Under the pieces are notes generated by a model, which was given only the letters and a program-made list of their open reading frames with translations, was not told where the DNA came from and did no database searches. Of a stretch of 64,000 nucleotides of DNA, positions 1-64,000 are shown piece by piece. The stretch covers positions 1,116,001-1,180,000 of the forward strand of contig NZ_CP034929.1 of the NCBI RefSeq assembly GCF_004014875.1, written 5' to 3'. The DNA is from Nocardioides yefusunii (lineage in GTDB: Bacteria > Actinomycetota > Actinomycetes > Propionibacteriales > Nocardioidaceae). The first letter of the stretch is position 1, and every line of letters starts with the position of its first letter. The position numbers were made by a program, and so were the translations under genes.

Positions 1-610
1 CCAGCTCTCGTCGATCAACGGTGTCACCCTGGCGACCACGGGAGCACTTCTCTCGGCCGCGCTGGCCGGGGCCTGCGTGGGCTTCCTGTGCCACAACTTC
101 CACCCCGCACGGCTCTTCATGGGCGACTCGGGGTCGATGCTGATCGGTCTGGTGCTCTCGGCGTCGGCCCTGACCCTCACGGGCCAGTTCGACGGCTCGG
201 AGGTCTCCTTCGGCCGCGAGGGCGCTTCGCCGTGGTGGGCGGTCGTGCTCCCGGTGCTGCTGCCGGTGTCGCTGCTCATCGTCCCGATCGCGGACATGAT
301 GCTCGCGGTCGTCCGGCGTACCCGTCAGGGGCGTTCGCCGTTCTCCCCGGACAAGGAGCACCTGCACCACCGACTCCTGGAGATCGGCCACTCCCAGCGC
401 CGAGCCGTCCTGATCATGTGGCTCTGGGCCGGGCTCATCGCGTTCGGTTCGGTGCTCCTGTCTCTCTACACCGGCCCCGTGGTGTGGAGTTGTCTCGGTG
501 CGGCCACGCTCCTCGTGGTGGCGGCGACGTTCCTTCTGCCGCGGGTTCCCACTCCGACGTTGAAGCCGGTGGACCCCCAGGTGCCGGGCGCAGTCGGCAA
601 GGGCCTGTGA
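1..610 (+). CDS. wecA: WecA/MraY-family glycosyl-1-phosphate transferase, C-terminal part
   Basis: The reading frame is open from base 2, so the start lies outside the window and only about 200 C-terminal residues are visible. The family transfers a sugar-1-phosphate to polyprenyl phosphate at the membrane, the first step of a cell-envelope glycan (in mycobacteria, the arabinogalactan linker). Seen: the hallmark FMGDSGS segment (nt 116-136), several hydrophobic helices, the cytoplasmic HLHHRLLE motif (around nt 359-382) typical of the WecA/TagO branch rather than MraY, and two final hydrophobic segments. It lies directly upstream of the ATP synthase region, the position of the WecA homologue (Rfe) in mycobacteria. 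The exact sugar substrate is inferred. Confidence 0.85.
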
Positions 611-713
611 GACCTGAGGATTGGGGCCCGCCCATCCGCTTGTGATAACTTTCACGAGCCCTCGCCGGGCCGGTCCCGGCGACAAGTTCCACCCTCACCA
701 GAACGGCTGACAG

Positions 714-1169
714 ATGACTGACGAGTCTTCGTGGCTCGCCCGCGCAGCGGGAACCGTCATCCTTCGTCGTTCGTCCCTCGTCCTGGTCGCAGTCGTGGCC
801 GTGCTGGTCGGGGTCGCCGCTCTCGTGGCTGACTCCCGGGCCGCCGGAACCGTGCTGCTGGTCGGTGTCTCGACGGCGTTCGTCCTCGTCTTCGGGTCGT
901 GGTCCGTGCACGTGGTGGCTGCAGCGATGCCTTCGGCGTCACTGCTGGTCGCCTTGCTGACCTATGCCCTGCAGATCGCTGCGATGACGGCCCTCATGGC
1001 GTCGTTGGCCGGCTCTGCGGAATGGGAGAACGACATTCGTCCGGGCTGGTGCGTGGCCTCCGTCGTCGTGCTGGTCCTGACGTGGATGCTGCTCCAGGTC
1101 TGGTTCACGACGAGGGCTCGCGTCCTCGCGTATGACCTTCCGTCCCGCGAAGGGGAGCCGCGTCCGTGA
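714..1169 (+). CDS. AtpI-like four-helix membrane protein
   Basis: A 151-residue protein with about four hydrophobic segments (roughly residues 20-40, 45-65, 75-100 and 120-140) and short charged ends. It has no catalytic motif. Its place immediately before atpB, and the GTGA overlap of its stop with the next start, fit the poorly conserved AtpI family, thought to assist assembly of the Fo c-ring or Mg2+ supply. It starts the atp transcription unit. The assignment rests mainly on position and topology. Confidence 0.65.
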   Translation: MTDESSWLARAAGTVILRRSSLVLVAVVAVLVGVAALVADSRAAGTVLLVGVSTAFVLVFGSWSVHVVAAAMPSASLLVALLTYALQIAAMTALMASLAGSAEWENDIRPGWCVASVVVLVLTWMLLQVWFTTRARVLAYDLPSREGEPRP

Positions 1170-1456
1170 GCAACTCTCCCGACTGGTATCCTCGACCCGC
1201 GATGGCTGAGAACACTCCCTCTGATGGTCGCGCCGACAAGAACGAGAACCAGAAGCCCCTCAAGGATCCTTGGGGAGCCTTCGGATATCTCGTCTCCGGC
1301 GTGGGGGTCTACGGACTGATTGGCTGGGGGCTCGACCAGTGGTTGGACACGTCCTTCCTGGTGGCCATCGGCATCGTCGTGGGGGCAGGACTGGGCATCT
1401 ACATGACCATGAAGGCACTGCAAGTGCCGTCCGGGTCCGACGACCACAAGAACTGA
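1166..1456 (+). CDS. AtpZ/AtpI-family small membrane protein
   Basis: A 96-residue protein with a charged N-terminus and two hydrophobic helices (about 38-58 and 66-84) separated by a short loop, the AtpZ pattern: KDPWGAFGYL, then GWGLDQWLDTS, then a Gly-rich second helix. The GTG start overlaps the previous stop (GTGA) and has a strong ribosome site, AAGGGGAG, nine bases upstream. ATG at 1202 is an alternative; it has a TATCCT box at 1187-1192 and could be made from a leaderless internal transcript. Probable accessory factor for ATP synthase assembly. Confidence 0.75.
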   Translation: MSNSPDWYPRPAMAENTPSDGRADKNENQKPLKDPWGAFGYLVSGVGVYGLIGWGLDQWLDTSFLVAIGIVVGAGLGIYMTMKALQVPSGSDDHKN

Positions 1457-1486
1457 CACAGCAGTGCGGCAGACACAGGAGACAGC

Positions 1487-2320
1487 GTGAGTGCGATCGC
1501 GATGACCGCGATTCGGGCCGAAGGATTCGTCCCGCCGAGCCCGGCCGACTTCAACCTCCCCCCGGTCGGCTACACCCAGCAGAACGCACCGACGTTCGAA
1601 TTCCTGGGTGAAACCATGTACCTGGGCGTGACCAAGCCGATGCTGCAGCTGGCCCTTTCGGTCATCCTCATCTTCGGTTTCTTCTACTTCGCGTCGCGCA
1701 AGCGTGCCCTGGTCCCCGGCAAGCTCCAGCTCGTCGGTGAGATGGGGTACGGCCTTGTCCGCAACGGCCTGGCCCGCGACAACATCGGTCACGACTTCAT
1801 GCGGTTCGTCCCGTTCCTCGTGTCGATGTTCTTCTTCATCCTCGTCAACAACTACTTCGGCCTGATTCCGTTCATTCAGCTGCCGACCGCCTCCCGCTCC
1901 GCGGTGGCGTACACGTTGGCGATCATTGCCTGGCTCGTCTACAACTCCGTCGGCGTCCAGAAGCACGGCTTCTTCGGGTACCTCAAGCACCAGACCGTTC
2001 CGGCTGGCGTGCGTGGTCCCGTCCTCGTCCTGCTGATCCCGCTCGAGTTCTTCTCGAACATCCTCGTCCGCCCGGTCACCCTGGCGCTGCGACTGTTCGC
2101 GAACATGTTCGCCGGTCACATCCTGCTGATCCTGTTCTCCCTCGGCGGTCAGTACCTGATCACGGAGATGGGTGGCGTCTACATCGCCGCCGGCGCCGTC
2201 TCGTTCGTGATGTTCCTCCTGATCTGCGTCCTCGAGATGCTGGTCATGTTCCTCCAGGCGTACGTCTTCGTTCTCCTCACCGCGATGTACATCGCCGGTG
2301 CGGTCGCAGACGAGCACTGA
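1487..2320 (+). CDS. atpB: ATP synthase Fo subunit a
   Basis: Membrane stator subunit forming the two proton half-channels against the c-ring. The 277-residue protein has the family's multiple transmembrane helices, and the essential arginine is visible as R202 in the LALRLFANM segment. GTG at 1487 is chosen because AGGAGA (1477-1482) precedes it; ATG at 1502 lies too far from that site. First structural gene of atpBEFHAGDC. Length and motif are normal for actinobacteria. Confidence 0.98.
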   Translation: MSAIAMTAIRAEGFVPPSPADFNLPPVGYTQQNAPTFEFLGETMYLGVTKPMLQLALSVILIFGFFYFASRKRALVPGKLQLVGEMGYGLVRNGLARDNIGHDFMRFVPFLVSMFFFILVNNYFGLIPFIQLPTASRSAVAYTLAIIAWLVYNSVGVQKHGFFGYLKHQTVPAGVRGPVLVLLIPLEFFSNILVRPVTLALRLFANMFAGHILLILFSLGGQYLITEMGGVYIAAGAVSFVMFLLICVLEMLVMFLQAYVFVLLTAMYIAGAVADEH

Positions 2321-2415
2321 GCAACACCCCCGGTCGGCCTTTGTCGACCCACTGAACTCAACTCTCCACAACACCATCCCGGGGCGTATCCCGGGAACTA
2401 CGAAAGGAAGAAGCC

Positions 2416-2622
2416 ATGGTTGGCTCCCTCAACATGCTCGGTTACGGCCTCGCCACCGTCGGTCCGGGTCTCGCCGTCGGCCTCATCTTCGCCGCCTACA
2501 TCAACGGTGTTGCTCGTCAGCCCGAGGCTCAGGGCAAGCTGCAGCCGATCGCCATCCTGGGCTTCGCCCTCGCCGAGGCGCTCGCGATCATCGGTATCGC
2601 CCTCGCCTTCGTCCTCAAGTGA
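2416..2622 (+). CDS. atpE: ATP synthase Fo subunit c
   Basis: The 68-residue proteolipid of the proton-driven rotor ring. Two hydrophobic helices flank the polar loop RQPE (34-37), which contacts gamma and epsilon. The proton-carrying carboxylate is E54 in the second helix (ALAEALAII). A Gly/Ala-rich first helix matches the family, and there is no sodium-type ligand set. The ribosome site AAAGGAAG lies eight bases before ATG. This is the subunit targeted by diarylquinolines in mycobacteria. Confidence 0.98.
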
Positions 2623-2650
2623 CCCTGGCTCCTCGCTGATACCCGCCTGA

Positions 2651-3204
<554 letters not shown>

Positions 3205-3205
<1 letters not shown>

Positions 3206-4017
3206 TGTCGTCCTTCCGTGGTGCTTCTGCCGAGGCGTTCGCCGCACTGACCAGCGCGCTTGACGGTGCGCTGGCCCAGGGCGCCGACGTTGCCCAGGTC
3301 GGTTCCGACCTGTTCTCGGTGGCTGAGGTGCTGCGTGGAGCGCCGGCCCTTCGCCGCGTCGTGACCGATCCGTCGGTCGACGTAGCGGCGAAGGCCGGGC
3401 TCGTCGCCCAGCTCTTCACGGGCAAGGTCTCCCCGACCGTCACGCCGCTGGTCTCCAGCGCCGTGAGCCACCGTTGGACCGCCCCCCGCGACCTCACGCT
3501 CGCTCTCGAGGAGCTCGCCGTGGTCGCCACGGTGAAGTCGGCCGGTGCCGACTCCGCCCGCCTGTCCGAGGAGCTCTTCGTCCTCGGGACCGTCCTCAAG
3601 GACACCCCCGAGCTGCGCAGCGCCCTCTCCGACCCTGCCCGGTCGGTCGAGGACAAGCGTGGTCTCCTGTCCGGCCTCATCGCCGGCAAGTCCCTGCCCG
3701 CCACCGCGAAGCTCGCCGACCAGGCTCTGGCCGGCACGCACCGCACGGTGGAGGCAGCCGTGGAGGCCTACCAGCAGCTTGCCGCACAGGTGCACGGCCG
3801 CAAGGTCGCCACCGTGACGGTCGCCGCCCCGCTCGCCGAGGCCGACCGGACCCGTCTCACCGCTGCGCTCTCGCGCAAGTACGACGTCGAGCTCGAGCTC
3901 AACGTCGTGATCGACCCGACCGTCCTCGGTGGCGTGAAGGTCGAGATCGCTGACGAGGTCATCGACGGCACCGTCGCCAGCTCGCTGGACGACGCCCGCC
4001 GCAAGCTGGCCGTCTGA
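3205..4017 (+). CDS. atpH: ATP synthase F1 subunit delta
   Basis: Connects the top of the alpha3beta3 head to subunit b. At 270 residues it is longer than the roughly 180-residue E. coli protein, as usual in actinobacteria. The C-terminal signature is present: [14 protein letters not shown], then a beta-rich segment ([13 protein letters not shown]), then [17 protein letters not shown] near the end. It starts inside the atpF stop codon (TGATG). Confidence 0.95.
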
Positions 4018-4076
4018 TCCGGTCATCCGGTCAGACACCAAGAACTTTTCGAGCACACGAAAGTAAGGATGAGGAA

Positions 4077-5720
4077 ATGACGGAGCTTTCGATCCGTCCG
4101 GAGGAGATCCGGGACGCGTTGCAGCGCTTCGTGTCGGACTACACGCCCGAGACCGCAAGCCGGGAAGAGGTCGGCACGGTTGCTGAGGCCGCTGACGGCA
4201 TCGCCCGTGTGACCGGACTCCCGTCCGTCATGGCCAACGAGCTCCTCGAGTTCGAGGACGGCACGCTCGGCCAGGCGCTGAACCTCGACACTCGCGAGGT
4301 CGGCGTCGTCGTCCTCGGTGACTTCGACAAGATCGAAGAGGGCCAGACGGTCCGCCGTACCGGCGAGATCCTCTCGGTCCCCGTGGGCGAGGGCTACCTC
4401 GGTCGCGTCGTCGACCCGCTCGGCAACCCGATCGACGGTCTCGGCGAGATCACCGGCATCGAGGGTCGTCGCGCTCTGGAGCTCCAGGCTCCGACCGTCG
4501 TCCAGCGCAAGTCGGTCCACGAGCCGCTCGCCACCGGTATCAAGGCCATCGACGCCATGACGCCCGTCGGCCGTGGTCAGCGTCAGCTGATCATCGGTGA
4601 CCGTGCGACCGGCAAGACCACGATCGCCATCGACACGATCATCAACCAGAAGCAGAACTGGGAGTCCGGCGACCCGGACAAGCAGGTTCGCTGCATCTAC
4701 GTCGCCATCGGTCAGAAGGGCTCGACCATCGCCTCCGTGCGTGGTGCCCTCGAGGCCTCCGGCGCTCTGGAGTACACCACCATCGTCGCCTCCCCGGCGT
4801 CCGACTCGGCTGGCTTCAAGTACCTCGCTCCGTACACCGGTTCGGCCATCGGCCAGCACTGGATGTACCAGGGCAAGCACGTCCTCATCGTGTTCGATGA
4901 CCTGACCAAGCAGGCTGAGGCCTACCGCGCGGTCTCCCTGCTGCTCCGCCGCCCGCCGGGCCGCGAGGCGTACCCGGGTGACGTCTTCTACCTGCACTCG
5001 CGTCTTCTCGAGCGTTGCGCGAAGCTGTCCGACGACATGGGCAAGGGCTCGATGACCGGTCTTCCGATCATCGAGACCAAGGCCAACGACGTCTCGGCCT
5101 TCATCCCGACCAACGTCATCTCGATCACCGACGGTCAGATCTTCCTGCAGTCCGACCTCTTCGCGGCGAACCAGCGTCCCGCGATCGACGTCGGTGTGTC
5201 GGTCTCCCGTGTCGGTGGTGCCGCGATGACCAAGGCGCTCAAGGGCGTCACGGGCTCGCTCAAGGTCGACCTGGCGCAGTTCCGCGCCATGGAGGCGTTC
5301 GCCATGTTCGCCTCCGACCTCGACGCCGCGTCGCGTCAGCAGCTGGCCCGCGGTCAGAAGCTGATGGCTCTGCTCAAGCAGCCGCAGTACTCGCCGTACC
5401 CGGTCGAGGAGATGACCGTCTCGCTGTGGACCGGTACCACCGGCCGCCTGGACGAGATCCCGACCGAGGACGTCCTGCGCTTCGAGGCCGAGTTCCTCGA
5501 CCACCTGCGCCGCAACAACGCCGGTATCCTCTCCGCCATCCGTGAGACCTCGAAGTTCGAGAAGTCCACCGAGGCACTGCTGATCGAGGCCTACGACGGC
5601 TTCGTCAAGCAGTTCGAGACCTCCGCCGGCGGCGCGATCAAGGCTGGCAACGAGGAGCACGACGCTCTCGACGCCGCCGACGTCGAGCAGGAGCAGATCG
5701 TCAAGCAGAAGCGGGGCTGA
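4077..5720 (+). CDS. atpA: ATP synthase F1 subunit alpha
   Basis: Non-catalytic nucleotide-binding subunit of the F1 head, 547 residues. Walker A GDRATGKT is at 174-181; the Walker B region LIVFDDLTK and the arginine-finger region [14 protein letters not shown] are present. About 35 C-terminal residues beyond the conserved core are acidic and Gln-rich, an extension as seen in other actinobacterial alpha subunits, where it has been linked to suppression of ATP hydrolysis. Two bases separate it from atpG. Confidence 0.98.
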
Positions 5721-5722
5721 CA

Positions 5723-8089
<2,367 letters not shown>

Positions 8090-8090
<1 letters not shown>

Positions 8091-8356
8091 TGGCAGGGCA
8101 GCTTCGGGTCGAGCTCGTCGCGGCGGACCGTGTCGTCTGGTCCGGCGACGCCAAGTCCGTGACGGTGCGCACGGTGGAGGGTGAGATCGGCGTCCTGCCG
8201 AACCACGCTCCTCTGCTCTCCGTCATGGTTGCTGGTGTCGTCACCATCCACGCGCTGGATGGTCAGACGGTCGCTGCCAATGTCGACGAGGGCTTCGTCT
8301 CGGTTGCGAACAACCGTGTCTCCGTTCTGGCGGAGCACGCTGGGCTCGCTTCCTGA
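8090..8356 (+). CDS. atpC: ATP synthase F1 subunit epsilon, short form
   Basis: An 88-residue protein corresponding to the N-terminal beta-sandwich (LRVELVAADRVVWSG, GEIGVLPNHAPLLS, the later strand VDEGFVSVANNRVSVLAE). The usual C-terminal two-helix domain (about 40 residues), which inhibits ATP hydrolysis by contacting the beta DELSEED lever, is absent. The frame stops at TGA and only a few codons follow in any frame before the terminator, so this looks like a genuine short form and not a frameshift. Last gene of the operon. Confidence 0.93.
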
Positions 8357-8378
8357 GTGGAGCTGAACAAGCAGCAGT

Positions 8379-8411
8379 AAGGTGGGCGCACGGTCTCCGT
8401 GCGCCCACCTT
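8379..8411 (+). terminator. atp operon terminator
   Basis: Perfect 15-bp stem (8379-8393 with 8397-8411) around a TCT loop, 22 bases after the atpC stop. The following sequence, CTGCATTT, is only weakly T-rich, as usual in actinobacteria. Confidence 0.75.
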
Positions 8412-8485
8412 CTGCATTTCGGACGCGGACGGTGTCCGCGGCTCAAACTCCCCCCACTTCCCCTTGTTCCCTCCGAGGAGGACGG

Positions 8486-8941
8486 ATGCACGACGGCTGG
8501 CTTCTTCTGCTGGACGTTCTTGGCGTGCTCTTGGTGCTGGTCCTCATCGCCGGCGTCTGGCTGGTGGTACGTCGGCGGGTGATTGCACGCGACGGCGGCA
8601 CGTTCGAACTGAGTCACCGTTCCCGGGTGGACCGCGACGGTCGTGGCTGGGTCCTCGGTGTGGGCCGATACAGCGGGGAACGTCTGGAGTGGTTCCGCTT
8701 CTTCTCGCTCTCCCCGCGCCCGCATCGCATCTGGCTGCGTGACGACGTCGACTTCGTCGGACGCCGGGACCGCGTGGGCGCCGAGGACGTCTCTCTCTAC
8801 GACGACCACGTCGTCGTCCGCTGTGGCAGTGCCGACGGGGAGGTCGAGTTCGCGATGAGCGAGTCCTCGTTGATGGGCCTCCAGGCGTGGCTCGAGGCCG
8901 GTCCGCCCCGTGCCGACTGGGACTCGCGCCCTGTGCGCTGA
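8486..8941 (+). CDS. DUF2550 family membrane-anchored protein
   Basis: A 151-residue protein with one N-terminal transmembrane helix (about 5-27), a basic stop-transfer segment (RRRVIARDGG), then a beta-rich cytosolic domain with many aromatic and charged residues (GVGRYSGERLEWFRFFSLS). This matches the actinobacterial DUF2550 family, whose mycobacterial member also follows atpC. The ATG at 8486 has GAGGAGG five bases upstream. Function unknown; the constant association with atp genes suggests an envelope or bioenergetic role. Confidence 0.85.
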   Translation: MHDGWLLLLDVLGVLLVLVLIAGVWLVVRRRVIARDGGTFELSHRSRVDRDGRGWVLGVGRYSGERLEWFRFFSLSPRPHRIWLRDDVDFVGRRDRVGAEDVSLYDDHVVVRCGSADGEVEFAMSESSLMGLQAWLEAGPPRADWDSRPVR

Positions 8942-8959
8942 CCGACACGCCGAACCGGC

Positions 8960-9010
8960 AGACATGACGAGGGCCGCACCACCATCGGTGGTGCGGCCCT
9001 CGTCATGTCT
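8960..9010. terminator. Bidirectional terminator
   Basis: Perfect 24-bp inverted repeat (8960-8983 with 8987-9010) around a 3-base centre, between the converging DUF2550 gene and the adenosyltransferase gene. It serves both strands. Confidence 0.8.
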
Positions 9011-9032
9011 CTGCGGGGTGCGTGGGGGTGCC

Positions 9033-9608
9033 TCAGTCGCGCTGGCCGCCGGGGACCCAGAGGACGTCACCGTTCTCGCGGTTCGCGTGGCGCGCCAAGA
9101 TGAAGACGAGGTCGGAGAGGCGGTTCAGGTAGGTGATCGCGAGTTTGTTCATGACCGGGCCGTGGGTCTCCCAAGCAGCCCAGGCCTGACGCTCGGCGCG
9201 GCGCACGACGGTACGGACGACGTGCAGGTGGGCCGCGGCCGGGGTACCGCCGTTGAGGATGAAGGAGCGCAGGGCCGGAAGGTCGGCGTTGTACTGGTCG
9301 CACCAGCCCTCGAGGCGGTCGATGTACTCCTGGGTGATGCGGAGCGGCGGGTACTCGGGATCGATGACCACAGGGGTGCAGAGGTCGGCGCCCACGTCGA
9401 ACAGGTCGTTCTGGATGCGCAGCAGCAGCGCGCGCACGTCGTCGTCGACATGGCTGGTGGCCAGGGTGACGCCGATCTGGGCGTTGGCCTCGTCCACGTC
9501 GGCGTAAGCAGCGAGTCGGGGATCGGTCTTGGAGGTCTCGCTCATGTCGCCGAGACGGGTGGAACCAGCATCGCCGGTGCGGGTGTAGATGCGCGTCAGG
9601 TTGACCAT
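9033..9608 (-). CDS. PduO-type cob(I)alamin adenosyltransferase
   Basis: Transfers the 5'-deoxyadenosyl group of ATP to cob(I)alamin, making the cofactor of the mutase encoded next door. The 191-residue protein has the N-terminal ATP-binding motif TRTGDAGST (9-17), the VDEANAQIG segment, and the helix signature HVVRTVVRRAER. It is transcribed divergently from the STAS/mutase side; proximity to the mutase and meaB suggests it serves the ethylmalonyl/methylmalonyl-CoA mutases. ATG at 9608 follows a short intergenic region. Confidence 0.95.
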   Translation of the reverse strand: MVNLTRIYTRTGDAGSTRLGDMSETSKTDPRLAAYADVDEANAQIGVTLATSHVDDDVRALLLRIQNDLFDVGADLCTPVVIDPEYPPLRITQEYIDRLEGWCDQYNADLPALRSFILNGGTPAAAHLHVVRTVVRRAERQAWAAWETHGPVMNKLAITYLNRLSDLVFILARHANRENGDVLWVPGGQRD

Positions 9609-9751
9609 GCTGTCGAGGTTAGTCGGTCGTCGGTGGGTGTCGGTATCCCCAGGGGACGCGACGACGCTGCGGTCGCGGGAGGAAGATCGTTACCGAATAT
9701 CGGTCATGACGGGATGAATGTGCTTGGTGGAAGAAACCAAATTGGGTACCA

Positions 9752-9784
9752 ATGACGTCATGCAGGTGTGACGACGACGTCATG
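9752..9784. promoter_or_regulatory. Direct repeats GACGTCATG, candidate operator
   Basis: GACGTCATG occurs at 9754-9762 and again at 9776-9784, 22 bp apart, so both lie on the same face of the helix. The first copy sits inside the perfect palindrome ATGACGTCAT. It lies in the 237-bp region between the divergent adenosyltransferase and STAS genes. The binding protein is unknown. Confidence 0.4.
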
Positions 9785-9845
9785 ACCATGAGGGCCGCCG
9801 GGTCCTCGGCAGCCGGGCACGCGCCGTGTCCGGGAAGGGGGCGAC

Positions 9846-10151
9846 ATGCAGATGGTCCTGGAGGACTCGACACTGAGACTGGGCGGTGCCTTCGACGTCC
9901 GCAGCACCAGTGTCGTGCGTGAGGTGCTGCACCTGCTGATCGAGGAGGGAGGGGTCATTGTCGTCGACCTCTCGGAGGTCGAGGCGGTGGACCTCACAGC
10001 ACTGCGGCTGCTGGCAGTGGCCACGCGGCGCGCCACGCGTGCGGGGGGTCGGTTGGTGATGCGCGGGTGCGGACCGTCGGTGTGCCGGATGATGCACATC
10101 TCCCGCATGGCTCGACAGCTGGAGTTCGAACGCGAGTTGCGGGCCGCCTGA
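9846..10151 (+). CDS. STAS-domain anti-sigma factor antagonist-like protein
   Basis: A 101-residue single STAS domain: beta strand LRLGGAFDVRS, helix VVREVLHLL, strand VIVVDLSEVEAVD, then DLTALRLLAVA where SpoIIAA-type proteins carry the phosphorylated residue. The acceptor would be T51 after D49. It probably takes part in partner switching with an anti-sigma kinase, but no RsbW-like kinase gene is in the window. The ribosome site is a G-rich stretch before ATG at 9846. Confidence 0.8.
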   Translation: MQMVLEDSTLRLGGAFDVRSTSVVREVLHLLIEEGGVIVVDLSEVEAVDLTALRLLAVATRRATRAGGRLVMRGCGPSVCRMMHISRMARQLEFERELRAA

Positions 10152-10238
10152 AGGGCAGCGAGCATCAGCCGATGGCTGTGACGTGGCCCACTTCCGAGAT
10201 GGGTTATCCGTTGTTAACTTAGGCCGTACCATCTCCGC

Positions 10239-12278
10239 ATGACCGAGCCTCTGTACGTCACGGACCGTCCCCAGAAGGATCGCCCTGCGAAGGACCGTCC
10301 CTGGGTGATGCGTACCTACGCCGGCCACTCGACGGCCGCTGCGTCCAACGCTCTTTATCGCACCAATCTCGCCAAGGGGCAGACCGGGCTCTCGGTGGCC
10401 TTCGACCTCCCGACCCAGACGGGTTACGACCCGGACTCCGCGCTCAGCCGTGGAGAGGTCGGCAAGGTCGGCGTCCCGGTTCCGCACCTGGGCGAGATGC
10501 GTCGACTGTTCCAGGACATCCCGCTCGTCGAGATGAACACCTCAATGACGATCAACGCCCCTGCCATGTGGTTGTTGGCGCTGTACCAGGTGGCGGCGGA
10601 GGAGCAGAACCCCGACGTCGCGCCCGCGGATGTGGCTGCGCAGTTGGCCGGAACCACCCAGAACGACATCATCAAGGAGTACCTCTCGCGAGGTACCTAC
10701 GTCTTCGGCCCCGAACACTCGCTGCGGCTGACGGCTGACACCATCGCCTACACCGTCAACAGCATTCCCAAGTGGAACCCGATCAACATCTGCAGCTACC
10801 ACCTGCAGGAGGCCGGGGCGACCCCCGCGCAGGAGCTGGCCTACGCGCTCAGCACCGCTATCGCCGTCCTGGACCGGGTCAAGGCATCGGGTCAGGTCTC
10901 CGACGCGGACTTCGAGAAGGTCGTGGGCCGGATCTCGTTCTTCGTCAACGCCGGAGTCCGTTTCGTCGAGGAGATGTGCAAGATGCGCGCCTTCGTCGAG
11001 CTGTGGGACGAGATCACCGTGGAGCGCTACGGTGTCCAGGATCCGAAGATGCGCCGGTTCCGGTACGGAGTCCAGGTCAACTCGCTCGGTCTCACCGAGG
11101 CGCAGCCTGAGAACAACGTCCAGCGCATCGTGCTCGAGATGCTCGGCGTGACCCTGTCGAAGAACGCGCGTGCGCGTGCGGTGCAGCTGCCGGCCTGGAA
11201 CGAGGCGCTCGGCCTGCCGCGTCCCTGGGACCAGCAGTGGTCCTTGCGTCTGCAGCAGGTCCTGGCCTACGAGTCCGACCTGTTGGAGTACGGCGACCTC
11301 TTCGACGGCTCCACGGTGGTGGAGGCCAAGGTCGCCTCTCTCGTCGCCGAGGCGCGTGCGGAGATGGCGAAGGTCGAGGAGATGGGTGGTGCGATCGCTG
11401 CCGTCGAGTCGGGCTACATGAAGTCCGAGCTCGTCTCGGCCCACGCTGTGCGCCGGGCCCGGATCGAGGCCGGCGAGGAGGTCATCGTCGGCGTCAACAA
11501 GTTCACCACCACCGAGCAGTCCCCGTTGACCGCTGACCTCGACGGCGCCATCCAGACGGCTGACCCGGCTGCGGAGAAGGCGGCCCTGGAGTCGCTGGCC
11601 GCGTGGAAGGCGCAGCGTGACGAGGGAGCCGTGCAGGAGGCGCTCGCACAGCTCGCCGCCGACGCCAAGACCGAGAAGAACCTCATGGAGGCCACCCTGG
11701 GTGCCGCCCGTGCGGGCGCGACGACAGGGGAGTGGACCGCGACCCTGCGAGGCGTCTTCGGTGAGTTCCGGGCCCCGACCGGTGTCCAGGGTGCGGTCGG
11801 CGTCACGGAGGCCGGCGACGATCTGCTTGCCGTGCGTGAGCGTGTGCGCGTCACCGGAGAAGAGCTCGGTGGACCGCTCCGCCTCCTGGTCGGAAAGCCC
11901 GGCCTGGATGGTCACTCCAACGGCGCCGAGCAGGTGGCGGTCCGTGCCCGTGACGCTGGTTTCGAGGTCATCTACCAGGGGATCCGTCTGACGCCGGAGC
12001 AGATCGTCTCCGCGGCGGTGAGCGAGGATGTCCACTGCATCGGGCTCTCGATCCTGTCCGGTTCGCACATGGAGCTGGTGCCGGCTGTGTTGGACGGGCT
12101 GCGGGCTGCGGGTCTCGATGACGTCCCGGTGATCGTGGGCGGCATCATCCCGGAGTCCGACGGCAAGGCCCTGCTGGCGCAGGGCATCGCTGCGGTGTAC
12201 ACCCCGAAGGACTTCGGCCTGACGGAGATCATGAGCGGGATCGTGGACGTGATCCGTGCTGCCAACGACCTGACCTGA
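10239..12278 (+). CDS. ecm: Ethylmalonyl-CoA mutase (B12-dependent)
   Basis: Converts (2R)-ethylmalonyl-CoA to (2S)-methylsuccinyl-CoA with coenzyme B12, a defining step of the ethylmalonyl-CoA pathway. The 679-residue single chain has the TIM-barrel catalytic part first (FDLPTQTGYDPDS; NTSMTINAPAMWL) and the B12 domain last, with the cobalt-ligating DxHxxG at 557-562 (D557, H559). The length fits Ecm/MeaA better than methylmalonyl-CoA mutase (about 730). A TACCAT box at 10227-10232 lies six bases before ATG, suggesting a leaderless message. ccr, meaB and the epimerase nearby support Ecm over isobutyryl- or methylmalonyl-CoA mutase, which remain possible on sequence alone. Confidence 0.88.
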   Translation: MTEPLYVTDRPQKDRPAKDRPWVMRTYAGHSTAAASNALYRTNLAKGQTGLSVAFDLPTQTGYDPDSALSRGEVGKVGVPVPHLGEMRRLFQDIPLVEMNTSMTINAPAMWLLALYQVAAEEQNPDVAPADVAAQLAGTTQNDIIKEYLSRGTYVFGPEHSLRLTADTIAYTVNSIPKWNPINICSYHLQEAGATPAQELAYALSTAIAVLDRVKASGQVSDADFEKVVGRISFFVNAGVRFVEEMCKMRAFVELWDEITVERYGVQDPKMRRFRYGVQVNSLGLTEAQPENNVQRIVLEMLGVTLSKNARARAVQLPAWNEALGLPRPWDQQWSLRLQQVLAYESDLLEYGDLFDGSTVVEAKVASLVAEARAEMAKVEEMGGAIAAVESGYMKSELVSAHAVRRARIEAGEEVIVGVNKFTTTEQSPLTADLDGAIQTADPAAEKAALESLAAWKAQRDEGAVQEALAQLAADAKTEKNLMEATLGAARAGATTGEWTATLRGVFGEFRAPTGVQGAVGVTEAGDDLLAVRERVRVTGEELGGPLRLLVGKPGLDGHSNGAEQVAVRARDAGFEVIYQGIRLTPEQIVSAAVSEDVHCIGLSILSGSHMELVPAVLDGLRAAGLDDVPVIVGGIIPESDGKALLAQGIAAVYTPKDFGLTEIMSGIVDVIRAANDLT

Positions 12279-12322
12279 GGCATCGCGCTGCCGAGGCCGC
12301 GGGTCCGGAGGGCGAAGAAATC

Positions 12323-12360
12323 GATAAGGCTTGCCTAAGTATGGTTAGGCAAGCCTTATC
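12323..12360. promoter_or_regulatory. DtxR/IdeR-type iron box (double)
   Basis: Perfect inverted repeat: 16-bp arms (12323-12338 and 12345-12360) with a 6-base centre. Each arm contains TTAGGCAAGCCTTA or its complement, resembling the actinobacterial DtxR/IdeR consensus TTAGGTTAGSCTAACCTAA, so two dimers could bind. It covers the expected -35 region of the next gene, whose -10 is TACGGT at 12367-12372. Repression by Fe2+-loaded IdeR is inferred. Confidence 0.7.
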
Positions 12361-12378
12361 TCGTGCTACGGTCTCTCC

Positions 12379-12585
12379 ATGGGCAAGGGCAAGAAGGAGA
12401 AGCAGGCAGTCGCCAAGCTTCCCAAGAAGAAGTGCTGTGAGTCGAAGACCAAGTGCGGCCGTTGCCCCCTGCGCATGCTCAAGGAGGGCACGCTCCCGGC
12501 TGGGTACACCGTCCACAAGCGGCACCTGGTCAAGGTGAGCGAGCTGGACGCGATCAAGGCGAAGAAGGCGGCCAAGGCAGCCTGA
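12379..12585 (+). CDS. Small lysine/cysteine-rich protein, iron-box controlled
   Basis: A 68-residue, highly basic protein with a compact cysteine cluster C19, C20, C26, C29 (CC-x5-C-x2-CP) flanked by lysine-rich tails. The pattern suggests a metal site (Fe-S or Zn); no enzyme motif is seen. The start is fixed by a leaderless arrangement: TACGGT ends six bases before ATG and there is no ribosome site. The perfect iron-box palindrome just upstream implies expression under iron limitation. It could be a metal-handling or regulatory miniprotein; the family is conserved-hypothetical to my knowledge. Confidence 0.8.
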   Translation: MGKGKKEKQAVAKLPKKKCCESKTKCGRCPLRMLKEGTLPAGYTVHKRHLVKVSELDAIKAKKAAKAA

Positions 12586-12744
12586 TCGACCGCACCTCGC
12601 CCGGGCCGGATCGCGGTGGTTCCGGTGGGTGGAACGCCGGTTACGTCTGTGCTACGGCTTCTCCAAGAAGCTCTGGGTTCTCTAGTCGGGTCGTTTTCTG
12701 ATCACTAACTTCCAGAACGTCAGACGACGTCCTTGGGAGGAAGC

Positions 12745-13707
12745 ATGAAGCGTTTCGTTGCCGCAGTACTCGGTTCGATGTCGGTGGCTCTCGCCGGTCT
12801 GGTGCCGTTGACCTCGGGGGGCACGGCGGTGGCTGCCGATGCCTCATGTGCGGGGTACTCGTCGGTGGGCAGCACCTGCACCAACGCCCAGCGCACCATT
12901 GCGGGGGAGTCCCGGAGCACTGACTGGTATGTGCCCACAGGCACGGCGAGTGCCGTGATGGTCTTCCAGAACGGGTTCTCCCGCAACTGTGCCCACCTGC
13001 GCGGCACGAGCAAGGCGATCGCCGAGAAGGGCGTGATGGTCGTCTGCGTCAATGGCGACATGACCGCCGGTGCGCCGGAGCTTGCCAATCGGGTGGCCGA
13101 GGCTGTCGCTGCCGGAACCCTGACCCCTCCCGCAGGGCGTGCCATGCCCACCAAGGTGATCGCCGGTGGCCACTCGGCCGGTGGCCACTTCGCAGGCCGC
13201 TTCGGTGCACGCCTCTCGGAGCTCGCTCCGAGCCGTCTCCAGGGTGCCGTGCTCTTCGATCCCGTCGCCCAGTCCGGGTTCACTGCGGATCTGGAGGCCA
13301 TCTCCGACGGCGGTGCTCGCCCGGTGGTCTCGGTCGCCGCGCGCCCGAGCGTCTCCAATCTCTTCAACAACTCCTACGGTGCCCTCAACGGCCTCGCGAA
13401 CGGGTTCGTCGGGATCCAGCTGGTCTGGGAGAAGTACACCCTTGGGTTCCCGGTCGGCGGCTCGTGTCACACCGACGTGGAGGGTGAGAACACCGATTTC
13501 CTGGGCTCTGCCAGTGGCCTGTGCAGTCCCAACGCCACGCAGACCTCGCGCCTGCGCGACTTCGGCTCCACGTGGGCCCGCGACATCGCCATCGGTACGC
13601 GTACGGCTGCCTACTGGTGCACCGACAAGAACGTCGTCTCGACCTGCGGGTCCAAGGTGAAGGACTTGGTCGACCGTTCGCTCCCGGTCGCCGCGCCCAT
13701 TCGCTGA
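12745..13707 (+). CDS. Secreted alpha/beta hydrolase
   Basis: A 320-residue exported protein. The Sec signal peptide comprises MKR, a hydrophobic core to about residue 22 and a cleavage-like AVAADA near 31. The mature part has the nucleophile elbow GHSAGG with S144, and several cysteines (including CAGY..C near the new N-terminus and two near the C-terminus) likely to form disulfides outside the cell. Substrate unknown; an esterase or lipase-like role is inferred. ATG at 12745 has GGGAGGA seven bases upstream. A convergent terminator follows. Confidence 0.8.
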   Translation: MKRFVAAVLGSMSVALAGLVPLTSGGTAVAADASCAGYSSVGSTCTNAQRTIAGESRSTDWYVPTGTASAVMVFQNGFSRNCAHLRGTSKAIAEKGVMVVCVNGDMTAGAPELANRVAEAVAAGTLTPPAGRAMPTKVIAGGHSAGGHFAGRFGARLSELAPSRLQGAVLFDPVAQSGFTADLEAISDGGARPVVSVAARPSVSNLFNNSYGALNGLANGFVGIQLVWEKYTLGFPVGGSCHTDVEGENTDFLGSASGLCSPNATQTSRLRDFGSTWARDIAIGTRTAAYWCTDKNVVSTCGSKVKDLVDRSLPVAAPIR

Positions 13708-13726
13708 CCCTGCTCACGATGCGCCG

Positions 13727-13761
13727 GAGGCCCGGACTGACCTGACGTCGGTCCGGGCCTC
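13727..13761. terminator. Bidirectional terminator
   Basis: A 15-bp stem (13727-13741 with 13747-13761, one G-T pair) and 5-base loop between the converging secreted hydrolase and nucS. Confidence 0.7.
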
Positions 13762-13783
13762 GGGTGCAAGTGTTCGGGGTGGT

Positions 13784-14467
13784 TCAGAAGAGCCGCTCGG
13801 ACGGGTCGTCCATGCCGCGCAGCAGGTTGTAGTCGACCAGAGCACAGGTGATGCCGCGGTCCTCGGCGAGTACGCGCGCCTGCGGCTTGATCAGCTGGGC
13901 GGCGAAGATGCCACGGACCGGGCCCTTGACCGTCAGCAGCGGGTCGCGGTTGAGGAGCTCGAGGTAGCGGGTGAGTTGCTCGACGCCGTCGATCTCGCCC
14001 CGACGCTTGATCTCCACGGCGACGTGCAGGCCGTCGGAGTCGCGGCACATCAGGTCGACCGGGCCGATGGCGGTCGTGTACTCGCGGCGTACGAGGCTGA
14101 GGCCGTCGTGGAGCGTCGCGGGGTGCTCGGCCAGGAGTTCCTGGAGGTGCTTCTCGACGCCGTCCTTCTGCAGGCCCGGGTCGATGCCGAGGTCGTGAGA
14201 GGAGTCGTGGTGGACCTCGGTGATGACGATGCGCAGGGTGTCGTCGGTCTTCGAGGTGACTGTCCACTCCATCTGGCCGTCGACGGTGAGGTCCTCCTGG
14301 ACAGTGCACGGGGGCGACATCCAGTTGAGCGGCTTGTAGGAGCCGCCGTCGCTGTGGACCAGCACGGAACCGTCAGCCTTGAGCATCAGGACACGCTTGG
14401 CGGACGGCAGGTGCGCGGTCAGGCGACCGGCGTAGTCGATCTGGCAGGTGGCGACGACGATTCTCAC
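13784..14467 (-). CDS. nucS: Mismatch-specific endonuclease NucS/EndoMS
   Basis: Cleaves DNA at mismatches and provides non-canonical mismatch repair in actinobacteria and some archaea lacking MutS/MutL. In this 227-residue protein the PD-(D/E)xK triad is visible as D138 (GPVD), E152 and K154 (VEIK), with the same spacing as in archaeal NucS. The N-terminal half is the dimerisation domain. The C-terminus (MDDPSERLF) may supply the hydrophobic tail used for beta-clamp binding. A TAGATT box (14476-14481, minus strand) lies eight bases before the GTG start, again leaderless. Confidence 0.95.
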
Positions 14468-14607
14468 GTCGGAGCAATCTACCGGTGTGGAGCCGGTGGA
14501 GTGGCTTCCTGACTCTGCGCGTCATCGATCGGTGACGTCATGCGCGCCGGATGGGCCGACCGGGTCAATGTGTCCTGCTTCACACTGATTGCACCGCCGC
14601 GACTATT

Positions 14608-14626
14608 GTTACCGGTTGGTAGTAAC
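14608..14626. promoter_or_regulatory. Inverted repeat GTTAC-N9-GTAAC, candidate operator
   Basis: Five-base arms around a 9-base centre, which itself lies over TACC-GGTT-GGTA (a palindrome of the TetR-operator type). It lies directly before the 3-hydroxyacyl-CoA dehydrogenase start and just after a possible -10 (TATTGT, 14604-14609). Regulator unknown. Confidence 0.45.
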
Positions 14627-14629
14627 GGA

Positions 14630-15823
14630 ATGATGCCGCTCATGACCGAGACCGCGCTCAGCAGCGAGCAGATCACTGACACGCTCGTCCTGCCGTATCT
14701 GAACCACGCCCTGAACATGTATGCCGAGGGCTACGCGTCCCGCGTCGACATCGACGCCGCCATGCGTTTCGGCTGCGGCTACCCCGTGGGCCCGCTGACC
14801 GCTGCGGAGCAGATCGGTCTGACGCAGGTGCGCGACGGACTGGCTGCGCTCTTCGCTGCCACCGGTGACGAGCTCCACCGCCCCGCACCGCTGCTGGAGT
14901 CACTGGTCGCCGAGGGGGCCACCTCCCTCTCCGCTCAGGGCAGCACCGAGGGTGCGGCTGCTCCGGAGTTCAAGCACGAGATCCGTACCGTCGGCGTCGT
15001 CGGGACCGGCACCATGGCGTCGGGCATCGTGGAGGTGTTTGCCAAGGGTGGCTACGACGTCGTGTACGTCGGACGCACCCAGGAGAAGCTCGACGGCGTC
15101 GTCGCCGGGATCACCACGTCGCTCGACAAGGCGATCGCCCGCGGCAAGTTCACCGAGGAGGGCAAGGCCGAGGTGCTGGCTCGCCTCACCGGCGCCATCA
15201 CGCGCGAAGCGCTCTCCGATGTCGACCTCGTCGTCGAGGCCATCGCCGAGGACCTCGACGTCAAGACCGAGCTGTTCGCTGACCTCGACCGGATCACCAA
15301 GCCGGGTGCCGTCCTGGCCACCACGACCTCCTCGCTGCCGATCAGCCAGTGCGCCGCCGCGACCTCGCGTCCCGAGTCGGTCATCGGCATGCACTTCTTC
15401 AACCCGGCCCCGGTGATGAAGCTGGTGGAGGTGGTCACCACTGAGCAGACCGCAGCCGAGGTCGACGAGACCACGCGTGCGCTCTGTGCTGCGCTGGGCA
15501 AGGTCGCCGTCTCGTGCGGGGACCGCGCCGGGTTCATCGTCAACGCCCTGCTCTTCCCCTACCTCAACGACGCGATCAAGCTGCACCAGACCGGCGTCGA
15601 GCTCGACGTCGTCAACACGGCCGTCAAGGAGCAGGCGAAGTTCCCGATGGGGCCCTTCGAACTGCTGGACGTCGTGGGCAACGACGTCTCCCTGGCGATC
15701 CAGAAGGAACTGCACACCGAGTTCAAGCACGACGGGTTCGCTCCCGCGCCGTTGTTGGAGCAGGTCGTCGCTGAGGGCCGCCTGGGTCGCAAGACCAAGC
15801 GCGGATTCCACGACTACGCGTGA
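14630..15823 (+). CDS. 3-hydroxybutyryl-CoA dehydrogenase-type protein with extra N-terminal 3HCDH_C domain
   Basis: NAD-dependent oxidation or formation of 3-hydroxyacyl-CoA. The 397-residue chain has an unusual order: an N-terminal copy of the 3HCDH C-terminal domain (about 15-95; GYASRVDIDAAMRFG, YPVGPL), then the Rossmann domain with VGVVGTGTMASG at 121-132, then the usual C-terminal domain (GFIVNALLFPYLN, KFPMGPFELLD). The catalytic GMHFFNP segment is present. It would make 3-hydroxybutyryl-CoA for the crotonase and Ccr nearby. ATG at 14630, 14633 or 14642 could be the start; no strong ribosome site decides. Confidence 0.85.
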   Translation: MMPLMTETALSSEQITDTLVLPYLNHALNMYAEGYASRVDIDAAMRFGCGYPVGPLTAAEQIGLTQVRDGLAALFAATGDELHRPAPLLESLVAEGATSLSAQGSTEGAAAPEFKHEIRTVGVVGTGTMASGIVEVFAKGGYDVVYVGRTQEKLDGVVAGITTSLDKAIARGKFTEEGKAEVLARLTGAITREALSDVDLVVEAIAEDLDVKTELFADLDRITKPGAVLATTTSSLPISQCAAATSRPESVIGMHFFNPAPVMKLVEVVTTEQTAAEVDETTRALCAALGKVAVSCGDRAGFIVNALLFPYLNDAIKLHQTGVELDVVNTAVKEQAKFPMGPFELLDVVGNDVSLAIQKELHTEFKHDGFAPAPLLEQVVAEGRLGRKTKRGFHDYA

Positions 15824-15838
15824 GCGCTGACCTCACCT

Positions 15839-15880
15839 CGCGGCGATGCCCGCACCCGCACGGGTGTGGGCATCGCCGCG
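15839..15880. terminator. Terminator after the dehydrogenase gene
   Basis: A 19-bp stem with one G-T pair (15839-15857 with 15862-15880) and a 4-base loop, 15 bases after the stop codon. Confidence 0.7.
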
Positions 15881-15948
15881 TCCGGACTGCGGTCGGTCGG
15901 TGCTGCGTGCGCGCACGTGACCTTGTGCCCGCGTCCTAGGCTCAGAGC

Positions 15949-16725
15949 ATGATCCTCGTGCTGTTGATCCTCCTCGGAGCCATTGCTGCGGTCGTGATCT
16001 CGTCCAACCGCTCGAAGCAGAAGCAGGCCGAGCTTGCCGAGGCCGAGCTGGCCCCGGTGCGCCGCCTCGTGGAGGAGGACATCACCGCCTTGGGCGTGGA
16101 GCTCCAGGAACTCGACTTCGAGATGGCCGGTCGGGCCCTCGACGCCGGCGCCGCGTCGGACTACCAGCGCGCGCTCGACGCCTACGAAGCGTCCAAGGTC
16201 GCAGCCGGCCAGCTGACCGCGCCCGACCAGGTCAAGCACGTCACCGAGATCCTCGAGGACGGGCGTTACGCCATGGCATGCGTCCGAGCGCGGGTGGAGG
16301 GGCGTGCTCTCCCGACGCGACGTCCGCCCTGTTTCTTCGACGCCAGGCACGGACTGTCTGTCGCTGACGTCTCCTGGACCCCGCCCGGAGGCGCAGTGCG
16401 CGAGGTCCCTGCCTGTGCCCTCGACGCCGAGCGCGTCCGTGCCGGTGCTGAGCCCGACGTCCGCAAGGTCATGGTCGGGGCCCAGCGCGTCCCCTACTGG
16501 CAGGGTGGCAAGGCCTACCAGCCCTACGCCGCCGGCTACTACGGCGGCTTCGGACCGATGCAGTGGATGTTCATGGGCATGATGTTCTCCGGCGGCCTCG
16601 AGGGCCTGGGGAACGTCATCGGTGGCGTCGGTGAGGGCATCGGTGACGCGTTCGAGGGGATCGGTGACGGCATCGGCGGGATCTTCGACGGCATCGGTGA
16701 CATGTTCGACGGCTTCGGCGACTGA
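15949..16725 (+). CDS. Membrane-anchored protein with CFFD-HG motif and Gly-rich repeat tail
   Basis: A 258-residue protein of no recognised function. Seen: an N-terminal membrane helix (1-18), a helical acidic region, a Cys/His segment PCFFDARHG with a later Cys (VPACALD), reminiscent of a metal-binding knuckle, an aromatic YQPYAAGYYGG stretch, and a C-terminal tail repeating GIGD/GIFDG units about every seven residues that could form an amphipathic surface. A TAGGCT box (15937-15942) lies six bases before ATG, so it is probably leaderless. It stands alone between terminator-flanked genes. Confidence 0.7.
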   Translation: MILVLLILLGAIAAVVISSNRSKQKQAELAEAELAPVRRLVEEDITALGVELQELDFEMAGRALDAGAASDYQRALDAYEASKVAAGQLTAPDQVKHVTEILEDGRYAMACVRARVEGRALPTRRPPCFFDARHGLSVADVSWTPPGGAVREVPACALDAERVRAGAEPDVRKVMVGAQRVPYWQGGKAYQPYAAGYYGGFGPMQWMFMGMMFSGGLEGLGNVIGGVGEGIGDAFEGIGDGIGGIFDGIGDMFDGFGD

Positions 16726-16769
16726 CCCGCCCTGTCGTCGGTCTCGTTCGCGTCCGGGACAATGGGTCC

Positions 16770-17579
16770 GTGACGACTGACGACGCGCTGACGCTGCACA
16801 CCACCCGACTCTCCGACGAGGGTGCCGATCTGGTGTTCCTGCACGGACTGTTCGGGCAGGGACGCAACTGGACGGCCATCGGGAAGAAGTTCACCCACGA
16901 CCACGCCGTGCTCCTGGTCGACCTGCCCAACCACGGACAGTCCCCGTGGACCGACAGCGTTGACCTCGTCGCCGACGCGGACCGGCTGGCGGCCCTGCTG
17001 GCCCCGCGCGTCGCCGAGCGCGGCCCGGTCATCCTGGTGGGCCACAGCATGGGCGGCAAGGTCGCCATGCTCGCCGCACTGCGCCACCCGACGCTCGTCG
17101 AACGTCTCGTGGTCGTCGACATCGCGCCCGTTCCCTACGCCCACATGGACGAGTTCACCGGGTACATCGACGGGATGCTCGGCATGGATCTGACGGCGAT
17201 CGCCAATCGCACCGACGCCGACGAAGCGCTGCGGGGTGCCGTCCCGTCGACCTTCGTCCGCGGATTCCTGCTGCAGAACCTCAAGCGCGACGGTGCCGGC
17301 TGGCGCTGGCAGGCCAACCTCGAGGTCCTGCGTGAACGCCTCGAGGGCGTCGGGAACTGGCCCGCAGCCTGGTCTGAGGCAGAGCCGTTCCAGCGTCCAG
17401 TGCTGTGGATCTCCGGCGGCGACTCCCACTACGTCACTGACGAGTACGTCCCTGCGATGGAAGCACTGTTCCCGCGGGTGCGTCGAGTCGCGGTCAAGAA
17501 CTCAGGGCACTACCCGCACACGCAGCAGCCCGAGGTCTTCGTCGAGATCCTGCGCCGCTTCGTCGACGCCCGCCGCTGA
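16770..17579 (+). CDS. Alpha/beta hydrolase (YbfF-like esterase)
   Basis: A 269-residue cytosolic hydrolase. Oxyanion-hole motif LVFLHGLFGQGRNW near residue 25, nucleophile elbow GHSMGG near 94, an acidic residue in WISGGDSHYV, and the catalytic His in NSGHYPHTQQP. It matches the YbfF/abhydrolase acyl-ester hydrolase branch; the natural substrate is unknown. GTG at 16770 is the only sensible start. A strong convergent terminator follows. Confidence 0.85.
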   Translation: MTTDDALTLHTTRLSDEGADLVFLHGLFGQGRNWTAIGKKFTHDHAVLLVDLPNHGQSPWTDSVDLVADADRLAALLAPRVAERGPVILVGHSMGGKVAMLAALRHPTLVERLVVVDIAPVPYAHMDEFTGYIDGMLGMDLTAIANRTDADEALRGAVPSTFVRGFLLQNLKRDGAGWRWQANLEVLRERLEGVGNWPAAWSEAEPFQRPVLWISGGDSHYVTDEYVPAMEALFPRVRRVAVKNSGHYPHTQQPEVFVEILRRFVDARR

Positions 17580-17613
17580 GCCCGGTCCGCGTTTGCTCGT
17601 CGGGCCGGGAACG

Positions 17614-17649
17614 CGACAGGGCCGCACCGTGAACGGTGCGGCCCTGTCG
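17614..17649. terminator. Bidirectional terminator
   Basis: Perfect stem of about 16 bp (from 17614 with 17649) around a tiny centre, between the converging esterase and coiled-coil genes. Confidence 0.75.
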
Positions 17650-17676
17650 TCGTCTTGAGCAGTGCTGGGCTCGAAC

Positions 17677-18849
17677 TCAGTCCTCGTCGCCGAAACCGGC
17701 CACGACGTCGCGCAGAGCGCCGAGCTGGGAGGTGATGGCGTCGCGACGCTTGATCAGGCGCTCCACCTCGGTCTTGAGGTCGGCGAGCTCGCGCTCGGCG
17801 TCCGCGTGGCCGGCGGCGGCGATCGCCTCGGCCTGGGTCTTGGCGGAGTTCACGATCTGCTGGGCCTCGCGGCGAGCGCGGGACAGGGTTGTCTCGGCCT
17901 CGCTCGACGCGGCCTGACGTGCGGCCGTGGCGGCCGTGGTGGCGTCGCTGGCGCGCTTCTCGGCGCCGGCGGCACGCTCCTCGGCCTCCTTGACCAGACG
18001 CGAGGTCTCGGCCAGGGCGTTGCTGTGGTGCTCGGCGGCCTCCTTGGCGAGGCGCTCCTTCTCGACGGCGAGAGTGCGTCGGGCCTCGGCGACCTCGCGG
18101 TCGGCGGCAGCGCGTGCCTGCTCGGCCTCGCGGGTGGCGGTGGTGCGCAGTTCCTGCGCCTCCTGCTGGGCGGCGAGGCGCATCTGGTCTGCCTCGCGCT
18201 GCGCGGAGGCGCGAAGGTCGTCGGCCTCGGCGCGTGCGATCACGCGCTCCTGCTCGGCGTCGGCGAGGACGCGGTCGCGGGTCTCGTCGAGTTCCTTGAG
18301 CTGGACGACGCGCATGTCCTCGGCCTCACGCTCGGCCTCGGCGCGGATCACCGTGGCGTCGCGCTGGGCCTGCTCGAGCATCTCGGCGACCTCGCGCTGG
18401 GCTGCGGCGCGCACGTCGGCGGCCTCGTCCTCGGCGAGGCGCAGCATGGAGGCGGCGCGGCCGCCCAGGCCCGCGTACGTGGGGTTCTCGGCCTCGGAGA
18501 GCTGCGAGCGGCTCTGGTCGAGCTCGGCCTGCAGAGCGGCCACGCGCTGCTCGGCCGCACCGACGCGCTGCTCGAGGCTGGCGGCAGCGGTGACGATCTG
18601 GCGCAGATGCCCGTCGACCTGGTCGGGGTCGTAGCCGCGACGCACGAAGGCGAACTGCGGGGGAGCGGGGACGGCAGGGGCTCCCTGGGGGGCGTTGCCC
18701 ACCACGCGGGCCGGCGTGGCGGCGATCGCGGGCTGCACCTGGGTCCGTTCCGCGGGGGGAGTGCTCCGGGACTCGATCCGCTGGGTCTTCTGCTCAGGAG
18801 CCCCCGTGGACTTCTGGTCGAAGATGGACAGGCCTTCGTCGCGGCTCAT
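17677..18849 (-). CDS. Scy/DivIVA-like coiled-coil polarity protein
   Basis: A 390-residue protein: a Pro/Ala-rich disordered N-terminus (1-65), a DivIVA-type membrane-targeting motif (66-86, FVRRGYDPDQVDGHL), then about 280 residues of nearly uninterrupted Ala/Glu/Arg coiled coil. This is the layout of the Scy/FilP/DivIVA group that organises polar growth in actinobacteria, often annotated cellulose-binding protein. In Streptomyces, scy and filP sit beside the epimerase, thiolase and meaB genes, as here. The ribosome site AAAGGG is about ten bases before ATG. Whether it acts in polar growth in this organism is inferred. Confidence 0.8.
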   Translation of the reverse strand: MSRDEGLSIFDQKSTGAPEQKTQRIESRSTPPAERTQVQPAIAATPARVVGNAPQGAPAVPAPPQFAFVRRGYDPDQVDGHLRQIVTAAASLEQRVGAAEQRVAALQAELDQSRSQLSEAENPTYAGLGGRAASMLRLAEDEAADVRAAAQREVAEMLEQAQRDATVIRAEAEREAEDMRVVQLKELDETRDRVLADAEQERVIARAEADDLRASAQREADQMRLAAQQEAQELRTTATREAEQARAAADREVAEARRTLAVEKERLAKEAAEHHSNALAETSRLVKEAEERAAGAEKRASDATTAATAARQAASSEAETTLSRARREAQQIVNSAKTQAEAIAAAGHADAERELADLKTEVERLIKRRDAITSQLGALRDVVAGFGDED

Positions 18850-18989
18850 GTGCTCGACACCCTTTCAAGAAGTGCTTCAGCCGGGTTTCCCCTGCTGCTC
18901 TCTCCAGTGTGACTGATGGGAGGTGAGGACGGGCGACGGCTCGCGAAACAGAGGCTGTGAGATCAAGAAAGTCCCGGTCTGCGGACGCG

Positions 18990-19027
18990 CCTCAGGGGCG
19001 GAGGACCGGAGTCTCCCGCCCCTGAGG
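18990..19027 (-). terminator. ccr terminator
   Basis: Perfect 12-bp stem (18990-19001 with 19016-19027) with a 14-base loop, 50 bases past the ccr stop on the minus strand. Confidence 0.55.
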
Positions 19028-19076
19028 GAGGAACGGCGTGTGGTGATGTCTGGCCTGCTGGATCGGACCCGCTGGA

Positions 19077-20417
19077 TCAGACGCCGCGGAAGCGGTTGAT
19101 CTCGGTGATGTGACGCGCCCGCTTTTCCTCGTCCAGGACACCCAGACCCTCCTGGGGAGCCAGGCAGAGGACGCCGACCTTGCCCTGGTGGGAGTTCTTG
19201 TGAACGTCGAGCGAGGCCTGACCGACCTCGTCGAGGGAGTACACGCGCGACAGCGTGGGGTGGATCTTGCCCTGGGCGATCAGGCGGTTGGCCTCCCACG
19301 ACTCGCGGTAGTTGGCGAAGTGCGAGGAGACGATGCGCTTGAGGTTCATCCACAGGTAGCGGTTGTCGTACTCGTGCATGTAGCCCGAGGTGGAGGCACA
19401 GGTGGTGATGACGCCGCCCTTGCGGGTCACGAAGACCGAGGCTCCGAAGGTTTCACGGCCCGGGTGCTCGAAGACGATGTCGATGTCCTCGCCGCCGGTG
19501 AGCTCGCGGATCTTGGCGCCGAAGCGCTTCCACTCCTTCGGGTTCTGCTTCGTCCCCTCCTCGTTCCAGAACTGGTAGTTCTCCTCGGAGCGGTTGATGA
19601 TCAGCTCGGCTCCCATGGAGCGGGCGATCTTGGCCTTCTCCTCGTTGGAGACCACGCAGACCGGGGTGGCGCCACCGTTGAGCGCGTACTGCGTCGCGAA
19701 GCCGCCGAGGCCGCCGGAGGCGCCCCAGACGAGGACGTTGTCGCCCTGCTTCATGTTGCCGCCGTTGGCCGAGACGAGCTGGCGGTAGGCGGTGGCGTTG
19801 ACCAGGCCGGGCGAGGCCGCCTCTTCCCACGTGAGGTGCTCGGGCTTGGGCATGAGCTGGTTGGCCTTGACCAGGGCGATGTGCGCGAGGCCGCCGAAGT
19901 TGGTCTCGAAGCCCCAGATTCGCTGCTCGGTGTCGAGCATCGTGTCGTTGTGGCCGTCCGGGCCTTCGAGGTCCACCGAGAGGCAGTGGGCGACGACGCG
20001 GTCGCCCGCGTGCCACTTCTGCACGCCGGGGCCGGTCTTGAGGACGACGCCGGAGAGGTCGGAGCCGACGATGTGCTTGTCGAGGTCGTGGCGCTTGCCC
20101 AGGGGGCCGGTGCGACCGAGGCGCTCCAGGAAGCCGAAGGTGGAGACGGGCTCGAAGATCGAGGTCCACACGGTGTTGTAGTTGATGGCCGAGGCCATGA
20201 CGGCCACGAGGGCCTCGCCCGGGCCGAGCTCGGGGAGTGCGACCTCGTCGACGTGCAGGGACTTGCGCGGGTCCTTGTCGCGGCTGGCGACGCCGTCGAA
20301 CATGTCGACCTCGTCCTTGCGGACGAAGGCAGCCCGGTAGGACTCGGGCAGTTCGAGGTTCGCGAAGTCGTCGGCGGTGGCGTTGCCGGACTGGATCGCT
20401 TCGAGGATGTTCTGCAC
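19077..20417 (-). CDS. ccr: Crotonyl-CoA carboxylase/reductase
   Basis: Reductively carboxylates crotonyl-CoA with NADPH and CO2 to (2S)-ethylmalonyl-CoA, the signature enzyme of the ethylmalonyl-CoA pathway and of extender-unit supply. The 446-residue MDR-family protein shows the Ccr-specific N-terminus, SAINYNTVWTSIFEP, GSDLSGVV, the nucleotide site VWGASGGLGGFATQYA, and the CO2-pocket region IVFEHPGRETFGASVFV. GTG at 20417 is set by AGGAGAG upstream. The 250-bp leader carries a palindrome and a CRP-like site, listed separately. Confidence 0.97.
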   Translation of the reverse strand: MQNILEAIQSGNATADDFANLELPESYRAAFVRKDEVDMFDGVASRDKDPRKSLHVDEVALPELGPGEALVAVMASAINYNTVWTSIFEPVSTFGFLERLGRTGPLGKRHDLDKHIVGSDLSGVVLKTGPGVQKWHAGDRVVAHCLSVDLEGPDGHNDTMLDTEQRIWGFETNFGGLAHIALVKANQLMPKPEHLTWEEAASPGLVNATAYRQLVSANGGNMKQGDNVLVWGASGGLGGFATQYALNGGATPVCVVSNEEKAKIARSMGAELIINRSEENYQFWNEEGTKQNPKEWKRFGAKIRELTGGEDIDIVFEHPGRETFGASVFVTRKGGVITTCASTSGYMHEYDNRYLWMNLKRIVSSHFANYRESWEANRLIAQGKIHPTLSRVYSLDEVGQASLDVHKNSHQGKVGVLCLAPQEGLGVLDEEKRARHITEINRFRGV

Positions 20418-20454
20418 GGATCTCTCCTAGAGGTGCTCGTGAGCTTCGCCGGGA

Positions 20455-20474
20455 AGGTTATGCACCAGTAACCT
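20455..20474 (-). promoter_or_regulatory. Palindrome AGGTTA-N8-TAACCT upstream of ccr
   Basis: Six-base arms; the inner 16 bases GTTATGCACCAGTAAC match 13 of 16 positions of a palindrome before the secreted-protein gene at 30293. In both cases the 16-mer sits 38-39 bases before the start codon. Operator or promoter element; regulator unknown. Confidence 0.5.
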
Positions 20475-20488
20475 CCACCGGGGAGAAC

Positions 20489-20504
20489 TATGATCCAAGT
20501 CACA
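20489..20504 (-). promoter_or_regulatory. CRP/GlxR-like site upstream of ccr
   Basis: TATGA-N6-TCACA, one mismatch from the CRP/GlxR consensus TGTGA-N6-TCACA, 72 bases before the ccr start. cAMP-dependent control of acetate-type metabolism would fit, but this is inference. Confidence 0.5.
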
Positions 20505-20605
20505 CGAATGGTCTGGATCTTGAGCGTCCCTGGGCGAGAAGTGGGCGTGTCGCGGATGGTTCGGGGGACGAGTGTGCAGGGGGCGTCGAAGCCCCGGAAA
20601 TGCCG

Positions 20606-20639
20606 CGAGAGCCGGACCTCGGTGAGGTTCCGGCTCTCG
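20606..20639 (-). terminator. Epimerase gene terminator
   Basis: A stem of 15 paired bases with one bulge (20606-20620 with 20624-20639), 29 bases past the epimerase stop on the minus strand. Confidence 0.65.
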
Positions 20640-20667
20640 GGAGATGCTGCGTCGAACGGGGCAGGAA

Positions 20668-21120
20668 TCAGTGGTGGGCGTCGGCCGCGGGCTCGACCAG
20701 TTCGACCAGCACGCCGCCGGCGTCCTTGGGGTGGACGAAGTTGATGCGCGAGTTGGCGGTGCCGCGCTTCGGCTCGGGGTAGAGCAGGCGGACGCCGCGC
20801 TCGCGCAGGACGGCGCTGACGGCGTCGACGTCGGTGACGCGGTAGGCGAGCTGCTGCAGGCCGGGGCCGGAGCGGTCGAGGAACTTCGCGATCGTGGAGT
20901 TCTCGTTCAGGGGAGCGAGCAGCTGGATGCACGAGCCGGAGTCGCCGACGGCGACCATCGCCTCGCGCACGCCCTGCTCCTCGTTGGTCTCCTCGTGGGC
21001 GACCTCCATGCCGAAGACGTCCTTGTAGAACTTGATCGCGACGTCCAGGTCGGGCACGGCGATGCCGACGTGGTCGATGGCGGTGAAGAGGGGGGCGGGG
21101 ATCTCCAGGGGTGCAGTCAT
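20668..21120 (-). CDS. Methylmalonyl-/ethylmalonyl-CoA epimerase
   Basis: Epimerises the alpha-carbon of methylmalonyl- or ethylmalonyl-CoA so that the product of Ccr can enter the mutase. A 150-residue VOC-fold protein with metal ligands in the expected places: His in AIDHVGIAV, Gln in SCIQLLAPL and the C-terminal Glu in [22 protein letters not shown] is typical of the family. ATG at 21120 is the natural start; upstream in-frame codons lack homology. It diverges from the thiolase gene. Confidence 0.93.
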
Positions 21121-21244
21121 GGACACATGTTCACCCGCGTGCTCGCGAGAGCTGCGCACAGGTCCACATCAGGGACACTCGCAGGCCCCCCGAACGGGGG
21201 GACTAGGCTCACGTCAACCGAAGCACTCAGGAGGCACCTCGCTC

Positions 21245-22438
21245 ATGTCTGGCACCACTTCCGTCATCGTCGCTGGCGCGCGTACCCCGATCGGCCGCCT
21301 TCTCGGCGGACTCAAGGACCTCACCGCAGCAGACCTCGGTGGCATCGCCATCAAGGGCGCCCTGGAGAAGGCCGGCATCTCCGGCGACCAGGTCGAGTAC
21401 GTCCTCATGGGCCAGGTCATCCAGGCCGGCACTGGTCAGATCACCGCTCGTCAGGCCGCCGTCAAGGGCGGCATCCCGATGGGTGTTCCCGCGCTGACCA
21501 TCAACAAGGTCTGCCTCTCCGGCATCAACGCGATCGCCCTGGCCGACCAGATGATCCGTGCCGGTGAGCACGACGTCATCGTCGCCGGCGGCATGGAGTC
21601 CATGACCCAGGCCCCGCACCTGCTGCAGAAGTCCCGTGAGGGCTTCAAGTACGGCGACACCGGCCTCGTCGACTCGATGGCCTACGACGCCCTCTACGAC
21701 CAGTTCACCCAGCAGGCCATGGGCAACCTCACCGAGGCGTGCAACGCCGGTGGTGCCCAGCTGACCCGCGAGGAGCAGGACGCCTTCGCCGCGCAGTCGC
21801 ACCAGCGTGCTGCCAAGGCACAGGCCAACGGCGTCTTCGACAACGAGATCGTCCCGGTCACGATCAAGACCCGCAAGGGCGAGGTCGTCATCTCCGCGGA
21901 CGAGGGCGTCCGTGGTGAGACCACCGCCGAGTCTCTCGGCAAGCTCCGCCCCGCGTTCGCCAAGGACGGCACCATCACCGCCGCCTCGTCGTCGCAGATC
22001 TCCGACGGTGCCGCTGCCGTCGTCGTGATGAGCAAGGCCAAGGCCGAGGAGCTCGGCCTGGAGTGGCTCTGCGAGATCGGTGCCTCCGGCCAGGTCGCCG
22101 GCCCCGACTCCACCCTGCAGCTCCAGCCGGCCAACGCCATCAAGAAGGCGGCCGACAAGGAGGGCATCGCCGTCTCAGACATCGACCTGTTCGAGATGAA
22201 CGAGGCCTTCGCGGCCGTTGGTATCGAGTCGGCCCGTGCGCTCGGTGTCTCCGAGGACATCGTCAACGTCAACGGCGGCGCCATCGCGCTGGGCCACCCG
22301 GTGGGCATGTCCGGAGCCCGCGTGGTCCTGCACGTCGCGCTCGAACTGCAGCGTCGTGGCGGCGGCATCGGTGCCGCTGCCCTCTGCGGTGGTGGCGGTC
22401 AGGGCGACGCCCTGATCGTGCGGGTCCCGAAGGTCTGA
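21245..22438 (+). CDS. Acetyl-CoA acetyltransferase (thiolase)
   Basis: Condenses two acetyl-CoA to acetoacetyl-CoA, the entry to the ethylmalonyl-CoA pathway, or runs in reverse in beta-oxidation. The 397-residue protein has the complete thiolase triad: nucleophile C90 (NKVCLSG), H351 (GHPVGMSG) and C381 (CGGGGQGD). AGGAGG lies ten bases before ATG, and a TAGGCT -10-like box lies further upstream. meaB follows after eight bases, so the two form an operon, as in streptomycetes and mycobacterial relatives. Confidence 0.95.
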
Positions 22439-22446
22439 GAGCACGC

Positions 22447-23424
22447 ATGAGCAACGCTCACGGGGGCCGGCGCCGCAAGGCGTCGGTCCCCGACCTCGTC
22501 TCCGGGGCGCTGGACGGGAACCCTGTCGCGCTGGCACGTCTGCTGTCCCTGGTGGAGAACGGCGCTCCCGGTCTGAGGGAAGCGATGTCGCTGTTGGCGC
22601 CGCATGCCGGTCGGGCCCACGTCGTGGGCATCACCGGTGCACCGGGCGTCGGCAAGTCCACCAGCACCAACGCGCTCGTCTCCGAGCTCCGTTCGCGTGG
22701 CAGGCGAGTGGCGGTCCTGGCCGTGGACCCGTCCTCGCCCTTCTCCGGAGGTGCGCTGCTGGGGGACCGGATCCGGATGGAGGATCACGCCACCGACGCG
22801 GGAGTCTTCCTTCGCTCGATGGCCTCGCGTGGCCACCTGGGTGGGCTGTCCTGGGCGGCGCCGCAGGCCCTGCGGGTCCTCGACGCAGCAGGCTTCGACG
22901 TCGTCCTGGTCGAGACGGTCGGCGTGGGCCAGAGTGAGGTCGAGATCGCTGGGCTCGCCGACACCTGCGTCGTCCTGCTTGCCCCCGGCCTGGGGGACGG
23001 CATCCAGGCGGCGAAGGCCGGGATCCTGGAGATAGGCGACCTCTACGTCGTCAACAAGGCTGACCGCGAGGGTGCGGACACGGTGCGCCGGGAACTGCGC
23101 AGCATGTTCAGCCTCAGCGGTTCGTCGCAGGAGGGCTGGCGCCGGCCGGTCCTCAAGGCGGTGGCACGCACGGGCCAGGGCGTGGCGGAGTGGGCCGATG
23201 CCCTGGAAGCGCATCTGGAACACTCCCGCGAGAGCGGGACGTTGGACGTTCGGCGTCGCCGTCGAGCTCGCCGTGAGGTCGAACAGATCGCGACCGAGAT
23301 GTTGCGTGCCCGATGGTCGCTCGCCGGTGGGGGAGAAGCCCTGGAGTCATTGGCGGTCGAGATCGTCGCAGGGCGGAGTGATCCCTGGAGCGCTGCGGAC
23401 CTGTTGGTCGGCCACTCGTCCTGA
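22447..23424 (+). CDS. meaB: MeaB-type GTPase chaperone of B12 mutases
   Basis: G-protein that loads adenosylcobalamin into, and protects, acyl-CoA mutases. The 325-residue protein has the P-loop GAPGVGKST (64-72), the Mg/GTP motif DPSSPFSGG, switch-like ETVGVGQSE and the NKAD specificity motif. The C-terminal helical arm used for dimerisation is present. Its partner is probably the Ecm encoded 10 kb upstream. Cotranscribed with the thiolase gene. Confidence 0.95.
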   Translation: MSNAHGGRRRKASVPDLVSGALDGNPVALARLLSLVENGAPGLREAMSLLAPHAGRAHVVGITGAPGVGKSTSTNALVSELRSRGRRVAVLAVDPSSPFSGGALLGDRIRMEDHATDAGVFLRSMASRGHLGGLSWAAPQALRVLDAAGFDVVLVETVGVGQSEVEIAGLADTCVVLLAPGLGDGIQAAKAGILEIGDLYVVNKADREGADTVRRELRSMFSLSGSSQEGWRRPVLKAVARTGQGVAEWADALEAHLEHSRESGTLDVRRRRRARREVEQIATEMLRARWSLAGGGEALESLAVEIVAGRSDPWSAADLLVGHSS

Positions 23425-23426
23425 CG

Positions 23427-23472
23427 AACAGCTGGGGGCCCGACGCTGTGATGCGTCGGGCCCCCAGCTGTT
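23427..23472. terminator. Strong bidirectional terminator
   Basis: Perfect 20-bp stem (23427-23446 with 23453-23472) and a 6-base loop between converging meaB and roadblock genes, with T bases on both outer sides. Confidence 0.8.
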
Positions 23473-24081
23473 TCATGCGGAGAGGATCTCCTTGGCGGTG
23501 CGCTGTGCGTGCACGATCGCGAGTCCCAGGACCGTCTCCTGCAGGGTGATGCGGAGCAGGAGTCCTGCCTCGGGACGGGGAGCATGGACCACCGCGACCA
23601 TGTCGCCGGTCACCAGCGTCACCGTGGCGACGTCCAGCGCGTCCGGCGGAAGCCCCAGCCCGTCGCACAGGCGGGAGGTGGAGACAGCCAGAGCTTCAGC
23701 CTCCTCGGCGCTCACGCCGACGTGGGCCACTGCAGCGCCGTCGTGGGTGGCCACCACCGCGGAGCGGAATCCGTCCAGTCGGGTGGCCAGTGCCTCGAGG
23801 ATCTCCCCGATGGCGGGCTGCAGGTCGAGGAGCGTCGCCGGAATCGGCGCTGCTCCCCGATGCCGTGGGTCCATGGCTGCCTGACGCCGACGTACCTCCA
23901 GTGCGGTCCCCTGGAGGCCCATCACCTTGGGGCGCGAACCGTCCGGCGTACGTGAGGGCAGAGGCGGCGCCGTTGACTGCCCCAGGAGGTCCACGGTCGA
24001 GGCTGGTGCTTCGTCCGTGAAGGCCTCGGTCTCTGGCATGCCCATGAGCCACCGCGTGATCCTGGATCCTTGTCGGCTCAT
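23473..24081 (-). CDS. Roadblock/LC7-like protein with disordered N-terminus
   Basis: A 202-residue protein: a basic start MSRQGSRITRWLMG, a Pro/Ser-rich linker to about residue 80, then a roadblock/LC7-like alpha-beta domain (ALATRLDGFRSAVVATHDG; VTLVTGDMVAVVHAPR). Roadblock proteins are small GTPase or kinase partners such as MglB. It is the second gene of a two-gene minus-strand unit with another roadblock protein, so the two may form a hetero-oligomer. No small GTPase is encoded in the window. Start ATG 24081 has GGAG nine bases upstream. Confidence 0.7.
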   Translation of the reverse strand: MSRQGSRITRWLMGMPETEAFTDEAPASTVDLLGQSTAPPLPSRTPDGSRPKVMGLQGTALEVRRRQAAMDPRHRGAAPIPATLLDLQPAIGEILEALATRLDGFRSAVVATHDGAAVAHVGVSAEEAEALAVSTSRLCDGLGLPPDALDVATVTLVTGDMVAVVHAPRPEAGLLLRITLQETVLGLAIVHAQRTAKEILSA

Positions 24082-24113
24082 CGCCACGTGCTCCGTGCTG
24101 CGGGTTCTACCGC

Positions 24114-24479
24114 TCAGCCCAGGGCGGTGGCGGCGGACTTCACCGCGTTGCGGAGCAGGGCCAGGTTGGTGGAGGAGCGATCCGCGGCGACGTAGATGAA
24201 GGCGCCGTCGCCCACGAGCTGGATCAGGTGGAGCTGGTCGCCCAGGGTGAGCAGCATGTCCTCGAGACCGGTGGTGATGTTGAGGACGCGCATCGTGTTG
24301 AGCTTCGCCTTGACGAGCTCGGAGTTGTAGGCAGAGGCGACGTCGAGGTCGAAGTCGGGACGGCTCGTACGCGAGGCCAGCGGCATTCCGCTGTCCAGGT
24401 CGACCAGCGAAGCGGCGATGAAACCCTGCACGGAGGTGGAGATCTGGGCGATGACTGCGTCGAACTGGTTCTCGGACAT
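24114..24479 (-). CDS. Roadblock/LC7 domain protein
   Basis: A 121-residue single-domain protein, MglB-like: N-terminal helix FDAVIAQISTSVQGF, strand AASLVDLDSGMPLAS, the long helix with AYNSELVKAK, then strands (LITLGDQ-type, LHLIQLVGDGAFIYVA) and a C-terminal helix. GGAGA lies six bases before ATG. It is the first gene of a pair with the larger roadblock protein 32 bases downstream. A role in cell polarity or signalling is inferred from the family. Confidence 0.8.
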   Translation of the reverse strand: MSENQFDAVIAQISTSVQGFIAASLVDLDSGMPLASRTSRPDFDLDVASAYNSELVKAKLNTMRVLNITTGLEDMLLTLGDQLHLIQLVGDGAFIYVAADRSSTNLALLRNAVKSAATALG

Positions 24480-24754
24480 GGCTGTCTCCTGACAGTGGTG
24501 GGGTGGGGCGGGGCACCGTGGCGTGCGGTGCGTCGGGATGGCCTCCGCGGCAGCAAGGGCACGGCCGCTGGGAGTGGTGTCCGTCAGGCTAGGGCGAGAG
24601 GTATCTCGTTCGCTGGAATATTCACGAAGTTGCGTGTGGAAACGTGAAGAAGCGCTGGATGCAGTCCACGTACCCGCCTTGGGGCTGTCGGTGAAGGGCG
24701 TGCCACTGGTAGGAAGGTCCAGACCTGTGGCCACACTTCGGACGGAGTCAGTAC

Positions 24755-24925
24755 GTGAAGATGAAGAAGTTGCTCCTCATCGTCTTCGTGGCCTTCCTGC
24801 TCTTCTGGCTGTTCCAGGACCCGTCCGGCATGGCCGCCGCGCTCGAGAGCCTGTTCACCAAGGCATGGGACCTCTGTGCGGGATTCTTCGACTCGGTGCT
24901 GTCCTTCGTACGCGAGTTGGGGTGA
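24755..24925 (+). CDS. Small single-span membrane protein (56 aa)
   Basis: The frame MKMKKLLLIVFVAFLLFW opens with positive charges and a strongly hydrophobic helix, then an amphipathic region ending FVRELG. GTG at 24755 has CGGAG about eight bases upstream; ATG at 24761 is an alternative. Seven bases separate it from the PH-domain gene, so they are likely cotranscribed. No family recognised. Confidence 0.6.
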   Translation: MKMKKLLLIVFVAFLLFWLFQDPSGMAAALESLFTKAWDLCAGFFDSVLSFVRELG

Positions 24926-24931
24926 GTCGAT

Positions 24932-25456
24932 GTGGGACTCGTCGCGAGGCTGGGCGACCCGGACGTCGGTCAGTACCTCTTGCGTGAAGAGGGTGAGGTC
25001 GTGGTGGACGAGGTGCGTCACCACTGGGTTGCCTACTCCCGCGCCAGCCTCGAGTTCGTCCTCGGACTGCTGGCTCTGACCCTGGTTCCCTTCGCAGAGG
25101 TCGACGTTGCGTGGCTGCCTCTGGTGATTGGCCTGGTGCTCTGGGGGCGAGCGGCCTGGCTGGGACTGGTGGAGCACATGGACCGCTTCGTCATCACGAA
25201 CATGCGCGTCTTCCGGGTGCACGGCGTCCTCAATCGCAAAGCAGCCACGATGCCGCTGGCCCGCATCCTCGACATCACCGTCATCAAGCCCCTCGCGGGC
25301 CGGATCTTCGGGTACGGACACTTCTGCTTCGAGTCCGCCGCTCAGGAACAAGGGCTGCGTGACATCCGGTTCGTCGGTCGCCCCAACGACCGCGACCAGT
25401 CCATCCAACGGGTCGTGCAACGAGCGGGCCTGCGCGGGCCCAAGATTCCCAACTGA
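24932..25456 (+). CDS. Bacterial PH-domain membrane protein
   Basis: A 174-residue protein with two adjacent transmembrane helices (about 36-52 and 56-75) followed by a bacterial PH (bPH2/YdbS-type) domain: RFVITNMRVFRVHGVLNRKAATMPL is the typical core, with conserved Asp-Ile-Thr and GYGHFCFESA strands. Such proteins are membrane-associated with unclear roles. GTG at 24932 is the likely start. It pairs with the upstream 56-residue membrane protein. Confidence 0.8.
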   Translation: MGLVARLGDPDVGQYLLREEGEVVVDEVRHHWVAYSRASLEFVLGLLALTLVPFAEVDVAWLPLVIGLVLWGRAAWLGLVEHMDRFVITNMRVFRVHGVLNRKAATMPLARILDITVIKPLAGRIFGYGHFCFESAAQEQGLRDIRFVGRPNDRDQSIQRVVQRAGLRGPKIPN

Positions 25457-25461
25457 CCCGG

Positions 25462-25483
25462 CGTTCCCGCTGGGCCGGGAACG
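25462..25483. terminator. Short bidirectional terminator-like hairpin
   Basis: An 8-bp perfect stem (25462-25469 with 25476-25483), 6-base loop, in the 29-bp gap between converging genes. Confidence 0.5.
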
Positions 25484-25485
25484 AC

Positions 25486-26217
25486 TCAGACGTGCTGGTC
25501 GGCGGTGAAGGTCTGGCCGCTCAGGGCGCGCGCCCCGCTGGAGGCGAGAAACAGGGTGATGGACGCCAGGTCGGCAGCGGTGGCTGAGGGGCGCAGGCGC
25601 GTGATCACCGCACCGCCGTTCTCCCTGTGCGCCCACGAGCTCTGGGCCGGCAGGTTGGGGCGAGACGCCGCCAGGACCGCGTTCACCCGGGCCCCGAGGC
25701 GTGACCAGGCGCGTCCGGTCTGGGCCGTCAGGGAGCGGAACTCGGCCTCGGCCTCAGCCGGGGGAAGGGTGAGGGTCAGCCAGTCCAGGCTCTGGCCCGT
25801 GTGCACCACTGCGCCGCCGCCGGCGTGGGCGGTGGAGCAGAGTCTGGCCCGGAGCTGCTGCGTGAGGCGCTGTGGCCCGACGAGGCCCAGACGCGCGGAG
25901 TGCATCAGGAACTCGCGCTCGTGTTCGTCGAAGGCACCCGGCAGCCGTGCGCCGGCCGCATTGACGAGGACGTCGACCTGGCCGATGCGTTCCACGAAGG
26001 AGTCGATGCCTTCGCTGCTCGCGAGTTGCAACTGGTGGTAGGAGAAGCGGTCCAGATCGGCGTCGTAGAGCGACGGGAGGATCTTGGTTCCCGTCACCGA
26101 CACCCTGGCGCCGCAGGCACGGAACGCCTCGGCGATCTCCAGGCCCGTTCCGCGCGCACCTCCGGTCACCACGACGTGGCGTCCACTGAAGTCAAAACCG
26201 ACGTCGATCACCGACAT
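25486..26217 (-). CDS. SDR-fold protein lacking the catalytic YxxxK
   Basis: A 243-residue Rossmann-fold protein with the SDR cofactor motif TGGARGTG (about 18-25) and the NAAG motif, but where the catalytic Tyr-x3-Lys should follow the Ser strand (HTGQSLDWLTLTLPP) there is only an acidic helix (EAEAEFRSL). It ends with an SDR-like FLASSGARALSGQTFTAD. It may bind NAD(P)H without normal dehydrogenase activity, or use another residue. Single gene, converging with the PH-domain gene. Confidence 0.75.
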   Translation of the reverse strand: MSVIDVGFDFSGRHVVVTGGARGTGLEIAEAFRACGARVSVTGTKILPSLYDADLDRFSYHQLQLASSEGIDSFVERIGQVDVLVNAAGARLPGAFDEHEREFLMHSARLGLVGPQRLTQQLRARLCSTAHAGGGAVVHTGQSLDWLTLTLPPAEAEAEFRSLTAQTGRAWSRLGARVNAVLAASRPNLPAQSSWAHRENGGAVITRLRPSATAADLASITLFLASSGARALSGQTFTADQHV

Positions 26218-26434
26218 CCCCTCCGCCCCTCATCGGGAGAACAGAGCCTCACCGACGTCTCCCTGTCCAGCCGGCGAGCGTCGGCCGGACGTGAGGTTTC
26301 TATCATTCGGGTCACGATTCGGGAAGGGGGTGGCAACGCCCTGTTCACCCTCCGGAACGCCGGGCGAAGCCGTCAGGGGACACGCCGCGGACTCAGCGTC
26401 GCGTGGCGAGGGGGCATCCGGAAGAATGTCGCCC

Positions 26435-27376
26435 ATGACCCAGCAGCCCTTCAGCCGTCCCGGTGCCGTCGACCTCTCTGCTCTTCGACGCCCCGCCGCG
26501 CCTGCCCGTCCGGCCGCAGGTGCCCCCGTCGACCCTGAGGCCGCCGTTGCCGGCAGCGCCTACTCGGTCGTCGTCGACGAGCAGAACTTCCAGACCCTGC
26601 TCGAATCCAGCATGAACGCTCCTGTGCTCCTCGTGTTCTTCTCGCGCACCCGGATGCCGGAGTCTGGCCAGCTGGCAGACGACCTCGAGACCCTGGCCGA
26701 CGAGTTCGAGGGGCGTTACCTCGTCGGGCTCGTCGACGTGGAGCAGGCGCCCACGATCGCCCAGGCCATGCAGATCCCGTCGGTGCCTCTCGTCGTGGCC
26801 GTCGTGGACGGGCGCCCCATGCCGCTCTTCCAGGAGATCGCGCCGATCGACCAGCTCCGCGAAGCGCTCACCCAGGTCGGTCAGCAGCTCACCGCGCAGG
26901 GCATCACCACGCGTCACCAGCCGCGCCACACCGGTGAGGTCGAGGGCGCGGAGGGGGAGACCTACGACCCCCGGTACGCCCCTGCCATGGAGGCGCTGGC
27001 TGCTGGTGACTCCGCCGGGGCAGTGGCCGAGTACCAGAAGCTCGTGACCGCCAACCCTGCCGACACCGAAGCAGCCGTCGGCCTGTCGCGGGCCAAGCTC
27101 ATCCACCGCACTCGCGGTGTCGACCTCCAGGCCGCCCGCGCCGCTGCTGCCGCTGGCCCCGACGACGTCGATGCCCAGCTCCTGGTCGCTGACCTCGACC
27201 TGCTCGGCGGTCACGTCGAGGACGCCTTTGCGCGCCTCACCGACCTGGTGCGACGCACCGCCGGGGACGAGCGGACCCGGGTGCGCAACCACCTCGTCGA
27301 ACTGTTCGCCGTCGTCGGTGGTGAAGACCCGCGCGTCCTGCGCGGACGTCAGAACCTGGCCTCCGCCCTCTTCTGA
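26435..27376 (+). CDS. Thioredoxin-fold/TPR protein without CxxC
   Basis: A 313-residue protein with a thioredoxin-like domain (about 40-150) followed by TPR-type helices (from about 175), the layout of the CnoX/YbbN co-chaperone group. Where thioredoxins carry WCxxC this protein reads FFSRTRMPES, so it cannot be redox-active; the cis-Pro segment IPSVPLVVAV is kept. It probably acts as a holdase or chaperonin partner. Mycobacteria have a thioredoxin/TPR gene beside fadA4, the same neighbourhood. Start ATG 26435 has GGAAGA; ATG 26426 is an alternative. Confidence 0.82.
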   Translation: MTQQPFSRPGAVDLSALRRPAAPARPAAGAPVDPEAAVAGSAYSVVVDEQNFQTLLESSMNAPVLLVFFSRTRMPESGQLADDLETLADEFEGRYLVGLVDVEQAPTIAQAMQIPSVPLVVAVVDGRPMPLFQEIAPIDQLREALTQVGQQLTAQGITTRHQPRHTGEVEGAEGETYDPRYAPAMEALAAGDSAGAVAEYQKLVTANPADTEAAVGLSRAKLIHRTRGVDLQAARAAAAAGPDDVDAQLLVADLDLLGGHVEDAFARLTDLVRRTAGDERTRVRNHLVELFAVVGGEDPRVLRGRQNLASALF

Positions 27377-27386
27377 TCCCGCGATG

Positions 27387-27426
27387 ACGACGAAGGGCCC
27401 TGCCGCACGGCAGGGCCCTTCGTCGT
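27387..27426. terminator. Bidirectional terminator
   Basis: Perfect 19-bp inverted repeat (27387-27405 with 27408-27426) between converging genes. Confidence 0.75.
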
Positions 27427-27479
27427 CCGTGGCTCGGGACGTCGGTGGGCCCGGGTGATGACGGGCCGGCGTCGCGGGA

Positions 27480-28274
27480 TCAGACCGGACTCTCTGGGGG
27501 CCTTCCGGACTCCCGGTAGGACGCACCGTCCTGGAGTGCGCGCAGGGACTGCTCGACACGCCGAGCGGTGAAGTCAGCGGACCGCTCGCGCACCTCGTCC
27601 AGGGTGCAGAAGTGCAGAGCCTTGATCTCGCGCGGGTCCAGGACCGCACGCCCCAGCAGCGAGGAGTCGTGGACCCCACCGTCGAAGACCATGCACAGGG
27701 CGTCGTCCCAGCCGCTCCACGCCGGTAGCCAGTCGGTGAGCAACAGCCCCCGGGCAGGGATGCGCAGGGAGAGCTCCTCGGAGATTTCGCGTGAGACCGC
27801 GGCGTGGGGGGACTCACCGACTTCCACCACACCTCCGGGAAGGTCGAGGTCGGGCTTGTAGGTGAGTTCGCACATCAGTACTCGGGAGGAGTCGTCGCGC
27901 ACCAACATCTGCGCGATCGCCCGCTTGCGGGGCAGGAAGGCGTTGAGCAGTTGTCGGAACCCGGCCGGTTCGGAGACGGGCGCGTCCGTGGCCAGACGTC
28001 CGTACAGGATGCGATCGTGGTGCACGCCGTCCTCGACAGCTCCGCCGCGCACCACTCCCTCACGCTGCAGACCGGACCAGGTGGCCAGCCGCTGCGAGGC
28101 CGAGTCCTCGGGGGCGATCCACGCCTCGACACGCCCGTGGTCCACCAAAGCGCGGGCGATGAGTTCCCGCACCAGTCGCGCGGTGTCGTTGAAGCTCTCC
28201 GTGGCCAGCGCAGCGGGCCACCACAGGAGTGCAACCCCTGGGCGACTGGTGGTCAGGCTCGGATCAAGGCTCAC
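27480..28274 (-). CDS. GNAT-fragment/Nudix hydrolase fusion
   Basis: A 264-residue protein in two parts. Residues 1-95 resemble the C-terminal half of a GNAT acetyltransferase (DSASQRLATWSGLQREGVVRGG is the motif A/B pattern). Residues about 118-255 form a Nudix domain with its box at 147-169 (GGVVEVGES, then REISEEL, carrying the metal-binding glutamates). The substrate is probably a nucleoside diphosphate derivative; the N-terminal part may be a dead GNAT used for binding. A TAGGGT box six bases before GTG implies a leaderless transcript. Confidence 0.75.
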   Translation of the reverse strand: MSLDPSLTTSRPGVALLWWPAALATESFNDTARLVRELIARALVDHGRVEAWIAPEDSASQRLATWSGLQREGVVRGGAVEDGVHHDRILYGRLATDAPVSEPAGFRQLLNAFLPRKRAIAQMLVRDDSSRVLMCELTYKPDLDLPGGVVEVGESPHAAVSREISEELSLRIPARGLLLTDWLPAWSGWDDALCMVFDGGVHDSSLLGRAVLDPREIKALHFCTLDEVRERSADFTARRVEQSLRALQDGASYRESGRPPESPV

Positions 28275-28320
28275 GCCCTCACCCTAGCGACGGTGTGTGC
28301 AGCGCCACCGGCGCCGGGCC

Positions 28321-28854
28321 TCAGCCGATGCCTGGAACCTGGGTGGCCGCGAGACGCGCCTCGAGTGAGGCGGTGCGAGCCAGGTGGCGCGCCTGGCGCT
28401 TGGCGTCCTTGGTCGCACGACGGGTTCGCCACGCGAGGCCGGGCTTGCCCTCGGTGTCCACCGCAGCCAGGACGAGACCGCCGAGGATGGAAGCGTTCTT
28501 GGCGGTCTGGTGGAGATCACCGCGACGCTGGGTCGGATCGGTGGCCCTCCAGAACGGGTGCGAGACCACGGTGCTCGGCACCAGCGTGGCCGCGAGCACG
28601 ATCGACGACGTCCGGGGGAGACGTCCAGTGGCGAGCGTCGCCGCCGCGACGAGCTGTACCCCGGCCGTGGCCCGGGCGATCACCAGTGGATCCTGGGGGA
28701 TCGGGATGCCCCGGCTGCGCAGCGCGGGCACGACCCGGTCGGTGAGGTTGCGGGCGCGTACGGCGGCGGTGGCGGGATCGCGCAGGACCTGAGCGCCGCC
28801 GACGGCGAAGACGCTGGCGAGAAGAGGGCGGGCAAGACGTCGAGTGATGGCCAT
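28321..28854 (-). CDS. DoxX-family membrane protein
   Basis: A 177-residue protein with several hydrophobic segments and the DoxX pattern of actinobacteria: RPLLASVFAVGG near the start, a helix ARATAGVQLVAAATLA, then VSHPFWRATDPTQRRGDLHQTAKNAS in two blocks, and a lysine/arginine-rich cytosolic tail. DoxX proteins are small four-helix membrane proteins linked to quinone or redox stress functions; the exact role is unknown. It lies behind the Nudix gene in reading direction order but on its own start. Confidence 0.8.
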   Translation of the reverse strand: MAITRRLARPLLASVFAVGGAQVLRDPATAAVRARNLTDRVVPALRSRGIPIPQDPLVIARATAGVQLVAAATLATGRLPRTSSIVLAATLVPSTVVSHPFWRATDPTQRRGDLHQTAKNASILGGLVLAAVDTEGKPGLAWRTRRATKDAKRQARHLARTASLEARLAATQVPGIG

Positions 28855-29000
28855 ACCCCTTGCCTACACCCTTCTGGGTGGGATGTGCACCCATCACACG
28901 GGTCGGGGGAGTGCGAACTTCGCGGGAGAGGGTGTCGTTAGGCTCGCCCCGTCCGCCGGCCGAGGCCGGTCAACGTGCACGGAAGCAGGAGTGATGTCAC

Positions 29001-29780
29001 ATGGGTGAGTTCGTCAGGCTCGAGGTCGTCGACGGTGTCGCGACGTTGAGGTTGGATCGTCCCAAGATGAACGCCCTCGACTCGGCGATGCAGGAGGAGA
29101 TCCGGGCGGCTGCCCGCGAGGCCACCGAGCGCGACGACGTGAAGGCCGTCGTGGTGTGGGGAGGTGAGCGCGTCTTCGCCGCCGGCGCCGATGTCAAGGA
29201 GATGGCCGACATGTCGTACACCGACATGGTCAAGCGTTCCGGTGAGCTCCAGGCCTGCTTCTCGGCCGTCGCGAAGATTCCCAAGCCCGTCGTCGCCGCC
29301 GTCAACGGGTACGCCCTCGGCGGTGGCTGCGAGCTCGCACTCTGTGCCGACGTCCGGATCGCTGCCGAGAATGCAGTCTTCGGTCAGCCCGAGATCCTGC
29401 TCGGCATCATCCCCGGCGCCGGTGGCACCCAGCGCCTCACGCGTCTGGTCGGGCCCTCCAAGGCCAAGGACCTCATCTTCACCGGTCGTTTCGTCAAGGC
29501 CGACGAGGCGCTGGCGATCGGCCTGGCCGACCGCGTCGTCCCGGCCGAGGAGGTCTACGACGAGGCGGTGAAGTGGGCCTCGCAGTTCACCGCCGCCGCT
29601 TCGTTCGCGTTGCGCGCCGCCAAGGAAGCCGTCGACAAGGGCATCGAGGTCGACCTCGAGACCGGCCTTGAGATCGAGCGCCAGCAGTTCGCCGCCCTCT
29701 TCGCCACCGAGGACCGCGCCATCGGCATGGGCTCGTTCGTCGAGCACGGCCCGGGCAAGGCCCAGTTCGTCGGCCGATGA
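29001..29780 (+). CDS. Enoyl-CoA hydratase/isomerase (crotonase)
   Basis: Hydrates trans-2-enoyl-CoA to (S)-3-hydroxyacyl-CoA, or the reverse; here probably the crotonyl-CoA/3-hydroxybutyryl-CoA step feeding Ccr. The 259-residue protein has the oxyanion-hole segment FAAGADVKEMADM, the GGGCELAL helix with one catalytic Glu, and GQPEILLGIIPGAGGTQRL with the second Glu. AGGAG precedes ATG at 29001. The next small membrane protein gene overlaps its stop (ATGA). Confidence 0.92.
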   Translation: MGEFVRLEVVDGVATLRLDRPKMNALDSAMQEEIRAAAREATERDDVKAVVVWGGERVFAAGADVKEMADMSYTDMVKRSGELQACFSAVAKIPKPVVAAVNGYALGGGCELALCADVRIAAENAVFGQPEILLGIIPGAGGTQRLTRLVGPSKAKDLIFTGRFVKADEALAIGLADRVVPAEEVYDEAVKWASQFTAAASFALRAAKEAVDKGIEVDLETGLEIERQQFAALFATEDRAIGMGSFVEHGPGKAQFVGR

Positions 29781-30127
29781 GTCGATCTGACGGCGCACGG
29801 CCGTCGTCGGTCCGGGGCCCCCGGGGTCGTGCTGCGCGCACGCTCCGGGGGCTCTGTTCCGTCGTGGCGGTCCTGCTGGCCGTGAGCGTGCTCCTGCTGC
29901 TCCTGGGCGCTGAGGGCGACCTGCCGGGGTGGACGTACGTCGCCCGAGGGGCGGACGCGGTCTCGCCGTCGGTTCTGGAGGGGCTCGGGCCGGGGATTGC
30001 CTTCGTGGGTGAGGGGCTGCGGGAGTCCGCGGCGCGATGGAGCGTGGCCGCCCTGGGCTGGCTCGTTCTCGGTGTGCTGCTCGGAAGCGTGCTGGGGTGG
30101 ATCTCGGGCGGCCGCAGGCGGAGGTGA
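29777..30127 (+). CDS. Small two-span membrane protein
   Basis: A 116-residue protein: a basic Arg/Ser-rich N-terminus (1-25), a hydrophobic helix (about 27-44), an extracytoplasmic loop and a second helix (about 88-108) ending in RRRR. Its start lies in the stop of the crotonase gene (ATGA), implying coupled translation. No family recognised. Confidence 0.6.
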   Translation: MSRSDGARPSSVRGPRGRAARTLRGLCSVVAVLLAVSVLLLLLGAEGDLPGWTYVARGADAVSPSVLEGLGPGIAFVGEGLRESAARWSVAALGWLVLGVLLGSVLGWISGGRRRR

Positions 30128-30215
30128 GGGACCCGGCGAGGGTGCTCGGTCGGCGTCACCCATCTTGGGGAGTGTGCAGTCAGGACGGCTGCGAGGGGTG
30201 CCGGGCGGACTCGGA

Positions 30216-30231
30216 TGTGACTACAGTCACG
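30216..30231 (+). promoter_or_regulatory. CRP/GlxR-like site
   Basis: TGTGA-N6-TCACG, one mismatch from the CRP/GlxR consensus, 61 bases before the start of the secreted-protein gene at 30293. Confidence 0.55.
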
Positions 30232-30261
30232 AGACGTTGTTACGCACAGGTAACAACGTCT
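30232..30261 (+). promoter_or_regulatory. 12-bp-arm palindrome
   Basis: Perfect 12-base arms (30232-30243 and 30250-30261) around GCACAG. The inner 16-mer GTTACGCACAGGTAAC closely matches the palindrome before ccr. It lies between the CRP-like site and the ribosome site of the secreted-protein gene. Confidence 0.55.
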
Positions 30262-30292
30262 GCTGACAAGCATCTGGGAGGAAACCTTGTCC

Positions 30293-31147
30293 ATGCTCCG
30301 CATCCGCCGTTCGTTCGCCGCTCTCGCCACGTCCGCCGTGGCCGCTTCGGGCCTCGTGGCTCTCTCGCCGGCCGCCTCTGCCGCGGCCTCCGACGTCCCG
30401 TTCAACTGCGCCTTGCCATTCCTGGGCGCCAAGGTCTTCACGGTGAGCGCCGATGCGACCTTCCCTGCCAAGGTGCAGGCCGGCAAGGCGAGCTCCTACG
30501 AGTTCGTCGCCACGGTGTCCATTCCCGACGATGTGCGCCGTGACGCGCGAGGGCTGCTGGGTGAGAAGGTCAGCGGAAGTGCCACTGTCCCGTCGACCCT
30601 GGGTTCGCAGGCGCTCACCGTCGCCGCCACCATTCCCACTGTCGAGATTCCGACGACCGAGGGCCCCTTGGTCGTCCAGGTGAAGGGCAAGGGGAACTTC
30701 GTTGCTCCCGCAGCGGGCACTGCTGCTGTCACGGTCAAGGACTTCGACGCAGCGCTGGTCTTCAACAAGAACGGTGTCGACGGCAGCCCGTTCAAGATCA
30801 AGTGCAGCGCTGCGAGCGCCGTCGAGATCGCCACGGTCAAGGTCACTGCCGCCCCCAAGGCGCCGGTCAAGGCGACGTCGAAGACCACGGTCAAGATCGC
30901 CAAGAAGGGCAAGAAGGCCACTGCGACCGTCACGGTCAAGGTTGGCAAGAAGGCCGCCGCGGGCAAGGTGAGCGTCTCGCTCAAGCAGGGCAAGAAGACC
31001 AAGAAGGTCACGGTCAAGCTCAATGCCAAGGGCGTCGGCAAGGCCACCTTCTCCAAGCTCGCCAAGGGCAAGTTCACCGTGAAGGCGACCTATGCCGGGA
31101 ATGCCAAGACCAAGGGCTCGAAGAAGTCGGTCATGGGCAAGATCTGA
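30293..31147 (+). CDS. Secreted protein, DUF6801-like plus Ig-like domain
   Basis: A 284-residue exported protein. Signal peptide: RIRRS, a hydrophobic core, and ASAAAS cleavage near residue 30. The first domain (about 32-175) opens with FNCALPFLG and ends with a second Cys (FKIKCSA), resembling the DUF6801 family. A Lys-rich C-terminal part (about 190-284) looks like one bacterial Ig-like repeat (KATVTVKVGKKAAAGKVSV; GKFTVKATYAGNAKTKG). Probably attached to the envelope by charge. ATG 30293 has GGGAGGA; TTG at 30287 is possible. Paralogue of the next gene. Confidence 0.7.
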   Translation: MLRIRRSFAALATSAVAASGLVALSPAASAAASDVPFNCALPFLGAKVFTVSADATFPAKVQAGKASSYEFVATVSIPDDVRRDARGLLGEKVSGSATVPSTLGSQALTVAATIPTVEIPTTEGPLVVQVKGKGNFVAPAAGTAAVTVKDFDAALVFNKNGVDGSPFKIKCSAASAVEIATVKVTAAPKAPVKATSKTTVKIAKKGKKATATVTVKVGKKAAAGKVSVSLKQGKKTKKVTVKLNAKGVGKATFSKLAKGKFTVKATYAGNAKTKGSKKSVMGKI

Positions 31148-31214
31148 TCCGCTCCGAGCGCGGCACGGCCTCCCGGCGACGGGGCGTTCCGTGCTGCTCC
31201 GAAGTGAACCGCAG

Positions 31215-31245
31215 CAGCCCCGTCCGGCGACGCCGGACGGGGCTG
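31215..31245 (+). terminator. Terminator
   Basis: Perfect inverted repeat (31215-31229 with 31231-31245), followed by ACTGATTTT, 67 bases after the stop. Confidence 0.7.
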
Positions 31246-31367
31246 ACTGATTTTGGGTAATCGCAGGTCAGCGGTGGTTTCCATGCATTTCTTGTGGCTA
31301 AGGTCACAGGTTGTTGCGGGTGCGCATTCTCGGGCTCGCAACGCACATTCCTAGGGAGGGAAACTCA

Positions 31368-32231
31368 ATGCGTTCGTTCTTCAATCGCCCTGTCACGCTC
31401 GTGGCCTCGACCGCTCTCACGGCCGCCGGTCTCGTCGGCATGGCTGGCACGGCCCACGCTGCTGCGGCACCCACGCAGAGCTTCAACTGTGCGGTCTCGA
31501 TTCTCACTGACCAGGCCTTCACGCTTGACGTGACGCCTGATCTCCCGGCGGCCGTCACCCAGGGTGACAGCATCACCGGAACCTTCTCGGGCAGCGTCAG
31601 TGTGCCGAACAGCACCGTCAGTGCTGCCTACGCGTTCCTGAACGGCCGAGCGCTGGAGGGCACCGCCACGATCCAGGCGAAGTTCGGCGACAAGCCGATC
31701 GAGCTGACCGCTTCCCTGCCGAAGACCGCGCTCCCGTCAGGCGGCGTGCTCCAGATCCCCGTCAGTGGCTCCGGAACGTGGGTCGCCGACACCACCGGCA
31801 CCCAGGAGCTCACCATCCAGGGCTTCGAGGCGCCGCTCACCATGACCAAGGCCGACGGCACCAGCCAGGCCGCGGCTGCGTCGTGCAAGGCAGCCGCGGG
31901 CAACAAGGCGATCGGTTCCACCGTCGTCAGCGCCCCGGCCCCGGAGCCGACGCCGGAGCCGACGCCGGAGCCGACCCCGGAGCCGACCCCGGAGCCGACG
32001 CCGGAGCCGACGCCCACGCCGGAGCCCACCGCGACCCCGACCCCGACCCCGACCCCGACGGCGACCCCGACTGTGACGCCGAAGCCCAGCCCCACGGCCA
32101 CCCCGACGCCGACCACTGCTCCGGGTACGCCCAGCCCGGCGCCGTCGAAGTGGACGCCCGTCACGGTGCTGATCACGGTGGCGCTGACGATCCTGCGTGA
32201 TCTGCTGAAGGCAGTGCTCAAGAAGCACTGA
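31368..32231 (+). CDS. Secreted protein, DUF6801-like with Pro-Glu-Pro-Thr stalk
   Basis: A 287-residue exported protein: signal peptide to about residue 27 (TAHAAAAP), an N-terminal domain starting FNCAVSILT and ending in a second Cys, clearly paralogous to the preceding gene's first domain. Then comes a low-complexity PEPT and PTPT stalk (about 190-260), and a C-terminal hydrophobic or amphipathic helix with basic tail ([22 protein letters not shown] in part) that could anchor the protein in the membrane. The stalk would let the folded domain reach through the cell wall. AGGGAGGGA precedes ATG 31368. Confidence 0.7.
31941..32030 (+). repeat. 12-bp coding repeats for Pro-Glu-Pro-Thr
   Basis: About seven copies of CCGGAGCCGACG with third-base variation, inside the stalk of the secreted protein. 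Such repeats are prone to length variation by slippage. Confidence 0.8.
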
Positions 32232-32282
32232 TCCTGCCTTGCTCGCCGGGTTTCGGCCCGCGTGGCAGTGAACTGTGAAATG

Positions 32283-32313
32283 CCCCACCGTGGACCTCCG
32301 TTCCACGGTGGGG
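32283..32313 (+). terminator. Terminator
   Basis: A 12-bp perfect stem (32283-32294 with 32302-32313), loop CCTCCGT, followed by TTT. Confidence 0.7.
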
Positions 32314-32376
32314 TTTCGCGGTTGTACTCTCGCTCACACATTCGAGTGCACAGGAGGAGCCTTCGGGCGAACCGCC

Positions 32377-33168
32377 ATGAACATTGTTGTCTGCGTGAAG
32401 TACGTCCCCGACGCGACTGCCGATCGGCAGTTCAAGTCGGACAACACCGTCGACCGCGTCGGCGTCGACGGCCTGCTGTCCGAGCTCGACGAGTACGCCG
32501 TCGAGCAGGCGCTCCAGGTCAAGGAGAAGCGCGACGGCGAAGAGATCACCGTCACCGCGCTGAGCGTCGGCCCCGAGAAGGCCGTCGACGCCGTCCGCAA
32601 GGCGCTGCAGATGGGTGCCGACAAGGGCGTCCACGTGCTCGACGACGCGATCGCGGGCTCTGACGCCGCCGCGACCTCGCTCGTCATCGCCAAGGCTGTC
32701 GAGAAGGTCGGCCCCGTGGACCTCGTCGTCTTCGGCATGGCTTCGACCGACGCCGGCATGGGCGTCGTCCCCGCCATGGTCGCCGAGCGCCTCGGCCTGC
32801 CCCAGGTCACTCTCGCCTCCGTGGTCGAGACCCAGGGCAACCAGGTCCGCATCAAGCGCGACGGCGACGCGGCCACCGAGGTCATCGGCGGCACGCTGCC
32901 GCTGGTCCTCTCGGTGACCGACCAGTCGGGCGAGGCTCGTTACCCGTCCTTCAAGGGCATCATGGCCGCGAAGAAGAAGCCGCTGGAGACCTTCTCGGTC
33001 GCCGACCTCGGCATCGACGCCGGTCAGGTAGGCCTGGCCGCCGCGTGGACGCAGGTGGAGGCCACCGCTGCCCGCCCGCCGCGCACCGCCGGCGAGATCG
33101 TCAAGGACGAGGACGGCTCGGGCGCCACGGCGCTCGTCGAGTTCCTCGCCTCGAAGAAGTTCATCTGA
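32377..33168 (+). CDS. etfB: Electron transfer flavoprotein beta subunit
   Basis: The AMP-binding half of the ETF heterodimer that takes electrons from acyl-CoA dehydrogenases. The 263-residue protein starts MNIVVCVKYVPD and contains the beta-ETF signature region with DEYAVEQALQ and VGPEKAVDAVRKAL. In this neighbourhood it may accept electrons from methylsuccinyl-CoA dehydrogenase (not in the window) or beta-oxidation. The AGGAGGAG site is unusually far (17 bases) from ATG, but homology fixes this start. etfA follows after 11 bases. Confidence 0.95.
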   Translation: MNIVVCVKYVPDATADRQFKSDNTVDRVGVDGLLSELDEYAVEQALQVKEKRDGEEITVTALSVGPEKAVDAVRKALQMGADKGVHVLDDAIAGSDAAATSLVIAKAVEKVGPVDLVVFGMASTDAGMGVVPAMVAERLGLPQVTLASVVETQGNQVRIKRDGDAATEVIGGTLPLVLSVTDQSGEARYPSFKGIMAAKKKPLETFSVADLGIDAGQVGLAAAWTQVEATAARPPRTAGEIVKDEDGSGATALVEFLASKKFI

Positions 33169-33179
33169 GGAGCCTGAAC

Positions 33180-34133
33180 ATGTCTGAAGTTCTCGTTGTC
33201 GTCGACCACGTCGACGGTGCGGTCAAGAAGCCGACCTACGAGCTGCTGACCATCGCTGCCCGTCTGGGTGAGCCGTCGGCCGTCTTCATCGGTTCCGCTG
33301 CTCAGGGCGCGCAGGTTGCCGAGGCCGTCAAGGCCTACGGTGCTGAGAAGGTCTACGTCGTCGACGACGCGCAGATCAAGGGTTACCTCGTCGCCCCGAA
33401 GGCCGAGGTCCTCCAGCAGCTCGTCGCCAAGACCAGCCCGGCCGCCGTGCTGATCCAGTCCTCCGCCGAGGGCAAGGAGATCGCGGCTCGCCTGTCGGTC
33501 AAGATCTCCTCCGGTCTGATCACCGACGCCGTCGACGTTCAGGCTGGTGGCATCACCACCCAGTCCGTGTTCGCCGGCAACTTCACGGTGAACGCCAAGG
33601 CGACCCAGGGCACTCCGGTGATCACGGTCAAGCCCAACTCTGCCGCCCCGGTGGAGAAGGCTGCAGCTGGCGCCGTCGAGCAGTTCGACGCCGTCATCTC
33701 CGACGCCGCCAAGACTGCCCAGATCGTGGCGTCGCAGCCGCGTCAGGCATCGGGTCGCCCCGAGCTCACCGAGGCCGCCGTCGTGGTCTCCGGTGGTCGT
33801 GGCACCGGTGGCGACTTCACCTCGGTGGAGGCGTTCGCCGACTCGCTCGGTGCCGCTGTCGGCGCCTCGCGCGCCGCCGTCGACTCCGGCTGGAAGCCGC
33901 ACACCTTCCAGGTCGGCCAGACCGGCAAGACCGTCTCGCCGCAGCTCTACGTCGCGGCGGGCATCTCCGGTGCCATCCAGCACCGTGCCGGCATGCAGAC
34001 CGCCAAGACCATCGTCGCGGTCAACAAGGACGAAGAGGCTCCCCTCTTCGAGCTGGTCGACTTCGGTGTGGTCGGCGACCTGCACGCCGTTCTCCCGGCT
34101 GCCACCGCGCAGATCGAGGCCCGCAAGGGCTGA
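33180..34133 (+). CDS. etfA: Electron transfer flavoprotein alpha subunit
   Basis: The FAD-binding half of ETF, 317 residues. The C-terminal FAD domain is clear: [11 protein letters not shown], then [25 protein letters not shown] in two blocks, and [25 protein letters not shown]. The N-terminal domain ([12 protein letters not shown]) pairs with EtfB. Cotranscribed with etfB; a strong hairpin follows the stop. Confidence 0.96.
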
Positions 34134-34149
34134 TCGACCACGGTCGTTC

Positions 34150-34184
34150 CGAGACCCCGTCACCCGGTGGGTGGCGGGGTCTCG
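34150..34184 (+). terminator. etfBA terminator
   Basis: A 16-bp stem with one G-T pair (34150-34165 with 34169-34184), 3-base loop, 16 bases after the etfA stop. Confidence 0.7.
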
Positions 34185-34306
34185 TCGTTCCAGCGTGCGT
34201 GCTGGCACGCAACGTGGGGCACGCTGATGACCGCATCGTGGGACGGATGAGGACGGCGTGGACCGGAATCTCTCGCATGCTGGTCGGCGACCTAGAATTC
34301 GTTGCC

Positions 34307-35572
34307 ATGAGCACCGTTGAGCACTCTGTCGTCACCGCCGTCCAGGAGGTCGCAGTCAAGGCCCGTGAGGCCAGCTACGACCTTGCCGTTGCGACCCGGA
34401 CGGTGAAGGACGCAGCGCTGCTCGCGATGGCCGATGCGCTCCTGGCCTCCACCGACTCGATCCTGGCCGGCAACGCCGAGGACGTGGCCCGCGCCGAGGC
34501 GAACGGCACCTCGCCCAACATCATCGACCGTCTGCGCCTCGACCCCGAGCGCCTCGAGGGCATGGCGCAGGGCCTGCGTGACGTCGCCGGGCTTCCGGAC
34601 CCCGTGGGTGAGGTCGTTCGCGGATCGACGCTGGCCAACGGCCTCGAACTGCGTCAGGTCCGCGTGCCCTTCGGTGTCATCGGCATGATCTACGAAGCCC
34701 GTCCCAACGTCACGGTCGACGCGGCCGGCATCTGCCTGAAGTCGGGCAACGCGGTGCTTCTGCGCGGATCGTCGAACGCCCGTTCGTCCAACGCTGCGAT
34801 CGTCGAGGCCCTGCGCGGCGCCGTCGTCGCCTCCGGCCTGCCTGCTGACGCCGTCCAGATGGTGCCGGGTGAGACCCACGACTCCGTCAAGGCCCTGATG
34901 CGTGCTCGCGGTCTGGTGGACCTGCTGATCCCGCGTGGTGGGGCAGGCCTGATCAACTCGGTCGTGACCGAGTCGATCGTCCCCGTCATCGAGACCGGCG
35001 TCGGCAACTGCCACGTCTACGTCGACGCCGCCGCAGACCTCGAGAAGGCCCTGGCGATCGTCATGAACTCCAAGACCCAGCGCAACAGCGTCTGCAACGC
35101 CGCCGAGTCGCTCCTCGTCCACGAGGACGTAGCCAGCGAATTCCTGCCGCGCGTGGTCGAGGCCCTTCAGGGTGCCGGTGTCACCATCCACGGCGACGAG
35201 CACTTCGCCGACTTCGACGGCGTCCTGCCGGTGACCGAGGAGGACTACGCCGAGGAGTTCCTCGCCGCCCGCATCGCGGCGAAGGTCGTCGTGGACGTCG
35301 AGGAGGCGATCGCGCACGTGCGTCGCTACTCCTCAGGGCACACCGACGCCATCGTCACCGAGGACATGGCGGCCAGCCGTCGTTTCGTCGCGGCGGTCGA
35401 CTCCGCTGCCGTGGCGGTCAACGCCTCCACCCGTTTCACCGACGGCGGCGAGTTCGGGTTCGGTGCCGAGATCGGCATCAGCACCCAGAAGCTCCACGCC
35501 CGCGGCCCGATGGGTCTGCCCGAGATGACTTCGACGAAGTACGTCGTGGTCGGCGACGGCCACGTCCGCTGA
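34307..35572 (+). CDS. proA: Gamma-glutamyl phosphate reductase
   Basis: NADPH-dependent reduction of glutamyl-5-phosphate to the semialdehyde, the second step of proline synthesis. The 421-residue aldehyde-dehydrogenase-fold protein has the catalytic C263 ([11 protein letters not shown]), [16 protein letters not shown] and the C-terminal GRGPMGL-like [19 protein letters not shown] box (34293-34298) eight bases before ATG points to a leaderless message. proB is not in the window. It is followed by the nadD-rsfS set, as in mycobacteria. Confidence 0.96.
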
Positions 35573-35601
35573 TCACCTGAACACCCGATAGGATCCCTCC
35601 C

Positions 35602-35754
35602 ATGCTGAACTCTGCCATCGTCCTCGCATCCTCCGAAGAAGCCCACGCCTGGGGCGGGGCTGACCCGTACTGGGTCGGCGCAACCGTCCTCGTGATCATG
35701 CTCGGCATGATCGGCGCTCTGATCGCCTTCGGCAACGGCCGCGAGCACAGCTGA
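35602..35754 (+). CDS. Small membrane protein (50 aa) upstream of nadD
   Basis: A short frame, [19 protein letters not shown], then one transmembrane helix (about 25-43) and the ending [15 protein letters not shown] box (35589-35594) seven bases before ATG supports a real leaderless gene; nadD starts one base past its stop and lacks its own ribosome site, so nadD probably depends on translation of this frame. Small single-span proteins at this position occur in other actinobacteria, as I recall. Function unknown. Confidence 0.65.
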
Positions 35755-35755
35755 G

Positions 35756-36391
35756 TTGAACACCCCACGTCGGGTCGGCGTGATGGGCGGGACGTTCGAT
35801 CCCGTCCATCACGGCCACTTGGTGGCCGCCTCGGAGGTGCAGTCGAAGTTCGACCTCGACGAAGTCATCTTCGTGCCCACCGGTGACCCGTGGCAGAAGG
35901 CTGACCGCCAGGTCTCGCCGGCCGAGCACCGTTACCTGATGACGGTCATCGCCACTGCCTCCAACCCGCGGTTCAAGGTCTCGCGCGTCGACATTGACCG
36001 CGACGGGCCGACGTACACGATCGACACCCTGCGCGACCTCCGGGCGCAGATGCCCGACGCCGAACTGTTCTTCATCACCGGCGCCGACGCACTCGCCGAC
36101 ATCTTCACCTGGCGCGACGCCACGGAGCTCTTCAGCCTGGCTCAGTTCGTCGGTTGCACGCGTCCCGGGTACGAGATGGATCCCGCGACGTTGGCGGCGA
36201 TCCCCGCCGACCGTGTGACGATGGGGGAGATCCCTGCGTTGGCCATTTCGTCGACGGACTGCCGTCGTCGCACCCAACGCGGCGAGCCGGTCTGGTACCT
36301 CGTGCCTGACGGGGTCGTCCAGTACATCGCCAAGCACCACCTCTACACCGACTCCGCCCCTCGGGTCGCGGAGCAGAAGGACCCTTCGTGA
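35756..36391 (+). CDS. nadD: Nicotinate-nucleotide adenylyltransferase
   Basis: Makes nicotinate adenine dinucleotide from NaMN and ATP in NAD synthesis. The 211-residue protein has the nucleotidyltransferase motifs [11 protein letters not shown] (11-21) and, near residue 163, ISSTDCRRR (in place of the usual ISSTxIR). The start is taken as TTG at 35756, directly after the small upstream gene; later starts would remove the first beta strand. The stop overlaps rsfS (GTGA). Confidence 0.95.
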
Positions 36392-36825
36392 GCGCCACCG
36401 ATCACGCCCTCGCCCTCGTGCGCACCGCAGCGATCGCTGCCTCTGACAAGCTCGCCGACCGCATCATGGCGTTCGACGTCAGCGACACCCTCGCGATCAC
36501 CGAGTCGTTCGTCCTCGCCTCGGCCTCGAACGACCGCCAGGTCCGGGCCATCGCCGAGGAGATCGAGGACCAGATCCGTGAGCAGCACGGCGAGAAGCCG
36601 CTGCGCCGCGAGGGTCACCGTCAGGGTCGTTGGATCCTGCTGGACTTCGCTGACGTGGTCATCCACGTCCAGCACACCGAGGAGCGTGCGTTCTACTCCC
36701 TCGAGCGTCTGTGGCGCGACTGCCCGGCCATCGAGCTGCCGGCCGAGGTCGGGCCGCACGCCGGTGAGCACGTTGTCGACGACTCCGAGGACGACCCGGA
36801 CGCACTCGCTCCCGCCATCGTCTGA
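36388..36825 (+). CDS. rsfS: Ribosomal silencing factor RsfS
   Basis: Binds ribosomal protein uL14 and blocks subunit joining when nutrients are scarce. The 145-residue protein has the family core: [25 protein letters not shown] strand, the helix [14 protein letters not shown], the [15 protein letters not shown] strand and the YSLERLW helix. The acidic C-terminal tail is lineage-specific. It overlaps nadD by four bases and is followed by a phosphatase gene, a conserved order. Confidence 0.95.
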
Positions 36826-36851
36826 TCCGGACGAACGAGCGGAGCACTGAC

Positions 36852-37502
36852 ATGGGAGCAGGCACCACGGTGAGCGAGAGCGCGCCGAGGCGCCTGCTCC
36901 TTCTGCGTCACGGACGCACCTCCTGGAATCTCGAAGGACGGGTCCAGGGACAGACCGACGTTCCCCTGGACGAGGTCGGGGTCGAGCAGGCCCGGTTGGT
37001 CGCGCCGGCGCTGGCCAAGTACGCCCCGGTCCTGGTGCGAAGTTCCGACCTCGCTCGCGCGCGGGTGACTGCTGAGGCGGTGGCCGACGCGTGTGGGGTG
37101 GAGGTCTCACTCGACTCCCGCCTGCGGGAGTTCGACCTGGGGGAGCGCGCGGGAGCCCGGCTCACCGACTATGCCGCGGCCCACGCCGACGAGTACGCAG
37201 CGTTCCGTGCGGGTCGCTACGACGTCGTGCCCGGTGGGGAGAGCAGGGAGCAGCTCGTCGAGCGTTTCGTGCCCGCGGTGCAGGACGCGCTGCGTGCACT
37301 GCGCCCGGGGGAGTTGGGCGTGGTGGTGGCGCACGGCGCCGCGCTGAAGGTGGCGGTCGCCGCGCTGCTGGGCTGGCCGGCGGAGGCCGTGGGCACGATG
37401 CACGCCCTGGGCAACTGTCACTGGGTCGAGATCGACGATTCCGGGGCGCCGGAGAACCTTGCCGGTGGCCTGCGTCTGGTCGCCTGGAACCGGCACGCCT
37501 GA
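36852..37502 (+). CDS. Histidine phosphatase (phosphoglycerate-mutase fold)
   Basis: A 216-residue histidine phosphatase: catalytic RHG at 19-21 (LLLRHGRTSWN), Arg/Glu of the SSDLARARVTAEAVA and REFDLGER segments, and the second catalytic His in VVVAHGAALK. The mycobacterial gene in the same place (after nadD-rsfS) encodes glucosyl-3-phosphoglycerate phosphatase, GpgP, so that activity is a reasonable guess; the sequence alone does not prove the substrate. A RBS-like GGAGCA is near the ATG. Confidence 0.85.
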   Translation: MGAGTTVSESAPRRLLLLRHGRTSWNLEGRVQGQTDVPLDEVGVEQARLVAPALAKYAPVLVRSSDLARARVTAEAVADACGVEVSLDSRLREFDLGERAGARLTDYAAAHADEYAAFRAGRYDVVPGGESREQLVERFVPAVQDALRALRPGELGVVVAHGAALKVAVAALLGWPAEAVGTMHALGNCHWVEIDDSGAPENLAGGLRLVAWNRHA

Positions 37503-37630
37503 GCCTGCTGCAGGGCTCGGAGGCCGGAGCGGTGCGAGGGCGCTTGCGTCCGGTACCCCCTGATTTCCCACGCATGCGGGCGTGTACTAATGTTTTCCAT
37601 GTCGCCGCGAGAGCGGGGGCAAACCCCAGC

Positions 37631-37703
37631 GGGGGTGTGGCGCAGCTGGTAGCGCACCTGCATGGCATGCAGGGGGTCAGGGGTTCGAGTCCCCTCACCT
37701 CCA
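37631..37703 (+). tRNA. tRNA-Ala(GGC), copy 1
   Basis: A 73-base cloverleaf: a 7-bp acceptor stem including the alanine identity pair G3-U70, a D arm GCGC/GCGC, anticodon loop ATGGCAT with GGC, and the T loop TTCGAGT. Discriminator A; CCA is not encoded. It reads the GCC and GCU codons that dominate this GC-rich genome. Confidence 0.97.
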
Positions 37704-37708
37704 CCGCA

Positions 37709-37743
37709 ACGAAAGGCCCGGACATTGCGTCCGGGCCTTTCGT
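37709..37743 (+). terminator. Terminator of tRNA-Ala copy 1
   Basis: Perfect 15-bp stem with loop ATTGC, six bases after the tRNA. Confidence 0.8.
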
Positions 37744-37923
37744 CATTGCGGCTGTCATTGCGGCTGTCACTTCGGGCGTCGTTGGGCGTCGTGTCTGCTT
37801 CGGCGTGGTTCCGGGGGCCTGGCGGTGCTTCTCCGGTGCGTGTCCGTGGCCCCGGTTGGGATCTGGGGCGGGTGGTGTACTAATGTTTTCCATGTCGCCG
37901 CGAGAGCGGGGGCAAACCCCAGC

Positions 37924-37996
37924 GGGGGTGTGGCGCAGCTGGTAGCGCACCTGCATGGCATGCAGGGGGTCAGGGGTTCGAGTCCCCTCACCTCCA
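37924..37996 (+). tRNA. tRNA-Ala(GGC), copy 2
   Basis: Identical to copy 1, exactly 293 bp downstream. It has its own upstream TGTACTAAT box, and here a TTGGGA -35-like element 16 bases before TACTAA. Confidence 0.97.
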
Positions 37997-38001
37997 CCGC
38001 A

Positions 38002-38036
38002 ACGAAAGGCCCGGACATTGCGTCCGGGCCTTTCGT
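38002..38036 (+). terminator. Terminator of tRNA-Ala copy 2
   Basis: Same perfect 15-bp hairpin as after copy 1. Confidence 0.8.
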
Positions 38037-38216
38037 CATTGCGGCTGTCATTGCGGCTGTCACTTCGGGCGTCGTTGGGCGTCGTGTCTGCTTCGGCGTG
38101 GTTCCGGGGGCCTGGCGGTGCTTCTCCGGTGCGTGTCCGTGGCCCCGGTTGGGATCTGGGGCGGGTGGTGTACTAATGTTTTCCATGTCGCCGCGAGAGC
38201 GGGGGCAAACCCCAGC

Positions 38217-38289
38217 GGGGGTGTGGCGCAGCTGGTAGCGCACCTGCATGGCATGCAGGGGGTCAGGGGTTCGAGTCCCCTCACCTCCA
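38217..38289 (+). tRNA. tRNA-Ala(GGC), copy 3
   Basis: Identical to copies 1 and 2, 293 bp after copy 2. It shares the copy-2 promoter context. Confidence 0.97.
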
Positions 38290-38294
38290 CCGCA

Positions 38295-38329
38295 ACGAAA
38301 GGCCCGGACATTGCGTCCGGGCCTTTCGT
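38295..38329 (+). terminator. Terminator of tRNA-Ala copy 3
   Basis: Same perfect 15-bp hairpin; the repeat ends just after it. Confidence 0.8.
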
Positions 38330-38359
38330 CATTTCGGCTGTCATCTCGGCCCCCGGACC

Positions 38360-38411
38360 GACGGCTCATGGAGGAGGGTCCTCCCGACGGCTCATGGAGG
38401 AGGGTCCTCCC
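38360..38411 (+). repeat. 26-bp tandem duplication with internal hairpins
   Basis: Two identical 26-bp units (38360-38385 and 38386-38411), each containing GGAGGA-GGG-TCCTCC, a small palindrome that includes a Shine-Dalgarno-like core. It lies between the last tRNA and the flavoprotein gene. Function unknown. Confidence 0.8.
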
Positions 38412-38426
38412 TGCGCACCTCGTCCG

Positions 38427-38439
38427 ATTGTTGGACAAT
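38427..38439. promoter_or_regulatory. Palindrome ATTGT-TGG-ACAAT
   Basis: Perfect 5-base arms around a 3-base centre, about 140 bases before the flavoprotein start. It resembles operator half-sites of GntR-type regulators; the regulator is unknown. Confidence 0.4.
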
Positions 38440-38577
38440 TCCACGAAACTCGTTGACGGGCCGTGCTGCGGTCTGTGATGCTCTGCTGGCGCAGAGGACT
38501 GACCCGTTCGTGTGTCCCCAACCGGGGGTACTGGGGTCTCCCGTGGGGGGATTGAGCCGAATCGCAGGAGAACTCCC

Positions 38578-39954
38578 ATGAGTGATGGTCCCGACCTCGT
38601 TGTCGCCGGTGCTGGCGGCGGACTGATTGCAGCCCTCCGGGCCGCACGCAGCGGACTCCAGGTCCTCGTCGTCGAGGCGAGCGAGCACTTCCGCAAGGGC
38701 AACAACACGGCAATCTCCACGGCGATGATCCCGGGCATCGGCTCGCGCTGGCAGGCCGAGGCCGGCGTCGACGACAGTGTCGAGCGTTTCGTCGGAGACG
38801 TCTCGAAGAAGACCAAGGGCATGGGTGACCTCGCGCTTGCCGGCACCCTGGCGCGCGTCTCGTCGCCGATGCTGGAGTGGATGGCCGACGACCTCGGGTT
38901 CCCGCTCTCCCTGGTGACCGACTTCCAGTACCCGGGTCACACCGCGTTCCGCTGCCACACCCTCGAGGGTCGCCACGGCAGCGTCCTGCTCGACCTCCTG
39001 GTGCGTGCTGTCGAGGCCGAGGAGAACATCGATCTCTTCGTCCCGGCCCGCCTGGTCGAGGTCCTCGTCGACGGGACCGAGAAGGTGGCTGGCGTCGTCA
39101 TCGAGATGCCCGACGGCTCGCGCGAGGAGATCCCGACCGACGCCGTCCTGCTCTCCACCAACGGTTACGCCGGCGACGCTGGTCTCGTGGGCCACCACAT
39201 GCCTGAGATCGCCACGGCCCAGTACCACGGCTCTGAGCACTCCAAGGGCGATGCCTTGCGCATCGGCGCCGGTCTCGGTGCCGAGGTCGCCTACCTGGAC
39301 GCCTACCAGGGTCACGCGGCGCTCTCCAAGCACGCCAGCACCCTCGTCGGCTGGGCCACGATCATGCACGGCGGCATCGTCCTGAACTCCGAGGGCAAGC
39401 GCTTCGGTGACGAGACCCAGGGCTACTCCGAGTTCGCTCCGCTCCTGGCTGCCCAGCCGGGCGCAGAGGGCTGGATCGTCGTCGACGCCGAGATCCACGA
39501 GCGCTGCCTCGCCTTCACTGACTACCAGCACTGCGTCGAGGCCGGAGCCGTTCTCTGGGCCGACGACGTGACCGGGCTCGCGGAGGTCACCAAGCTTCCC
39601 CTCGACGTCGTCGAGGCGCAGCTGGCGGCCGTTGCTGCCGTGAGCGCAGGGGAGGCCGAGGACGAGTTCGGCCGGACGTCGTTCCCGCACGCCATTGCGC
39701 CGCGTTACGCGGCGATCAAGATCATCCCGGCGCTGTTCCACAGCCAGGGTGGTCTGTGTGTCGACGAGCATGCCCGTGTCCGTCGTGCGAGCGGGGGAGT
39801 CATCGAGGGTCTCTACGCCTCCGGCGGCGCGGCCAACGGCATCTCGGGTCACGGCTCCAGCGGCTACCTCGCGGGCAACGGCCTGCTCCCGGCGCTCGGC
39901 CTGGCCTTCCTGGCTGCGGACCACGTCGCGGCGCGCGCCACCGTGACCGCCTGA
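38578..39954 (+). CDS. FAD-dependent oxidoreductase, KstD/fumarate-reductase type
   Basis: A 458-residue flavoprotein with the FAD motif GAGGG (11-15), a Glu-ending second strand (VLVVEASEH), and the C-terminal FAD-contact region ending GSSGYLAGNGLLPALGLAFLAA. The fold is that of the succinate dehydrogenase/fumarate reductase/3-ketosteroid dehydrogenase family, so it probably dehydrogenates or reduces a C-C bond next to a carbonyl. The steroid-type active-site tyrosines cannot be confirmed by eye. AGGAG lies eight bases before ATG. It opens the accessory catabolic island. Confidence 0.8.
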   Translation: MSDGPDLVVAGAGGGLIAALRAARSGLQVLVVEASEHFRKGNNTAISTAMIPGIGSRWQAEAGVDDSVERFVGDVSKKTKGMGDLALAGTLARVSSPMLEWMADDLGFPLSLVTDFQYPGHTAFRCHTLEGRHGSVLLDLLVRAVEAEENIDLFVPARLVEVLVDGTEKVAGVVIEMPDGSREEIPTDAVLLSTNGYAGDAGLVGHHMPEIATAQYHGSEHSKGDALRIGAGLGAEVAYLDAYQGHAALSKHASTLVGWATIMHGGIVLNSEGKRFGDETQGYSEFAPLLAAQPGAEGWIVVDAEIHERCLAFTDYQHCVEAGAVLWADDVTGLAEVTKLPLDVVEAQLAAVAAVSAGEAEDEFGRTSFPHAIAPRYAAIKIIPALFHSQGGLCVDEHARVRRASGGVIEGLYASGGAANGISGHGSSGYLAGNGLLPALGLAFLAADHVAARATVTA

Positions 39955-39988
39955 TCGGCCACCCGGTGGGGTGAGTGGGGGCCGTTCC

Positions 39989-40045
39989 GGGGTGCTTGCC
40001 GGGAGGGCGTGAGCCGCGGCTCCACGCCGTCCTGACAGGCACCCC
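39989..40045 (+). terminator. Long imperfect hairpin
   Basis: Outer arms GGGGTGC/GCACCCC and an inner stem GGCGTG-AGCC with GGCT-CCACGCC, 34 bases past the flavoprotein stop. Likely terminator. Confidence 0.55.
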
Positions 40046-40059
40046 GAATGGGGGTGAAG

Positions 40060-40077
40060 GTGTCATCTGTGTGACAC
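40060..40077. promoter_or_regulatory. Palindrome GTGTCA-N6-TGACAC
   Basis: Perfect 6-base arms with a 6-base centre, upstream of the methyltransferase promoter region. The binding protein is unknown. Confidence 0.4.
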
Positions 40078-40108
40078 TTCCTCGGCCCCCAGTTACCCAA
40101 CTGTTAAT

Positions 40109-40151
40109 TCAACGAGTGAATCGTTGACCAATCGTTGATTGGCGCTTAAAT
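40109..40151 (+). promoter_or_regulatory. Promoter and operator cluster of the methyltransferase/ABC unit
   Basis: TCAACGA-N5-TCGTTGA (40109-40127) is a perfect inverted repeat; a further TCGTTGA at 40132-40138 continues with an 11-bp period, and CCAAT-N5-ATTGG (40128-40142) overlaps it. TTGACC (40124-40129) and TAAATT (40146-40151), 16 bp apart, form a good sigma-A-like promoter covered by these sites. This suggests a tightly regulated operon. Confidence 0.6.
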
Positions 40152-40210
40152 TTCAGTTATCAACTTCCACGGGGCGGGGTGGGGGTTCCCAGATAGTGAT
40201 AGGAGTTGCG

Positions 40211-41263
40211 ATGGACATCGCACTGCGTCAGCGCCGCCGAGCCGGCCTGGAGTTCCTCGGATCGGTGCAGAACTACGCCGGCAAGACCCTCCAGGCAGCT
40301 GCGGGGGAGGCCTACCGTTCCGCCGTTCCCCAGCCGCCGCTCGACCTCGACTCGCGTCGGGCGTCCGTCTACGAGGTCCTCGAGGGCCACTCCGGCTGGG
40401 AGTTCGACCGCTTCCTCACCCGCTGGGTCGCCGAGGAGATCTACGTCCGTGCCCTCCCCGCGATCGAGGAGAAGCGTGACTCCGTCGAGGCCTGGCTGGA
40501 CGTGAAGAACCCGGTCGGTTCGCTCACGCTCAACCCCGAGATGGTGCCCCCGGCCTACTGGGAGGGCGGCTTCCACCTCGCTCCCGGCGGCTGGGACGGT
40601 CACGACCTCATGGGCCCCGCCATCTCCGAGCTCGTCTTCGCCTACGTCCTCACCCCCGGCGGTGTCGGCGCGGTCAAGGCCGGCGAGAACCTCATGAGCC
40701 AGCGCGACCAGGTCGCCGGCGAGACCCCGCGCACTGACTACAAGCACGTCGTCGAGCTCGGTGCTTCCTCGGGTCGCTTCACGTTCGCGCTCAAGCGTCG
40801 TCTCCCGAACTCCAAGATCACCGCTGTCGAGCTCTCCGCCTCCGCGCTGAAGCACGGTCACGCGCTGGCCAGCGACAAGGGCGTCGAGATCGACTTCGTC
40901 CACGCGCCCGCCGAGGCCACCGGCCTCCCGGACGGGTGCGCAGACCTCGTCGCCGCCTACACCCTCATGCACGAGGTGCCGGTCGAGGAGAACCTCAAGA
41001 TCGTCGCCGAGATGTTCCGACTCCTCGAGCCCGGCGGTCACCTGCTGATCTCCGAGATCGCTCCCTACGAGCACCAGGACGCCTTCCGCTCCGTCGTCCT
41101 GGACTGGGAGACCGAGAACCGCGGTGAGCCGTACTGGCGACAGGTGATGGACCACGACTGGGCTGCCGAGCTCGCAGCGGCAGGCTTCGTCGACATCGAG
41201 GCCTACGGCGTCGGCGGCGGCGTGTACCCCTGGGTCACCCGCGCCACCAAGCCCGCCGTCTGA
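40211..41263 (+). CDS. SAM-dependent methyltransferase 1 of the island
   Basis: A 350-residue protein. The C-terminal half is a class I methyltransferase: motif I VVELGASSGRF (about 180), acidic end of beta2 AVELSASALKHG, GLPDGCADLVAAYTLMHEV and the post-motif LLEPGGHLLISEI. The N-terminal about 170 residues are not a known domain to me and include WEGGFHLAPGGWDGHDLMG, a block also found in the second methyltransferase of this cluster. AGGAG is five bases before ATG. The methyl acceptor is unknown. A small helical protein gene follows. Confidence 0.85.
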   Translation: MDIALRQRRRAGLEFLGSVQNYAGKTLQAAAGEAYRSAVPQPPLDLDSRRASVYEVLEGHSGWEFDRFLTRWVAEEIYVRALPAIEEKRDSVEAWLDVKNPVGSLTLNPEMVPPAYWEGGFHLAPGGWDGHDLMGPAISELVFAYVLTPGGVGAVKAGENLMSQRDQVAGETPRTDYKHVVELGASSGRFTFALKRRLPNSKITAVELSASALKHGHALASDKGVEIDFVHAPAEATGLPDGCADLVAAYTLMHEVPVEENLKIVAEMFRLLEPGGHLLISEIAPYEHQDAFRSVVLDWETENRGEPYWRQVMDHDWAAELAAAGFVDIEAYGVGGGVYPWVTRATKPAV

Positions 41264-41347
41264 GCCTCGCCAGACGCAACCCCTGAGAACCGGGCTCGCA
41301 CCTTCCCCGAGACGAGCCCACCCCACTTTCCCCCCAGGAGGCCCGCC

Positions 41348-41653
41348 ATGTCCGGTGGCGACGTTCCCACCCGCCCGTCGTACCTCGGTTCCGACCGACT
41401 CGACGACATCACCCGGATGCTGACCGAGGTCGCATCCGAACTCTGGATCCTCAAGGACCGAACCATGGTCCTGGAGGCGCTTCTCGCCGAGGCCGGCGTC
41501 ACCACTCCGGCCGCCGTCGAGGCCTACCAGCCGTCCCCTGAGACCGCCCAGGCGATCGCCAAGGAGCGCGCTGCGTTCTCGGCCCGGATCTTCGGTGCCG
41601 TGTTCGACAACGAGAAGCGTCTGGAGCGAGAGCTCGGCACCGTCGAGCGCTGA
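41348..41653 (+). CDS. Small helical partner protein 1
   Basis: A 101-residue all-helical protein, charged, with the core LTEVASELWILKDRTMVLEALL and a second helix rich in Glu/Arg. It shares the pattern L-EV-SEL-(x4)-DR-(x3)-LE-(x)-LA with the small protein at 46704, so the two are paralogues. Each accompanies one methyltransferase, suggesting a subunit or adaptor. AGGAGG lies six bases before ATG. I know no function for it. Confidence 0.7.
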   Translation: MSGGDVPTRPSYLGSDRLDDITRMLTEVASELWILKDRTMVLEALLAEAGVTTPAAVEAYQPSPETAQAIAKERAAFSARIFGAVFDNEKRLERELGTVER

Positions 41654-41795
41654 CTCGCTCCATCTGGGTCCCCGGTCCACCACGCCGGGGCCCAGAACCG
41701 CACCACCCGCTCGGGTCCCACCGTCGCGTCACCACACGCGTCGGCCCAGCCGAGCACCACTGACATCCCCCCACTGACATCCCGAGGTACCCCCC

Positions 41796-43298
41796 ATGAA
41801 GAACACCCTGAAGCGTTCTCTTGCCGCACTGGCAGTCGGCGCCACCCTTGCCGGTGCCCTCACCGCCTGCGGCGGTTCGGACGAGAACTCGGGCTCCGCC
41901 GCCGACCTGATCAAGGTCGGAACCACCATCTCCCTGGGTCAGATCGACCCGATGGCGATGCAGTACAAGACCATCCAGCACAACGTCTTCGACGGTCTCG
42001 TCCGCGTCACCCCCACCGGTGAGGTCGAGGGTCGACTCGCCACCGAGTGGACCCGGGTCGACGACACCACCGTCGACTTCACCCTCCGCGAGGGTGTGAA
42101 GTTCCACGACGGCACCGACGTCACCGTCGAGGACGTCGTCTACTCCTTCAACGAGCCGAAGGAGAACGCCACCCTCGCCTCCACCCTGATCATGACGATC
42201 ACCGGTGTCGAGGCAGTGGACGAGAAGACCGTCCGCATCACCACCGCGTCGCCCGACCCGCTGCTGCTGAAGTCGGTCGGTCAGATCTCCATCGTCCCGG
42301 CCAAGGTCTACGAGGCCAAGGGCGGCGTCGAGTTCGCCAAGGCCCCGATCGGCACCGGCCCGTACAAGGTCGCCACCATCGACGGTGACCAGAAGGTCAC
42401 CCTCGAGGTCAACGACGACTTCTGGGGCGAGAAGGCCAAGACCCCCAAGGTCGAGCTCCAGTACTTCGCCGACGGCAACGCGCTGGCGACCGCCTTCGAG
42501 TCCGGCCAGGTGGACGTGGCCCACGAGCTGCCCCCGACCGCCCTCAAGACCCTCGAGGGCAACGACGACTTCGTCGTGAAGTCCGGTTACGCCGGCAACC
42601 AGAACATGATCACCTTCAACTCGACCAAGGGCGTCTTCAAGGACGAGGCCGTGCGCGAGGCAGCGAACAAGGCGATCGACGCCCAGGGCCTGATCGAAGC
42701 CCTCACCTACGGCCAGGGCCTCCTCGAGGACGGTCAGCTTCCCATCGACGGCATCTTCGGCTACTCCGCCGACATCAAGCGCCCCGCCTACGACGCCGCC
42801 GCCGCCAAGGCTGCCGTCAAGAAGGCCGGTGCCGAGGGTGCCAAGATCGTGATCGCCGGCCCGTCGCTCTACAAGCCGCTCCTCGAGGTGGTCGCTGCTC
42901 AGCTCAGCGAGGCTGGCTTCAAGCCGGTCGTCGACTCCCTGGAGACCTCGGTCTGGCTCGACGGACTGCGCAACGGCTCCAACGCGGACGTCTTCTACAA
43001 GGGCGTCTCGGACATGGGCTTCTTCGACGCCGACCGTTCCCTCTCGCAGCTTGCCCGCGGCGAGAAGGCCATGGTCAAGGACGCCAAGTACTCCGAGCTC
43101 TACGCTGCCCAGCGCACCGAACTCGACGAGACCAAGCGTGAGCAGGCCATCCAGGCGGTCAGCGAGTACGTCGCCGACAAGGACTTCGTCCTGTGGACCT
43201 ACGGCCGCCCGAGCGTCAACGCCACCATCGACGAGGTCTCCGGCCTCACCTTCGACAACGGCCTGATGCTCCTCCTGGACGACGCCGTCAAGAAGTGA
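41796..43298 (+). CDS. ABC transporter substrate-binding lipoprotein (family 5)
   Basis: A 500-residue Dpp/Opp-type (SBP_bac_5) lipoprotein. Lipobox LTAC with the lipidated C25 after a basic, hydrophobic signal peptide. Family features: VFDGLVRVTPTGE, FTLREGVKFHDGTDVTVEDVVYSF in two blocks, and IGTGPYKV. These proteins bind peptides, nickel, opines or other small polar compounds; the ligand here is probably the island's growth substrate. A strong hairpin after the gene may raise its level relative to the downstream genes. Confidence 0.93.
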   Translation: MKNTLKRSLAALAVGATLAGALTACGGSDENSGSAADLIKVGTTISLGQIDPMAMQYKTIQHNVFDGLVRVTPTGEVEGRLATEWTRVDDTTVDFTLREGVKFHDGTDVTVEDVVYSFNEPKENATLASTLIMTITGVEAVDEKTVRITTASPDPLLLKSVGQISIVPAKVYEAKGGVEFAKAPIGTGPYKVATIDGDQKVTLEVNDDFWGEKAKTPKVELQYFADGNALATAFESGQVDVAHELPPTALKTLEGNDDFVVKSGYAGNQNMITFNSTKGVFKDEAVREAANKAIDAQGLIEALTYGQGLLEDGQLPIDGIFGYSADIKRPAYDAAAAKAAVKKAGAEGAKIVIAGPSLYKPLLEVVAAQLSEAGFKPVVDSLETSVWLDGLRNGSNADVFYKGVSDMGFFDADRSLSQLARGEKAMVKDAKYSELYAAQRTELDETKREQAIQAVSEYVADKDFVLWTYGRPSVNATIDEVSGLTFDNGLMLLLDDAVKK

Positions 43299-43325
43299 CG
43301 AGCTGATCCCAGCACCTCGGCGTGA

Positions 43326-43366
43326 CCCGCTGCCGGACGAGACCCCGTGTCTCGTCCGGCAGCGGG
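43326..43366 (+). terminator. Intra-operon hairpin after the binding protein
   Basis: Perfect 18-bp stem (43326-43343 with 43349-43366), 5-base loop. No T-run follows. It may be a partial terminator or an mRNA 3'-end stabiliser giving excess binding protein. Confidence 0.7.
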
Positions 43367-43458
43367 GCGATCGGGCCTCCACGACGTCATCGGCAGGTGT
43401 GTCGTCGTCCCCCTCCACCACCCACCATCCCCCGCTTCCCGATCCGGAAAGGCACATC

Positions 43459-44541
43459 ATGAGCACGGAGACCGTCCAGAGCGACACTCGCGCGCCCGGA
43501 CAGCTCATCGACCAGCGAGGTCGCGCCGAACTTGAGTTCGTCGTGGCCCTGCGCACCGGCATGACCAGCGCCCTGCGCAGCCAGGTCCGTCGTCGGATCG
43601 AGGAGAGCGGAGTCCTGCCGCAGGACACCACCGACATCGTTGCCCTCCGGGCAGCGGTCGACCCGGTCGTCGAGGCCACCGCCGCGCACCGCTTCCAGGC
43701 AGCCACGCTGCGCTGGAGCCGCGAGATCCAGACGCCGCGCGGCGTCGAGGCCTTCGACCGTCGTCGTGAGTTCTTCGAGTCCCTGGCGACCCCCGCTGGC
43801 CAGGTCGTCGACGTGGCCGGTGACGACGTCCCGCGCTACTGGACGTACGAGTTCCACGCCACCGAGGGTGGCTGGGACGGACACGACCACATGGGCTTCG
43901 TCCACCACGAGATGGTGTACCACTACCTGCTGACCAAGATCTACGGCGGCGGAGGTGACATCTTCGCCCTGCGTCGCAAGTTCGCCGACAAGGCGCCGAA
44001 GGAGTCCTACTCCTCGATCGTCGATCTGGGTTGCGGCACCGGTCAGTACACCCTGAAGCTGGCCGAGGCCTACCCCGAGGCCACGATCGTCGGCCTCGAC
44101 CTGTCCGCCTCCGAGGTCAACTACGCCCAGCGTCGCACCGAGGACGCCGACCTGACCGGGCGCGTCGAGTTCCGTCGCGCGGCGGCCGAGAAGACCGGCC
44201 TGCCGGACGGCTCCGCCGACCTGGTCACCTCCTACATCCTGCTCCACGAGATGCCCCCGCACGCCATCAAGGCGGTCTTCGCCGAGGCGTTCCGGCTTCT
44301 GGAGCCGGGTGGTCACGTCCACTTCGGTGACGTCGGCGCCTACGAGACCCGTTCGGGTTACGACGCCTGGAACGACGACTGGGACGCCGAGCACGGCAAC
44401 GAGCCGTGGTGGCGCCTGGCCGCGACCACCGACATCGCGGAGATCGCCCGTGAGGTCGGATTCGTCGACGTCGAGCGCTACGAGCTGCTGCCGGGTGGAC
44501 ACCCCATGGGCACCACTGCCCGCAAGCCCGAGGGAGCCTGA
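43459..44541 (+). CDS. SAM-dependent methyltransferase 2 of the island
   Basis: A 360-residue relative of methyltransferase 1: motif I IVDLGCGTGQYT (about 188), IVGLDLSASEVNYAQ, GLPDGSADLVTSYILLHEM and LLEPGGHVHFGDV. The N-terminal domain again holds YEFHATEGGWDGHDHMG. It sits between the binding protein and the ATPase genes of the transporter and overlaps the next start (TGATG), so it belongs to the same operon. GGAAAGG precedes ATG 43459. Acceptor substrate unknown. Confidence 0.85.
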   Translation: MSTETVQSDTRAPGQLIDQRGRAELEFVVALRTGMTSALRSQVRRRIEESGVLPQDTTDIVALRAAVDPVVEATAAHRFQAATLRWSREIQTPRGVEAFDRRREFFESLATPAGQVVDVAGDDVPRYWTYEFHATEGGWDGHDHMGFVHHEMVYHYLLTKIYGGGGDIFALRRKFADKAPKESYSSIVDLGCGTGQYTLKLAEAYPEATIVGLDLSASEVNYAQRRTEDADLTGRVEFRRAAAEKTGLPDGSADLVTSYILLHEMPPHAIKAVFAEAFRLLEPGGHVHFGDVGAYETRSGYDAWNDDWDAEHGNEPWWRLAATTDIAEIAREVGFVDVERYELLPGGHPMGTTARKPEGA

Positions 44542-45611
44542 TGAGCACTACCCCCACCACTGTCGGACTCGAGCCCGCTGCCCCAGCGGTCGAGCTCGAC
44601 GACGTCACCGTCCGCCTGCCCCGAGCCGGAGGAGACCTGCAGATCCTGCACGGCGTCTCCTTCAAGGTGCCGGCGGGTTCGGTCGTGGCCCTGGCCGGCG
44701 AGTCCGGCTCGGGCAAGTCGACCGCTGCACTCTCCCTGATGCGTCTGCTCCCGTGGGGCGCCCGCGTGGGCGGCCGCATCATGGCCGGCGATCGCGATGT
44801 CGCGGCCATGGGCAAGGAAGAACTGCGTCGCTTCCGTGCCTCGGAGGCCCGCATCATCCTGCAGGATCCGTGGTCCTCGCTGCACCCGATGAAGTCGGTC
44901 GGTGCGCAGATGGTCGAGTCGGCCCGATCTGCCGATCCGTCCCTGAGCAAGGAGCAGGCGCGCTCGCTGGCCGTCGAGATGATGGCCAAGGTCAGGATTC
45001 CTGACCCCGAGAGCCGTCTCAAGGCCTACCCGCACGAGATGTCCGGTGGGCAGCTGCAGCGGGTGCTGATCGCGATGGCACTGGTCGCCAAGCCGAAGCT
45101 GCTGCTCTGCGACGAGCCGACCACCGCGCTCGACGTCTCCACCCAGGCACAGATCCTGGACCTGCTGCGTGAGCTCAACCGCGAGATGGGTCTCACCATC
45201 GTCATCGCGACCCATGACCTCGACGTCATCGCCGGACTGGCCGACCGCCTGGTCGTCATGTACGCCGGGCGCGTCGTCGAGGAGGGCCCGACCAAGCAGG
45301 TCATGGCCAACCCGCAGCACCCCTACACCTGGGCGCTCCTGCAGACCGCGCCCAAGCACAACACCGGCCAGCGCATGCGCACCATCGAGGGTCGCCCCCC
45401 GGCTCTGGACGCGCTGCCGTCGGGCTGCTCCTTCGCCGCCCGATGCCAGTTCACCACTGACGAGTGCCACGGCACCCGTCCCGAACTGGTCCTCGTCGAT
45501 GAGTCCGCCGTCCACCGCACCGCCTGCCTCCGGGTCCAGGCCGCGGCCGGCGGCAAGCACCGCGCACCGGTGACCACCACCCCCGTCGAGACCGTGAGCG
45601 AGGAGGCCTGA
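44541..45611 (+). CDS. Oligopeptide-type ABC transporter ATPase (DppD/OppD)
   Basis: A 356-residue ATPase with Walker [10 protein letters not shown] (53-61), signature MSGGQLQR, Walker [13 protein letters not shown] and the H-loop ATHDLDV. The C-terminal oligopeptide/dipeptide extension has the cysteine pair of a Fe-S-like site ([13 protein letters not shown]). Pairs with the next gene. One-base overlaps on both sides show tight coupling. Confidence 0.95.
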
Positions 45612-46693
45612 TGACCGAGGCCACTACCGTCCGCACGGGCAAGACGCCGGTCGACCCGACCGACGTCGTGCTCGAGCTGGACGACGTCGTCCAGACCTTC
45701 AACGTCAAGGGCGGACTGAAGGTGCACGCCGTCAACGGCGTCTCCCTGAAGATCGCTCGTGGCGAGACCATCGGCCTGGTGGGGGAGTCCGGTTCGGGCA
45801 AGACCACCGTGGGCCGTGCGGCGCTGCGTCTCTACACCCCGACTTCGGGCACCATCACCTTCGAGGGTGAGGACGTCTCCAGGATCAAGGGCTCCAAGCT
45901 GCGCCGCATCCTGCGCAGCCGCTCTTCGATGGTCTTCCAGAACCCCACCACCTGCCTCAACGGCTACATGCGACTGGGCGAGATCCTGCGTGAACCGCTG
46001 GACATCCACAAGGTCGGCACTCCGGCGGAGCGCAAGCAGAAGGTCGCTGACATCCTCGACGTCATCGGTCTCGGGGCTGCCTACGCGGATCGCTACCCGC
46101 ACGAGCTCTCCGGCGGTCAGCGCCAGCGTGTCGGCATCGCCCGCGCGCTGATGCTCGACCCGTCGCTGATCGTGGCCGACGAGCCGACCGCCTCGCTCGA
46201 CGTCTCGGTCCAGGCGCAGATCGTCAACCTGCTCGAGGACATCCAGGCCGAGCGCGGTCTGTCCTACCTCTTCATCACCCACGACCTGGCTCTGGTGCGG
46301 CGCATCAGTCACCGGATCGCGGTCATGTACCTCGGACGCATCGTCGAGCTCGGTACCGCGGAGGACGTCTTCAGCCGTCCCCTGCACCCCTACACGACGT
46401 CGCTGGCCTCGATGGAGCTCGAGCCCGAGGACCGCATCATCCCGGAGGGCGAACTGCCCTCGCCGTCCAATCCGCCGAGCGGCTGTGCCTTCCACCAGCG
46501 TTGCCCGATCGCCCGTCCGCAGTGCGCCACCGAGCGTCCGGAGCTGCAGGAGACCACCGACGTGGTCTCGGGCCAGCCTCGTTCGTTCGCCTGCCACTTC
46601 CCGGGAGAACTTCAGTTGGCAGCAGCCGGAGACCACGGTCAGACCGTGCCTGCGCCGCTCCCCGTCGTCACCTCGGCCCCCTCGGCCATCTAG
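45611..46693 (+). CDS. Oligopeptide-type ABC transporter ATPase (DppF/OppF)
   Basis: A 360-residue partner ATPase with Walker [10 protein letters not shown] (58-66), signature [15 protein letters not shown], Walker [13 protein letters not shown] and H-loop ITHDLAL. The C-terminal Cys motif [15 protein letters not shown] matches the family. Its stop TAG forms part of the ribosome site (TAGGAGGA) of the following small gene. Confidence 0.95.
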
Positions 46694-46703
46694 GAGGAAC
46701 CCA

Positions 46704-46997
46704 ATGCCTGGACACGCCCAAGACCGCCCGCGCTACATCGACGGTGCCGTCGACGCCGAGACCCTCTACCGGCTCCTCCTCGAGGTGACCAGTGAGCTCT
46801 CCGTGACCCGTGACCGTCTCGTCCTGCTCGAGACGGTGCTCGCCGACCACGGTCTGGTGAACGAGGAGAAGCTGGAACTCGTCGCCTTCCGCGACGACGT
46901 CGCCGCTCGACTGGACGCCGACCGCAAGCTGCTCGTTCAGCGTCTCGCCGCGGCTGTGCCCCCGGTCGACGCCGAGCCCGTCGTGGACGCTGGGTGA
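46704..46997 (+). CDS. Small helical partner protein 2
   Basis: A 97-residue, mostly helical acidic protein with LLLEVTSELSVTRDRLVLLE, aligning with the small protein at 41348 through the EV-SEL and DR-LE positions. Inserted between ATPase and permease genes, it is in one operon with methyltransferase 2. AGGAGGA precedes ATG, and the permease start overlaps its stop (GTGA). Likely a paired component with the methyltransferase; function unknown. Confidence 0.7.
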   Translation: MPGHAQDRPRYIDGAVDAETLYRLLLEVTSELSVTRDRLVLLETVLADHGLVNEEKLELVAFRDDVAARLDADRKLLVQRLAAAVPPVDAEPVVDAG

Positions 46998-47932
46998 CTT
47001 TGATGAACATCCTGCGTTTCCTCTTCTGGAAGGCAGTGCTGCTGTTCACCGTGCTCGTCGGTGTCACTGCACTCATGTTCTTCCTCACCCGCGCGACCGG
47101 CGACCCGGCCGTGCTCATGTCTCCGCCCGAGGCATCCGAAGACGTCATCGAGGCAACCCGTGTGCGCCTGGGGCTGGACCAGCCCCTCCTGCAGCAGTTC
47201 TGGGACGCCCTGATCAACACCTTCACCCTGAACTGGGGCACCTCGTACAGCCTGGGCACGGACGTCGGTGACCTCGTCTTCGAGCGCATCCTCCCCAGCC
47301 TCAAGCTCGTCGTCCCGGCCATCGTCCTCGCGGCTGTGCTGGCCGGCGTCATCGGTACCTATGCCGCGCTGCACCAGGCCGACGCCAAGGGCCGCGTCCT
47401 GATGGCGATCGCCTTCGTCCTCGACGGCTTGCCGTACTTCCTCGTGGCGCTGCTGCTCGTCCTCGTCTTCGCCATCAACCTCGGCTGGCTGCCGGCCACC
47501 GGAGGCTCCGGGGGAGAGGCGCTGGTGATCCCGATCGCGGTGCTCACCGTCCAGGGATTCTCGACGCTGTCGCGTCTGACTCGTGGTCAGCTGATCGACT
47601 CGCTGAGCCAGGGGCCGGTCACGATGGCCAAGGCCAAGGGCCTTCCGGCCCGCACTGTCCTGTTCCAGCACGCGGTGCCGCTGGCAGTCCCGCCGCTCAT
47701 CGCGTTCCTGGGCATCCTGTTCTCCTTCATGATCGGCTCGCTGCTGATCCTGGAGTCGATGCTCAACTACCCGGGTCTGGGCCAGCTCCTGGTCCGCGCG
47801 GTGAACCAGCGTGACTTCCCGATCGTCCAGGCCGCCGTCATCGTGATGGCCGTTCTGATCACCGTGGTGAACATCGTGATGGACACGATCGTCCGGGTCC
47901 TCGACCCCCGTCTGCGAACGAAGGTCTCGTGA
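46994..47932 (+). CDS. ABC transporter permease (DppB type)
   Basis: A 312-residue membrane protein with about six helices and the BPD_transp_1 coupling motif region around LSQGPVTMAKAKGLPARTVLF (EAA-like loop), followed by GSLLILESMLNYPGLGQLL. The GTG start overlaps the upstream stop; ATG at 47003 is an alternative with a GGGTGA site. Confidence 0.93.
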   Translation: MTLMNILRFLFWKAVLLFTVLVGVTALMFFLTRATGDPAVLMSPPEASEDVIEATRVRLGLDQPLLQQFWDALINTFTLNWGTSYSLGTDVGDLVFERILPSLKLVVPAIVLAAVLAGVIGTYAALHQADAKGRVLMAIAFVLDGLPYFLVALLLVLVFAINLGWLPATGGSGGEALVIPIAVLTVQGFSTLSRLTRGQLIDSLSQGPVTMAKAKGLPARTVLFQHAVPLAVPPLIAFLGILFSFMIGSLLILESMLNYPGLGQLLVRAVNQRDFPIVQAAVIVMAVLITVVNIVMDTIVRVLDPRLRTKVS

Positions 47933-48867
47933 TGAGCAACGTGAAGACCCCTGACGTGCCGGACACTCACGTGCCGCCGCGCAAGACCCCCGGCCGGATG
48001 AAGGAGATCCTTCGCAAGGCCTGGAAGAACCCGAGCGGTCGCTTCGGGTTCATCCTCCTGGGACTCCTGGTCCTGGTTGCCGTGCTGGCGCCGTGGATCG
48101 CCCCGCACGACCCGGTCCGTCAGACCTTGACCTCCAGCAACGAGAAGCCGGTGTGGCTGGGTGGCGAGAACGGCTACCTGCTGGGTGCTGACTCTCTGGG
48201 GCGTGACGTCCTGAGCCGTACGATGCACGGTCTGCGCCTCTCGCTGCTGGTCGGCATCGTCGCCGCCACCTGTTCGGCCATCCTGGGTCTCACCCTGGGC
48301 ATCCTGGCCGGTTGGTACGAGGACACCCTGGGCAAGGTGCTGATGCGTCTGGCCGACATCCAGTTCGCCGTCCCGTTCGTGGCCGTCGGTATCGCGCTGA
48401 CCGCTGCGCTCGGACCGGGTCTCGCCCCGGTGCTGGTGATCCTCTCGGTCTGGGGCTGGACGACCTACGCCCGCACCATCGCCAACTCGGTCGCGCAGGT
48501 CAAGCGTGCTGACTTCGTCACTGCCGCGCGCACCCTGGGAGCCGGCACCCCGCGCATCATGTTCAAGCACGTGGCCCCGAGCGTCCTCGCTCCGGTCGTG
48601 GTGCTGTGGTCGACCAGTGCCGGTGTCCTGGTGCTGGCCGAGTCGGGTCTGTCGCTGCTCGGCCTCGGTGTCCAGGCGCCCGGCTTCTCGCTGGGTTCGA
48701 TGCTCTCCGACGGTCAGGTCGCGCTGCGTCTGTCCTGGTGGGCTGCGCTGGCGCCCGGCGGTGCACTGCTGATGCTGGTCCTGGCCTTCAACATGATCGG
48801 TGACGCTCTGCGCGACGCCTTCAACCCGAGCTCGGCCCTCAAGCCGAACAACCCCGAGCTGGTCTGA
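47932..48867 (+). CDS. ABC transporter permease (DppC type)
   Basis: A 311-residue second permease: a cytosolic N-terminus, a first helix (about 33-55), GADSLGRDVLSRTMHGLRLSL typical of DppC, a coupling loop near VKRADFVTAARTLGAG, and FSLGSMLSDGQ before the last helices. Starts in the stop of the DppB-type gene (TGATG). Completes the five-part transporter. Confidence 0.93.
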   Translation: MSNVKTPDVPDTHVPPRKTPGRMKEILRKAWKNPSGRFGFILLGLLVLVAVLAPWIAPHDPVRQTLTSSNEKPVWLGGENGYLLGADSLGRDVLSRTMHGLRLSLLVGIVAATCSAILGLTLGILAGWYEDTLGKVLMRLADIQFAVPFVAVGIALTAALGPGLAPVLVILSVWGWTTYARTIANSVAQVKRADFVTAARTLGAGTPRIMFKHVAPSVLAPVVVLWSTSAGVLVLAESGLSLLGLGVQAPGFSLGSMLSDGQVALRLSWWAALAPGGALLMLVLAFNMIGDALRDAFNPSSALKPNNPELV

Positions 48868-48915
48868 GTCCTCGGACTCAGGAACGACGAACCGTGCTGA
48901 CGAGTTCGCTGTCGT

Positions 48916-48942
48916 GGACCGGCCCCCACCGGGGGCCGGTCC
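48916..48942. terminator. Bidirectional terminator
   Basis: Perfect 12-bp stem (48916-48927 with 48931-48942), loop ACC, between the converging permease and regulator genes. Confidence 0.75.
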
Positions 48943-48953
48943 GTGCGGGACGT

Positions 48954-49727
48954 TCAGCCCAGAGCGGCAGCGATCTCGTCGGCGGCGTCGCGCACCAGGC
49001 GGATGATCTCCGCTCGGCGCGTCTCGCCGGTGCGGTAGACGGGGGCCGCGGTTCCGATGGCGGCGATCACGGTCTCTCCGACGCGGATCGCAGCGGCACA
49101 ACCCCAGATGCCCTCGTCGACCTCCTCGAAGCTCTCGGTCCATCCGCGTTCGGCGACCTCGTTGAGTGCGGTGGGAGTGAGCAGGGCGGCACGGTCGGGC
49201 GAGAGTTGACCAACGACACGCTCGACGTAGCGACGGCGTTCCGCGGCGGGCATGGAGGAGAGCAGCACGCGGGACAGCGATCCGGCGTGCAGGTCCATCG
49301 CCTGGCCCCGGTCGAACTGCAGACGCACCGGGCGACGCGACTCCACCCGGTCGACGCAGTAGACGGCACCGCCGCCACGGCGAGCGACCAGGACGGTCTC
49401 GTCGAACTCGGTGCGGAGCCGCTCCATCACCGGTACCGAGACTTCGGCCAGCGGCCCCTGGGCGGCTTCGGCTGCTCGGGCCAGGCCCACGGCCAGGTCG
49501 GTGACGCGGTAGCTCTTGCCGCCGGCGCCGTCGATCAGACCGACCTCGCGCAGGAGCCCGAGGTAGCGGTAGGCCGAGGTGACCGAGAGGTGGAGCTCTC
49601 CCGCCAGTTCGGCCACCGTCCAGGTGGGCCGTTCCTCGGTGAAGCACAACAGCATGTGCAGCAGCTTCCGGCTGCTGCTCGCGCCCTGCACACGCGGGGT
49701 GTCGGGACGAGTGTCGTCCTGGGTCAT
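48954..49727 (-). CDS. IclR-family transcriptional regulator
   Basis: A 257-residue regulator with a winged helix (about 20-80: WTVAELAGELHLSVTSAYRYLGLLREVGLI in parts) and the IclR effector domain (VPVMERLRTEFDETVLVARR; HAGSLSRVLLSSMP; CAAAIRVGETVIAAIGTAAPVYR). It is divergent from the nitrilase-led operon and probably controls it, using a pathway compound as effector. GGAGGAG precedes ATG 49727. Confidence 0.92.
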   Translation of the reverse strand: MTQDDTRPDTPRVQGASSSRKLLHMLLCFTEERPTWTVAELAGELHLSVTSAYRYLGLLREVGLIDGAGGKSYRVTDLAVGLARAAEAAQGPLAEVSVPVMERLRTEFDETVLVARRGGGAVYCVDRVESRRPVRLQFDRGQAMDLHAGSLSRVLLSSMPAAERRRYVERVVGQLSPDRAALLTPTALNEVAERGWTESFEEVDEGIWGCAAAIRVGETVIAAIGTAAPVYRTGETRRAEIIRLVRDAADEIAAALG

Positions 49728-49800
49728 GGATCTCCTCCGAGAGGTCCGGGTTCTGGCGGTGGCCTGGTGCTCACCGACGTCCGGAGCTGAGAACAAGTTT

Positions 49801-49814
49801 TCCACCGATGTGGA
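49801..49814. promoter_or_regulatory. Candidate IclR operator 1
   Basis: TCCAC-N4-GTGGA, preceded by TT, sharing TTTCCAC with the palindrome over the nitrilase start. Lies in the divergent intergenic region. Confidence 0.45.
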
Positions 49815-49852
49815 GAAGAAGCGCAGCCTGAGCGCCACATTGCGCGAAGTGG

Positions 49853-49881
49853 TTGCGCACTTTTTCACATCTCATTAATCT
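49853..49881 (+). promoter_or_regulatory. Promoter of the nitrilase-led operon
   Basis: TTGCGC and TAATCT separated by 17 bp, in an AT-rich stretch 34 bases before the start codon. Confidence 0.6.
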
Positions 49882-49904
49882 GTTGCCACATCATAAAAGG
49901 AGCA

Positions 49905-49921
49905 TTTCCACATCATGGAAA
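49905..49921. promoter_or_regulatory. Candidate IclR operator 2 over the start codon
   Basis: Perfect TTTCCA-N5-TGGAAA palindrome spanning the ATG of the nitrilase gene, downstream of the promoter. Binding here would act as a roadblock. CACATC repeats surround it. Confidence 0.5.
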
Positions 49922-51654
49922 CCAAGGTCTTGAATTCCCGAGAGAACCGCAGCGCCACCAGCGTGCGCGTGGGCACTGCCCAGTTCTTCTCCGGGACGGA
50001 CGTGGCGGCCAACGCCGAGCTCGTCGCCGACTACCTCCGCGTCGCTGCGGAGAACGGCGTGCAGTTGGTGGTCTTCCCCGAGAACTCCAACCGGGTCCGC
50101 GACTACGCCGACCGCGACGAGTGCTGGGAGAAGAGCGAGCGCCTCGACGGTGCGTTCGTCACCCGTGTGCGTGAAGCGTGCAAGGAGCACGGTGTCCACG
50201 CCGTCGTCGGTGTCGACGTGTCCGAGGACGTCAAGCCGATCGTGCGCATCGCCTCGATCCTGATCGGTCCTGACGGCGAGATCATCCACGTCCACCACAA
50301 GACGGTCTTCTGGGACTACGAGTACACGCTGTTCACCGCCGGTGAGAAGCCGCTCGAGGTCGTCGACACCGCGCTGGGCAAGATCGGTCTGCTCATGTGC
50401 GCCGACGGCATCGTCCCCGACGTGCCGCGCGTCCTGGGCACCCTCGGCGCCCAGATCTTCTGCAACTCCCTGAACTCCCGTGGTCCCGACGAGGTCCGCG
50501 TCCACGTGCCGCTGCGCACCCTGGAGAACCACGTCTGGCACATCTCCTCCAACACCGTCGGCGGTCCCGCCGACGCGTGGCCCTGGATGGGGGGCTCCCA
50601 GATCGTGCACCCGCGCGGCGAGGTCCTCGTCGGCGCCGGCGAGGAGTCCGAGGGCATGGTCTGGGCCGACATCGAGGTCGCCGTCGCCGACGACAAGGAC
50701 GTCCCCGGTTTCGCCGACGTCATGAAGTGGCGCCGCACCGACCTGTACGCCGACCTGATGACCCCGCACGCCGACCTCCCGGTCGCCGTGATGCTCGGCC
50801 CGGTCGACCCGGAGATGCCGGCCAAGCCGCTCGACGTCGTCACCCTGCAGGTCTCCTGGTTCCACAACCAGGACTACACCGTCACCCGCGCCGTCGCGCA
50901 GATCGCCTACGCCGCCAAGCAGGGTGCGAAGTTCGGCGTCCTGCCCGAGCTGTTCTGCTTCAAGCCCGGCGAGGTCGCAGCCGACCCCGCCAAGGCAGCT
51001 GCCTACTCCGAGGGCGTGCTGGAGACGATCAAGGCCGCGTGCGCCGAGCACTCCTTCTGGACCGTGGTGAACCTGGTCGAGAAGTCCGAGGCCGGTTTCC
51101 ACTCCACCGCCTACCTGGTGGACGAGAACGGCGTCGTGCGCCACACCTACCGCAAGACCCACCTCGACGCGAACGACGCCTGGGCCGTCGCCGGTGACGA
51201 GATCGGTGTCGCCGACGTCGAGATCGGCCGCATCGGCATCATGCTCGGTACTGAGGTCTGGCTCCCCGAGGTGGCGCGCCTGCTCACCCTGCGCGGCGCC
51301 GAGCTCATCGCGCACCCCACCAACTGGGACCGCCGTGAGGCAGCCGAGTGTGCCGCTGTCGAGCGCACCGAGGAGAACCGGGTGCACCTGCTCTCGGTCA
51401 ACCGCCTCGACTCGCCCGTCGCGATCGGTTCGCAGATCGTGCGTTCCGACCCGTTCGTCCCGGGCCAGCCGGTCGCGCTCATGCGCTACCCGTCTGCCCA
51501 GTGGACCCGCCCCGGTTTCGAGGAGCAGCTGTTCCAGCGCCTCGACCTGCGCGAGTCCCACAACAAGATGATGGGCTTCCACCTTGACCCGGTGGGCTCC
51601 CGTCAGCCGAACCTGTACGGCCCGCTCCTGCAGGCTGCCACCGGAGGACAGTGA
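49915..51654 (+). CDS. Tandem double nitrilase-family protein, second domain lacking Cys
   Basis: A 579-residue fusion of two carbon-nitrogen hydrolase domains. Domain 1 (about 15-275) has the complete Glu-Lys-Cys triad: E56 (FPENSN), K129 (HHKTVFWDYE), C162 (LLMCADG). Domain 2 (about 285-570) keeps E345 and K414 but has G445 in the Cys position (IGIMLGTEVW), so it should be inactive and perhaps structural or ligand-binding. Nitrilases hydrolyse nitriles, amides or carbamoyl groups; the substrate is unknown. First gene of an IclR-controlled operon; overlaps the next gene (TGATG). Confidence 0.88.
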   Translation: METKVLNSRENRSATSVRVGTAQFFSGTDVAANAELVADYLRVAAENGVQLVVFPENSNRVRDYADRDECWEKSERLDGAFVTRVREACKEHGVHAVVGVDVSEDVKPIVRIASILIGPDGEIIHVHHKTVFWDYEYTLFTAGEKPLEVVDTALGKIGLLMCADGIVPDVPRVLGTLGAQIFCNSLNSRGPDEVRVHVPLRTLENHVWHISSNTVGGPADAWPWMGGSQIVHPRGEVLVGAGEESEGMVWADIEVAVADDKDVPGFADVMKWRRTDLYADLMTPHADLPVAVMLGPVDPEMPAKPLDVVTLQVSWFHNQDYTVTRAVAQIAYAAKQGAKFGVLPELFCFKPGEVAADPAKAAAYSEGVLETIKAACAEHSFWTVVNLVEKSEAGFHSTAYLVDENGVVRHTYRKTHLDANDAWAVAGDEIGVADVEIGRIGIMLGTEVWLPEVARLLTLRGAELIAHPTNWDRREAAECAAVERTEENRVHLLSVNRLDSPVAIGSQIVRSDPFVPGQPVALMRYPSAQWTRPGFEEQLFQRLDLRESHNKMMGFHLDPVGSRQPNLYGPLLQAATGGQ

Positions 51655-53801
51655 TGACTGAGACCGACATCCCCACCCTGCTCGCGATGCGGGACAACCC
51701 GCCGTTCGAGAAGATGCACACCGTCGCCATCTCCGGCATGGGCCCGGTCGGCATGGTTGCCGCCCTGCGCCTGGCCCAGATGGGTCACGACGTCATCGTC
51801 TTCGAGGCGCTCGGCGGGCTCTCGGCGGAGGCGCGTGCCTCGACGTTCCACCCGTCCTCGCTGGAGCTGCTCGAGCAGCTCGGCGTCGTCGACGAACTGC
51901 ACGCCGTCGGTCTCAAGGCTCCGATCTACCAGTACCGCGAGCGTTCCGGCGCGGTGCTGTCGCAGATGGACATGACGCTGCTGGCAGGGGAGACCAAGTA
52001 CCCCTACCGCCTGCAGAGCGAGCAGAACAACCTCACCGAGATCATCCTGCGCAAGCTGCAGGAGATGCCGAACGTGACGCTGCGCTTCAACTCGCCCGTC
52101 GCCCGCGTCGAGCGCGGCGACCGTCACGTCCGGATCCACCTCGAGGGTGGTCACCGCGACGAGCCGATCCTGGCCCAGTGGATGATCGCCGCCGACGGTG
52201 CCGCCTCGCCGACCCGCAAGTCGCTCGGCATCGCCTTCGAGGGCACGACGTACGACGACCGCTTCCTGGTCATCTCCACCACGCACGAGTTCCGTGAGGA
52301 CCTCGGCGAGGACCTGGCCTACGTCTCGTACATCTACGACCCCACCGAGTGGGGCGTCCTGCTCCGCACGCCCAACCACTGGCGTGCGCTCTTCCCGGTC
52401 ACCGACGCAGAGACCGACGAAGAGGTCATGTCGGCCGAGAACATGGAGGCGCGCATGCAGCGCCTCAACCCCAAGGACACGCCGTACGAGATCGTCCACC
52501 GCAACGTCTACGCGGTGAACATGCGATCGGCCTCCACGTACGCCTCGGGCCAGATCCTGCTGGCCGGCGACGCCGCGCACTGCAACAACCCGCTCGGCGG
52601 CATGGGCATGAACTCCGGCATCCACGACGCATGGGCCGCGGTCGAGGTGATCAACGCCGTCCTCACCGAGGGAGTCGACGCCACGCACGCCGCCTCGCTC
52701 TACTCCGAGCTGCGTCGTGACGCTGCGATCAACCACGTCCAGGCGCGTGCGCAGAAGAACTACGACAACATGCGTCAGGACGACGACGGCGCCCGCGCGG
52801 AGCAGGCCGACCAGCTCTCCGCGCTGGACCGCGACCTGTTCGAGAAGCGCGAGCACCAGCGCAACTCGGCCATGTTCACCTCGCTGCGTCTCACCCTGGG
52901 TCGCCTCAAGCGGGAGCTGCACGCCGTCAAGGCGCCGAACTTGTCCGGTGGCCAGAAGCTCTCGCAGCTCCTGGGCCAGGGCCCGGTCTACGCGGCCGGT
53001 GCCTACGACGCGGTCTCGGCGAAGCTGGTCGAGAACTCCGGTTTCAAGGCCGTCTACGTCCCCGGGTCCGCGGTGTCGGCCTCGGTGATGGGTCAGCCCG
53101 ACCTGGGGTACATCGGCCTGGCCGAGATGGCCGAGGCCGTGCGTCGCATCACCTCGGCGACCACCCTCCCGGTGATCGTCGACGGTGACACCGGCTACGG
53201 CGGCGTCCTGCAGGCCGGCGAAGCCGTGCGTCGCCTCGAGCAGGTCGGCGCGGCTGCGGTGCAGTTCGAGGACCAGCTGGCCCCGAAGCGCTGCGGTCAC
53301 CTGGCCGGCAAGGAGCTCGTCGAGCTCGACGAGATGGTCGCGAAGATCAAGATCGCCGTCGCCGAGCGCACCTCCGCGGTGATCATCGCTCGCACCGACG
53401 CCAAGGGCGTCGACGGTTTCGACGCCGTCCTGGAGCGTGCCGCCGCGTACGCCGAGGCCGGTGCCGACCTCGTCTTCGCCGAGGGCGTCTACTCCGCCGA
53501 GGAGCTCACCGCACTGCGCGACGCCGCCCAGGGTCGCCCGCTGATGGTGAATCTCTCCGAGGCCGGTGACAGCTCCGCGCTGCCGCCGATCGAGCTCGCC
53601 CACGAGGCCGGCGTCGGTCTGCTGATCCACCCGGTCTCGGCGGTCCTCGCCGCGGCCGAGTCGATCGCGGCCACCTACCAGCGTCTGCTCGCCACCGGTA
53701 CGTCCGGCAAGGGCCAGGAGGACTGGAAGGCATTCACCACCGTGCTGGGCCAGGACGAGCAGCTGGAGCGGGCCGCGCAGCTCGCCCAGGGCCAGGCCTG
53801 A
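51654..53801 (+). CDS. FAD monooxygenase fused to isocitrate lyase/PEP mutase-family domain
   Basis: A 715-residue two-enzyme fusion. Residues 1-about 425: a PHBH-fold aromatic hydroxylase with GMGPVG near 25-30, the DG-type motif AADGAASPTRKSLG and the FAD motif GDAAHCNNPLGGMGMN. Residues about 429-690: an isocitrate lyase/PEP mutase/methylisocitrate lyase-like barrel with GAYDAVSAKL, VDGDTGYGG, the active-site KRCGH (about 545-549) and IIARTDAKG. The first part probably oxygenates a ring, the second cleaves a C-C bond of a later acid. The fusion is in frame with no linker defect. ATG 51654 has GGAGGA. Confidence 0.88.
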   Translation: MTETDIPTLLAMRDNPPFEKMHTVAISGMGPVGMVAALRLAQMGHDVIVFEALGGLSAEARASTFHPSSLELLEQLGVVDELHAVGLKAPIYQYRERSGAVLSQMDMTLLAGETKYPYRLQSEQNNLTEIILRKLQEMPNVTLRFNSPVARVERGDRHVRIHLEGGHRDEPILAQWMIAADGAASPTRKSLGIAFEGTTYDDRFLVISTTHEFREDLGEDLAYVSYIYDPTEWGVLLRTPNHWRALFPVTDAETDEEVMSAENMEARMQRLNPKDTPYEIVHRNVYAVNMRSASTYASGQILLAGDAAHCNNPLGGMGMNSGIHDAWAAVEVINAVLTEGVDATHAASLYSELRRDAAINHVQARAQKNYDNMRQDDDGARAEQADQLSALDRDLFEKREHQRNSAMFTSLRLTLGRLKRELHAVKAPNLSGGQKLSQLLGQGPVYAAGAYDAVSAKLVENSGFKAVYVPGSAVSASVMGQPDLGYIGLAEMAEAVRRITSATTLPVIVDGDTGYGGVLQAGEAVRRLEQVGAAAVQFEDQLAPKRCGHLAGKELVELDEMVAKIKIAVAERTSAVIIARTDAKGVDGFDAVLERAAAYAEAGADLVFAEGVYSAEELTALRDAAQGRPLMVNLSEAGDSSALPPIELAHEAGVGLLIHPVSAVLAAAESIAATYQRLLATGTSGKGQEDWKAFTTVLGQDEQLERAAQLAQGQA

Positions 53802-53816
53802 CACAGACCCGAGGGC

Positions 53817-53846
53817 GACGGACGCCGGCCCACGCCGGCGTCCGTC
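53817..53846 (+). terminator. Hairpin within the island operon
   Basis: Perfect 13-bp stem (53817-53829 with 53834-53846), 4-base loop, 15 bases past the fusion gene. It may separate two transcription units or attenuate. Confidence 0.65.
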
Positions 53847-53954
53847 TCCCCAGCAGCAGCACCCAGCACGACCCCAGACCACGCGGCCCGGCCCCGAGAG
53901 CCGGTTCGCGTCATGCAGAACCACCCAGGCAACACAGAGTGTGAGGAGCACGCC

Positions 53955-54722
53955 ATGCCCGTCGGTACCGGTGCCGTCATCACCCCGCAGGACAAGAAGG
54001 GCAAGAAGTTCGCCCTGGTCCTGCCGTCCACCAACACGTCGGTGGAGCGCGAGCTCCACGACCTCCGTCCGCAGGACTGCTCCTGGCACACCGGACGCAT
54101 CATGATCGAGGCCCCCGCCCTCGACTCCGCGGACGCCTTCGGCGCCTTCCGCGAGGGCCTCAACGCCTCCATGCCGTCGGCTCTCGAGATCGTCATGACC
54201 TGCGACCCCGACTACATCGTCATGGGCATGTCGGCCGAGACCTTCTGGGGCGGCGTCGCCGGCAACGCCGAGTTCGAGCAGCGCGTGCGCGACCTCACCG
54301 GTCGCGAGGTCACCACCGGTGCGACCGCCGCCGGCGAGGCCCTCAAGGCCTTCGGCGCCAAGAAGATCGGCATCATCACCCCCTACCAGCCCGTCGGTGA
54401 CGAGCAGGTCGTGGCCTACTTCACCGAGCTCGGCTTCGAGGTCGCCGGCATCACCGGTCTCTGCTCGGAGTCCGCGACCTCGATCGCGACCGAGTCCCCG
54501 GAGAAGCTGCGCGAGGCGTTCCTCTCCGTCAACGGCGACGACGTCGACGCACTGATCCAGTGCGGCACCAACCTCGAGTGTGCCGCCACCGCGGCTGAGC
54601 TCGAGAAGGAGATCGGCAAGCCGGTCATCGCCATCAACATCGCCACCGCCTGGCACGCCTTCCGCGTCAACGGCATCGACGACAAGATCTCCGGCTACGG
54701 CCGCCTCCTCGAGGAGCACTGA
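53955..54722 (+). CDS. Maleate isomerase/arylmalonate decarboxylase-like protein
   Basis: A 255-residue member of the Asp/Glu racemase superfamily. VLPSTNTSVERELHD matches the N-terminal P-S-x-N-T signature of maleate cis-trans isomerases. The C-terminal catalytic Cys is C203 (LIQCGTNL), but the first Cys of two-Cys members is replaced (VMGMSAETFW), as in arylmalonate decarboxylase, which uses one Cys. It may isomerise, racemise or decarboxylate a dicarboxylic acid. GAGGAG six bases before ATG 53955. Confidence 0.82.
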   Translation: MPVGTGAVITPQDKKGKKFALVLPSTNTSVERELHDLRPQDCSWHTGRIMIEAPALDSADAFGAFREGLNASMPSALEIVMTCDPDYIVMGMSAETFWGGVAGNAEFEQRVRDLTGREVTTGATAAGEALKAFGAKKIGIITPYQPVGDEQVVAYFTELGFEVAGITGLCSESATSIATESPEKLREAFLSVNGDDVDALIQCGTNLECAATAAELEKEIGKPVIAINIATAWHAFRVNGIDDKISGYGRLLEEH

Positions 54723-54727
54723 GCACC

Positions 54728-55054
54728 ATGGCTTTCAACCACGTGGGTCACCTGACCCTTGCTGCTGACGTCACCGACGAGCAGGTCGCCGGCATCGTCG
54801 ACGGTCTCGTCGCCCTGTACGGCCAGATCGACGGTCTCCTCTCGGCCCAGGTCGTGCGCGACGCCGGCCTCACCGAGGGCAACGCGAACGTGCGTTTCCA
54901 CATGCGCTTCGACACCCAGGCGTCGTGGGAGGCGTACCGCACGCACCCCGCGCACGTCGCCGTGGTGAAGAACCACATCGGTCCGGTCCTCGGCTCGAAG
55001 GCGTTCGTCCAGTACGACGACGCCGCCGTGGTCTCGTCCGGAGACCTTGCGTGA
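54728..55054 (+). CDS. Dabb (stress-responsive A/B barrel) domain protein
   Basis: A 108-residue ferredoxin-like alpha/beta domain: FNHVGHLTLAADVTDEQVAGIV, then NVRFHMRFDTQASWEAYRTHPAHVAVVKNHI in blocks, the H-P-x-H-x-x-V pattern typical of Dabb proteins. Family members can be small hydrolytic or cyclising enzymes or binding proteins. Five bases after the isomerase gene, and its stop overlaps the amidohydrolase start (GTGA). Confidence 0.85.
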   Translation: MAFNHVGHLTLAADVTDEQVAGIVDGLVALYGQIDGLLSAQVVRDAGLTEGNANVRFHMRFDTQASWEAYRTHPAHVAVVKNHIGPVLGSKAFVQYDDAAVVSSGDLA

Positions 55055-55728
55055 CCAGCACCGAACAGTCCGGCGCCGCGCCGCTGCGTGGATCCTCGCT
55101 CGCCGAGGACTACGCAGCGGCCGGTTTCGGCGGCGGCCTCCAGCTGGGCGCCCGCCCTGCCCTGGTCCTGATCGACCCCGCTCGCGCCTACGTCGACCCC
55201 GAGTCGTCGCTGTACGCGGGCGTCGAGGCTTCCCAGGCCGGGATGATCGAGCTGCGTGAGGCGGCCCGTGCCGCAGGCATCCCGGTGTTCCTCACCCGGG
55301 TCCTCTACGACAACGCATCCGGCACCCTGGGTGGTCTCTTCTTCCAGAAGGTTCCTGCCCTGGCTGCGTTCGTCGAGGGCAACCCGATGGGCGAGTGGGC
55401 CCAAGGGCTCGAGCCCGGCGACGACGAGACGGTCGTGACCAAGCACTACCCGAGCGCGTTCGCAGGCACTTCGTTCGCGGCGGCCCTCAACGCGCTGCGG
55501 GTGGACACCCTGCTGATCGGTGGTTGGTCGACCAGCGGCTGCGTGCGCGCCACCGCCCTCGACGCTCTCCAGTCCGGTTTCGTGCCGGTGGTGGTGCGTG
55601 AGGCCGTCGGTGACCGCCACGTCGACCCGCACGAGTCGAACCTCCGTGACATCGCGGCCAAGATCGGCGAAGTCCGGTCCATGGCCCAGGTCAAGGAGTA
55701 CCTGTCCGAGGTGGCAGGACAGGCATGA
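55051..55728 (+). CDS. Isochorismatase-family amidohydrolase
   Basis: A 225-residue cysteine hydrolase with an intact catalytic triad D42 (LVLIDPARAY), K131 (VVTKHYPSAF), C164 (STSGCVRATA). The N-terminal extension and sequence style resemble N-carbamoylsarcosine amidase and maleamate amidohydrolase (NicF) rather than true isochorismatase. It probably releases ammonia from an acid amide in the pathway. Overlaps genes on both sides (GTGA and ATGA), so it is tightly coupled. Confidence 0.87.
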   Translation: MTSTEQSGAAPLRGSSLAEDYAAAGFGGGLQLGARPALVLIDPARAYVDPESSLYAGVEASQAGMIELREAARAAGIPVFLTRVLYDNASGTLGGLFFQKVPALAAFVEGNPMGEWAQGLEPGDDETVVTKHYPSAFAGTSFAAALNALRVDTLLIGGWSTSGCVRATALDALQSGFVPVVVREAVGDRHVDPHESNLRDIAAKIGEVRSMAQVKEYLSEVAGQA

Positions 55729-57518
55729 GCACCGGTCCTCACCAGGACGCACAGCATGTCGGCCACGGCGAGGGGGACGCACCCCGGACCGTGGCCGACG
55801 GCGTTCGTGCCGCCTTCGACGCCCTCGACGTTCCTGACCATGCCCACGACGACGCCTGGGTGACCCGGGGCCGTCCGACGGGGACGGCCGGTCCGGCGAT
55901 CTTCCTCGTCCACCCCACCACCCACCGCAGCGACACCGACTGGTTCGGTGACCCTGAAGACGCCGGCGTGCGCAGTGCGGTGGAGGAGGTGGTCACAGCA
56001 CAGGCAGCCGCGTTCCCCGGCGAGCTCTGGGCTCCGCACTACCGGGCCGCCTCCACCCGGGCCTTCGCCGAGCGTGACGCGGGCGGGGAGGAGGCCTACG
56101 ACCTCGCGCATCGTGACGTGGCGGCTGCCTTCACCCAGTTCCTCGCCGACGAGTCACGTGCCCCCGGGCCGCGGGGACCGTTGGTGCTGGTGGGCCACAG
56201 CCAGGGTGCTCGACACGTGCGTCAACTGCTGCTCGACCACGTCGAGCACCCCGGCATCGCCGAACGTCTCGTCGCGGCCTACGCGATCGGCATCGACCTC
56301 GAGGTGGACGACCCTGTCGTGGCGTTGACGCCCCTCGCCGCGGGCGTCGACGACGTGGGAGTGCTGGTCGCCTACCAGGCAGGCGTCGCGGACGCGCCCG
56401 CTGCCTCCGTCCTGCGTGGTCTCTGCGTCGCCCCCACGGCGCTCGGCTCGCCGGAAGGCGTCTCCCGTGACGGTGGTGTGCTGCTGCTCTCCCCGGAACG
56501 GGTGGGGGAGTGGCACACGACCGCACTGTCGGACGGTCGCCTGCACCATGCCGAGGTGCAGGTGCTGGCCGACGTGCTCCGTGCCGATGTCGCCCGGCGC
56601 ACGCACGCGTGGCACACGGCCCGCCGCGACGGCTCCCCCCACGCCGTCGCCCCAGCCGCCCCCACCGAGGTGGAGCGCTGGCCCGGCGTCGTGGGACGCC
56701 TCGTCGGAGTGCAGCGTGCTGACGGTGCCCGCCTGGGGTACGCGCACGTCGTCGACCTCCCGTCCGCCGCGCGCGCCGCCGACGACGCGACGCCCCTCGT
56801 CCTGCTGCACAAACTGGGTGGCTGGGTCGCGGAGTGGCGCGAGGTCGCCACTGCACTCGCCCACGGACGCCGTGTCGTCGTCCTGGACCTTCCCGGACAC
56901 GGCGGCTCCACCCGTGAGGGGAACGCCCCGTGGGTGCACTGGCCCGACGTCTCCGCGGCCGAGGTCCTCGACGTCCTCGATCAGCTCGGCCTCGATCGGT
57001 TCCACCTCATGGGGTGCTCGATGGGTGGCGTGGTCGGGATGCACGTCGCTGCTGCGCATCCTGACCGGGTGGTCTCGTTGACGGTGGTGGCGACCTCGGC
57101 CACTCCGGCGTTGAGCGCCCGCCGTACGCGCGAGATCGACGACATGGTCCGACCCGGTTTCGGTCCCGGTTGGATGCCGCGGCCCGGACAGAACGCGCGG
57201 GCCGGAACATCCGACCCGCGCATCGCCGAGGACCAGAACGCTTCCCGTGCCCGCGGTGGGCGCTGGGTCCGGGCCAGCGAGCGCGGTGTCGGTCTGGCTG
57301 GCGTGGAGCAGTTGTTGTCGCGGATCACCGTGCCGGTGCTCTCGCTCAACGGTGAGAACGCCGGATATCGGAGCTACGACGCTCGGGTTGCCGAACTGCT
57401 CGCCGACGTCACGTTCGAGGTCGTGCCTGACGCCGGGTCCTTCGTGCACCAGGAACGCCCCGCCGACGTGGTCGCGGCCTGGGAGCGGTTCGTCGCCGAC
57501 GTCGCCGCACGGGACTGA
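55725..57518 (+). CDS. DUF3089-alpha/beta hydrolase double fusion
   Basis: A 597-residue protein with two alpha/beta-hydrolase-fold parts. Residues about 45-310: DUF3089-like (IFLVHPTTHRSDTDWFG; VLVGHSQGARH with S159). Residues about 320-597: a classical hydrolase (PLVLLHKLGGWVAEW; LMGCSMGGV with S432; final His in GSFVHQERP). The second part is in the class of ring-cleavage-product hydrolases such as N-formylmaleamate deformylase. Last gene of the operon; a strong terminator follows. Confidence 0.82.
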   Translation: MSTGPHQDAQHVGHGEGDAPRTVADGVRAAFDALDVPDHAHDDAWVTRGRPTGTAGPAIFLVHPTTHRSDTDWFGDPEDAGVRSAVEEVVTAQAAAFPGELWAPHYRAASTRAFAERDAGGEEAYDLAHRDVAAAFTQFLADESRAPGPRGPLVLVGHSQGARHVRQLLLDHVEHPGIAERLVAAYAIGIDLEVDDPVVALTPLAAGVDDVGVLVAYQAGVADAPAASVLRGLCVAPTALGSPEGVSRDGGVLLLSPERVGEWHTTALSDGRLHHAEVQVLADVLRADVARRTHAWHTARRDGSPHAVAPAAPTEVERWPGVVGRLVGVQRADGARLGYAHVVDLPSAARAADDATPLVLLHKLGGWVAEWREVATALAHGRRVVVLDLPGHGGSTREGNAPWVHWPDVSAAEVLDVLDQLGLDRFHLMGCSMGGVVGMHVAAAHPDRVVSLTVVATSATPALSARRTREIDDMVRPGFGPGWMPRPGQNARAGTSDPRIAEDQNASRARGGRWVRASERGVGLAGVEQLLSRITVPVLSLNGENAGYRSYDARVAELLADVTFEVVPDAGSFVHQERPADVVAAWERFVADVAARD

Positions 57519-57525
57519 CGTGTGC

Positions 57526-57562
57526 GGTTCTCGGGGTTCTCCTCAGGGGAACCCCGAGAACC
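57526..57562 (+). terminator. Island operon terminator
   Basis: Perfect 14-bp stem (57526-57539 with 57549-57562), 9-base loop, seven bases after the stop. Confidence 0.75.
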
Positions 57563-57694
57563 CGACCAGTGGTTCCCCGGGGCCACCCCGCGTCGTGGGC
57601 CGCAGCCCTTGAACCCCGCTGCGGCTCGGGGTTTCACTGGACCAGCAGGCACCCGTTCCGGTGGCTGCGTCCCCCCAGCTCTCGGAGGAATCCC

Positions 57695-58114
57695 ATGTCC
57701 CACGTGACCCCCCACGACCCCATCGGCGCCGATCGCTTCGGCGACCACCGCCGGGGGCACGGCGCCCTCAGCCCCTCGGAGGAACGCACCTGGGGAGCGC
57801 TGGCCCATGTCGTGCCCGGTGTGGCCTTCGTCCTGAGCGCCGGCACACTCGGGTTCGTCGCCTCGATCGTCATCCACCTCGTGTACAAGGACCGCGGCCC
57901 GTTCGTCCGGCTGCACACGGCCAACTCGCTCAACGTCCAGCTCACCTTCCTGGTGCTGATGGTGGTGGCACTGCCGCTGATGCTGATCCTGGTGGGCTTC
58001 GCGATCGCGGCCTTCGCCTACGCGTTGGTGCTGTGGGTGCACTGCGTCGGAGCGCTCAGGGCGTGGAGCGGTGAGCCGTACCGTCCCCACTTCACCATCC
58101 CCTTCGTGCGATGA
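57695..58114 (+). CDS. DUF4870 (Tic20-like) membrane protein
   Basis: A 139-residue protein with a polar N-terminus, then about three helices (38-58, 80-100, 100-125) and the DUF4870 pattern ERTWGALAHVVPG, KDRGPFVRLHTANSLNVQLT in two blocks, and RPHFTIPFVR at the end. Function unknown; common in actinobacteria. GGAGGA precedes ATG 57695. Confidence 0.85.
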   Translation: MSHVTPHDPIGADRFGDHRRGHGALSPSEERTWGALAHVVPGVAFVLSAGTLGFVASIVIHLVYKDRGPFVRLHTANSLNVQLTFLVLMVVALPLMLILVGFAIAAFAYALVLWVHCVGALRAWSGEPYRPHFTIPFVR

Positions 58115-58171
58115 GCACCAGCCGGTTCGCGCCTGCGCCCCCGCGTCGTGCGTGCCGGTGGTGCGCGGGGC

Positions 58172-58263
58172 TAGGATGACCCGCGTGCAGAACACGTCCC
58201 GATCTCTTCGGGAAGCCCGGTCTCACCGCCGGGCGGAGCCCCTCGCGACGAGGGGTTTTTCCA
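58172..58263 (+). promoter_or_regulatory. leuS promoter and attenuator-like leader
   Basis: A TAGGAT box (58172-58177) is followed after seven bases by GTG (58185), which opens a 39-codon leaderless frame. Three hairpins follow: TCCCGA/TCGGGA, GCCCGG/CCGGGC and a terminator CCCCTC-GCGAC-GAGGGG with TTTTT, ending about 40 bases before leuS. The layout suggests transcription attenuation of leuS; the frame has only two Leu codons, so the sensing mode is unclear. Confidence 0.55.
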
Positions 58264-58303
58264 TGTGGGGCACGGACGAGAACGCGAGAGGAACGCAGGA
58301 GCG

Positions 58304-60799
58304 ATGAGCGAAGCGAACGGCCAGACCCAGCACGACGACGAGGTCACCTACGACGTCGAGGCGATCCAGGCCAAGTGGCTCCCCGTCTGGGAGCAGCTCG
58401 ACACCTTCCGCGCCGACGACAACTCGTCGCGCGAGAAGAAGTACGCCCTGACGATGTTCCCCTACCCCTCCGGTGACCTCCACATGGGTCACGCCGAGGT
58501 CATGGCGCTGCACGACGTGAAGTCGCGCTTCTGGCGGATGAAGGGCTACGAGGTCCTCAACCCCATGGGTTGGGACTCCTTCGGCCTGCCCGCCGAGAAC
58601 GCCGCGATCAAGAACGACGAGCACCCGGCGAAGTACACCTACGGCAACATCGAGACCCAGTACCAGTCGTTCAAGCGCTACGGCACCTCCTTCGACTGGT
58701 CGCGTCGCTTCAACACCTCCGACCCGGAGTACTACAAGTGGACGCAGTGGCTGTTCACCCAGATGCACGCCAAGGGTCTGGCCTACCGCAAGAACTCCCC
58801 GGTCAACTGGTGCCCCAACGACCAGACCGTGCTCGCCAACGAGCAGGTCGTCGACGGTGCCTGTGAGCGTTGCGGCGCCGAGGTCACCAAGCGCGAGCTG
58901 ACCCAGTGGTACTTCCGCACCACCGCCTACGCCCAGGAGCTCCTGGACTCCCTCGACGACCTGGCCCCCACCTGGCCGTCCAAGGTCGTCAATGCCCAGC
59001 GCAACTGGATCGGTCGCTCCGAGGGCGCCCACGTCACCTTCGACGTCACCCTCGACTCCGGCGAGACCGAGAAGGTCACCGTCTTCACCACCCGCCCCGA
59101 CACCCTGTGGGGCGCGAGCTTCATGGTCGTCGCCGCCGACGCCGAGCTGGCCAACACCCTGGTCTCCGCCGCACAGAAGCAGGCGCTGGAGGACTACCTC
59201 GTCGAGGTCCGCAAGGCCTCCGACATCGACCGTCTCGCCACCGACCGCCCCAAGAGCGGCGTCGACCTCGGTGTGACGGCCACCAACCCGGTCACCGGCG
59301 AGCAGATCCCGGTCTGGGCCTCCGACTACGTCCTGGCCGACTACGGCACCGGCGCGATCATGGCCGTCCCGGCCCACGACCAGCGCGACCTCGACTTCGC
59401 CAAGGCGTTCGACCTCCCGGTGCGTCGTGTCATCGACACCGGCGAGGAGAACCCCGAGGAGACCTTCGTCGCCACCACCGGCAACGGCGTCTACGTCAAC
59501 TCCGGTCCGCTCGACGGCCTGGAGGACAAGGGCACCGGCATCCGCAAGGCGATCGAGATCCTCGAGGCCGACGAGCGTGGCACCGGTACCGTCAACTTCC
59601 GTCTGCGCGACTGGCTGCTGAGCCGTCAGCGCTACTGGGGTGCCCCGATCCCGATCGTGCACTGCCCCGTCGACGGTGAGGTCGCCGTGCCCGCCGAGCA
59701 GCTCCCGGTGCTGCTCCCCGACCTCAAGGGCGCCGACCTCAAGCCCAAGGGCACCTCGCCCCTGGGTGGCGTGGCCGAGTGGGTCAACACCACCTGCCCC
59801 ACCTGTGGTGGTCCCGCCGAGCGCGACACCGACACCATGGACACCTTCGTGGACTCGTCCTGGTACTTCTTCCGCTACATCTCCCCGCAGGACGACACCC
59901 AGGCCTTCGACTCCGAGCTCGCCAACGCGTGGGGCCCGGTCGACCTGTACGTCGGTGGCGACGAGCACGCGGTGCTGCACCTGCTGTACTCCCGCTTCTT
60001 CACCAAGGCCATGCGCGACATGGGGCTGGTCACCTGGGACGAGCCGTTCTCGGCGTACCTGTCCCAGGGCAAGGTCCTCAACCAGGGCCGCAAGATGAGC
60101 AAGTCGCTCGGCAACGGCGTCAACCTGGGCGACCAGCTCGACCAGTTCGGTGTCGACGCCGTCCGCCTGACCCTCGTCTTCGCCTCCCCGCCGGAGGACA
60201 ACATCGACTGGGCCGACGTCTCGCCGGCCTCGTCGCTGAAGTTCCTGCAGCGCGCCTGGCGTCTCTCCGGCGACGTCACCTCGGCGGCCGGCACCCCGGC
60301 CGAGGGCGGCGACGTGACTCTGCGCCGGGTCACCCACAAGACGATCGCCGACGCCGAGCAGCTGATCGAGAACCACCGCTACAACGTGGTCATCGCCCGC
60401 ACCATGGAGCTGGTCAACGCCACCCGCAAGGCGATCGACTCCGGCTGTGGTGCGGCCGACCCGGCCGTGCGTGAGGCGGTCGAGACCGTCGCGACGCTGC
60501 TCTCCCTGATCGCCCCGTACACCGCGGAGGAGATGTGGGAGCGTCTCGGTCACGCTCCCGGCATCGCCGCCGTCGCCTGGCCGACCGTCGAGGAGGCCCT
60601 CCTGGTCGAGGACACGGTCACGGCCGTGGTCCAGATCAAGGGCAAGGTCAAGGCTCGTCTCGACGTCGCTCCGGACATCTCCGAGGCCGACCTCGAGGCC
60701 GCAGCGATGGCTGACGCAGGCGTGCAGCGTGCCCTGGAAGGTCTGACGGTCCGCAAGGTCATCGTCAAGGCTCCCAAGCTCGTCAACATCGTCGTCTGA
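58304..60799 (+). CDS. leuS: Leucyl-tRNA synthetase
   Basis: Charges tRNA-Leu. An 831-residue class I synthetase with the HIGH-type motif [11 protein letters not shown] near 60, the editing (CP1) domain with [11 protein letters not shown] and the essential Asp region, and KMSKS at about 597 ([10 protein letters not shown]). Zinc-knuckle cysteines ([26 protein letters not shown]) are present. Full length for the bacterial enzyme. The ribosome site GAGAGGA lies about 11 bases before ATG 58304. Confidence 0.98.
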
Positions 60800-60852
60800 C
60801 TTGCTCCGGACAACCGCCCGCCGTGCCGCTCCCACCCACTAGGGTCTCCGCC

Positions 60853-61713
60853 ATGGGAGCGCGCACGGTCGTCGTCACCGACTCCACCGCCTGCCTGCCG
60901 GCCGACCTGGCCGAGCAGCGCGGGATCGTGGTCGTGCCCTTGCAGGTCGTGATCGACGACGTCGGCCACGACGAGGGCACTGACGAGGTCAGCCCCACCG
61001 CGGTTGCGGCGGCGCTGAAGGGCGGCTCCCGGGTCACCACCTCGCGGGTGACCCCGGAGACGTTGACGCAGCTCTACCGCCGTCTGGCCGCAGAGGGTGC
61101 CGAGGCCATCGTCTCGGTGCACATCTCGGGCATGGTGAGTGGCACCTACGACTCCGCCGTCGTGGCGGGCCGCAACTCGCCGATCCCGGTGCACACCGTG
61201 GACACCCGGCAGGTCTCGGCCAACACCGGCTACGCAGCGTTGGCTGCCTCCGACGTGCTCGCCGCTGGCGGGACTGCGTTGGAGGCGGCCCGTGCCGCCC
61301 GTCGCCGGGCCGCGTTGAGCCATTCCTACTTCTACGTCGACACCCTGGAGTACCTGCGCCGTGGTGGCCGGGTGAACGCCGCCTCGGCCTTCCTCGGTGG
61401 AGCGCTCGCGGTCAAGCCGTTGCTGACCCTGCGCGAGGGCAAGGTGACCTCGTTGGAGAAGGTGCGCACCGCCGGCAAGGCGTTGGCGCGCCTGGAGGAA
61501 CTCATCGTCACCGCTGCCGGTGAGCAGCAGGTGGAGCTCTGCATCGCCCACCTCGACAGCCCCGAGCGTGCCGAGAAGTTGGCGGAACGCCTCCGCGAAC
61601 GCCTCGCCGACAACCTCGGAGACCGCGAGGTCCGGGTCGCCGAGGTCGGTGGCGTCGTGGGTGCCCACGTGGGCCCCGGCATGGTGGCGGGAGCGCTCGC
61701 GCCGGTTCTCTGA
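60853..61713 (+). CDS. DegV family fatty-acid-binding protein
   Basis: A 286-residue DegV protein (FakB-like). VVTDSTACLPADL opens the family, EAIVSVHISGMVSGTYDSAV is the lipid-binding middle, and HSYFYVDTLEYLRRGGRVNA is the second signature. FakB proteins present fatty acids to the FakA kinase; no fakA is in the window. A TAGGGT box (60840-60845) is seven bases before ATG, so the message is probably leaderless. Confidence 0.92.
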   Translation: MGARTVVVTDSTACLPADLAEQRGIVVVPLQVVIDDVGHDEGTDEVSPTAVAAALKGGSRVTTSRVTPETLTQLYRRLAAEGAEAIVSVHISGMVSGTYDSAVVAGRNSPIPVHTVDTRQVSANTGYAALAASDVLAAGGTALEAARAARRRAALSHSYFYVDTLEYLRRGGRVNAASAFLGGALAVKPLLTLREGKVTSLEKVRTAGKALARLEELIVTAAGEQQVELCIAHLDSPERAEKLAERLRERLADNLGDREVRVAEVGGVVGAHVGPGMVAGALAPVL

Positions 61714-61741
61714 ACCGTCTGCACCTGAGTTCTCCACAGGT

Positions 61742-61772
61742 AGGACGGCGACGCCGGCGCGACAGCCGTCCT
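61742..61772 (+). terminator. degV terminator
   Basis: An 8-bp stem (61742-61749 with 61765-61772) with a GC-rich 15-base loop, followed by TTT. It directly precedes the comEA -10 box (61779-61784). Confidence 0.6.
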
Positions 61773-61791
61773 TTTCCCTACCGTCGTGCCC

Positions 61792-62805
61792 ATGCGCACC
61801 CGACGACCTGCTCTGGACCACACCGAGGCCGTGGCGAGACGGCTGGCAGCGCTGAGCGCCGAACTCGAGGCCGAGCGGGCGGCTGCATCCGCACTTCACG
61901 GTGCCGACGGCGGAGCCGCTGAAGGCAACGCAGCCGACGAGCAGGAAGTGGAACGAACGCTCGAGCGTGCTGTCGTGCGGATCCCTGAGGCTCCGCAGGA
62001 ACTGTTCAGCGGATCCGAAGGATCGTCCTCGTCCGACCGGGGAGAGGTGCCTCCAGGCGCCGTGCCGGGACGCCACGCCGCCCGCCGCCGTGCCCGGGAG
62101 GAGACAGGGGACGAGACCGGGGCCGGGGGCTGGGGGCCAGGACAGGTGGGCGTCGTACTCGGGGGTGTCGTCCTCGCGCTGGCGGTGACCTGCCTGTGGT
62201 TGCTCTTCGGGACCGCCCAGGACGAGGTGACCCCGGTGGCAGCACGCAGCGAGGCGGCGCCAGCGACGTCCAGCACTCCCGCCCCCGTGTCCGCCTCCGT
62301 GTCCGCCTCCGGATCCGCCTCCCCGACGGAGCAGGGGGCGAAGGGCCCCGGCGACGGGGTGGTCGAGGTGGTGGTCGACGTCGCCGGGAAGGTGAAACGG
62401 CCTGGGCTCGCCGTCCTTCCGGCCGGTTCCCGGGTGGCCGACGCGGTGGAGCGTGCCGGGGGAGCGCAGAAGGGCGTGGACCTCACCGGACTCAACCTCG
62501 CGCGGGTCCTCGTCGACGGGGAGCAGATCCTGGTCGGGGTGGATCCCGATCCGAGTGCCCAGACGGCGACGCAGCCCAGTGGGGGACCGGGGGCCGGGGC
62601 GAAGGGCGGGAGCGGCCCGGTGAGCCTCAACGCTGCGGACGAGGCGCTGCTCGACACCCTGCCCGGCGTCGGCCCGGTGACGGCGGCGGCGATCATCGCG
62701 TGGCGCACCGAGCACGGTGGCTTCAGCGACGTGCGTGAACTCCTGGAGGTCAAGGGGATCGGCGAGGCCACCCTCGCGGACCTCCTGCCGCACGTGACCC
62801 TGTGA
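61792..62805 (+). CDS. comEA: ComEA-type DNA-binding competence protein
   Basis: A 337-residue membrane-anchored DNA receptor. A charged cytosolic N-terminus, one transmembrane helix (about 120-142), a Ser/Thr/Pro linker, an SLBB domain (VVVDVAGKVKRPGLAVLP) and two helix-hairpin-helix motifs at the C-terminus (LDTLPGVGPVTAAAI; LLEVKGIGEATLADL). ATG 61792 is preferred because TACCGT (61779-61784) lies seven bases upstream; GTG 61786 would be too close. comEC overlaps its stop. Confidence 0.93.
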   Translation: MRTRRPALDHTEAVARRLAALSAELEAERAAASALHGADGGAAEGNAADEQEVERTLERAVVRIPEAPQELFSGSEGSSSSDRGEVPPGAVPGRHAARRRAREETGDETGAGGWGPGQVGVVLGGVVLALAVTCLWLLFGTAQDEVTPVAARSEAAPATSSTPAPVSASVSASGSASPTEQGAKGPGDGVVEVVVDVAGKVKRPGLAVLPAGSRVADAVERAGGAQKGVDLTGLNLARVLVDGEQILVGVDPDPSAQTATQPSGGPGAGAKGGSGPVSLNAADEALLDTLPGVGPVTAAAIIAWRTEHGGFSDVRELLEVKGIGEATLADLLPHVTL

Positions 62806-64000
62806 CCTCCCGTCGCGAGATCACCGTCGTCGACCTCGCCCCCGACGTCCCGGCAGGCGTACCCCGTGAGGTGCACGACCTCCGGCTGCCGGTGGCCGCG
62901 TCGGGGCTCTGGGTGGGAGCGCTCGCCGGTCTGGCCGGGGGCGGCTGGGCGTTCGCGACAGTGGGTGGGGCTGTCGTCCTCACGGTGGTGGCGCGGCTGT
63001 ACCGCCGCCCTACCTGCCATGTGGGAGTGCAGGTGCTGGTGGTGGCCGTGACCCTCGTGCTGGGAGTGCTGCTCGGACTGGGCCGGGCCACCGTGGCCGA
63101 TCACCGGGTCGTCGCGGAACTGGCTCATGCCGGTAGACCGGTCACCCTGCACGGTCAGGTCGCCTCCGACCCGCGCTCGGTCGCGTCCGGTGTCGGGGAC
63201 CAGGTCTCGGTCCGGATGAACGTCGAGACAGTGGAGACGACGAGTGCGGTCTTCGCCGTCGACGACCAGGTGCTGCTGCTGGCGTCGTCGTGGCCCGCGG
63301 ACGCAGTGCTGGGGGCACGGGTGAGCCTCACCGCATCGCCCCTTCCCGATCAACGAGGACAACGCACTGCGTGGAGGGTGAGAGGCGCGCCTGAAGTGAC
63401 GGAGCAGCCAGACGTGTGGTGGCGAGGTGCTGCTGCGGTGCGCGCCTCACTGCGCGCCGTCGTGGCGGAGCGTCCCGAGGACCAGCGCGCGTTGGTGCCC
63501 TCTCTCGTGGTCGGGGACGACGCGGGCGTGGGGGAGGAACTCGCCGCTGACTTCCGCACCACCGGACTCACCCATCTGCTGGCTGTCTCGGGGACCAACC
63601 TGACGTTGCTGCTGGGACTCGCGCTCTGGGTGGCGCAGCGGTGCGGGGTGCGCGGACGGTGGCGCTGGCTGGTGGGTGCGGCCTGCATCGCCGGGTTCGT
63701 GCTGGTGGCCCGCAGCGAACCGAGCGTCGTCCGGGCAGCCACGATGGGTACCGTCGCACTGTTCGCGTTGGAACGTCACGCCACCGGCCGAGGGTTGCGC
63801 TGTCTGGCGTTGGCCGTCCTGGCCGTTCTCGTCGTCGACCCGTGGATGGCGCGTTCGGTGGGGTTGGCTCTCTCGGTGCTCGCCACCGCAGGCATTCTGC
63901 TCCTGACACCTGGGTGGGCCACGGCAGCGGAACGGTGGATGCCACGGTGGGTGGCACTGGCCCTGGCGGTGCCACTGGCGGCGCAGGTCGCCTGCACCCC
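62802..64000 (+). CDS. comEC: ComEC/Rec2 DNA channel protein, N-terminal part
   Basis: Open frame from GTG 62802 (overlapping the comEA stop, GTGA) to the end of the window, about 400 residues, so the gene is cut. N-terminal membrane helices, a soluble OB-like region (VTLHGQVASDPRSV), and the diagnostic GLTHLLAVSGTNLTLLLG of the competence domain followed by more helices. It would form the inner-membrane channel for single-stranded DNA uptake together with ComEA. Confidence 0.93.
   Translation, partial: MTSRREITVVDLAPDVPAGVPREVHDLRLPVAASGLWVGALAGLAGGGWAFATVGGAVVLTVVARLYRRPTCHVGVQVLVVAVTLVLGVLLGLGRATVADHRVVAELAHAGRPVTLHGQVASDPRSVASGVGDQVSVRMNVETVETTSAVFAVDDQVLLLASSWPADAVLGARVSLTASPLPDQRGQRTAWRVRGAPEVTEQPDVWWRGAAAVRASLRAVVAERPEDQRALVPSLVVGDDAGVGEELAADFRTTGLTHLLAVSGTNLTLLLGLALWVAQRCGVRGRWRWLVGAACIAGFVLVARSEPSVVRAATMGTVALFALERHATGRGLRCLALAVLAVLVVDPWMARSVGLALSVLATAGILLLTPGWATAAERWMPRWVALALAVPLAAQVACT

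Follow-up and report, generated by a model that had tools for sequence, protein, structure and literature searches.

What is taken up and broken down by a block of about 19 kb (positions 38578-57518) is the question raised by the window analysed here, a stretch of 64,000 nucleotides from the soil bacterium Nocardioides yefusunii. A first-pass annotation had described the block as a catabolic island, and every gene class that it named was found in its place: a flavoprotein, two related methyltransferases, two related small proteins and a full Dpp-type importer in the left half and, by family matches, hydrolase, monooxygenase, isomerase and amidase classes in the right half. The block very probably encodes one undescribed catabolic pathway with a dedicated importer, and it probably breaks down a nitrogen-ring compound, possibly fragments of chlorophyll or heme pigments.

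Insertion and control of the block

The block is an insertion beside a tRNA-Ala gene. Of the three tandem tRNA units at its left edge the first two are identical and the third stands at 74%, and two close relatives (G054 and G284) have a single tRNA-Ala at an empty site, with the island absent. No integrase was recognised among the family matches within the block, and at its right edge matches to the tRNA unit were found only at chance length. The block had also been credited with its own regulators and terminators. One regulator, of the IclR family, does lie within it, but the terminators are unsupported because the terminator-like sites (6, against a shuffled expectation of 4.6, sd 2.2) are not above chance level; promoter-like sites numbered 1 against an expectation of 0.7 (sd 0.9).

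Table 1. Features of the block and of its left edge (positions in the window).
Feature	Position	Strand	Remarks
Three tandem 293-bp units	37582..38460	+	one tRNA-Ala(GGC) each; left edge of insertion
tRNA-Ala(GGC) genes in tandem units	37631-37705, 37924-37998, 38217-38291	+	
FADox	38578..39954	+	FAD_binding_2 flavoprotein (Pfam), fumarate-reductase / flavocytochrome c-like, 458 aa
MT1	40211..41263	+	class I SAM methyltransferase, N-terminal domain helical; 350 aa from the start chosen by alignment
sm1	41348..41653	+	small protein, 101 aa, partner of MT1
SBP	41796..43298	+	SBP_bac_5 substrate-binding lipoprotein (Pfam), 500 aa
MT2	43459..44541	+	second methyltransferase, 360 aa, paralogous to MT1
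DppD-type ATPase	44541..45611	+	ABC_tran and oligo_HPY
DppF-type ATPase	45611..46693	+	ABC_tran and oligo_HPY
sm2	46704..46997	+	small partner protein, 97 aa, homologous to sm1
DppB-type permease	46994..47932	+	
DppC-type permease	47929..48867	+	
IclR-family regulator	48954..49868	-	divergent from NIT2; 257-304 aa depending on the start codon
NIT2	49915..51654	+	double nitrilase-superfamily hydrolase; N-half E-K-C triad, C-half without Cys
FMO-ICL fusion	51651..53801	+	FAD_binding_3 at about residues 24-413; 2-methylisocitrate-lyase/PEP-mutase domain at about 436-690, KRCGH motif
ISO	53913..54722	+	AMDase/maleate-isomerase superfamily, without Cys pair
Dabb-family protein	54728..55054	+	108 aa; weak matches only to solved structures
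ICH	55051..55728	+	isochorismatase-family amidase, D-K-C triad, GTG start
ABH	55725..57518	+	DUF3089 and alpha/beta-hydrolase fusion

Right-half enzymes, linked loci and the likely substrate

NIT2 is a member of the nitrilase superfamily and, as annotated, is double in having two nitrilase-type halves, but the second has lost its nucleophilic Cys. Among 17 aligned rows the E-K-C triad of the N-half is kept in all 16 that cover it and the Cys of the C-half is gone from all 15 that cover it, so that activity is expected of just one half. Its matches to N-carbamoylputrescine amidase and beta-ureidopropionase fell below the curated cut-offs. The monooxygenase was found to be fused to a PEP-mutase/ICL-family domain, a fusion previously overlooked. 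The solved structure nearest to its FMO domain is PnpA, followed by HspB (6-hydroxy-3-succinoylpyridine 3-monooxygenase). The motif K(R/K)CGH, shared by the window fusion, three sister ICLs and the copies from Nocardioides G158 and Novosphingobium, places the fused domain in the 2-methylisocitrate lyase group of the ICL superfamily. Because its score against the PrpB NCBIfam (249 bits) is under the equivalog cut-off of 354.4, the family does not fix its substrate; it also matches the 2,3-dimethylmalate lyase structure 3fa3 at 4.5e-41. Judged by its family, a domain of methylisocitrate-lyase type points to an alkyl-dicarboxylate end of the pathway.

Maleate cis-trans isomerase has two catalytic cysteines. 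In the ISO alignment of 18 rows, 17 of which cover each Cys site (L023 and L037 are one locus, and the G284 copy is broken into two pieces), the first Cys is absent from all 17 covering rows (MSAETF) and the second site has Ala in 11 rows and Cys in the other 6, the window copy being among the six and having the second Cys only; the two-cysteine signature of maleate isomerase (NicE) is lacking. ICH has a NicF-like triad, with K and C in 15/15 rows and D in all 14 covering rows, and is a predicted amidase. ABH was present in 2 of the 16 other fetched loci, both from Nocardioides, and does not show the conservation with the pathway looked for in a NicD counterpart.

A sister cluster in the same genome (G000:C1, about 1.599-1.617 Mb) contains paralogues of NIT2 and ISO, and in or near it lie three members of the RCCR/FDBR superfamily (bilin reductase / red-chlorophyll-catabolite reductase). 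The RCC reductase family PF06405 was matched at 46.8 bits by L072 (cut-off 24.9 bits) and at 46.1 and 54.8 bits by two copies in G000, and it was over the cut-off in 23 of 294 genomes. A second sister protein has the bilin reductase / RCCR (FDBR) fold, a fold that in being shared with bilin reductases does not show function. At the site aligned to Glu154 of plant RCCR, which we take to be the catalytic residue, Ala stands in 8/8 bacterial sequences (position derived by hand), and the catalytic Glu is therefore not kept. The sister Rieske oxygenase combines Rieske and VanA_C domains and was not recognised as a pheophorbide a oxygenase, the PaO domain being unmatched at the E limits applied. The sister SDR, compared by eye, presumably resembles chlorophyll b reductase, and its PDB matches were generic SDRs. 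Staygreen (PF12638) was matched in none of the 294 genomes, the controls likewise being without a match. Chlorophyllase was considered for the sister hydrolase and rejected at a Pfam score of 19.5 against a cut-off of 26 bits, and was not used as evidence.

The sister cluster has its own FMO in 20 of the 23 PF06405 genomes, and an ICL lies beside the sister FMO in the 16 of these 20 genomes that were checked. In the other three PF06405 genomes, G000 included, the only close FMO relatives are window-type fusions. In G284 the match is to the ICL part of a broken copy. Because G000, G196 and G054 seem closely related, the missing sister FMO/ICL could be one event. PF06405 was missing from 10 of 14 other actinobacterial genomes with a methyltransferase cluster, and from 6/6 such proteobacterial MAGs or plasmid records, the latter being incomplete genomes. 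Since such clusters often occur without it, the substrate of the island need not be a tetrapyrrole.

Further genes of interest were found elsewhere. A locus at 1.55 Mb encodes an allantoinase/dihydropyrimidinase-like enzyme, a PrpD/MmgE protein (68.2 bits against a PrpD cut-off of 950) and an NMT1-type importer. In relatives, CoA-acid genes and ring hydrolases (allantoinase/dihydropyrimidinase-like, polysaccharide-deacetylase-like, HyuA/HyuB and Ureidogly_lyase) are linked to the cluster, and aconitase-family LeuC/LeuD-like genes adjoin the ICL in Novosphingobium L051. The best NCBIfam of the linked allantoinase-like protein is allantoinase, at 226.9 bits against a cut-off of 631.

We infer the substrate, the order of steps and the role of methylation as follows. 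The island would import and degrade an alkyl-substituted nitrogen heterocycle and, in this organism, would act in concert with the cluster at about 1.60 Mb, whose proposed substrate is a linear tetrapyrrole (bilin or chlorophyll catabolite). The Dpp-type importer would take up a pyrrolic fragment to be methylated by MT1/sm1 and MT2/sm2; the FMO domain would oxidise the pyrrole or hydroxy-heterocycle to the lactam/maleimide level, and a cyclic-amide hydrolase, either ABH or the allantoinase/dihydropyrimidinase-like enzyme of the 1.55 Mb locus, would open the ring. After removal of amide nitrogen by NIT2 and ICH, a hydratase (PrpD/MmgE, 1.55 Mb) would yield 2-methyl-3-alkylmalate, which the ICL domain, being of 2-methylisocitrate-lyase type, would split, giving pyruvate together with an alkyl acid to be channelled into CoA metabolism (CaiB, CitE, ALDH). 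To our knowledge each pyrrole of heme or chlorophyll bears a methyl group, and for this reason a pyrrole-derived maleimide would give the 2-methylmalate skeleton for a methylisocitrate-type lyase. The tetrapyrrole link itself, in which pyrroles from linear tetrapyrroles end as an alkylmalate cleaved to pyruvate and an acid, has in our estimate not quite an even chance. Against this reading stand also the Ala at the Glu154 site, the VanA_C type of the sister Rieske oxygenase and an apparent Tyr in FADox (below). More tentatively, the island and the 1.55 Mb and 1.60 Mb loci may together form a pathway in which ring-opened chlorophyll/heme pigments are mineralised and yield pyruvate, ammonia and small acids, the two methyltransferase/partner pairs acting on imported pyrrolic fragments.

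Chlorophyll breakdown takes place each year on a very large scale. The plant chlorophyll pathway leads to linear phyllobilins (PMC5853334). No description of microbial genes degrading phyllobilins further was found in the literature searched, and no bacterial gene cluster of the island's kind was described in the titles and abstracts searched, a coverage outside which preprints and most subscription papers lie. The clusters are a directly testable candidate gene set for microbial degradation beyond phyllobilins.

The allantoinase-, PuuE-, ureidoglycolate-lyase- and HyuAB-type partners fit a cyclic ureide as well as they fit a pyrrole. The block might accordingly serve the catabolism of a pyrimidine-, hydantoin- or flavin-like ring opened by allantoinase/hydantoinase-type hydrolases, with NIT2 as N-carbamoyl hydrolase, as its two amidase matches would suggest, ICH as ureidoacrylate-type amidase and the NMT1-type importer also in keeping. 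We consider this unlikely: the allantoinase-like and NIT2 proteins are under the curated cut-offs of the named enzymes, the bilin-reductase-fold cluster and the methylisocitrate-type lyase are left unexplained, and imides or lactams fit cyclic amidohydrolases too, since imidases are placed in the same family (PMC4437985).

Maleamate-type degradation of a hydroxypyridine, with a ring-opening monooxygenase replacing NicX, had been suggested by a parallel of the right half to NicC, NicD, NicF and NicE. The affinity of the FMO domain to PnpA and HspB, the D-K-C triad of ICH and the superfamily of ISO are consistent with it. However, the parallel is weakened by the lack of the Cys pair in ISO and the poor conservation of ABH as a NicD-like hydrolase, and the conserved ICL domain, missed when the parallel was drawn, has no place in a maleamate route, which makes this substrate quite unlikely. 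Routes for biotin, riboflavin, thiamine, ergothioneine and creatinine were also considered and rejected, no gene for their known steps being recognised in the block; a literature search on the biotin link gave nothing relevant.

Methyltransferases, importer and linkage of the two halves

The FADox protein matches structure 1qo8 at E 6e-40 and carries the motif GISGHG(A/S)SGYLAGNG in 6 rows (5 genomes). At the position of the substrate-binding Arg of fumarate reductases it apparently has Tyr (read by eye). The two methyltransferases, at 35% over 343 residues, are paralogues, and their Methyltransf domains, over the Pfam cut-off, and Rossmann SAM fold make them class I methyltransferases with predicted use of SAM. 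A structure search with the AlphaFold model of MT1 (pLDDT 86.4) returned other class I methyltransferases, and among the 50 PDB matches listed none was above TM 0.5 by query length. The two small proteins align at 27% identity, and for neither did Pfam or NCBIfam give a match at E 0.001. With SBP_bac_5, two oligo_HPY ATPases and two permeases the Dpp/Opp ABC importer is complete. The NCBIfam matches of SBP, the methyltransferases and FADox were all below curated cut-offs and indicated no substrate. Relatives of MT1 were found in 17 plasmid records, all at <60% identity, and 4 of them span at least 80% of the query. The methyltransferase/small-protein pair, occurring from Actinobacteria to Novosphingobium plasmids, is an unexplained catabolic module in itself.

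Conservation was counted in 16 other genomes with an MT1 orthologue. The sm1 gene adjoins MT1 in 16/16 clusters; SBP and MT2 are present in 15, the cluster without MT2 being truncated, and the remaining importer genes and sm2, which adjoins dppB, in 14, L030 and L033 stopping at a contig end. NIT2 was found in 14/16 and FMO, ICL and ISO in 12/16, the four without them (L022, L024, L025 and L031) breaking off where the fetched stretch or the contig ends. The halves can be inverted relative to each other, yet they recur together wherever the flanks reach far enough. The two halves are one system. Lack of co-occurrence, which would have marked them as unrelated neighbours, was not what this search for the gene set in other genomes found.

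The position of MT2 inside the importer operon and its presence with MT1 in 15 of 16 clusters also agree with an onium elimination, in which two successive methylations of S or N (for example, two S-methylations releasing dimethyl sulfide) would make a leaving group and the remaining enzymes degrade the skeleton. Among the MT1 matches listed, one of the nearest folds is that of the sulfonium methyltransferase DsyB, a generic match, and the family matches of the block include no known onium-cleaving lyase family and no sulfur-handling gene; we regard this route as improbable. A biosynthetic or uptake/metallophore cluster, which the Dpp/Nik-type importer and the methyltransferases might suggest, is highly improbable, as no synthetase, carrier protein or exporter is among the family matches of the block, and the C-C lyase, the amidases, the IclR control and the CoA-acid genes of relatives fit catabolism. 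That the halves are unrelated neighbours is scarcely credible: despite the inversions, and a right half in Nocardioides G158 beside a different methyltransferase/importer set, the right half is in every counted cluster with long enough flanks, and in G158 it is again paired with MT/sm and an importer.

Comparison with known systems

The bacterial maleamate pathway for nicotinate consists of NicC/NicX/NicD/NicF/NicE, and the island shares with it an FAD monooxygenase, an isochorismatase-family amidase, the maleate isomerase superfamily and an alpha/beta hydrolase. It differs in the fused methylisocitrate-type lyase, the ISO without Cys pair, the double nitrilase and the methyltransferases, and no NicX was recognised in the block. 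Nicotinate fermentation in Eubacterium barkeri ends with dimethylmaleate hydratase followed by 2,3-dimethylmalate lyase; hydration of an alkylmaleate (LeuC/LeuD-like, L051) and then an ICL-superfamily lyase are shared, whereas the oxygen-dependent monooxygenase, the ring and the entry steps differ. BioC/BioH provide methyl-ester masking, and the presence in L038 and L052 of a class I methyltransferase with an alpha/beta hydrolase close by recalls them, but here the methyltransferase has a small partner protein. With PrpD/PrpB of the methylcitrate cycle the common elements are the PrpD-family protein at 1.55 Mb and the KRCGH lyase domain, although the scores are far under the PrpB/PrpD cut-offs and the lyase is fused to a monooxygenase. 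The three RCCR/FDBR proteins and the Rieske oxygenase in or near the sister cluster resemble plant chlorophyll breakdown (PAO, RCCR) and ferredoxin-dependent bilin reductases, without a PaO domain or the catalytic Glu of RCCR. Plant breakdown leads to phyllobilins (PMC5853334), whereas the gene set found here has amidases and a C-C lyase.

Gene content and linkage of the two halves

The genome of Nocardioides yefusunii (G000) is one contig of 3.32 Mb, of which the window covers G000:C1:1116001-1180000, and all the gene classes listed for the island by the first-pass annotation were found in the block. The order is PGM, three tRNA-Ala genes, the block and leuS, and within the block it is FADox (flavoprotein), MT1 (methyltransferase), sm1 (small partner protein), SBP (substrate-binding lipoprotein), MT2, dppD, dppF, sm2, dppB, dppC, a reverse-oriented IclR gene, NIT2 (double nitrilase), FMO-ICL, ISO (maleate-isomerase superfamily), Dabb, ICH (isochorismatase-type amidase) and ABH (DUF3089/alpha-beta hydrolase), followed by a DUF4870 gene. 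The monooxygenase noted earlier is present as a FAD_binding_3 enzyme, but its fusion to a PEP_mutase/ICL-family domain carrying a KRCGH motif had been overlooked. Among solved structures, the FMO half is closest to PnpA and HspB and the ICL half to 2-methylisocitrate lyases.

Positions of the features discussed (window numbering unless a contig or locus is named)
Feature	Description	Position
PGM	phosphoglycerate-mutase-family gene, left neighbour of the tRNA-Ala/island interval	36852-37502
tRNA-Ala(GGC)	three genes in 293-bp tandem units	37582-38460
leuS	right neighbour of the interval	58265-60799
1.55-Mb locus	L060/L061	G000:C1:1538000-1565000
Sister cluster region	L088/L089	G000:C1:1595000-1634999
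Extra copy in G196	L043	G196:C1:2472000-2491999
Molybdenum-hydroxylase-type genes	Kineosporia babensis	L023 18202-21050
58-kb region	L051, L053, Novosphingobium resinovorum pSA1	~1.075-1.133 Mb

A search of genome contigs by MT1 alignment found 20 loci: 15 actinobacterial orthologues (L021-L035, 53-76% identity), four loci in proteobacterial MAGs (L036, L038-L040; 36-39%) and, at 40%, an additional and more divergent Kineosporia copy (L037). Nocardioides dubius, N. sp. W7 and N. gilvus carry close homologues. Clusters were counted by one rule throughout in 16 genomes (those of L022-L035, G054, which is the genome of L021, and G196). In all 16, sm1 adjoins MT1; SBP, MT2 and IclR are present in 15, the remaining importer genes, sm2 and NIT2 in 14, FMO, ICL and ISO in 12, ICH in 12 (including a distant match outside the usual place in L025), Dabb in 10, FADox in nine and ABH in two. 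The misses of importer, NIT2, FMO, ICL and ISO all fall in loci that end prematurely (L022, L024, L025, L030, L031 and L033). Dabb is absent from the G054 cluster, and neither ICH nor Dabb was seen in L030. Nocardiopsis, as well as Actinomadura and its relatives, has the two halves inverted and FMO and ICL as separate genes, and therefore the linkage outlasts rearrangement. Co-occurrence in other genomes had been proposed as a check on this island, and both halves do recur together in every counted cluster whose sequence extends far enough, even when inverted; they are one system.

The motif FHL(T/A)(P/T)GGW(D/E/N)GH is part of an N-terminal domain common to MT1 and its relatives. We describe the arrangement as METHYLTRANSFERASE with a small partner, and the MT2 stretch FHATEGGWDGHD resembles the MT1 motif. 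An sm gene lies by dppB, in an operon also containing MT2, in 14 of the 16 counted clusters, and at the proteobacterial loci most MT genes seen have one alongside (uncounted). The sm proteins match no Pfam or NCBIfam family; in their alignment E, DR and LE-type positions are invariant or nearly so.

Insertion site and related loci

The island is an insertion between PGM and leuS. This interval measures 20.8 kb in G000, whereas in the close relatives G054 and G284 (leuS identity 83 and 87%), each with a single tRNA-Ala at the site, it is about 2.0 and 0.9 kb, respectively; two of the three tandem units in the window are identical. G196 carries the island at this same site, and G054 has its own copy on a different contig from its PGM-leuS site. 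Neither an integrase in the block nor a second tRNA end at its right edge was recognised. G196 also has an extra copy of ISO, FMO-ICL and IclR only, its FMO-ICL 90% identical to that of the window, and G284 has a corresponding broken copy (L049) with partly matching neighbours.

In Rhodococcus IEGM 1379 (L022), no more than 10 kb separates MT1 from allantoinase/dihydropyrimidinase-like, MmgE/PrpD, Cyclase and CaiB genes, and FADox sits in their midst. Counterparts of these four at the 1.55-Mb locus of G000 are 71, 52, 56 and 66% identical, respectively, and this locus further holds CitE-like, NMT1-type importer, CN_hydrolase and ALDH genes. FADox is adjoined by an allantoinase-like gene in Nocardiopsis and Actinocorallia; at a comparable position are found a gene pair, one member polysaccharide-deacetylase-like, in Kineosporia and Rhodococcus CH91, and HyuA/HyuB in Novosphingobium. 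We read these as cyclic-amide hydrolases that replace one another; imidase, dihydropyrimidinase and allantoinase are described as one family (PMC4437985). Soon after the importer, Kineosporia babensis has genes of molybdenum-hydroxylase type (CoxS/CoxM/CoxL-like by eye), which suggest that this version includes a hydroxylation step.

The sister cluster and its shared FMO/ICL step

The sister cluster region encodes a Rieske oxygenase along with three proteins of the RCCR/bilin-reductase superfamily and, by eye, an apparent branched-chain-type ABC importer; we found no published description of its function. Among 294 family genomes, 23 contain PF06405 (RCC_reductase); the window fusion has matches in 25 of 294 at E 1e-60, with three candidates scored in each genome. 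All 23 lie within the 25 (Fisher 3e-32, kinship ignored and both 294-genome draws taken as identical since their handles agree); the other two are G284, matching by the ICL part of its broken copy, and G130, which has an FMO relative at 37%.

In 20 of the 23 genomes, an RCC_reductase gene has an FMO 2.3-3.0 kb away, and ICL adjoins this sister FMO in all 16 of those 20 that were checked (every one but G057, G170, G182 and G268). The two genes are not close in G000 and G196, where more than 440 kb separates them, or in G054, where they are on different contigs. These three carry the complete MT island, and their sister clusters lack FMO and ICL between two aldehyde dehydrogenases, with no detectable remnants there. 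In G158 the island's right half sits next to a different MT/importer set, and the sister cluster is intact. With G000, G196, G054 and G158 taken as the carriers of a window-type fusion, the sister FMO is missing in three of four versus none of 19 others (p 0.002, although the three look like kin). G000 has no further FMO relative at 1e-15 or better; G196 carries one more window-type fusion plus a 33% relative, and G054 has two relatives at 30-31%. Outside the family, four of the 14 actinobacterial genomes with an MT cluster contain PF06405, against none of six proteobacterial MAGs or plasmid records. The sister clusters of three of those four (G319, G320 and G321) have FMO, with no ICL gene seen, and in the fourth (G317) the retrieved sequence begins too far along to show either.

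Pathway and comparison with known systems

NIT2 keeps E-K-C in its N-half and lacks the Cys of its C-half in rows covering the site; ICH keeps D-K-C. The suggested parallel of ISO with NicE did not survive alignment: 17/17 covering rows lack the first of the two catalytic Cys that maleate isomerases carry, and at the second site 11 rows have Ala and six have Cys. Because this Cys pair is not kept, ISO is not a conventional NicE, and in our reading it retains the AMDase-type Gly-x-Ser loop.

Our firmest inference is that the pathway ends with ICL-type cleavage of an alkylated malate. The hydration step could be supplied by LeuC/LeuD-like aconitase-family genes, as beside ICL in Novosphingobium, or by the PrpD at 1.55 Mb. 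An intermediate reading has two entry routes feeding a single lower pathway, with the sister cluster and the MT island each serving different pyrrolic or lactam compounds. The bold case is tetrapyrrole mineralisation by the island and its partner loci, proposed because of the sister cluster and the common FMO/ICL step; however, most MT clusters outside Nocardioides are in genomes without RCC_reductase, which is the main argument against such a substrate for the island itself.

The pSA1 region holds three MT and three sm genes, two ICL, two ICH, a double nitrilase, HyuA/HyuB, LeuC/LeuD-like genes and FMO, with GPH transporters and a TonB receptor, and is the island's toolkit in an alphaproteobacterium. 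Among the papers listed by literature searches, some too broad to inform, none gave an account of such a gene cluster. The enzyme families are already known; their assembly here was not found described.
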